From positions 1 to 28,408 of the IMG/VR virus record IMGVR_UViG_3300023210_000163: a DNA stretch of 28,408 nucleotides. One strand, given 5' to 3'. Shown in pieces: positions 1 to 28,408 of this stretch; position 1 is the first letter of the stretch; each line of letters begins with the position of its first letter. A program made the translations under genes and the position numbers. Under the pieces are notes generated by a model, which was not told the DNA's origin, did not search any database, and was given only the letters and a program-made list of their open reading frames with translations. This DNA comes from a virus.

Positions 1-141
1 TATGTATTAAAAAATATGTCTGGTGAAGTAATAAACACCACTAAACAAAATTCATTGGAATTGGCTATAGAATATTTTTCTAAAGTTAAACAATTACCTA
101 AGAAAGAAATATTTAAGATTTATAAAATAGAAAAGGTATGA
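1..141 (+). CDS. C-terminal end of an unidentified phage protein (partial)
   Basis: An open frame runs in from the left edge and gives 46 residues before a TGA stop at 139-141. The fragment is lysine-rich and looks helical (it ends KIYKIEKV), with no recognisable motif. Its stop overlaps the start of the next gene in an ATGA arrangement (138-141), which is typical of translational coupling in dense phage operons and supports this being a real coding end. Function cannot be judged from the fragment. Confidence 0.6.
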   Translation, partial: YVLKNMSGEVINTTKQNSLELAIEYFSKVKQLPKKEIFKIYKIEKV

Positions 142-767
142 AAGTAGGTATTACAATAGATGGTGTTATAAGAGATTTCATAACAAAGTTTGAGTCAGTT
201 TATGACAAATACCATCCAGTGGATATAGATGAATCGGAAGAAGAAACAGAAGAATTACCAGAAAGAGATATAAAAACTTTAGATTTATTACAGTATTTTG
301 AGTTTACAGGTGGTACAAAGGAACTTAATGAGTTTATGTATGTAGAGTCTTCATTAGAGATTTTTGGACACGCTGGTGAGACTAAATTAAATAGTGTGGA
401 ACATCTAAACCAGTTACACAATATAATTGAAGATATGGGACACACTCCTATTATAGTTAGTAAAGAATTAAATAATAGTAAACCGGCTACATTGTTCTTT
501 TTGTCAAAATTATCGTCTAAAGTTAATAACATAATTTTTGTTAGAGATTTTGAAAAAAAATGGGATCATGTAGACATATTAATTACAGCCAATCCTACAA
601 CATTAGATAGTAAACCATCGGGTAAAGTATCAATTAAGGTGATTAATCAATATAATAAAGATTGTGACTCTGATTACACAGTAATCGACTTAAAAGAGTT
701 GTTAGACGATAAAAAAATATTGGAGAAGATGTTAAATACGGAAACAGTAGATTTTGAAGATGTTTAA
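138..767 (+). CDS. HAD-fold-like protein with degenerate active site
   Basis: The 209-residue product begins with a beta strand and the segment ITIDGVIRDF (residues 5-14), which resembles motif I (DxDGVxxDF) of HAD-superfamily 5'-nucleotidases. Residues around 140-155 (WDHVDILITANP) resemble the late part of the HAD fold, where the metal-binding acidic pair usually sits. The first, nucleophilic aspartate of motif I is replaced by Thr6, and only Asp8 remains; the late acidic pair is also absent. From these substitutions I infer a HAD-like fold that is probably not a phosphatase; it could bind a nucleotide or serve structurally. Residues 31-43 form an acidic insert. The start is supported by the ATGA overlap with the preceding gene. 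Related-looking proteins occur near glycosyltransferase and late genes in other environmental T4-like phages, but I cannot name a gene. Confidence 0.6.
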   Translation: MKVGITIDGVIRDFITKFESVYDKYHPVDIDESEEETEELPERDIKTLDLLQYFEFTGGTKELNEFMYVESSLEIFGHAGETKLNSVEHLNQLHNIIEDMGHTPIIVSKELNNSKPATLFFLSKLSSKVNNIIFVRDFEKKWDHVDILITANPTTLDSKPSGKVSIKVINQYNKDCDSDYTVIDLKELLDDKKILEKMLNTETVDFEDV

Positions 768-811
768 GGTTTACTTATAATAATTTTATCATAAAATTTA
801 ATTAAAAAAAT

Positions 812-1132
812 ATGGAGAGCTTGTTATTAGAAATTTGTGGAAAAGAATTGTATTTTGATGTTGATAGATTGTCAGATATTTGTAAAATTGAAGAGGATGA
901 GCCAAATGAAGATCAAATGGGGGAGGATGATGTCATCCCATTGATGGAGAATATCGGTATGCAGATAGATGTCACTAAATATGAAATGTATAGAGAAATG
1001 ATAGGGGCTTTATTAATGTATAACGAACAAATTGACAATAAAATGGGTATGATAGGGTTAAATTCTACCACAGTACCCTTTAAGTTGGCGTATAACACCT
1101 TATTAATGAAAGGTATATTAAAAGAATTATAA
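812..1132 (+). CDS. Small acidic protein of unknown function
   Basis: The 106-residue product is acidic in its first half (residues 25-40 are rich in Asp and Glu) and more hydrophobic and helical in the second half. No signal peptide, membrane segment or known motif is visible. The start follows an A-rich leader (TTAATTAAAAAAAT) with no Shine-Dalgarno sequence, the same pattern as its neighbours. It sits between the HAD-like gene and the glycosyltransferase pair in the same direction, so it is probably co-transcribed. I do not recognise the family. Confidence 0.65.
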   Translation: MESLLLEICGKELYFDVDRLSDICKIEEDEPNEDQMGEDDVIPLMENIGMQIDVTKYEMYREMIGALLMYNEQIDNKMGMIGLNSTTVPFKLAYNTLLMKGILKEL

Positions 1133-1155
1133 TAATAAAATAAAATAAAAAAGAA

Positions 1156-2280
1156 ATGAGTGAACAATTAGAAAACATTAAAAATTCTATTGGAAAAATT
1201 AACGACAAAGACTTCGGTATTTATTTTTTCACATTAGATACTAAAGGTAACCCAACCGCAGGTGTTGCTACAATTTATGAACACGCTAAAAAACTTAGAG
1301 ACTTAGGTTATAACGCACAAATCCTTCATGATAAAAACGATTATAAATTAAGAGAAGATGAAGAAGGTATGGGTATCGCAGAATGGCTGGGAGAAGAGTA
1401 CGCTACAATCCCCCACATATCTATAGAATCTCAAGAGTTACAAGTTGGACCACAAGATTTTGTAATAATACCAGAAGCTTTCGCCAGTGTGATGAAACAA
1501 ACTAAAGATTTTCCTTGTAAGAGGGTGGTATTTTTACAAGCTTACGAATATATCTTTGAAATGTTAGAGATAGGAGAAGGATGGGAAGAATTTAACATTA
1601 GAGATGTTATAACAACTAATAAAAACCTTAGTGATTACGCTAGATCAGTATTTAGAGGTATTAATGTCGATGAGATTCCTGTAGGGATACCGGAGTATTT
1701 CACAGACAGTGATAAACCAAAGGTACCTACAATAGCTATGTCATCTAGAGATAAAAGAGAATTGTTAAAAATAGTAAAAATATTTTATCAGAAATATCCA
1801 CACTATAGATTTGTAACTTTTAGAGATATGTCTGGATTACCAAGAAAAGATTTCGCTAAACAATTAGGTGAGTCTTTTGTAAGTGTTTGGTTAGATGAGT
1901 TATCTGGGTTTGGAACATTCCCAATAGAATCTATGAAATGTAATACGCCAGTAATTGGTAAAATACCTAGAATGGTACCAGAATGGATGGGTACTGTAGA
2001 TGAAAATGGTAACTTAAATTTAAATGATAATGGTGTATGGACAGCCAATCTAAACTCTATTCCTGATGTTGTTGCAACTATGGTTGGTTTATATTTGGAA
2101 GACGCTTTACCTGAAAACATTTTAACTGGTATGAAAGAATACCAAGATAAATACACTGTTGAGACTTCTGAAGAAGTTCTTACTGAGGTATATGAAAGAC
2201 TCTTTAGTAGGAGGGTAGTAGAACTACAGTCAATGGTAACAAAATTACAGGAACAAGAAACAGTAGTAACTGAAAAATAA
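1156..2280 (+). CDS. GT-B fold glycosyltransferase (GT4-like)
   Basis: The 374-residue protein looks like a retaining glycosyltransferase of the GT-B fold. The N-terminal half (about 20-180) has alternating strands and helices with a GVATIYEHAKKLRDLGY helix (36-52), typical of the acceptor domain. The C-terminal half carries the segment ELSGFGTFPIESMKCNTPVI (248-267), which matches the donor-binding EGFGxxxxEAMAxGxPVI motif of GT4 enzymes, with acidic residues at 248 and 258. The last 20 residues form a short coiled coil (VVELQSMVTKLQEQE). It is followed 20 bases later by a GT-A enzyme, so the two may act together. Phage glycosyltransferases modify either DNA bases, virion proteins or host surface sugars; nothing here decides which. 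The start has an A-rich leader (AAATAAAAAAGAA). Confidence 0.75.
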   Translation: MSEQLENIKNSIGKINDKDFGIYFFTLDTKGNPTAGVATIYEHAKKLRDLGYNAQILHDKNDYKLREDEEGMGIAEWLGEEYATIPHISIESQELQVGPQDFVIIPEAFASVMKQTKDFPCKRVVFLQAYEYIFEMLEIGEGWEEFNIRDVITTNKNLSDYARSVFRGINVDEIPVGIPEYFTDSDKPKVPTIAMSSRDKRELLKIVKIFYQKYPHYRFVTFRDMSGLPRKDFAKQLGESFVSVWLDELSGFGTFPIESMKCNTPVIGKIPRMVPEWMGTVDENGNLNLNDNGVWTANLNSIPDVVATMVGLYLEDALPENILTGMKEYQDKYTVETSEEVLTEVYERLFSRRVVELQSMVTKLQEQETVVTEK

Positions 2281-2300
2281 TATAAACAAAAAAATAAACT

Positions 2301-3080
2301 ATGTCAAATAATATAACAGTAATTATACCCATCCATAAACTAGAAGAAAAATATTTCAATGGATGTATTCAAAGTATTAAAAACCAAAGAACAAAACCAG
2401 AACAAGTTTTAATAGTACGATCAAATGATGAAGAATTAACTAAGTTTTTAGATAGTTACGATTTTGAAGAATTGAAAGGAACTACTAAAGTCATTCATAA
2501 TGAGACTGGCGATTATAATTTCCAATCACAAATTAATTATGGTGTCGAACAATGTGAGACAGAGTATTTCACATTTGTAGAATACGATGATGAAATATCT
2601 CCTATATGGATTAAGAATGGTATTGAATATATCGATGCTTACCCAGAGGTGGGTGTGTTCCTACCAATAGTATATGAAACTGATGAAAAGGGACAATTTA
2701 TTTCATTTACAAATGAAAGTGTTTGGGCTAAAGAATTTACTGAAGTTAGTGGTTTTTTAGATAATAATACACTACAGAGGGTTCAGAACTTTAACTTTGA
2801 CGGTATGATAGTCAAAAAAGACTTATTCTTAGAGTGGGGTGGGTTAAAAACCAATATGAAATTAACTTTCACATATGAGTTCCTACTAAGAATGTCTTAC
2901 AATGATATCTCTATTATGGTAATACCTAAACTGGGTTATAAACACACTAATAATAGAGAAGGGTCTTTATTTGTAGAATATAAAAATAATATAGACGTAT
3001 TAGAAAGTAAGTTTTGGGTTAATAAAGCTAAAAAAGAATATTTTTTCACAGAAGATAGGGAGATAGCGTACGAAGTATAA
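2301..3080 (+). CDS. GT-A fold glycosyltransferase (GT2-like)
   Basis: The 259-residue protein opens with NITVIIPIHKLEEKYFNGCI (4-23), the first strand and helix of family 2 glycosyltransferases, where the nucleotide sugar binds. After a region ending NFQSQINYGVEQCETEYFTF (73-92) comes VEYDDEISP (93-101), the expected position of the metal-binding DxD motif. The remainder is shorter than in processive GT2 enzymes, and no membrane segments are seen, so it is probably a soluble single-transfer enzyme. It lies directly after a GT-B enzyme and before the late sigma factor. Donor and acceptor cannot be read from the sequence. Start and spacing match the local pattern of A-rich leaders. Confidence 0.8.
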   Translation: MSNNITVIIPIHKLEEKYFNGCIQSIKNQRTKPEQVLIVRSNDEELTKFLDSYDFEELKGTTKVIHNETGDYNFQSQINYGVEQCETEYFTFVEYDDEISPIWIKNGIEYIDAYPEVGVFLPIVYETDEKGQFISFTNESVWAKEFTEVSGFLDNNTLQRVQNFNFDGMIVKKDLFLEWGGLKTNMKLTFTYEFLLRMSYNDISIMVIPKLGYKHTNNREGSLFVEYKNNIDVLESKFWVNKAKKEYFFTEDREIAYEV

Positions 3081-3089
3081 ATCTTAAAT

Positions 3090-3839
3090 ATGTCAGAAGA
3101 ACCTAAAAAAAGGGGTCGTAAGAGGACATCGAATTTATATTTTGGACCGGATCAGGAGAAGGCGGTGGTTGATTTTTTAACCACTGAGTCATATAGTGAA
3201 AGAAATAAGATTTACAACGAATATCTTAGACATCCAATAAATAAAATGATAGACTCTATCATTAGAAGATATAAACTTTATAGAAAGGATTATACCTTTG
3301 AGGATATGCATGCCGATACGTTATCGTTTTTAGTAACTAAAATGCACAATTTTAAACCTGATAAAAACAAAAAAGCCTACTCTTATTTTGGTACAATATG
3401 TAAACATTACCTTTTGGGTCAATTGATTAAAGACGATAAAAAAGTAAGGACAGATATAAGGTATGATGATGTTTATAAAACTGTAGAGACTATGGATGAC
3501 TTTATATATAACAATATAGAGGATAACGATAAAACACCGTTAGATAAATTTATAGAAGAAATATCAGAAAGTATAAAAATAGAAATAGACAATAAAGAAA
3601 ATAGTAAGTTGTCTGAAAATGAAATAAAAGTAGGGAACTCATTAATTACGGTATTAGATAATTGGGAAACTATTTTTGAACAAGTAGAAAGTGGTAATAA
3701 GTATAATAAAAATTTAATTTTATCGTACATTAGAGAAATGTCTGATTTAACAACTAAAGACATAAGAGTATCTATGAGAAGATTTAAAAAGATTTATGTT
3801 TTATTAAAAAATGATAAAATAGATAACGGATTAATCTAA
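3090..3839 (+). CDS. Late-transcription sigma factor (T4 gp55-like)
   Basis: The 249-residue protein resembles the divergent sigma factor gp55 that directs host RNA polymerase to T4 late promoters. After a basic N-terminus (KKRGRKR, 6-12) come the helices IDSIIRRYKLYRKDYTFEDM (54-73) and a sigma region-2-like core, AYSYFGTICKHYLLGQLIKD (about 96-115), with the aromatic and basic pattern of a -10 recognition helix. T4 gp55 is shorter (185 residues); the extra length here is a charged C-terminal segment from about 140 on. In T4, gp55 works with the gp45 clamp and gp33 co-activator; neither is visible in this window. The gene's presence just upstream of virion genes fits late control, and a recurring AT-rich element upstream of many genes is its likely target. 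Confidence 0.75.
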   Translation: MSEEPKKRGRKRTSNLYFGPDQEKAVVDFLTTESYSERNKIYNEYLRHPINKMIDSIIRRYKLYRKDYTFEDMHADTLSFLVTKMHNFKPDKNKKAYSYFGTICKHYLLGQLIKDDKKVRTDIRYDDVYKTVETMDDFIYNNIEDNDKTPLDKFIEEISESIKIEIDNKENSKLSENEIKVGNSLITVLDNWETIFEQVESGNKYNKNLILSYIREMSDLTTKDIRVSMRRFKKIYVLLKNDKIDNGLI

Positions 3840-3854
3840 AATTTTATTTTTTAG

Positions 3855-3863
3855 ATATTTATA
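3855..3863 (+). promoter_or_regulatory. Candidate late promoter element ATATTTATA
   Basis: ATATTTATA stands 15 bases before the ATG of the 125-residue gene, preceded by a T-rich run and AG (TTTTTTAG). The same element, in the same sense orientation, recurs before other unit starts in the window. It is the reverse complement of the T4 late core TATAAATA plus one base. Role inferred only from recurrence and position. Confidence 0.4.
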
Positions 3864-3878
3864 GTTAAATGATATCTT

Positions 3879-4256
3879 ATGGGTCGACCTAAAAAAACTA
3901 AAATTAATTTAGACAAAGATAGTCTACAAGAATTTATGCAAGAAATTTATAATGATTGTGTAAATATAATGAATAGTGCTAGAAAAGAACTAAATGAAAG
4001 AAAGACAAGGGCCGAAATTGATGATGTGAATGATGAATATCAGATAGGTAAAGTTAATAATGAAACACTTAAAATATTAGAAACGGCCATAGATAAAAAA
4101 TTAGCTTTAGCTAAATTACAAAGTCAAATAGTTGCCGATAAAAGTTCTGAACAAATAACACCAACCGATGACTCCATATCAGAAAAAGATAAGGACGTGT
4201 TAAGAGAGTTATTTAAAGAAAAAAGCGATAAAAATAACACTGAATATGATGTTTAA
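3879..4256 (+). CDS. Small coiled-coil protein; possible small terminase subunit
   Basis: The 125-residue protein starts with a basic patch (MGRPKKTK) and continues with long charged helices from about 12 to 90 (IMNSARKELNERKTRAEIDD, then a second helix ending KKLALAKLQSQIV). An acidic tail follows. A basic N-terminus, central oligomerising coiled coil and roughly this length fit the architecture of T4 gp16 small terminase, which feeds DNA to gp17. The match is architectural only, and the gene is far from the large terminase and on the opposite strand, so the call is tentative. It could instead be a baseplate or regulatory coiled coil. It is followed two bases later by the large 556-residue gene. 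Confidence 0.35.
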   Translation: MGRPKKTKINLDKDSLQEFMQEIYNDCVNIMNSARKELNERKTRAEIDDVNDEYQIGKVNNETLKILETAIDKKLALAKLQSQIVADKSSEQITPTDDSISEKDKDVLRELFKEKSDKNNTEYDV

Positions 4257-4258
4257 TT

Positions 4259-5929
4259 ATGGGAGAAAAATTTAAAAATGCTGTATGTGAACCGGACATA
4301 ATAGGAGGATTAAAAAGGCAGATTTTCGAATTAATTTCTCTAAAACAAACTATATGCGGTAATTTACCCAACCTATCGATACCAAACATTTTCCCAGGTG
4401 TACCAGATTTAAACCCTAGTCAAGCGGTTATAGATTTTTTAAATGACTTATTAGCCATTATTAGTGGTATTAATTTCGATGAAATGCGTATGCAATTAAT
4501 TAATTGGTTAGTAGAAAAACTAGAGCCTTTAGCAAAAGACCTAACGTTGAATCTTAAATTATCATTAAAAAGTTGTTATGCTTGTAAAATTAACCCTAAA
4601 ATTCCTGGGTGGTTATTCGAAACACAACCAGGTTCTACACAACCAGGTTTGGGTTATAATGTAGAATTAAATAAATTAGACTTAACTTGTTTATTTGCTG
4701 CCAACCCTAACAGTGAAGTGGGTAAATTATTTTATGATGGAGACTCAGATAGTGACATGAACGCTTTTTTATGGGAAGTGATACAAGCAAATGGTCAACC
4801 ACTAATATGGAAAGATTCTCTTAATAATATGGAAATTGCAGAATTTAGATATTATGAAGATAGTCTGAATGGTTTTACGGACTCTGATGGTACTGTAGAT
4901 TACCAAAATATTGAACCAAGACCTAGAGTAATTAATGTTAGGATAATGGATAGTTACCATGATAAAACATTAATTACTTTCATAAACGATTATTTTAATA
5001 GTCAAAACCCACTTTTTGATGCGGATAAGGTGATACCTAACATAGTAGATTTAATATACGGTACTTTAACTAATAAAATATCCCTACCTGATGAATGTTT
5101 AAATAAGTCGGTAGAGTTTGAGGAATCAATAAAAGATTACATTGATAATGGTGGTGATAATGAAGATATCGAATTTGATGACTCTTTTTATGAATTTTCA
5201 TCAAAACAACTTACTACCATTAAAGAAATTGTAAGGGAGAAAAAATTAGGCGTAAAACAATATAAAAAATGTTGTGGTAAACAAACTAGTAGTATTTCAT
5301 TTGAGACACTTAACACAATTAATTCAGATATAAAATCTGTACCACCAAACGACATAACAAAAAAAATAAAATCATATACTAATGCGATAAATACCCTAAT
5401 GAAAGAGTCAACGGAAGGTGTTAAAAATTTAGAAAAAGGTAACGCATCTGCAGAGTTTTTATCTAATTTCATAGTGTCATTACAAGTTGTGTTAGCTAAA
5501 TTAGTTTTATCCCCTAAAAATTTACTTTTAATGAATATGTTATATTTTTTAGTTAATGGTTCACCAGTAAAGGGGGTTAGCATTAAAAAAATATTAAAGG
5601 AATATGAATGTGTTATTAGAGAAATAATTTCAGAATTAATTAGGAAATTAATTTACGAATTCCTTTTACCCTTAGTTCTAAAAGCAGTGAAAAATTTAAT
5701 CATATGTTATATTACAAAAAAACTTAAAGAAAAGATTGGTAATGAGGTTATAACTATTAATAGTTTATTACCTCCAGGTGTTAATAAAGTATTAGAAAAG
5801 GGTAATGAATTACTTGGTAAGGGTCAAGGGGCAGTAGATAAGTTGGGTGGTTTTGCAGATAGTATTAATATAAATTCATCACCTACACTAAACCTACAAT
5901 CACCAAATAAAGGGAGATTTTGCGATTAA
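4259..5929 (+). CDS. Large probable virion (baseplate/tail) protein, unknown family
   Basis: The 556-residue protein has an N-terminal helical region with conserved-looking cysteines (C10, then CYAC near 107-110), an acidic middle containing aromatic residues, and a CC pair near 338. Residues 400-490 are strongly hydrophobic and helical, interrupted by lysines, which looks more like amphipathic helices buried in an assembly than clean membrane spans. The last 50 residues are glycine- and asparagine-rich. It begins two bases after the preceding gene and lies upstream of the gp5 hub gene in one tightly packed operon, so a baseplate or tail structural role is inferred. No T4 counterpart is recognised. 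Confidence 0.5.
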   Translation: MGEKFKNAVCEPDIIGGLKRQIFELISLKQTICGNLPNLSIPNIFPGVPDLNPSQAVIDFLNDLLAIISGINFDEMRMQLINWLVEKLEPLAKDLTLNLKLSLKSCYACKINPKIPGWLFETQPGSTQPGLGYNVELNKLDLTCLFAANPNSEVGKLFYDGDSDSDMNAFLWEVIQANGQPLIWKDSLNNMEIAEFRYYEDSLNGFTDSDGTVDYQNIEPRPRVINVRIMDSYHDKTLITFINDYFNSQNPLFDADKVIPNIVDLIYGTLTNKISLPDECLNKSVEFEESIKDYIDNGGDNEDIEFDDSFYEFSSKQLTTIKEIVREKKLGVKQYKKCCGKQTSSISFETLNTINSDIKSVPPNDITKKIKSYTNAINTLMKESTEGVKNLEKGNASAEFLSNFIVSLQVVLAKLVLSPKNLLLMNMLYFLVNGSPVKGVSIKKILKEYECVIREIISELIRKLIYEFLLPLVLKAVKNLIICYITKKLKEKIGNEVITINSLLPPGVNKVLEKGNELLGKGQGAVDKLGGFADSININSSPTLNLQSPNKGRFCD

Positions 5930-5941
5930 AAAAAAATAATT

Positions 5942-6424
5942 ATGGGAAATGGAGATTTACAACAGTTTGCGAATAACGAATCACAGAAGTTCAAAGACAA
6001 TTTAAAACCTAACATCAACGGGGAAGATTTAAAAAAGAAGGCTGGTAACGCTGCCGTTATGGGTACAATAGGGATAATTGCCGCCTTTATAAAAAATGGG
6101 TTTAAAATACCTAAGCCGCTGAAAGAGATAGACGAGGGGTTAATATTAATTGGGACGAAATATAGGGAGGGTTTAAGTTCAATAGATATAGCTGGAAGAA
6201 TAATTGAAAGAAAAAAAGAAATAGGTATCGGTATAGGTCCATTACCCAGCGGAGCAAAAAACATTGACCTGCAGATGGAAGTTATTCGTGTCGAAGAGAT
6301 AACAAGAGCATTAATGACAGGTGCTAGAGTAGATATTGAAATAGCTCCAGGTCAAATGGTAACTCTTCCAAATGGAGTGGGGTCAACTACAAAGATAATT
6401 AAATGTAACGGTATAATTAGATAA
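5942..6424 (+). CDS. Unknown protein in the baseplate operon
   Basis: The 160-residue protein has a polar N-terminus (MGNGDLQQFANNESQKF), a glycine/alanine-rich hydrophobic segment at about 35-52 (GNAAVMGTIGIIAAFI), then mixed helix, and a beta-rich end with IAPGQMVTLPNGVGS. The hydrophobic stretch could be a single membrane helix or a buried helix. The gene has an A-rich leader (ATTAAAAAAAAATAATT) and is separated by one base from the next small gene, which in turn overlaps gp5. Context suggests a small baseplate or hub-associated part. I do not recognise the family. Confidence 0.5.
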   Translation: MGNGDLQQFANNESQKFKDNLKPNINGEDLKKKAGNAAVMGTIGIIAAFIKNGFKIPKPLKEIDEGLILIGTKYREGLSSIDIAGRIIERKKEIGIGIGPLPSGAKNIDLQMEVIRVEEITRALMTGARVDIEIAPGQMVTLPNGVGSTTKIIKCNGIIR

Positions 6425-6425
6425 T

Positions 6426-6614
6426 ATGGAAAATACAATAGATTGGGATAACAGTAGTAACGCATCAATTAAGATGGAATTAGAGTCGTTAAAACACCAA
6501 CAAAAAACTGTTTTAGATAAAATGGTTACATTATCTAAAAATTTAGAAGAAATAGAAAAAGAATATTATTACGGTAATAAAATATTAATAAAAAGATATA
6601 AAGGAGAAGTGTAA
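6426..6614 (+). CDS. Small coiled-coil protein upstream of gp5
   Basis: The 62-residue product is almost entirely one charged helix with heptad-like spacing (LESLKHQQKTVLDKMVTLSK, about 13-32). It begins one base after the previous gene, and its TAA stop shares an A with the ATG of gp5 (TAATG at 6612-6616). That coupling suggests it is made in proportion to gp5 and may be a chaperone or small partner of the hub. No known family is recognised. Confidence 0.5.
   Translation: MENTIDWDNSSNASIKMELESLKHQQKTVLDKMVTLSKNLEEIEKEYYYGNKILIKRYKGEV
6601..6606 (+). promoter_or_regulatory. Shine-Dalgarno sequence for gp5 (exceptional in this window)
   Basis: AAGGAG lies seven bases before the gp5 ATG at 6614. 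Most other starts here have only A-rich leaders, so this site is unusual. It falls in the last codons of the preceding small gene and could partly reflect their coding (YKGEV), so functional use is uncertain. Confidence 0.35.
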
Positions 6615-7921
6615 TGGGGATTAATGACTATAGTAAAGACAGTAGAGACACCCAAACCGTCCCTATAATAAGAATTGGTCAGGTTGTTAGTGTGATAGAT
6701 TCTACTAAATCTGGAAGAATTAAAGTAAAAATTACTGGTATAGATGAGGGGGAAACAGAAAATTCATTAATAAACTGTGTCCCACTATTACCTAAATATT
6801 TATCCATACTACCAAAACCCGGAGAAGCTGTATTCGTTTTCCAATACGAAAATAATAGTACCAACCCCACTGCATCATTTAAAACTAAAAGATTTTGGAT
6901 TGGTCCATTGATAACACAACCGACAAAGTTAGATGGTGAGAATTATACAGACGCGTTATCTATATTACCTGATGGGTATGTTAAATTAAAAGACCCTAAA
7001 GTTGAAGATGGTGCATATGGTAATGATGAAGATGTCACACTACAGGGTAGATATAATACAGATATAATACAAAAAGATAGACAAATATGGTTAAGAGCTG
7101 GTAAATTTATTGAAGGCCCTAATAATGAATTTAATTCTAAAGATATTGGATATATCCAATTAAAATATGGGGGTGAGAAATTAAAAAGAACCCTTGAACC
7201 TAAAGAAGTTATTAATTATATTACACCCTCTCCAGAAACGGTGATTTATGTTAATATGAAAACCATTTTAAGTACTCATTCGGTATTATCTAATAAATTA
7301 CCAGAAGAAAGATATAAACAAGATGATGTTGTTAGAACTGAATTATCTATTGATGTTATTAATATTAAATCTAATGAACTAATTATAGGGTTTGACGATG
7401 AAACGATTGTAACTAGACAACAAGCGTTAGATGCGACTAAAGAATTTGTTGACAAGAATAAAGGTGATAAATGGATAATAAAATCAGATTCTATTGACGT
7501 AATTGACATGTATAAAGGTGAAGGTAATATTGCACAATTTACGGCAGAACCTATTGAAGTTAAAAAGACAATTATGGTAAATGTAGTTGCTTTAGAGGAT
7601 GACCCAACATCTAGTGTTATTAATATAGTTGCGTCAAAAATTAATCTTTTAAGTATTGCTGAAGGTGCCAATGGTTTTGAATTGGCTGACCCAGAAAATT
7701 TAATTACTGATGACGAACAAGAAAAAATTAATAATATCGCTCACCCGTTAGTTTATGGTGATACTTTAGTAGAATTTTTAGAATTAGTTAAAGAATATGT
7801 AAAATCACATGTTCACCATCAAGACGCACCGAATAACACTCCCGACTACAGTACAGTAACCAAAAGTATTAGCGATTTTACGTTAGAAACTATATTAAAT
7901 AAGAACATTAATAGTAATTAA
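6614..7921 (+). CDS. Baseplate hub / tail spike base protein, gp5 OB-fold family
   Basis: The 435-residue protein begins after a short lead with RIGQVVSVIDSTKSGRIKVK (20-39) and continues to FWIGPLI near 95-101. This is the OB-fold of T4 gp5 and VgrG-type hub proteins. Near the C-terminus, GDTLVEFLELVKEYVKSHVH (382-401), with histidines 399, 401 and 402, matches the conserved helix and metal-binding-like tip found in related phage hub proteins. T4 gp5 carries a lysozyme domain after the OB fold; no lysozyme-like motif is visible here, and the middle instead looks like beta-rich or mixed sequence. It forms the needle base through which the tail tube is opened. A strong Shine-Dalgarno precedes the start, which overlaps the preceding stop by one base. 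Confidence 0.75.
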   Translation: MGINDYSKDSRDTQTVPIIRIGQVVSVIDSTKSGRIKVKITGIDEGETENSLINCVPLLPKYLSILPKPGEAVFVFQYENNSTNPTASFKTKRFWIGPLITQPTKLDGENYTDALSILPDGYVKLKDPKVEDGAYGNDEDVTLQGRYNTDIIQKDRQIWLRAGKFIEGPNNEFNSKDIGYIQLKYGGEKLKRTLEPKEVINYITPSPETVIYVNMKTILSTHSVLSNKLPEERYKQDDVVRTELSIDVINIKSNELIIGFDDETIVTRQQALDATKEFVDKNKGDKWIIKSDSIDVIDMYKGEGNIAQFTAEPIEVKKTIMVNVVALEDDPTSSVINIVASKINLLSIAEGANGFELADPENLITDDEQEKINNIAHPLVYGDTLVEFLELVKEYVKSHVHHQDAPNNTPDYSTVTKSISDFTLETILNKNINSN

Positions 7922-7922
7922 T

Positions 7923-7931
7923 ATATTTATA
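7923..7931 (+). promoter_or_regulatory. Candidate late promoter element ATATTTATA
   Basis: ATATTTATA sits in the 22-base gap after the gp5 gene, 12 bases before the next ATG, followed by TAAAAAGAAAAA. It has the same orientation relative to its gene as the other copies. The function is inferred from recurrence. Confidence 0.4.
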
Positions 7932-7943
7932 TAAAAAGAAAAA

Positions 7944-9350
7944 ATGCTAATTAGAACATATATCGATAAAAATAATACTATTATAAGAAATACTCAGATT
8001 AATACGGGTAGAAATCCTATCGCTGAAATATATTATGGTGGTAAAGAATCAGTAACTGACTACACTAGACACTTACTTTATTTTGATATTGTAGATTTAC
8101 AAACTAGATATTCCGCTGGTACATTAGGTGACTTATCTAAAGTAGTACATACATTAAGAATGACAAATAGTTCATTCTTTGATAAAGATTTACAAGCTCA
8201 AAAATTATTAGATGGTAAACAAAGGACATCGTCATTTGATTTAGATTTATTTAGAGTTAACAAAGAATGGGATGAAGGTTGTGGATACGACTATCAACAA
8301 GTATTAAGTTTTGAAGCGGAAGACAATATTACTTTTGTACAATCAGCTAGTAATTGGTTGAACTCTACTACGACTACCCCATGGGATGATGGTGGTGTCT
8401 ATTCTGGTTCACCGTCAGGAATTACAGTGGCAACACAACACTTTGATAAAGGTAATGAAAATATTTCAATGGACATTACTGATGAAGTTAATAGTTTAAT
8501 AACTGGTGGTACAACAAACTATGGTTATGGTATAGCGTTTGAAAGAGATTTAGAGTTAATAATTAAAAGTCCATCACAGTATGTTGGGTTTTTTACTAGA
8601 CATACTCAAACATATTATGAACCATTCTTAGAAACAGTTTATAACGACCCAATTAGAGATGACAGGAAGAACTTTTATAAGGGTAAGGTTAATAGGTTAT
8701 ACTTTTACACTAATATAGGTGGAGAACCCACCAATTTAGATAATAACCCTAGTGTAACAATAAAAGACGAAGATGGAAATGTATTTTCAGCTATTACCTC
8801 CGCACAAACCATACAAACCACCACAGGTATTTATTACGCTGATGTATTTGTACCAGTTACGGAAGATGATTGTGTTTTATTTACTGACACATGGAGTGAT
8901 ATTAATATAAACGGTATTAGTCGATCAGATGTGACGTTGGATTTTGAAGTTAAGTCAGATGATGAATACTATAATTTCGGTGATAGTGAATCTTTACCCA
9001 TAGAGTATATGGTATCTTTAAGTGGTATTAAAAGAGATGAAAAAATTAAAAGGGGTGATAAAAGAAAAGTGTTTGTAAACGCTAGACTTCCTTATACAAT
9101 TAATCAGTCAAGTGTTATAGATGGTTTACAATATAGAATGTGGATTAGAGAAGGTACAACACAAGTTAATGTTATCGATTGGGAAGATGTTAATAGATCG
9201 TTTCTTAAAAATTATTTTGTTTTGGATACCTCTTGGTTAATCCCTAATGAATATTATATTGATATTAAGTTAACTTCTAATGAATTGGTTAAGACATATA
9301 CCACAAAACTAAAATTTAGTGTTGTGAATCAGGTGGATAATCTACATTAA
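7944..9350 (+). CDS. Beta-rich virion protein, probably tail or fibre (DNRLRE/CBM-like N-terminus)
   Basis: The 468-residue protein starts with a segment that looks like a jelly-roll domain of the DNRLRE/CBM type: RHLLYFDIVDLQTRY (42-56), then KVVHTLRMTNSS (66-77), and an aromatic/Gly/Thr-rich loop region to about 230 with ISMDITDEVNSLITGG. Residues 240-345 (NRLYFYTNIGGEPTNLDNNP onward) and the end both look like Ig-like or BppU-like beta sandwiches, as in fibre-associated proteins. It directly follows the gp5 hub gene with its own candidate promoter. A tail-fibre, baseplate-periphery or sugar-binding role is inferred. Its last 35 bases overlap the 3' end of the opposing gene. Confidence 0.55.
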   Translation: MLIRTYIDKNNTIIRNTQINTGRNPIAEIYYGGKESVTDYTRHLLYFDIVDLQTRYSAGTLGDLSKVVHTLRMTNSSFFDKDLQAQKLLDGKQRTSSFDLDLFRVNKEWDEGCGYDYQQVLSFEAEDNITFVQSASNWLNSTTTTPWDDGGVYSGSPSGITVATQHFDKGNENISMDITDEVNSLITGGTTNYGYGIAFERDLELIIKSPSQYVGFFTRHTQTYYEPFLETVYNDPIRDDRKNFYKGKVNRLYFYTNIGGEPTNLDNNPSVTIKDEDGNVFSAITSAQTIQTTTGIYYADVFVPVTEDDCVLFTDTWSDININGISRSDVTLDFEVKSDDEYYNFGDSESLPIEYMVSLSGIKRDEKIKRGDKRKVFVNARLPYTINQSSVIDGLQYRMWIREGTTQVNVIDWEDVNRSFLKNYFVLDTSWLIPNEYYIDIKLTSNELVKTYTTKLKFSVVNQVDNLH

Positions 9351-10209
9351 CTTTATTAATTTTTAATGGTTTGGCGTCAGATGGTAATTTAAACTTTGTA
9401 CTTTTGAGTTTCTTTATTACGTCTTCATAAATACCCATTAAAGTATCATTTACATTTTTTATAGATAGTGGTTTTGGAAGGGGAACTTCAAAAGACATCC
9501 AATCAGTAAGGATATACCCATATCCATCTCTGTTTCCGGGATTATCACCAACCCTTACATTAACATTTACATTAAATTTATCGGGGTCACCTTCATAATC
9601 GTATTTACCCTCTTGAGGTGTTTTTATTTCTTTAAATTTAACGTCCACCATAAGTAATCTATCATCAGTTTCAGTGGTACGAAATTGAATTTCATTCGGC
9701 CACTCACCAATTGAACCACGAGGAAGTGGAATATATAAAGTATACCCATGATTATTATCCCACATTGTTACTTCTCTATTTAGGGACGTTGACGATTTAT
9801 ACTCACCAAAGTCGTCTTCACTAAATTCTATATTAATGTCACCTACAATATCCTCCCTTTCAGATGGGGATTTATTAGTTAACTCTTTTTTAAACCCTTT
9901 TAAAAAGTCATAAGCGTGTCTAAAAAATATTTGACCACTATTTTGATTTTTTCTTAATGATTTATGATCACCAAATAATTTATCACCGTTATAGTAATAT
10001 GTTGACGATAATTCGTAGGCTAAATCATAAGGTATTTCGAATAACTCTATTAACCACACCGCAGCGTTCCATATATTAAAAGTTTTATAGTCGTGTGGAC
10101 CATATTCTTTATTTAGTACCCATAGAAGTCTTTTTTCTTTTGGGTTAAACTCATTTAACGTATCTAATAAATTAGATTCTAATAAAACATGTTTCTTTTT
10201 AATTCTCAT
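9316..10209 (-). CDS. Unknown protein with basic N-terminus and LLE motif; candidate capsid-internal protein
   Basis: The 297-residue protein opens MRIKKKHVLLES: a short basic segment ending in L9-L10-E11, which fits the [L/I]-x-E site of T4-type prohead protease. A helical region (about 15-110) with many aromatics follows, then a beta-rich region (120-260) containing TLYIPLPRGSIGEWPNEIQF (152-171). The family is not recognised. It is the last gene after the capsid gene and has its own candidate promoter 18 bases upstream, separated from gp23 by a hairpin terminator. I infer that it is packed in the head, because six other proteins near the head genes share the N-terminal pattern. Its 3' end overlaps the convergent + strand gene by 35 bases. 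Confidence 0.6.
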   Translation of the reverse strand: MRIKKKHVLLESNLLDTLNEFNPKEKRLLWVLNKEYGPHDYKTFNIWNAAVWLIELFEIPYDLAYELSSTYYYNGDKLFGDHKSLRKNQNSGQIFFRHAYDFLKGFKKELTNKSPSEREDIVGDINIEFSEDDFGEYKSSTSLNREVTMWDNNHGYTLYIPLPRGSIGEWPNEIQFRTTETDDRLLMVDVKFKEIKTPQEGKYDYEGDPDKFNVNVNVRVGDNPGNRDGYGYILTDWMSFEVPLPKPLSIKNVNDTLMGIYEDVIKKLKSTKFKLPSDAKPLKINKVNVDYPPDSQH

Positions 10210-10227
10210 ATGATTGCTAATGTAATA

Positions 10228-10235
10228 ATAAATAT
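10228..10235 (-). promoter_or_regulatory. Candidate late promoter element ATATTTAT
   Basis: Read on the - strand, ACATATTTATT lies 18 bases upstream of the start at 10209 and downstream of the gp23 terminator. Its presence after a terminator makes a separate promoter for this last gene plausible. Confidence 0.4.
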
Positions 10236-10247
10236 GTTATAAAACAA

Positions 10248-10277
10248 AAAAGGGTGAGAAATAAATCCCACCCTTTT
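10248..10277 (-). terminator. Hairpin terminator after the capsid gene
   Basis: On the - strand, AAAAGGGTGGGA and TCTCACCCTTTT pair into a 12-bp stem around a short AT-rich loop, ending in a U-rich run. It lies 24 bases after the gp23 stop codon. On the - strand the only imperfection is a G-U wobble, whereas on the + strand the same position is an A-C mismatch, so the hairpin is better formed in the capsid transcript. It probably ends or attenuates the head operon. Confidence 0.75.
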
Positions 10278-10300
10278 AATATATATGATATAAGATATTA

Positions 10301-12070
10301 CTATCTTAATTCATTAACATCAAATGTAACAACACCATCAACAGTAATCGTACCGTAGAAGCGGTTATTAACCATTTTTTTTGCGTATCTCGTCATAATA
10401 CCCTTCGTTGGTGCGAAGTTGAACGGATTTTGCAACGTTGGAGTAAGTTGTAATGGTACGTAAGGTGCGTAAATGTACCCTGTGTCCAATAAAGACTTAC
10501 CTTTATGTCCAATGATGATTGAGTTAGCTGGAGCGTAAGGATCACGATACACAGTGTAACGTCCTCCTAATGAACCTACTTTCTCAATACCCATATTGTA
10601 TTGATCTTGCTCTGGGTTAGCGTTTGATACGTGGAAGTATTCCAAATCATCAAAAATCGCTGAAACTTCAGAAGATACTACTACAAAGTTAGCACCACCT
10701 CTTAAAGTTGCTTTGTGAATTTGAGCCGAAATCTGATTAACTTTAGTAATCAACGTTTGATTCCACTCTTTCTGAGTGTAAGCGTTGAAACCACCGCTAG
10801 CAGTTCGTTTCCATCCATTATAATCCCATCTAGTTGCCCAAGCTCCACCGACTCTTAAATCTCTCAAGATCTCTCTATCGATTTCAGCCGCTACTTGTTC
10901 AGACAATAAAGCTGTTAATTCAGCTTCAGCATCAATGTTGTGGAATGCACTAACATCTTGTGCTAATTCAGGAGACCAAGTTGCTCTTAATTTTCTTTCT
11001 GTTACAGAAACAACAACCTCATCAAGTTCGAAAGATACTTCTCCCATTTCAGTTGCATATTCTAAAGATGCATACGTCATCCAAGATGGAGCAAAAGTGG
11101 CTGCAGTAACACTATCAAAAGTTCCTCCAATGTAACCATCGAAAGTACTAGCTGAACAACTAACACAAGCTGGAGTTGTAAGGTCAAGTTCAACTAACAA
11201 ACAACCACTAGGGTCACAAATGTCAGCACCGTAATCAACAATACCTCTTCCATATTTTTGTGCTACCAATCTAAATGGTACTGCACCATCAGCAGCAACA
11301 ACGTTATTTCCACTACTGTCACCAGCAACAATTGCTTTATCAGTAGTAATGTGTAATGAAGCTAAGAATGTCTCAGTGTCCATTTCATTACCATCTGGCC
11401 CTGTTAATCTACCAGCACCTGCATTGGTAAATCCAGTAATACACATTGTAACTGATCTCATAGACCCATCAGCCGCTAATGGTTGATTAGCGAATGCTGT
11501 GTCAACAGTTAATCCACTAGCATTTATAACCACTGGGTTAATTCCTGGTGCGGGTACTGTATGTATACTTGCCGTCCCTTTGGATGCATCAAACAATCCA
11601 TCATTATAGAAAATATCGTAAAGATTCTTTTCTTGTAATTGAGTTAGTGTTGAGTCACCACAAGCTGATATGACACATTCTGGTAATGAACCGTTTACAC
11701 TATTGTCCGTTCCGTTTAAACCAAAATGATCTCTACCTGATGTTTTTGGTACAAAGAAGAATAATTTTCCAATTGGCATGTTCATCGCTTGTACCGATAC
11801 GATATCATTTGCCAATAATTTTGAGAATACACGTCTTACGATTGGAAAGACTACAGTCTCAAATGAACCTGATGAGTTTGAACTCGTAGATTCGTTTAAT
11901 AGAGAAGATGCTTGGTTTTCATATAACTGAGCAATGTTCTCTTTTACGTGACCTTTTAAACCTTCTAGGAAACCAATTTTGTTCCACTTCGAAATAGTTT
12001 TAGATCTTATTTGTTTCAAGTGTTCAAGTCCTATATTTCCGACTTCACCTGAGTTTAATAAATGTCCCAT
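10301..12070 (-). CDS. 23: Major capsid protein (T4 gp23-like)
   Basis: The 589-residue protein is the main head subunit, HK97-fold by family. Its N-terminal part is basic and helical (KTISKWNKIGFLEGLKGHVK, 24-43). A prohead-protease site, LLNE (57-60), is followed by a Ser/Asn-rich segment and then IVRRVFSKLLANDIVSVQAM (about 77-96), which aligns with the conserved T4 gp23 stretch just after its E65 cleavage site. The mature protein would therefore start near residue 61. Other signals are VSFELDEVVVSVTERKLRAT (around 340-365) and VVVSSEVSAIFDDLEYF near 465. It is somewhat longer than T4 gp23 (521); the extra length seems to lie in a Gly/Asp/Cys-containing middle region (about 130-330). Codons look more GC-balanced than in neighbours, as expected for a very highly expressed gene. 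A terminator follows. Confidence 0.92.
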   Translation of the reverse strand: MGHLLNSGEVGNIGLEHLKQIRSKTISKWNKIGFLEGLKGHVKENIAQLYENQASSLLNESTSSNSSGSFETVVFPIVRRVFSKLLANDIVSVQAMNMPIGKLFFFVPKTSGRDHFGLNGTDNSVNGSLPECVISACGDSTLTQLQEKNLYDIFYNDGLFDASKGTASIHTVPAPGINPVVINASGLTVDTAFANQPLAADGSMRSVTMCITGFTNAGAGRLTGPDGNEMDTETFLASLHITTDKAIVAGDSSGNNVVAADGAVPFRLVAQKYGRGIVDYGADICDPSGCLLVELDLTTPACVSCSASTFDGYIGGTFDSVTAATFAPSWMTYASLEYATEMGEVSFELDEVVVSVTERKLRATWSPELAQDVSAFHNIDAEAELTALLSEQVAAEIDREILRDLRVGGAWATRWDYNGWKRTASGGFNAYTQKEWNQTLITKVNQISAQIHKATLRGGANFVVVSSEVSAIFDDLEYFHVSNANPEQDQYNMGIEKVGSLGGRYTVYRDPYAPANSIIIGHKGKSLLDTGYIYAPYVPLQLTPTLQNPFNFAPTKGIMTRYAKKMVNNRFYGTITVDGVVTFDVNELR

Positions 12071-12100
12071 TTTTTTTTTGAGTTTTAATTTATATTATTA

Positions 12101-13354
12101 TTATGATATTCTTTTCATTAAATCTTTTATTGCCACAATTTGAGGATCTACATAAGCTGTAGATTCATTTAAATCAGACTTCGAAGATTTAACAGTTTTA
12201 TTAACTTTATTTACAACAGACTCGCTAATTGGAGCTTTTCTATCTAATTCAGACTTAATAACCTTATAAATAGATTTAGACTCTTTTACTGAATCAGTAT
12301 TGTCAAACCTTTTAAGAATTTCCATTTTTTCTTTTTTAGTTGTCGAATGTTCAGTAAACAATCTATTTACGTAAGCTAAGTTAGTATTAAATAACGCCAC
12401 TTCATTGAGTTTGTCTTTAAATACATTAAGAGCTTTTTTGTATTCATTATTTTTACTTTTTAACTCTTTGTATTCTTTCATTATTTTTGTTTCAGAAACT
12501 GTATCAGTTTTTGGTTTTCTACGAACAACAGATTTACGTGTGTTTCTAGATTCAGAAGTTTGTCTATTTCTATGTCCACCTTTTCTTTGACGACCTTTAG
12601 TTCTAGCCAATGTATGATCTTCCTCCATTGGTTCTTCTTCTTCCATAGAATCATCTTCATCAGTTATTACCGATTCATCATCATTCATTTCGATTTCGTA
12701 AACAATTTCATCTTCGTCTTCGTCCATTCCGCAACCTTCACACACTCCATCATCTTCGTCCATCATTTCGTCCAAAGATTCCTTAATGTAATATTCTGCA
12801 CCAGTTTCATTATCTGTCAAATGAATTCCATCAGCATCTTTAACCACTTCAACTTCATCGTCTGGACCCAATTTCTTAAATACTGTAACAACTTCATCAT
12901 CTGAAGCCATTGTCATATCTAATACATCGTCACCCATACCTAATTCCATTCCCATAGGTTCAAGATCTAATTCTAGTTCTTCACCTTCACCACCGTCTAA
13001 ATCTAGATCAGTATCAAGGTCTAATTCTACGTCAGCCATTTCTTCACCATCATCTGGGAAATCCATAACGTCCATTTCTAACTCTTCAGATTCTTCTTCT
13101 TCAGAATCATCTGTTAATTCATCGTCAAGATTTAACTCAACATCTTCCTCATCATCTGCGGATCCTCCTAATTCAATACCGTCTAATTTAATAGTTTCTT
13201 CACCTTGTTCTCTCAAAGACGACTCTACGATACTCTCAATTTCCTTCGACATATGCGCCGAAAGCATTTCTTTCGTGTTGGCTTTTAAGGCATCCTCTAA
13301 AGACTTAGCGTCTAACAAAGCCTCTTCGATGATTGATTTTCTTTTTACAGCCAT
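12101..13354 (-). CDS. 22: Prohead core scaffold protein (T4 gp22-like)
   Basis: The 417-residue protein lies between protease and capsid genes, as T4 gene 22 does. It has a basic N-terminal helix with IIEEALL (8-14), a very acidic region (about 60-245), a basic patch (252-281), and a long C-terminal helix. That helix contains DKLNEVALFNTNLAYVNRLF (314-333), a segment I recognise from gp22-like scaffolds of environmental T4-like phages. Residues 150-193 (VVTVFKKLGPDDEVEVVKDA onward) may form a small folded domain. A CEGC pair at 205-208 is unusual. Many [L/I]-x-E sites along the chain fit the known destruction of the T4 scaffold by gp21 during maturation. The start has an A-rich leader. It is longer than T4 gp22 (269), mainly because of the acidic region. 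Confidence 0.8.
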   Translation of the reverse strand: MAVKRKSIIEEALLDAKSLEDALKANTKEMLSAHMSKEIESIVESSLREQGEETIKLDGIELGGSADDEEDVELNLDDELTDDSEEEESEELEMDVMDFPDDGEEMADVELDLDTDLDLDGGEGEELELDLEPMGMELGMGDDVLDMTMASDDEVVTVFKKLGPDDEVEVVKDADGIHLTDNETGAEYYIKESLDEMMDEDDGVCEGCGMDEDEDEIVYEIEMNDDESVITDEDDSMEEEEPMEEDHTLARTKGRQRKGGHRNRQTSESRNTRKSVVRRKPKTDTVSETKIMKEYKELKSKNNEYKKALNVFKDKLNEVALFNTNLAYVNRLFTEHSTTKKEKMEILKRFDNTDSVKESKSIYKVIKSELDRKAPISESVVNKVNKTVKSSKSDLNESTAYVDPQIVAIKDLMKRIS

Positions 13355-13411
13355 TTTAATTTTTTTTAAAAATTTATTTTATTATTTAAATACACCATAG
13401 TGCATTTTTTA

Positions 13412-13419
13412 ATAAATAT
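13412..13419 (-). promoter_or_regulatory. Candidate late promoter element ATATTTAT before gp22
   Basis: On the - strand GCATATTTATTAAA lies 57 bases upstream of the scaffold start, within the 104-base gap after the protease gene. The distance is longer than for other copies, so the leader would be unusually long. Confidence 0.35.
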
Positions 13420-13458
13420 GCAGTAAAAGATAAAAAACTTATTTAAAGTTGATTTTTT

Positions 13459-14148
13459 TTAATCTAGTAAGAAGTTATTTAATGAATTTGTTAAGATAAT
13501 ATCTTCATTTTTCTTATTAGACTCTGACATCTGTTGTTCTTGAGATGGTTCTTCATTATAAATCCAAGAACCTGGAGTGGATGGTGACGTTACAATGTCC
13601 CAACATATTAATTCATAATCATCTTGTACAATGTTCTTACCATTTTCTTTTTCTAATGATCCGACACCTCTTGATGAAACACCTATTTTTAATCCTTTTC
13701 TAATATAATTAGCAACTCTATCACCTTCACAGGAAATAATCCCTAGGTTAACAAACCCCGGTGACATAATAATTTCAAGTTTACCCATTAACACATTACC
13801 TTCCCACCATAAGTCTACAACATTATGAGCTATTCTACTTACAGCAACAATGGAACTCTCTGGGTGATCAGCTTCACCCATTGCACGTTTTTCTTTAATA
13901 AGTTTAAGGTAATTTTCAGCTTCCCTCCTTAAGAGATCTTCAGGATATATTCTTTCGTTTTTATTCTCTGTCCCATATTTCTGCATTACAGCGTACACTA
14001 TTAAGGGATCTTCAATAACTTGTCGTCCTGGTGTTAACTCACTAGCTTCATTAACAAAGTTTTTATTATCTTTAGGGGAAATGTATCCTGCGTCATATTC
14101 GATTAGGATACCTTTTTTATTGATTTCGTTTTTCTTAATTATTTCCAT
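13459..14148 (-). CDS. 21: Prohead maturation protease (T4 gp21-like)
   Basis: The 229-residue serine protease matures the prohead by cutting scaffold, capsid and internal proteins after [L/I]-x-E. The family's catalytic His is seen in GEADHPESS (His95), and the catalytic Ser in KIGVSSRGVGS (Ser158 or Ser159). WDIVTSPSTPGS (183-194) matches the conserved strand and loop after the Ser. Length fits T4 gp21 (212). The N-terminus contains ILIEYDAG (14-21), and the polar tail after about 200 may be removed by self-cleavage. It lies directly before the scaffold and capsid genes in transcription order, and the [L/I]-x-E sites at the N-termini of several neighbouring proteins are its likely substrates. 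Confidence 0.9.
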   Translation of the reverse strand: MEIIKKNEINKKGILIEYDAGYISPKDNKNFVNEASELTPGRQVIEDPLIVYAVMQKYGTENKNERIYPEDLLRREAENYLKLIKEKRAMGEADHPESSIVAVSRIAHNVVDLWWEGNVLMGKLEIIMSPGFVNLGIISCEGDRVANYIRKGLKIGVSSRGVGSLEKENGKNIVQDDYELICWDIVTSPSTPGSWIYNEEPSQEQQMSESNKKNEDIILTNSLNNFLLD

Positions 14149-14167
14149 AATAATGATATACTTTAAT

Positions 14168-14176
14168 TATAAATAT
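14168..14176 (-). promoter_or_regulatory. Candidate late promoter element ATATTTATA before gp21
   Basis: On the - strand GGTATATTTATAATTAAAG lies 19 bases upstream of the protease start, in a 46-base gap. Its position and orientation match the copies before other units. Confidence 0.42.
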
Positions 14177-14194
14177 ACCATTACTATAAAAACT

Positions 14195-14632
14195 CTATTT
14201 TTTCGTTTTATAAAAAGTAAAATAATTATTATTGTCTAAACAACTATTAACTATGTCATGAATTATACTCTTTGAAGATTCTAACAAGTTGGGTTGGTTG
14301 ATAGGTAACCCCTTTTTCTGATATAACGTTATTTCACAAGACATAAAACTTCTTTTTGTGTTTACAAACCCAGAGGTTCTCATATCTAAATCCACAATAT
14401 ATTTATCGTTGTGAAATAATTCCTTATCTACGTTACTATTTATATTTTGTTTTATTTTTTTTCTTATACCACTTACTACAGAATCGTAATTAGTGTTTTG
14501 GTTTATATCATTTATCTCACCCCAAGCGCTGAGATTTATGTATATACTTTTTGATTCTTTATTGTTAACTGTACCAACCTTAGTTTTGTAGTTTGGTAAT
14601 AAATTTAACTTTACTTCCTTTCCGAGTTTCAT
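14195..14632 (-). CDS. Unknown small protein between portal and protease genes
   Basis: The 145-residue protein starts MKLGKEVKLN, is rich in Asn, Lys and Ser, and looks mixed alpha/beta, with SFMSCEITLYQKKGLP (95-110) as a probable strand pair and LLESSKSIIHDIVNSCL (116-132) as a helix. It occupies the region between genes 20 and 21 where T4 encodes the small core proteins gp67 and gp68, but no sequence resemblance is seen, and it lacks an acidic core-protein composition. An alternative ATG two codons upstream in another frame gives no long product. Its function is unknown; a head-assembly role is a guess from position. Confidence 0.55.
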   Translation of the reverse strand: MKLGKEVKLNLLPNYKTKVGTVNNKESKSIYINLSAWGEINDINQNTNYDSVVSGIRKKIKQNINSNVDKELFHNDKYIVDLDMRTSGFVNTKRSFMSCEITLYQKKGLPINQPNLLESSKSIIHDIVNSCLDNNNYFTFYKTKK

Positions 14633-14724
14633 CCATATGTTTTTATTTTTTTATTATTAATATATGGTAAATATAGTGATAATATATAACAAAGTCAATT
14701 TAATAAAAGTGGTAACATATATTC

Positions 14725-15504
14725 CTACTCAACACTTAAAGATACAGATTCTTTAAGGTCATAAACTTTATTTATATCGTTAATAAAGTTTTCGTTGTCG
14801 AAGTTCATATTTAATAATTTGTCTTTAACCCTAAGTAATTGATCTTTTAGGGTTACATCAGTAGACTCGGTTACCCTGTTATCAATAATATCAATACACT
14901 CTCTTTTTAAAGTGTTATAGGTTTCTTCCTTATCTTCATCATTACCATTTAATATGGTTTTAATGATTCCCTTTTCAGATTCACTAATGTTAGAGTATTT
15001 ATCATTAAATTTGTTAACAGATATCTTAGTTAAAACACTTGGTGGTAATTCAGAATCTATTCTCTCATTTGTAACTTCTACCTCTTTTTCTAACATTAAT
15101 CCTTTAATGTGGTTTATAGATTCATTAATTTTATCTATAGTTGTAGCGGTTTTTGTTGTCTCTACTAAAAATTTAATATGAGAATAAAATTCATTATTTT
15201 CTTTAACAATGTTCTTACCATTTAAAAGTTTAAATAGTTTTTCATTACCCTTCTCCAATTTCTTCTTATCTAATGATTTTAATAATGAAATGTTTTCTTT
15301 AATATAGTCTTTAGCTTCCGAAGTGTCATCGAACTTCTTAGTTTGTAAATTTTTATATATTAGGTATTGATCAGATAAAGTATTATTTTCTTTAATTAAT
15401 TTAATAAATTTAGAAAATAGTTTTTTACCACCTTTTTCTTTTTTTAATACAGACTCTATTACAATATCTTTAAATGTATCTTTTATATTTCCGAAATTTT
15501 CCAT
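14725..15504 (-). CDS. Helical, [L/I]xE-rich protein downstream of portal; candidate prohead core protein
   Basis: The 259-residue product is nearly all helix and rich in Lys, Glu and Asn. It contains several sites of the prohead-protease type (INES near 125-128, MLEK near 136-139, further LxE or IxE sites) and an N-terminal DIVIES that is close to the pattern. It lies between portal (gp20) and protease (gp21), where T4 has the core proteins gp67 and gp68. These proteins help form the scaffold and are digested on maturation, so a similar job is inferred here. There is no sequence match that I can recognise. A candidate promoter sits 10 bases before the start, next to a perfect A/T palindrome. 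Confidence 0.55.
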   Translation of the reverse strand: MENFGNIKDTFKDIVIESVLKKEKGGKKLFSKFIKLIKENNTLSDQYLIYKNLQTKKFDDTSEAKDYIKENISLLKSLDKKKLEKGNEKLFKLLNGKNIVKENNEFYSHIKFLVETTKTATTIDKINESINHIKGLMLEKEVEVTNERIDSELPPSVLTKISVNKFNDKYSNISESEKGIIKTILNGNDEDKEETYNTLKRECIDIIDNRVTESTDVTLKDQLLRVKDKLLNMNFDNENFINDINKVYDLKESVSLSVE

Positions 15505-15514
15505 GCTTTTTATT

Positions 15515-15523
15515 TATAAATAT
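15515..15523 (-). promoter_or_regulatory. Candidate late promoter element ATATTTATA with adjacent A/T palindrome
   Basis: On the - strand TTTAGATATTTATAAATAAAAAGC lies just upstream of the ATG at 15504, with the ATATTTATA core at 15515-15523. Immediately upstream, AATTTTTTAAAAAATT (15527-15542) is a perfect 16-base palindrome. The bases before the core (TTAGATATTTATA) are identical to those before the copy at 3855. Confidence 0.42.
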
Positions 15524-15540
15524 CTAAATTTTTTAAAAAA

Positions 15541-17481
15541 TTACTCTTTAATAATTTTATCTATTTCTTTTGTCATATCTTCGATATTCTTATTTACCTT
15601 ATTGGTACCTTTTTCTACTGAATCTAAATTGTAGTTACGTCCCTTTTTTTCTAAACTTTCTGTAAGTCTTTTCATAAACATACCTTGATATTTTTTAGTT
15701 TTTTCTACATATTTTCTTCTATCCTCTTCCATTAATAGGTTCTCTTTTTTATTGGCAGACTCTACCGCAGTTGCTGTTTCAGCTGCAGCTGCTTCACCAC
15801 CAGCTTCTGTGGATGCTGCACTTTCTAAGTCAGCTCCAAATCCACCTCCAGCATCTCCACCGAATCCACCTCCATCATCACCACCCATCTCATCACCAGC
15901 ACCTTCTTCTCCTTCAGCATCGCCACCAGAAACTAAAGTATCAAAATCACCATATAATTTATCGACTCTGTCAAACAACCCTGTTTTCTTAATAATATTA
16001 GCAGTTTGTTCCATTTCTGCTGAAGCAGCTTTTTCTAATCTTTGTTGCTCTAAATCGTTTCTAATATCTTCATCTGACATACCTAATATCTCTTTCTTAC
16101 CTCTAGTCATAGACATTGCGCCAAATCCGTTACCAGCATCTGCCACTGCATCTTTATATAAAGTAACCTTTAATTGGGTTTGTTCTATTTTTAACATTTC
16201 AGCTTGTGTTGATGGGTTGTTAAGTGATAAAGTAAAATTATCTAACTCATCTTCTAAACCTAAAATATATAAATGTATTATAGCAATTTTATTTAATTCC
16301 TGTAACATTGCTTGTTGTATTCTATTAATTGTCCTTGCGAATCTAATGTCTTGTAGTGCTAAGTTCTTCCCTTCACCAGTCGCCTCCTCAAAACCTAAAA
16401 AAGGTTTAGGTACCCTCAATGCGGTAAATAATTTTTTCTGTAGATATTGTATATCGGCAATTTCTGAAAGGTTAGTTGCACCTGGTAATGTATCTATTGG
16501 ACTTGGTGCGTTTGGGTCTCTAACAGGTATAAAATAATCTTGATCTTGTGCCATTTGATTATACCTAGTATCTATCTGACCCGTATTCTCATCAATAACC
16601 GGACTCTTCTTAAAGTTGTTTGCAATTTTCTGTACATATGATGGGACATCCGCCTCATCAATGTTACCAACAAAGATTTTAAATATTCTTCTTTCGGGTG
16701 CCCTAGTAACCCTATATATTAACATAGCGTCTTCAGAAAGTAACAATTGTTTCCAGATACGTCTAGCCTTTTCTAACATAGATGTACCATAAGGTAATCT
16801 CCTATCGTCACCTAATAACCTAAAATGGGCAACTTGCCACGCATTAAATTCTATATCTCTTTGTCCCCACACAAACTTAACTGGGTTGAATTTGTCTTCC
16901 TCAGAGTTTGATGAATTTTCACCGAACCCCTCATTATCCTTTCTAGATATCTCAATATTCGGTAACTGTTTAACACCACTAATCCCCTCTTCACTATCTA
17001 TATTTAAAAATAAAAAATTATCTCCGTACTTACATGTGTTTCTTGTCCACATAGGTAATGTAGTGTGGATATCTAATCTATTAAAAAATAAATCTTCTAA
17101 TATTTTCCTAACTCTCTTACTTTCTGAAAATATATTCATTACTTTATTATCAGGATTTAATGTTGTACATTCCTCCATCATTATATCTAAAGCTGCTGCA
17201 ATTTCTGGGAAAAATTCCATACCTTCAAAATCTGCGTAAGAAGCTAACCTTGTAGTCTCATAATATATGGAGTGTTGATAAATCTCATTATCAACTGTTT
17301 GCCACATACCCGATAAATACTTATCTTGTTGTTGTTTTAATTTTTCGTGTTCGTACTCTTCCTTAGATTTAGTTTTTAATAACTCTTTATCCCCTAAAGA
17401 ATATCTAGACTTATTTTGTGGTCTCTTTATTTCTGGACCAAATAAGTCATTTAACTGTTGAAATATTGTTTTTCTAGCCAT
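15541..17481 (-). CDS. 20: Portal vertex protein (T4 gp20-like)
   Basis: The 646-residue protein forms the dodecameric portal through which DNA enters and leaves the head. The family signature RLPYGTSMLEKARRIWKQLL (228-247), followed by LSEDAMLIYRVTRAPERRIF (248-267), is clear, as are the wing/clip region around DQDYFIPVRDPNAPSPIDTL (313-332) and RVPKPFLGFEE (356-366). T4 gp20 is 524 residues; the surplus here is a C-terminal extension. It includes a Gly/Asp/Ala low-complexity stretch (about 519-575) followed by a basic helical tail with RLTESLEKKGR (605-615), which contains a possible prohead-protease site. The gene follows the large terminase with a 53-base gap that carries a candidate promoter. 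Confidence 0.9.
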   Translation of the reverse strand: MARKTIFQQLNDLFGPEIKRPQNKSRYSLGDKELLKTKSKEEYEHEKLKQQQDKYLSGMWQTVDNEIYQHSIYYETTRLASYADFEGMEFFPEIAAALDIMMEECTTLNPDNKVMNIFSESKRVRKILEDLFFNRLDIHTTLPMWTRNTCKYGDNFLFLNIDSEEGISGVKQLPNIEISRKDNEGFGENSSNSEEDKFNPVKFVWGQRDIEFNAWQVAHFRLLGDDRRLPYGTSMLEKARRIWKQLLLSEDAMLIYRVTRAPERRIFKIFVGNIDEADVPSYVQKIANNFKKSPVIDENTGQIDTRYNQMAQDQDYFIPVRDPNAPSPIDTLPGATNLSEIADIQYLQKKLFTALRVPKPFLGFEEATGEGKNLALQDIRFARTINRIQQAMLQELNKIAIIHLYILGLEDELDNFTLSLNNPSTQAEMLKIEQTQLKVTLYKDAVADAGNGFGAMSMTRGKKEILGMSDEDIRNDLEQQRLEKAASAEMEQTANIIKKTGLFDRVDKLYGDFDTLVSGGDAEGEEGAGDEMGGDDGGGFGGDAGGGFGADLESAASTEAGGEAAAAETATAVESANKKENLLMEEDRRKYVEKTKKYQGMFMKRLTESLEKKGRNYNLDSVEKGTNKVNKNIEDMTKEIDKIIKE

Positions 17482-17510
17482 TTTATAATTATAATGTTTA
17501 TTTTATAATA

Positions 17511-17518
17511 ATAAATAT
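17511..17518 (-). promoter_or_regulatory. Candidate late promoter element ATATTTAT before gp20
   Basis: On the - strand CTTTTTTGATATTTATTATT lies 29 bases upstream of the portal start, inside the 53-base gap after the terminase gene. A T-run precedes the core as at other copies. Confidence 0.4.
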
Positions 17519-17534
17519 CAAAAAAGTTTAAATG

Positions 17535-19331
17535 TTACTTAATACCAAATAACCAATTGTATTCACCATTATCATTATTGTCATTATTTGGTTGTGTTGG
17601 GTGATAAGTTGGGGTATTACTGTAAAAAGGGTTAGTATATTTTTTATTAACCTTATCAACCTCACTTGGTGAATTAGTGTTAACCCACCCCTCTAACATT
17701 GCCTTTGTTTGTTTTTCTATTGTCTCTAATTTTTTAAATGTTGTTTGTACAACAAAAAGTGGCATCGCTAGCGCCATTATTATATCATCATGGTACCCAT
17801 CCATATGATCTGGTCTACCATTTCTATATACAAAAGTCTTTAACTCAGAAATCAATCTAACTGACCTAATAATTGTTTTACTTTCTCTAATATGTTCTTC
17901 TAAATCACTTACCATTTGTAGTCTACTACTACCAACATTAAACCCAGGAACCTTCTCACCCTGTTTATAAACACTTTTAGCGTACTTTTCACTTAATTTT
18001 CTATTTTTAGGGTCATCATAGTGAAGATGTGTGTATCCCATTTCTAATAATTTCATTACAGTAGAAACGCCCATACCTCCAGTTATATCTACAACTGTAT
18101 AAGCCTTATAAAGATTACCATATTTATAAACTATTTCCGCCAATAAATCGGGTGGTAATTTATACTGGAACTCGGCCACTTGTTCTAATCCATCAAAATC
18201 TAATATCACTATAGTAGAACTATCTTTCCCATCACCTCTAGATACATCTACCCCCATAATATATTTATGACCCTCTTCTGGTTCTTTCCATATCCACATA
18301 GACTTTTCCATTTCTGCCATATATTTTGGGTCTTTAACATAATTTTCATTCTGGTATTCAATATACTCATCGTCTATAACATTACCACCAGAACTAACAA
18401 ATGACACATCTAATTCTTGTGCAATTTGTTTTTTATCCCCATTCATATCCCTACACATTTCTTCATACCAAGGGGAAGAAGCTTTCCAACCCTCTTTAAC
18501 CATTACATCATAGTCGTTGATGTTGTTGGCGTTAGTTTCATATGTTTTACCACTATATTCCCATCTTAAATTTTCTCTACCAATACTCTCACAAACAATT
18601 ATTTCTTCCTCACCTCTTAACCACCTTAAATTTCTATTATATCTTATATCTTCATGCCACCTCATTTCAATAATTTTAAAGTTATTGTCACCTTTTTTGG
18701 CGCCATCATAAGTTCTATAATATAATGCGTCTTGACCATTAGGTGTAGATATTAATGTCACTTTACCACCAGTACCCAAGGAGGTTAATGCGGCACCAAA
18801 CACCTCAGCACCATTATCAATAAACGCAGCTTCATCCATTATCAAAAATGTTGGTGTGTACCCCCTCAACGCATCTTTCGATGTTGCTAAAGCTTTAACC
18901 TCACATTTAGTAGACTTAGTTTTTATATGTCCCTTAGCTTCAATATCTAAATAAGATTCATTTTCTTCTACTCCCCACACCCACGATGGTATCTGATCAG
19001 TAAAGTCTTTAATTTTTTTAAGAAATTCTTGAGCTAATGTTTGTTTATTCGCCAATACCAGAACTTTCCAAGGATTATTTGGATCACAAAACGCAATTTT
19101 AACGGCAATATATGCTGCGGTAGTTGTAGACACACCAGCTTGTCTTGGTTTAGTAACTATGTTACGGTTATTTTCTTCATAAGATTTAATTATGTCTCTT
19201 TGTTTATGAAATAATTTAAAGGGTACGTACCCTTCTTGAGTTAAATCATAAGTTTTTAGGAATGTTTCTATGGCATATATAGGGTCACTTAAACATTTAG
19301 CGAATATTTTTAATTTTTCATTTCTATCCAT
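17535..19331 (-). CDS. 17: Terminase large subunit (T4 gp17-like)
   Basis: The 598-residue protein is the DNA-packaging motor: N-terminal ATPase and C-terminal RNase-H-fold nuclease. The P-loop is VTKPRQAGVSTTTAAY (59-74), where the usual GKT is GVST, a variant found in phage terminases. Walker B is FLIMDEAAF (162-170), with D166 and E167, and the coupling motif is STPNG (195-199). The nuclease acidic residues are seen in MGVDVSRGDG (D362), VVDITGGMG (D415) and DGYHDDIIMALA (D515 and D516). Length is close to T4 gp17 (610). The C-terminal 30 residues are Asn/Pro-rich. The gene lies 10 bases after its upstream neighbour and before the portal gene; the T4 sheath and tube genes that normally lie between them are absent. 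Confidence 0.93.
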   Translation of the reverse strand: MDRNEKLKIFAKCLSDPIYAIETFLKTYDLTQEGYVPFKLFHKQRDIIKSYEENNRNIVTKPRQAGVSTTTAAYIAVKIAFCDPNNPWKVLVLANKQTLAQEFLKKIKDFTDQIPSWVWGVEENESYLDIEAKGHIKTKSTKCEVKALATSKDALRGYTPTFLIMDEAAFIDNGAEVFGAALTSLGTGGKVTLISTPNGQDALYYRTYDGAKKGDNNFKIIEMRWHEDIRYNRNLRWLRGEEEIIVCESIGRENLRWEYSGKTYETNANNINDYDVMVKEGWKASSPWYEEMCRDMNGDKKQIAQELDVSFVSSGGNVIDDEYIEYQNENYVKDPKYMAEMEKSMWIWKEPEEGHKYIMGVDVSRGDGKDSSTIVILDFDGLEQVAEFQYKLPPDLLAEIVYKYGNLYKAYTVVDITGGMGVSTVMKLLEMGYTHLHYDDPKNRKLSEKYAKSVYKQGEKVPGFNVGSSRLQMVSDLEEHIRESKTIIRSVRLISELKTFVYRNGRPDHMDGYHDDIIMALAMPLFVVQTTFKKLETIEKQTKAMLEGWVNTNSPSEVDKVNKKYTNPFYSNTPTYHPTQPNNDNNDNGEYNWLFGIK

Positions 19332-19341
19332 AATAATTCAT

Positions 19342-20202
19342 TTAAAACGCTACTACCTTACCTTCTTCCCAAGCTTCATAATTGGGACCTAATTTATATG
19401 TTACATTAGATCCACCACCAACCTTTTCTATGATACCAGAATGATTAGCAGCTGACCAAAAATGTGAATATTGTCCACCAGAATAATGTGACCCTATATA
19501 ATCTAAAAAACCTCTCTTTGTTTTTTTTATGTCACTTATATCTTTCATATAATTTATTAAGTCCCTAATCATACTATCATCTTTTCTATTAAAACTATAC
19601 CCATTTGATTTATTAACTAATGTTAATTCATTTTCTTTGGTAATTTTATTTACAACATCAAGTATTTCGGTGTGAAATCTATATTTTGTTCTATTATTAA
19701 ATACTGATAACCTTTTTATGGCTTCCACACCCGAATAGGTATTTAGGATATTATCAATAACCAACTCACTTTCATTCATCATCTGGGAGATTACCCTTGT
19801 ACTCCAATAAGACGTTGCATTACCCCAACCAACGAACTTATTATTTAATGAAAATAAACTATTAAACCTTTGGTATGGGTTAACCATATTCATAATTCTA
19901 CCATATTCTGATTGTAAGAAAAACTCAACTATCTCACTATATTTATATCTATCCACAACAACATCTTCATCAATACCCCCCCAATCAATATTATACATTG
20001 TTTTATATAATAACTTATTATTTTTTATATCGTTTAAAGTAAGTTTATAAGTATTAAAAAATGAGTTCATCACCCTTATTGGTGTAGCACCTTTAATACC
20101 TTCAATAAACGCCTCAACCAATGGTGTAATGTCTTTATTAAAATTTAAAGTAGTTTCTTTAATTAGTTTACGATATTGTACCTCTGTTAATCTAATTTTC
20201 AT
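19342..20202 (-). CDS. Unknown protein with RLTE...LIKE N-terminus; candidate capsid-internal protein
   Basis: The 286-residue protein starts MKIRLTEVQYRKLIKETT. This short basic helix holds two prohead-protease-type sites, L5-T6-E7 and I14-K15-E16. Similar RLTE...IKE starts are, as I recall, common on unrelated proteins of Bacteroidota phages. The rest is mostly helical with many Asn, Tyr and Lys, and ends in KKTKRGFLDYIGSHYSGGQY (about 227-246) and a Gly-rich beta segment that could be a small winged-helix-like domain. It lies directly before the terminase gene (10-base gap) and one base after its upstream neighbour, so the three are one operon. Function unknown; packaging into the head is inferred from the N-terminus. 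Confidence 0.6.
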   Translation of the reverse strand: MKIRLTEVQYRKLIKETTLNFNKDITPLVEAFIEGIKGATPIRVMNSFFNTYKLTLNDIKNNKLLYKTMYNIDWGGIDEDVVVDRYKYSEIVEFFLQSEYGRIMNMVNPYQRFNSLFSLNNKFVGWGNATSYWSTRVISQMMNESELVIDNILNTYSGVEAIKRLSVFNNRTKYRFHTEILDVVNKITKENELTLVNKSNGYSFNRKDDSMIRDLINYMKDISDIKKTKRGFLDYIGSHYSGGQYSHFWSAANHSGIIEKVGGGSNVTYKLGPNYEAWEEGKVVAF

Positions 20203-20203
20203 T

Positions 20204-21307
20204 TTAAATATTTCCTTGTATATTATAATTAAAATATTCCTCAGTTTTTGTTGAGTCTGGATAAAAATATCCCATATCTGGAGAACTTAACTCTTCATCT
20301 TCATAATCTAAAACTTGTGATAACATAGTTACATAGTCACCATGATATTCTCCCGGCATTTCAGCTTGTGCCCCAATAGCTGAAATCATATATTTATAAA
20401 ATATATCGGTAATGTCAAAACGTATTACCTGACCTTTAATATTACCCTCTTTGTCTTTAACCTCCTCCCACTTACCTTTAGAACCTAAAAATCCTTCTAT
20501 TTCATCTTTCAAGTTACCAAATATTTCATCTTCAGCAGACTGTTCATACGCCCATCTGTATTGACTTGTTAATTCACTACGTAAATCGTTAAAAATATCT
20601 TCTTCATCTATTAATCTTAATATGGTTTCAGTGTCATTTACCATATCTTCTGTTAATATATACCCATGTTCGTCATCCATAGAAAACTCACTCATTTCTT
20701 GACCGATAAAATCACCTTCTTTAATGTGACCTTTTATATGGGTTATAGTTTCTTCATTAAGGTTATCAACAACATCACTTTCCCAATCAGCGTCAAAATA
20801 ACCATATAATTCAGCCCAATCTTCACTCAGCACCCTCTCAACCGTACTTTGATCATCTTGTCTAAACAACATCGTAAACTCGTCCCAACGATCAACTACT
20901 AAATAAACCCTATCCCCTTTTTTTTCTATATCATGAAAATTTTGTGGGAAAGCGAATTCGTTTTTAATATATTTATCGAACCACCCAGACTTTTCTAATA
21001 AATCAACAATATCCTCCCCATATAACCTTGAAGTCAAATCGTCAAAAGTGACATATATTAATGGGTCCTCACCTTTACTCATTAAGTAGTTAAATAAGAT
21101 ACCATATACGTCACCATCATCGATATTAAAATCTGACGGTATCATATGTTGTAACATCTCTAATTTTTCACCATAACTAACATTATCCTTTTCAAGTTCC
21201 GATTCACCCAATTCGTAATCTAAATACTGAAAAACACTGTTTTTAAATTTTTTGTATTTATCTAAATCTATGTATTCTAACAATATATTTTTAATGTTTT
21301 TTACCAT
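20204..21307 (-). CDS. Unknown acidic protein with NILLEY N-terminus; candidate capsid-internal protein
   Basis: The 367-residue protein starts MVKNIKNILLEYIDL, a short basic segment with an L9-L10-E11 protease-type site. The remainder is strongly acidic and aromatic (many Asp, Glu, Tyr and Trp, for example SEDWAELYGYFDADWESDVV, about 160-179), with no motif that I recognise. The acidity could help it coexist with packed DNA or mimic it. It begins a unit: a hairpin terminator (21334-21362) and a candidate promoter lie directly upstream, and the next gene begins one base after its stop. Confidence 0.6.
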   Translation of the reverse strand: MVKNIKNILLEYIDLDKYKKFKNSVFQYLDYELGESELEKDNVSYGEKLEMLQHMIPSDFNIDDGDVYGILFNYLMSKGEDPLIYVTFDDLTSRLYGEDIVDLLEKSGWFDKYIKNEFAFPQNFHDIEKKGDRVYLVVDRWDEFTMLFRQDDQSTVERVLSEDWAELYGYFDADWESDVVDNLNEETITHIKGHIKEGDFIGQEMSEFSMDDEHGYILTEDMVNDTETILRLIDEEDIFNDLRSELTSQYRWAYEQSAEDEIFGNLKDEIEGFLGSKGKWEEVKDKEGNIKGQVIRFDITDIFYKYMISAIGAQAEMPGEYHGDYVTMLSQVLDYEDEELSSPDMGYFYPDSTKTEEYFNYNIQGNI

Positions 21308-21313
21308 CTTATA

Positions 21314-21322
21314 TATAAATAC
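21314..21322 (-). promoter_or_regulatory. Candidate late promoter element (GTATTTATA)
   Basis: On the - strand GTAAGTATTTATATATAAG lies between the hairpin terminator and the ATG at 21307, only 6 bases from the start. The first base of the core differs from the other copies. Location just after a terminator supports a promoter. Confidence 0.38.
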
Positions 21323-21333
21323 TTACCATAAAT

Positions 21334-21362
21334 AAAAAATCCCACCAAGAGTGGGATTTTTT
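21334..21362 (-). terminator. Perfect hairpin terminator, probably bidirectional
   Basis: AAAAAATCCCAC and GTGGGATTTTTT form a perfect 12-bp stem around the five-base loop CAAGA. Because each arm ends in an A-run or T-run, a U-tract follows the stem on either strand. It lies 20 bases after the stop of the 474-residue gene on the - strand and before the next promoter, so it separates the upstream structural-protein operon from the terminase operon. Confidence 0.85.
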
Positions 21363-21382
21363 ATTATTATCATTTACAAAAA

Positions 21383-22807
21383 TTACATATATTTATGTAA
21401 CTTTGCAACAGTTTCAAAATCACCGTTATCTAAAGCGTCATTAATTAAGTCTTCAATTTCTCTTCTAGACATTTCAGAATAGTCAACATCTTTAGGTTCT
21501 TCTTCTACATCATCTTCTACTTCAATACCTAAATTATCTAACACATCACCCATATCATTGTAACCTGTATCATCTATCATATCGTCTAAACCTTCACTTG
21601 GTTCTTGATTGTGTAAATCTTTTAATGTTTTAATAACTTCTTTACATTTTTCACTACCTACTAATATTTCTTTCATAAATGAATGAAATTGTTTAGCTGG
21701 TAACTTACTTAATTCATGAAATAACCATTGCTTAATATCATAATCATCTGGGTCAATACAATCTAAGAATTTTTCCCACATACCAGGACCTAATCTCATT
21801 CCCCATATCTCACCTTCTACTGTGTCAGCTTTTTCAATAACCTCAGTTTGTTCTTCAAAATCTAAGTGTCCATCAGCCCAATTAATTGCTGATAATTCTA
21901 AAGTACCTTTAATAAGTTCATGTACTAAAAGTGGGAATACCCAAGCTTTAGCAACAACAACGGGGATTTCATCACCCTCTTCCACATCCACTTTTTCCAT
22001 TTCTTCTTCTTCATCCTTATCTTCTGCTTTTTCCGCTTTTCTCCATTCAATTTCTTCAGTACCTCCAACACCACCACCCATTGCACTTTCAGGTATAATC
22101 CAATATTGGAAATCGGCTAATGACATAAGTTTACCATATAAAACCATAAGTCTTGGGTTTAATTTATCTAATTCGTCAGCTACCATATGAAAAATGTAAT
22201 GACCTTTTTTGGAAGCTCCTTGCATTAATGCGTTTATAATTCTTCTTTTATCTACCTCCATCTCTAACTGTTCCATTCTTTCAGCACTTTTTGGTTTTTT
22301 AGGGATGTCAAAACTAGAATCGGAGTCATCTTCTTCTTCCTCTTCATCATCATTAAACTTTAAATCAGTACCTGGAGGGGAGAGGGTTGCATCTAACATC
22401 TGATCAGGAATATCAAATTCTTCGGATACTATATCCACAGCCAATTTTTCTAACGCATCTTTATGGTTAGTTTCTATTTGACCAACTTCTTGCATTATTG
22501 AGAACATCTCTGACATCATATTAGGGTTAATGTTTTGAACCCCATGATATCTTTTTACTTTATTAATAATTTCTTTAAATCTCTTACTGGCTAATTTTTC
22601 CGAATAGTTTTGATTTTCTGATCCAGATGGTACGGATTTACTTTTACCGAAAATGTGCTCACCACTTCTTAATTTTCCTTCAATATCTGGATTCATTCTC
22701 TCAGGGTGTTCAGGGTCATATTCGATTGCTTCTGTAAGTCTATTAGTCCTAAGTTTCTCTTTTAGAATTCTTTTAGTGACTTTGTTTATAATATTTTTTC
22801 TCATCAT
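21383..22807 (-). CDS. Probable virion protein with basic LTE-type N-terminus; unknown function
   Basis: The start is placed at 22807 (474 residues), because the longer open frame to 22852 would run into the preceding gene; the next ATG follows an A-rich leader eight bases after that gene's stop. The N-terminus (MMRKNIINKVTKRILKEKLR, then TNRLTEA) is a basic amphipathic helix ending in L24-T25-E26. The rest has a Glu/Asp-rich stretch (about 155-170), a second one (about 270-290), helical parts with WVFPLLVHELIKGTLELSAI (about 300-320), and a C-terminal SRREIEDLINDALDNGDFET. I recall similar proteins in environmental T4-like phages, without known function. The hydrophobic part may bury in an assembly. 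A terminator follows. Confidence 0.6.
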   Translation of the reverse strand: MMRKNIINKVTKRILKEKLRTNRLTEAIEYDPEHPERMNPDIEGKLRSGEHIFGKSKSVPSGSENQNYSEKLASKRFKEIINKVKRYHGVQNINPNMMSEMFSIMQEVGQIETNHKDALEKLAVDIVSEEFDIPDQMLDATLSPPGTDLKFNDDEEEEEDDSDSSFDIPKKPKSAERMEQLEMEVDKRRIINALMQGASKKGHYIFHMVADELDKLNPRLMVLYGKLMSLADFQYWIIPESAMGGGVGGTEEIEWRKAEKAEDKDEEEEMEKVDVEEGDEIPVVVAKAWVFPLLVHELIKGTLELSAINWADGHLDFEEQTEVIEKADTVEGEIWGMRLGPGMWEKFLDCIDPDDYDIKQWLFHELSKLPAKQFHSFMKEILVGSEKCKEVIKTLKDLHNQEPSEGLDDMIDDTGYNDMGDVLDNLGIEVEDDVEEEPKDVDYSEMSRREIEDLINDALDNGDFETVAKLHKYM

Positions 22808-22815
22808 ATTTTTTT

Positions 22816-23553
22816 TTAATGTCCATGAATTGCAGTTGTCCACATCAACCAAGATTCTTTAGCTAACTTCTCAAATACCCTTTGTACGTTCCTAGTTTCC
22901 ATATCACCATCCCTATTTTGTATCCTTATCATAGCGGTTCTAATTAATATGTCTCTAATTTTTTGTTTATTATTTAATAAGTAGTTTATTATTCTTAATT
23001 GTTCTTCTAATGATTCTATTTCTGATTCATTATCATCTTCATAATCATCTTTAAGTTCTTCGATCTGATATTCAATAGATTCAATGTCTTGTCTTTGACC
23101 ATATAACCACCTTTCCATATCTTTCTTAGTCCAGTTAAGTAATGGGTGAGCACCAAACATATTAAGGAGACCACTTTCTCTAATATATTCTAAATATCTA
23201 ACCACATCTCTTCGATCATGATTATCCATTTCGGCTACAATCTGAGGACCTCTGTTTCTGTTTTCTTTTACGATATCTTTTTTTAATATTTTTTTAACTC
23301 CACCACTTTTTTTAAAATTAATGTACTCCATTAATTCCCCTTTTTTCATTTTGGGGTTAGTGGATTCTTTTTTAACTTTTTCTGGTAAGTTTTTAAAGTT
23401 AGGGGTATCATCAGAAAATTCCTTAGCTCTATCACACCAGTCCCTTTCTTCTTTATTAGATGCGTCATCACATTTAGCATAAAAATATCTTTGTTGCGCT
23501 TTAGAGGCGAACTTTTCATTAATTAAACCTTTTACAATGTCCCTCTTCTTCAT
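22816..23553 (-). CDS. Unknown protein with GLINE N-terminus and SKAQQRYFYAKC motif
   Basis: The 245-residue protein begins MKKRDIVKGLINEKFASKAQ: a basic segment with I11-N12-E13, directly followed by SKAQQRYFYAKC (17-28). This short motif is similar to the SKAQ(Q/M)RxxxA element that I recall on many phage proteins, often near head genes. The middle has KMKKGELMEYINFKKSGGVK (about 69-88) and the C-terminal half is one long, charged coiled coil (about 130-190). The gene lies one base after its upstream neighbour. I infer a capsid-internal or head-associated protein; no enzyme motif is visible. Confidence 0.6.
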   Translation of the reverse strand: MKKRDIVKGLINEKFASKAQQRYFYAKCDDASNKEERDWCDRAKEFSDDTPNFKNLPEKVKKESTNPKMKKGELMEYINFKKSGGVKKILKKDIVKENRNRGPQIVAEMDNHDRRDVVRYLEYIRESGLLNMFGAHPLLNWTKKDMERWLYGQRQDIESIEYQIEELKDDYEDDNESEIESLEEQLRIINYLLNNKQKIRDILIRTAMIRIQNRDGDMETRNVQRVFEKLAKESWLMWTTAIHGH

Positions 23554-23554
23554 T

Positions 23555-24160
23555 TTACTTTCTAGAGTTTAGAAATTTTTTGAGTAAACTTCTTGTAGAT
23601 TCATTTGTGTATTGGACTTTATTCATACCGACATCTAATTTCTTTGTATCTAACCCACCACTATCAAGTTTAACATTTAATTTTTCAATATCATCTACAT
23701 CTCCCAAGTTCCAATTAGTTACATTCATATTTTCTTCTTCAGACACCATATCGTCATTTAAATCTAATACACCATCACCGTCATCATCTTGATCAACACT
23801 ACTTGCGATACCGTCATTATCTCTATCATAAGGACCATATTTACCACTTTGTGCGTCAACTGCCATAAATTCTTCACCAGAACCTTTAACAGCGTCAAAT
23901 ATTTCGTTACCATATAACTTATATAATCTCTTAATAATAGCTGCTGGATTTTTTCTCATATATCTAAGAACCGATGGTGGAATTTCTTCTCCATATTTTC
24001 CAAATACATTCCTAACACCTTGTTCTCTAGGTGAAGATTTATAATCTTTTCTACTATAAGTGTCTCTCATCTCATGTTGTTCATCTAAATAGTTTTCCAT
24101 TAACTTACGTCTAGTGGCTCTTTTGATTTCGTTTTCGTAAATTTTTACTTTCTTTTTCAT
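23555..24160 (-). CDS. Protein with thrombospondin-type-3-like calcium loops; candidate capsid-internal protein
   Basis: The 201-residue protein starts with a basic helix (KKKVKIYENEIKRATRRKLM, 2-21) that contains L20-M21-E22 and, just after, L25-D26-E27, both protease-type sites. Residues 110-137 contain two aspartate-rich loops, YDRDNDGIASSVDQDDDGDG (111-130) then VLDLND, matching the DxDxDG pattern of thrombospondin type 3 and related calcium-binding repeats. The rest is charged and probably disordered, ending in a helical NESTRSLLKKFLNSRK. A sister gene 400 bases upstream (24561-26150) carries the same kind of loop, so the pair probably arose together or share a binding role. Stop and start spacing (one to two bases) puts it in the same operon. 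Confidence 0.6.
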   Translation of the reverse strand: MKKKVKIYENEIKRATRRKLMENYLDEQHEMRDTYSRKDYKSSPREQGVRNVFGKYGEEIPPSVLRYMRKNPAAIIKRLYKLYGNEIFDAVKGSGEEFMAVDAQSGKYGPYDRDNDGIASSVDQDDDGDGVLDLNDDMVSEEENMNVTNWNLGDVDDIEKLNVKLDSGGLDTKKLDVGMNKVQYTNESTRSLLKKFLNSRK

Positions 24161-24162
24161 TT

Positions 24163-24561
24163 TTATGTGTTTATTAACTCTTTATTATAATTTAATACTA
24201 TATCTTTTTCATATAGTTTGCTATTTACTGATTCAATATCTTCCCCAAAAGAGAAAAACAATCTTTTTTCTGGATATTCATCATATCCTTCCATATTTTC
24301 CCAAGACATAGCCACAATACCATCCACAGCGTCCCACATTGCGAATGAATCTGATTCTTGAACCAAATCTAACTTTAATGTGGTGTTCAATAACCCTGTC
24401 TCTTTAACAAATCTACCTTCTGGTGGTTCTGGATTCCCAGAAGATGGGTACGAATCCCATCCCTCACCGTCAATATCTTTTACTACATCTGAAAAAAGGA
24501 ACTCATAAATGTAATTCCCTTTCCAGTTTTGACCAATTTTATTTATGTAGACTAATTTCAT
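24163..24561 (-). CDS. Unknown conserved-looking small protein
   Basis: The 132-residue protein is globular-looking, with alternating strands and helices. It starts MKLVYINKIGQNWKGNYIYE and holds GEGWDSYPSSGNPEPPEGRF (about 32-51) and FAMWDAVDGIVAMSWEN (about 73-89). The pattern is familiar to me from other T4-like phages, but I have no functional name for it. It lacks the basic [L/I]-x-E N-terminus of its neighbours. Its ATG overlaps the preceding stop by one base (TAATG), and its stop is two bases before the next ATG, so it is translationally tied to the two calcium-loop proteins on either side. Confidence 0.6.
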   Translation of the reverse strand: MKLVYINKIGQNWKGNYIYEFLFSDVVKDIDGEGWDSYPSSGNPEPPEGRFVKETGLLNTTLKLDLVQESDSFAMWDAVDGIVAMSWENMEGYDEYPEKRLFFSFGEDIESVNSKLYEKDIVLNYNKELINT

Positions 24562-26150
24562 TATCTAAACATACCTTTTCTTCTAAATGAACGTCTAGGT
24601 GGTTTAGAATTACCTTTTCTATCATTAATAGCCTTTATTTTAGGTTTTACTTTAGGTTTCTTAATGGTTCTCCATTTATCACCTTCACCTGGTTTAGTAG
24701 TTGGTTGTTTAATTCCTGGTTCCTTAACAGGTGCTTCAGTACCCATAATAGAATCAAAATCTAATTCAATATACCCTTCACCTTCTGACCCCATTTCAAA
24801 GTCTAAACTTCCATCACCGTCAGCGTCCATATCTAATCTGTTTGGTATTTGATCACCATCCCTATCTAAATCTCTTGTTGCTGAAAGATAGTCTTGTCCT
24901 GTTGCGATAGCATCCATAACATCCATATCTTCATCTAACATATACTCGTCTCTATCGAACTTACCATATTTTTTATGAGACATATTGTGATGTTCATTCT
25001 TACCACAAGATTCACAACCTTCTCCTAAACATTGTTCACAAACTCTATGATTTTCTTTTAACACCCTTTTTAGTGATTTCTTTGTTGCGTTTTTAAGTAA
25101 AGATTCCATTAATTGTTTTTTTGAAAAAACTTTAGATTCTTTTATTTCTTCTTCAGATTCTGCCAGTCCTTCTCCACCATCATCAGCGAATGGATCTTCA
25201 ACATCACCTTCTTCAGCGTCTAAATCAACAACCTCTTCGTCATCTGTTGCGAATTCGTCACCTTCACCATCTTCCTCATCTTCACCTTCTATTTTTGATA
25301 TAATATCCTCAACATCTTCATCAGGAACTTCATCCCAATCAATTGCTGAAATAATAGAATTAATAACGTACTTATCTAATTCTGCGTCTGGCTCATCTTT
25401 ATCTCTTAATAGTTGACCAATTTTACCAGTATATTTTTGTATTTTCTTTGTGGTTTCATCGCCATCTTCTCCCATTCCTTCTTCATCTCCCATATCGTCT
25501 CCCATATCGTCTCCCATATCGTCTCCACCATCATCAGCGAATGGATCTTCACCTTCATCTTCCATACTGAACTCATCTACTTCAACTTCATCTTCTACTG
25601 GTGGAGGTGCTGGTGCATCTACCTTAATTACAGTTTTCTCATTAACCTCTTCCTCCTCATCTATTACTATTTCTTTCCCCTCTGGATTTTGTTCTTTTTC
25701 ACCATCAACCTTTACAGGTCCGTCTATTTCGGTTTCTTTAACCACTACCCCACTAGAGTTAGCTACCTTTACCTCAATACCGTCTGATTCGAAAAGATTT
25801 GTACCAACTTCAATACCATATGATTCATTCAACATATCAAACTTCATGTTTAAATGTTTCAACGCTTCAGCGTAAGAATGATATCTTTCATCGTATTTAT
25901 TTTGAATACCTCCTGAATAATTAAAATCTTCAGACATTAGTGTCCCAGATGTTTTTTCAGTTGTTTTAATAAAGTAGTTATGATTTTCTCTTATAATTCC
26001 ATAAATAATTCCGTTTGGACCTTTTTTTATGAAATCTATTTCAGAAAGTGAAGTACTTTCATTTAGTGTTGTCATTCTACCCATTAAGTCAGAAATCCTG
26101 TTGATTTGATCTTGTCCTTTTAGGGTTTTTGGGTTATTGTATTTTTTCAT
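24561..26150 (-). CDS. Large acidic virion-associated protein with zinc-finger-like motif, calcium loops and basic tail
   Basis: The 529-residue protein has a modular layout. The N-terminus up to L29-N30-E31 is basic and ends in a protease-type site. Residues 45-110 form a folded domain (NHNYFIKTTEKTSGTL, then FNYSGGIQNKYDERYHSYAE), which I recall at the start of structural-looking proteins of environmental T4-like phages. Residues 150-335 are very acidic and carry EDPFADDGG twice (201-209 and 318-326), plus a 12-base tandem repeat encoding MGDD. Four cysteines, C371, C374, C379 and C382 (CEQCLGEGCESC), form a DnaJ-like zinc-finger half. Residues 427-452 are thrombospondin-type-3-like calcium loops (DLDRDGDQIPNRLDMDADGD). 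A Lys/Arg-rich tail (493-529) may bind DNA. I infer a head-internal or core protein; the first two-thirds resemble scaffold in composition. The function is not recognised. Confidence 0.6.
   Translation of the reverse strand: MKKYNNPKTLKGQDQINRISDLMGRMTTLNESTSLSEIDFIKKGPNGIIYGIIRENHNYFIKTTEKTSGTLMSEDFNYSGGIQNKYDERYHSYAEALKHLNMKFDMLNESYGIEVGTNLFESDGIEVKVANSSGVVVKETEIDGPVKVDGEKEQNPEGKEIVIDEEEEVNEKTVIKVDAPAPPPVEDEVEVDEFSMEDEGEDPFADDGGDDMGDDMGDDMGDEEGMGEDGDETTKKIQKYTGKIGQLLRDKDEPDAELDKYVINSIISAIDWDEVPDEDVEDIISKIEGEDEEDGEGDEFATDDEEVVDLDAEEGDVEDPFADDGGEGLAESEEEIKESKVFSKKQLMESLLKNATKKSLKRVLKENHRVCEQCLGEGCESCGKNEHHNMSHKKYGKFDRDEYMLDEDMDVMDAIATGQDYLSATRDLDRDGDQIPNRLDMDADGDGSLDFEMGSEGEGYIELDFDSIMGTEAPVKEPGIKQPTTKPGEGDKWRTIKKPKVKPKIKAINDRKGNSKPPRRSFRRKGMFR
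25489..25524 (-). repeat. Three tandem 12-base repeats inside the acidic protein gene
   Basis: CCCATATCGTCT occurs three times in a row without change, and a partial copy follows. On the coding strand it encodes repeated Met-Gly-Asp-Asp in the acidic region (residues about 209-222). Exact nucleotide identity suggests recent slippage. Confidence 0.85.
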
Positions 26151-26177
26151 TTTATATTTTTTTATATTTTTTAATTC

Positions 26178-26498
26178 TTATCCGTTTGTTGGTAATCCCG
26201 TTTTAATATTTACAAATTGCCACACCTCATTATGTGAATCACCAGATATTAATCCAGTTTGTACTTTTGTTTGTGGTGCGATTGGGTTTCCTAATAGTAG
26301 TACCCCAGCATTTAGAATACTAGTATTACCATCTACTGTTATCGATAATGTTTCCCCTAATACACCAGTAACTGCAACACCATTGATAGTCATTGTGGTT
26401 GCCGTACTAAAATAAACTGCGTCATAAACAAAGTTGTCAAAATCTGCAGTGGTATTAGTATGTAATATAGTGTATGTCCCAGTTAAATATGTTCCCAT
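26178..26498 (-). CDS. Small beta-rich protein, possible capsid decoration or fibre component
   Basis: The 106-residue protein is rich in Thr, Val, Gly and Asn with alternating polar and hydrophobic residues (MTINGVAVTGVLGETLSITV, 36-55), typical of a small beta-sandwich or beta-roll. It lacks a signal peptide, membrane helix or the basic [L/I]-x-E start. Small Thr/Gly-rich proteins of this kind are often capsid decoration proteins or parts of fibres, but no family is certain here. It has its own candidate promoter 15 bases upstream and precedes the acidic-protein operon. Confidence 0.5.
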   Translation of the reverse strand: MGTYLTGTYTILHTNTTADFDNFVYDAVYFSTATTMTINGVAVTGVLGETLSITVDGNTSILNAGVLLLGNPIAPQTKVQTGLISGDSHNEVWQFVNIKTGLPTNG

Positions 26499-26513
26499 AA
26501 TTGTGTTTATTAA

Positions 26514-26521
26514 ATAAATAT
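26514..26521 (-). promoter_or_regulatory. Candidate late promoter element ATATTTAT
   Basis: On the - strand CGCAATATTTATTTAATAAA lies 15 bases upstream of the ATG at 26498, in a 55-base gap. Orientation and spacing match other copies. The upstream gap has no other notable feature. Confidence 0.4.
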
Positions 26522-26553
26522 TGCGTTTTTAATAAAAAAACACTATTTAATTC

Positions 26554-27348
26554 TTATCTATTTTTAAAATATTTAAAAGACTCATCCAATGTTAATGATT
26601 TATCGTAAGCCCTAGTTTCTATTTCACTTAATTTATCTAAGTATTCCATCCTTCTTAATACTTTAAACGCTATATTCTCAAAAGAATATTCACCTTCTCT
26701 ATCCAAACCAGACTGTCTCATCTTTTTTATCTTTTCCTTTAGGTTTTGTACTTTTCTAATGGTTTTATCGTATTCATCACTTTTATACATAAAATAGACT
26801 TCTTTTAAAGCGTCAACTATATTGTTAACTTTATCCCTAACTTTTTTAGCGTCTATAGTTTTATCACCTTTAATCGGTTTAACAATCCAACCGTCCCACA
26901 TTATAGAATAAACACCACTAGAAACATGTGGTTCGTGAGTGTCTTGCATATATAACTCAGCATCATAACCTTTAATAGTTATATCATGTTTTTCATTCCA
27001 CAAATTTTTCTTTGAATTAAAGTACTCCTTAACTAACTCTGTATTCTCATCTACATCCTCAAAATTTACTAATATGTGTAAATCAACATCTGAGAATTTC
27101 GACCAATTATAATTGGCTAAACTACCTGTTAAAATAATATCATCTATATCTACCCAACCAACATTAAGTGTTTCAAAGAAATCGTCAGCGATCATAAGTA
27201 ATCGAGTACGAACATCTTCATGAATGTGTTGGGTATTGTCAAAAATTTTTGGGTTAAGAGTTTCTCTTACTTTGAAAGAAGATAAATCGATACTTTCTTT
27301 TTCTAAAATATCACTTACCTCTTGTTCTTCAATTCTTCTGATTTCCAT
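26554..27348 (-). CDS. Nucleotidyltransferase-fold protein (Pol beta superfamily)
   Basis: The 264-residue protein carries the superfamily signature ILTGSLANYNWSKFSDVDLH (72-91): Gly75-Ser76 followed by the metal-binding pair Asp87 and Asp89. A third acidic residue is available at D129 or E131 in GYDAELYMQD. A helical C-terminal half (about 165-260) has charged coiled-coil character. The family transfers nucleotides to proteins, RNA or small molecules; MNT-type antitoxins, tRNA-modifying enzymes and antibiotic-modifying enzymes belong to it. The target is unknown here. The N-terminus has D13-I14-L15-E16 resembling a protease site, but it is acidic, unlike the other proteins with such sites. 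It has its own promoter-like element 17 bases upstream. Confidence 0.75.
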   Translation of the reverse strand: MEIRRIEEQEVSDILEKESIDLSSFKVRETLNPKIFDNTQHIHEDVRTRLLMIADDFFETLNVGWVDIDDIILTGSLANYNWSKFSDVDLHILVNFEDVDENTELVKEYFNSKKNLWNEKHDITIKGYDAELYMQDTHEPHVSSGVYSIMWDGWIVKPIKGDKTIDAKKVRDKVNNIVDALKEVYFMYKSDEYDKTIRKVQNLKEKIKKMRQSGLDREGEYSFENIAFKVLRRMEYLDKLSEIETRAYDKSLTLDESFKYFKNR

Positions 27349-27365
27349 AAAATAGTTTTCTTCTA

Positions 27366-27374
27366 TATAAATAT
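27366..27374 (-). promoter_or_regulatory. Candidate late promoter element ATATTTATA
   Basis: On the - strand TAGTATATTTATATAGAAG lies 17 bases before the nucleotidyltransferase start, in the 79-base gap. It matches the other copies in orientation. Confidence 0.42.
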
Positions 27375-27399
27375 ACTAATTTATGGATAAAGATTAAAT

Positions 27400-27414
27400 A
27401 AAAGAAAACGGGCG
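27400..27414. repeat. Inverted repeat arm (GC-rich core) left of the membrane-protein gene
   Basis: AAAAGAAAACGGGCG here is matched in inverted orientation by CGCCCGTTTCTTTTT at 27831-27845; the nine-base core AAACGGGCG is identical and the outer bases differ by one swapped pair. The two arms lie 13 bases outside the downstream end and 37 bases outside the upstream end of one small gene. A GGGCG core is striking in such AT-rich DNA. Confidence 0.6.
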
Positions 27415-27427
27415 AATTTTATTTTAT

Positions 27428-27793
27428 TTAATCTTTAAGTAATTTTAAGTTACTATCTTTTTTATTATCTAATTTTTCGTGTACGGTATTAAACTCTTTA
27501 CACATATGATCCACCAGTTTATCTGATCTAGAATCTATTCTTTTATCTACTTTAGATATTAGTTCTTCTAAAATTTCTATTTTTCTATCATATCTATTGT
27601 AGATATCTTCTATATTCCTATTCATTGACATATGATCATTTACTATGTCTTCTCTAAGACCTCTTTCTATGTCATTCATTGTTCCAACATCAACCTTACC
27701 TTTTAACTTGTTTAGGACATTTGTAATAGATAAGACTATTGCAACTACACCTAAAGTAGACAAAACTGACACCGTTATTAAAATTGTTTCCAT
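27428..27793 (-). CDS. Small membrane-anchored coiled-coil protein
   Basis: The 121-residue protein begins with one clear hydrophobic helix (ILITVSVLSTLGVVAIVLSI, 4-23), followed by a positive segment (NKLKGK) and a long charged coiled coil (about 40-115). This shape fits an inner-membrane spanin (Rz-like) or another membrane-tethered scaffold; the positive residues after the helix favour a cytoplasmic coiled coil, which would argue against a spanin. No partner lipoprotein is seen. The gene is flanked by a pair of inverted GC-rich arms and has an A-rich leader without Shine-Dalgarno. Confidence 0.5.
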   Translation of the reverse strand: METILITVSVLSTLGVVAIVLSITNVLNKLKGKVDVGTMNDIERGLREDIVNDHMSMNRNIEDIYNRYDRKIEILEELISKVDKRIDSRSDKLVDHMCKEFNTVHEKLDNKKDSNLKLLKD

Positions 27794-27830
27794 AATTTTT
27801 ATTTTTTATTTTATTTGTTATTATTCGAAA

Positions 27831-27845
27831 CGCCCGTTTCTTTTT
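27831..27845. repeat. Inverted repeat arm right of the membrane-protein gene
   Basis: CGCCCGTTTCTTTTT is the inverted match of 27400-27414. Locally, GAAACGCCCGTTTC (27827-27840) can also fold as a 5-bp hairpin with a GCCC loop. On the + strand a T-run follows, but no + strand gene ends here, so a terminator role is doubtful. Confidence 0.55.
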
Positions 27846-27846
27846 A

Positions 27847-28143
27847 TTATAATGTTTCTTTAATACTATTAATCTGTTCGACCATAGGGGTAACGTCTAC
27901 TTTATCAGGGGACTTTTCATATTCATGACCCTTAACTACAGAATTTAATACCTTTCCTTGACTTTCAGCCAATTCAAATTTACGATACTCTTCGAATGTC
28001 ACATCACTGTATACATACTGAATACCTGATTTAAATATTACCGCTAATTTTTTTTTACCTTTAATGTATTTTGACCCCAATACATTACTGGATTCATATA
28101 GACATTCTATTGATCCGTTTTCTTCGTGTTTTAATAAAACCAT
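27847..28143 (-). CDS. KTSC domain protein
   Basis: The 98-residue protein carries a KTSC domain: KLAVIFKSGIQYVYSDVTFE (32-51), then YRKFELAESQGKVLNSVVKG (53-72). This small domain is found alone and at the C-terminus of some lysyl-tRNA synthetases and is frequent in phages; its exact role is not established. The domain fills about residues 15-75 and the rest is charged tail. The ATG lies three bases after the upstream gene's stop, so the two are one unit. Confidence 0.75.
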   Translation of the reverse strand: MVLLKHEENGSIECLYESSNVLGSKYIKGKKKLAVIFKSGIQYVYSDVTFEEYRKFELAESQGKVLNSVVKGHEYEKSPDKVDVTPMVEQINSIKETL

Positions 28144-28146
28144 AAT

Positions 28147-28371
28147 TTAATCTTTATAAAGTTTATAGGAATGAATATTTTTCATTTCATATATGTTACC
28201 ACTAATTGTGGTGGGATTGTCAACTGTGACAGTTTCTTCTTCAGTGATTATAACATAATTTCCTGTTATAATCATTGCGGAATCCATATATTCCATTCTT
28301 GTTGTTGGTTTGTTATCTTCATCCTTTAATAACAAAACTATTTTTCTAAATTTCGGTGCTGATGGTATCAT
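28147..28371 (-). CDS. Small unknown protein upstream of KTSC gene
   Basis: The 74-residue protein (MIPSAPKFRKIVLLLKDEDN onward) is beta-rich, with alternating hydrophobic and polar residues (GNYVIITEEETVTVDNP, about 37-53) and no recognised motif. It could be a small structural or regulatory part. It directly precedes the KTSC gene in one unit, and a weak promoter-like element (AATTATTTATCT) lies 16 bases upstream near the window edge. Confidence 0.5.
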   Translation of the reverse strand: MIPSAPKFRKIVLLLKDEDNKPTTRMEYMDSAMIITGNYVIITEEETVTVDNPTTISGNIYEMKNIHSYKLYKD

Positions 28372-28387
28372 AAAAACAAGTATAGAG

Positions 28388-28395
28388 ATAAATAA
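28388..28395 (-). promoter_or_regulatory. Weak match to the ATATTTAT promoter element
   Basis: On the - strand TTTTTTAATTATTTATCTCTATAC lies 16 bases upstream of the start at 28371. The core is TTATTTAT, one base off from the others. The window edge prevents seeing whether a further gene lies upstream in the unit. Confidence 0.25.
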
Positions 28396-28408
28396 TTAAA
28401 AAATCAAC

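Follow-up and report, generated by a model that had tools for sequence, protein, structure and literature searches.

Swappable N-terminal tags ending in a gp21-type site suggest modular loading of proteins into the heads of large uncultured T4-like phages

In phage T4, the dissimilar internal proteins IPI, IPII and IPIII carry a short N-terminal capsid-targeting sequence (CTS; MKTYQEFIAE, followed by A). For packaging, the N-terminal 10 residues of IPIII are enough, and gp21 cuts at L/I-X-E (PMC9026906). The packaged ADP-ribosyltransferase Alt and the prohead core proteins gp67/gp68 likewise have a propeptide that gp21 removes. The giant phages SPN3US and phiKZ also package large protein sets into the head; their ejection proteins have N-terminal propeptides that a diverged gp21-like protease removes, mostly longer than 100 aa and with A-X-E/S-X-E specificity, and the diverged SPN3US paralogs gp53 and gp54 share identical 15-residue N-termini (PMC5694885). 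A short swappable tag across unrelated bodies is not reported in that paper, and our literature search for an earlier description of the tags treated here returned only the T4 CTS and the SPN3US propeptides. T4 has a single CTS type and three IPs, whereas several unrelated families occur here, on ~50 proteins in some phages. Our tags, 10-31 aa long, terminate in [L/I]-x-E; most, at 16-30 aa, are longer than the CTS, tags A, B and C differ from it, and class D (MKLTFKNIITE, MNLNFQHIINE) resembles it in length and shape. They are unlike the long SPN3US/phiKZ-type propeptides with A-X-E/S-X-E sites.

The window, a 28-kb (28,408-nt) piece of an uncultured, distantly T4-like phage, encodes the S77 (gp21-like) prohead protease that the initial annotation had placed at 13459-14148 (PF03420, E 4.1e-24, over the cut-off); this gene and all other window features given below lie on the minus strand. 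The site claimed in the major capsid protein (MCP), LLNE at residues 57-60, is present and conserved. Its predicted cut, between Glu60 and S, delimits a propeptide at 11891-12070, and [LI]-x-E followed by A, S or T occurs in all 50 readable homologs (those with the NQA anchor found, among 53 examined). Between protease and MCP, a scaffold-like acidic protein (12101-13354) has an N-terminal IIE site before E, with [LI]xE at Glu10 in 32 of 41 homologs and the Glu in 37. A prohead-core-like protein (14725-15504) lies between portal and protease, the gene position of T4 gp67/gp68; its N-terminus ends in FKDIVIE before S, and the corresponding site in relatives reads ILTES, ILSES, ILGEA or LLVEA.

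Seven window proteins had been proposed as unrelated cargo with a shared capsid-targeting-like N-terminus. All seven open reading frames exist, one of them (ending at 21383) with a listed start at an upstream TTG where the ATG at 22807 fits the homologs, and each has [L/I]-x-E within its first 31 residues. The bare tripeptide carries little weight and was rejected as evidence, since its Glu falls at residues 7-40 in 7/7 candidates and also in 12 of the 24 other window genes; across whole genomes its N-terminal enrichment is mild (e.g., 0.39 vs 0.28 in the phage G002). Nor is there one N-terminus common to the seven: 19342-20202 bears tag A, 20204-21307, 21383-22807 and 23555-24160 bear tag B/C variants, and 24561-26150 and 9316-10209 each have their own conserved N-terminus. 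With a matrix trained on G002, the seven outranked the remaining 24 genes of the window (Mann-Whitney p = 0.0007); since a similar pattern was what had led to their selection by eye, tests on other genomes are the stronger ones. Pfam and PHROGs searches gave no convincing family match for any of the seven, nor any homology of their bodies to IPI-III.

As tagged cargo, four of the seven are well supported. The class A tag of 19342-20202 (MKIRLTEVQYRKLIKE, then T; 20155-20202), identified by a class A/B HMM, is near-universal in 24 aligned homologs, with Glu16 nearly invariant; distant homologs of the body (19342-20154) are only ~30% identical to it. The AF2 model of this protein has a mean pLDDT of 85 (62 for the N-terminal helix), and its C-terminal ~75 aa look like a winged helix, with many ArsR/SmtB-like matches in the fold search at probability 0.97-0.99 and weak E values (0.2-0.6). 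The class C-like tag of 20204-21307 (MVKNIKNILLE, then Y; 21275-21307) precedes a body (20204-21274) with homologs in the relatives' loci, on which one finds class C (MKGNIKKILLEY), class A (MRVILSERQLKLIKEEN in L139/L140, MARIKINPEQYKRLIIENE in L157) or class D (MNLNFQHIINES in L118 and G003) tags. The Glu is retained in 24 of 25 members of this family, and identity upstream of it is just 0.35. The most widely conserved tagged protein, 21383-22807, has a helical body (21383-22729; 86 homologs in loci, others in 635- and 642-kb uncultured phages) behind a variable class B/C-like propeptide (MMRKNIINKVTKRILKEKLRTNRLTE, then A; 22730-22807), whose length ranges from 7 to >26 residues among homologs and whose E26 is invariant in 32/32; the G002 homolog carries tag B (MGNLTEKELDRIVNKIINE, then A). 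Its AF2 model shows a low-confidence helix (2-22), disorder (18-26) and a confident fold from ~30, for which a search of the PDB returned no match at E<=0.001. The divergent class B tag of 23555-24160 (MKKKVKIYENEIKRATRRKLME, then N; 24095-24160) is replaced by canonical tag B (MKKIVKLTESDLNRIVKKVLKEQ) in L134 and by an intermediate in L021, with [LI]xE in 16 and Glu in 19 of 20 homologs; by eye, the body (23555-24094) has a D-rich Ca-binding-like repeat, DRDNDGIASSVDQDDDGDGVLD. In these last three families, then, tags are swapped on a shared body.

Two further candidates are plausible. The family-specific N-terminus of 24561-26150 (ending NPKTLKGQDQINRISDLMGRMTTLNE, then S; 26058-26150) has moderate support, homologs showing LNE, LTE, INE or ISE before S, N or D ([LI]xE in 16/25). 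That of 9316-10209 (MRIKKKHVLLE, then S; 10177-10209) has [LI]xE in 14/14 homologs, a count that is less diagnostic because the entire N-terminus is conserved. The putative tag of 22816-23553 (MKKRDIVKGLINE, then K; 23515-23553) is not conserved; only 6 of 17 homologs have [LI]xE, and the G003 homolog starts with MPFKSEKQRRWMHINEPEIA.

The telling signal lies in related phages. Tag B, ~22 N-terminal residues (MKKIIRLTESDLTRIVKRVIKE) ending at the predicted cut, was found on 127 proteins whose bodies form 104 unrelated BLAST clusters. In the alignment of 97 representatives, apart from the 12 positions that the search pattern itself fixes, Glu22 is the sole nearly invariant column, and conservation ends at this Glu of [I/L]-x-E. 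The Glu sits at position 22 (105) or 26 (19) of 128 tags, P3 is I or L in nearly all, and [LI]xE has a frequency of 0.93 in scored tags vs 0.007 per body position. The 36-nt tag pattern matched at least 120 viral stretches vs two sites in 257 Gb of bacterial and archaeal genomes (GTDB), one of them in a bin contaminated by S77 phage; the reversed pattern gave no match. Tag codons are only 0.57-0.67 identical at same-residue sites while the residues stay fixed, and the peptide is therefore under selection; copying of tags at the DNA level is unsupported.

A scan independent of any profile, which counted N-terminal vs internal/C-terminal pairs scoring >=45, returned 136 vs 2/1 in G002, 200 vs 10/6 in G025, 17 vs 0/0 in G003 and 13 vs 0/0 in Flavobacterium phage vB_FspM_immuto (host Flavobacterium sp. 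LMO8), one of the nearest isolates for which a prohead protease is annotated. In a 304-kb relative it recovered ~50 tagged proteins, whose tags fall into several families and for the most part end in [L/I]-x-E, in line with the earlier suggestions that the cargo set exceeds that of T4 and that the tag marks further cargo elsewhere in the genome. In immuto, unrelated proteins share N-termini of their own (MENFDLKKFLVENKLTxNSKILKE on four, MKKQILSEQFxRMQxLAGIITES on two), families that differ from those of the window's relatives; our literature search found no virion proteomics for this phage. Tag B was absent from immuto, the named huge phages and Microcystis phage Mel-JY01 in a profile search, and its absence from the closest named phages counts against the capsid-targeting reading; a tblastn search of named phages with 23-aa tags, queries too short to inform, gave no match even at E 10.

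We infer that the tags are probably capsid-targeting propeptides. By analogy with T4, a short basic helical tag would bind scaffold or core proteins and so steer unrelated proteins into the prohead core; the S77 protease of the head cluster would then cleave behind the Glu that closes the [L/I]-x-E, so that the cargo would lie free in the head and could enter the host along with the DNA. The tags are modular, with several unrelated families, one tag on many bodies and one body bearing different tags across phages; the sequences show this swapping as well as the tags themselves, their sharp boundary, their restriction to viruses and their occurrence together with the protease. Fused cargo (L115) retains a tag and [LI]xE at its junction, which favours this reading. 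P1' fits this reading less well, being mostly Q, N or S in tag B vs A or S in the MCP, as do the often acidic bodies (median pI 5.8; T4 IPs are basic). It is unlikely that the tag is instead a virion-docking helix, kept on the protein as an anchor to scaffold, portal or tail. Peptidoglycan hydrolases are usually regarded as cytoplasmic or tail-borne. Some tagged proteins are such hydrolases, as would be expected of tail proteins, and some tagged genes lie among tail tube and sheath genes (G003, 107.8-113.4 kb); both points also count against the propeptide reading. A retained helix, however, does not account for tag B conservation that stops exactly at the Glu, for the convergence of several unrelated tag families there, for the identical motif at the MCP maturation site or for a P1 Glu conserved even where the docking part varies.

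Very unlikely, too, is a tag that works in the infected cell, as a partner-binding segment, compartment address or degradation signal unrelated to virions. Such a role would suit cargo that is mostly small and, in Pfam, PHROGs and NCBIfam searches, almost all without assigned function, G025 gene islands of tagged proteins partly distant from the head cluster, and a single tag in a Prevotella MAG without S77, which counts against the propeptide reading. Yet the S77 protease occurs in 24 of 30 tagged records vs 1 of 15 controls (the six without a detectable one, including a 171-kb record, speak against the propeptide reading, although they may be incomplete), the tag end fits the known protease specificity, and in T4, our positive control, the unbiased scan ranks the packaged ipII/ipIII pair first. 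Coincidence in an AT-rich, K/E/I/L-rich genome, where N-terminal [L/I]-x-E is common, fits its presence in 12 of the 24 non-candidate window genes and would explain single members such as 22816-23553, but for the tag class it is already contradicted by positional controls in several genomes, the unmatched reversed pattern, tag swapping and the invariant P1 Glu.

The proposal of a modular capsid-targeting propeptide with a gp21-type site is thus strongly supported by comparison, on account of the 104 body clusters, the swapping, the invariant P1 Glu, the S77 co-occurrence and the ~50 tagged genes, although not as a single tag. Little can be read from the bodies: beyond the weak winged-helix likeness, comparing the two AF2 models with known folds gave nothing significant, and an ART-like tagged protein (L336; HYD1-type, E 0.006, motif by eye) that recalls Alt is a single weak case from a bacterial bin. 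More tentatively, and just short of probable in our estimation, the head of large uncultured T4-like phages may be a general delivery vehicle for an open set of ~50 swappable tag-addressed proteins per genome. These would include fused cargo with tandem tags that the prohead protease sets free, and would be kept in cargo islands, diversifying as tags move to new bodies; tag families may correspond to different prohead addresses.

If the propeptide reading is true, the head cargo of giant phages, which mostly escapes notice for want of any match to its proteins, could be listed by reading the first 22 residues. Hundreds of families without assigned function would be named as virion-packaged and probably host-entering, and proteins brought in before any phage gene is transcribed would become testable. 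The tags would also be ready-made loading signals for protein delivery.

A single short N-terminal tag is carried by many dissimilar proteins in these viruses. A 36-nt pattern that encodes MKK-x-IRLTESDL at a start codon, fixing 12 residues of tag B (MKKIIRLTESDLTRIVKRVIKE), matched at least 120 viral stretches and 2 in the 257 Gb of bacterial and archaeal genomes in GTDB; the reversed residue order matched none. The 129 unique tag-B ORFs yielded 127 usable bodies (the protein after the tag), which fell into 104 BLAST clusters. Conservation continues past the fixed residues to Glu22 (105/128) or Glu26 (19/128) and then ends; the frequency of [LI]xE is 0.93 where the scored tags end versus 0.007 per body position. 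E22 was the sole nearly invariant column outside the fixed residues in a 97-representative alignment, and Glu the sole invariant one across 46 tagged proteins of one phage comprising several tag families.

An unbiased comparison of all N-termini within each genome, with homologous-body pairs removed and internal and C-terminal segments as controls, gave at scores of at least 45 136 N-terminal pairs versus 2/1 (internal/C-terminal) in G002, 200 versus 10/6 in G025, 17 versus 0/0 in G003, 13 versus 0/0 in Flavobacterium phage immuto and 2 versus 0/0 in T4, whose best pair is ipII/ipIII; these are upper bounds, since ordinary homologs or signal peptides account for some pairs. Two records lacking the S77 (gp21-like) prohead protease gave 0 and 2 versus 0-3 in controls. 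Tagged genes of G025 cluster at 40-80 kb (28/70 ORFs), with further groups around 13-17 and 100-112 kb; none lie in the 120-200 kb region of the protease and major capsid protein (MCP).

Relatives read as whole sequences revealed tag A (MKIIITESQYKxIKE), tag C (MKKLIKKILRE, resembling the second half of tag B), tag D (MNLNFQHIINE) and several others, including MKKFLITEEEKSRILGMHKSA. A matrix trained on G002 found 13 N-terminal sites in G003 versus 0.5 predicted from internal positions. Tag HMMs calibrated on internal decoys called 41/369 ORFs in G002, 15/115 in G003, few in G001, G004, G005 and immuto, and one in the window (19342-20202); G003 is a near relative of the window's phage, whose genome is itself incomplete. 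Tag B matches 8-17 times in each of seven records (242-412 kb). In G002, a paralogous family expanded about eightfold (LxxLIKKVGFxSxxKIVGSLDKT; 78977-79426, 166712-167158, 239222-242671, 283644-284162) has tag A, and similar-looking bodies in G025 bear tag C.

The window, an uncultured virus fragment of 28,408 bases, holds on its - strand a cluster of T4-like head genes: terminase (17535-19331; 25-29% identity to T4-like phages and immuto), portal-like (15541-17481), core-like (14725-15504), S77 protease (13459-14148; PF03420, E 4.1e-24), scaffold-like (12101-13354) and MCP (10301-12070). Close relatives are frequent in IMG/VR (terminase identity 85-100%). Of 53 MCP relatives, 50 were readable around the predicted maturation site, where [LI]-x-E followed by [AST] is kept. 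The seven - strand candidates of the initial annotation (9316-10209, 19342-20202, 20204-21307, 21383-22807, 22816-23553, 23555-24160, 24561-26150) are all present with their N-terminal [L/I]-x-E tripeptides, but the tripeptide as a signal fared less well: with Glu counted within residues 7-40, it occurs in 7/7 candidates and also in 12/24 other window genes, and the bare tripeptide therefore carries little weight. The matrix trained only on G002 ranks the seven over the remaining window genes (p = 0.0007), the seven having been picked by eye. Taken by itself, the window sequence is suggestive at most. One candidate, 22816-23553, does not hold up, its site being kept in just 6/17 homologs. Homologs of this protein, G003 28184-28867 among them, have either a tag-like start or the start MPFKSEKQRRWMHINEPEIA; with this switch between two starts, a short N-terminal module seems to be gained or lost. 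The tagged 23555-24160 and 24561-26150 contain D-rich repeats (DRDNDGIASSVDQDDDGDGVLD; DLDRDGDQIPNRLDMDADGDGSLD) resembling thrombospondin type 3 calcium-binding repeats, and a nucleotidyltransferase-like gene (26554-27348; GSLANYNWSKFSDVDLHI motif, by eye) adjoins the tagged genes.

Tags are exchanged within families. The 20204-21307 body occurs with class C, A or D tags, and canonical tag B appears among members of the 23555-24160 family. Propeptides of the 21383-22807 family are dissimilar (7 to >26 residues), and their last Glu is invariant (32/32). In locus L115 (5751-7511), a tagged kinase-like domain is followed in the same ORF by a body of the 19342-20202 family, whose own tag is kept at the junction without its start Met. 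A similar fusion in L094 (8044-9990), also with an inner tag at the junction, could reflect a lost stop codon. L110 (1615-4032) joins two bodies in one ORF with the tag end LNE between them. These fusions resemble polyproteins that the prohead protease would process.

In the 21383-22807 model, the N-terminal helix is of low confidence, residues 18-26, where the predicted cut falls, are disordered, and the fold is confident after about residue 30; that of 19342-20202 has a lower-confidence helix at 7-19 and a winged-helix-like C-terminal part with weak matches. Scanning about 215 tagged proteins (three partly overlapping sets) with Pfam, PHROGs and NCBIfam left nearly all without a known function. 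Single matches include phage lysozyme, PG_binding_1, NlpC/P60, CHAP, HD, M78 and leucine-rich repeats, and Pfam listed no replication polymerase, helicase, terminase or capsid family. Peptidoglycan enzymes would fit ejection, as well as tail or lysis roles.

Among tagged records 84 kb or longer, 24/30 had PF03420 (14/15 above 137 kb, 10/15 below), versus 1/15 control records of 51-136 kb selected by a DnaB pattern; because the controls are unmatched for lineage, shared descent may account for part of this co-occurrence. An 'Alphaproteobacteria' MAG (L335 bin, G055) bears tag B on several contigs and an S77 protease on one, probably misbinned phage. A 113-kb contig (L336) in a Prevotella bin without S77 protease encodes a tag-B protein (6395-6955) with an ADP-ribosyltransferase-like start (YHFTNLEGIYGILKSN), recalling Alt, which is packaged in T4.

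The capsid targeting principle is already known: in T4, ten IPIII residues suffice, and gp21 cleaves at L/I-X-E (PMC9026906). In the literature searched, which included only a minority of subscription journals, we found no earlier description of this scale, of several tag families, of swapping or of fused tagged cargo. By analogy with T4, we propose that tagged proteins are loaded and cleaved, and may be injected: the tag would bind the prohead core and would then be removed from the cargo. In the isolated phage immuto, unrelated proteins share N-termini of that phage's own, MENFDLKKFLVENKLTxNSKILKE and MKKQILSEQFxRMQxLAGIITES (L211 1803-2318 and 25061-25456; L213 3806-4354, 11675-12139 and 17631-18931), and the tag idea is therefore testable in culture.
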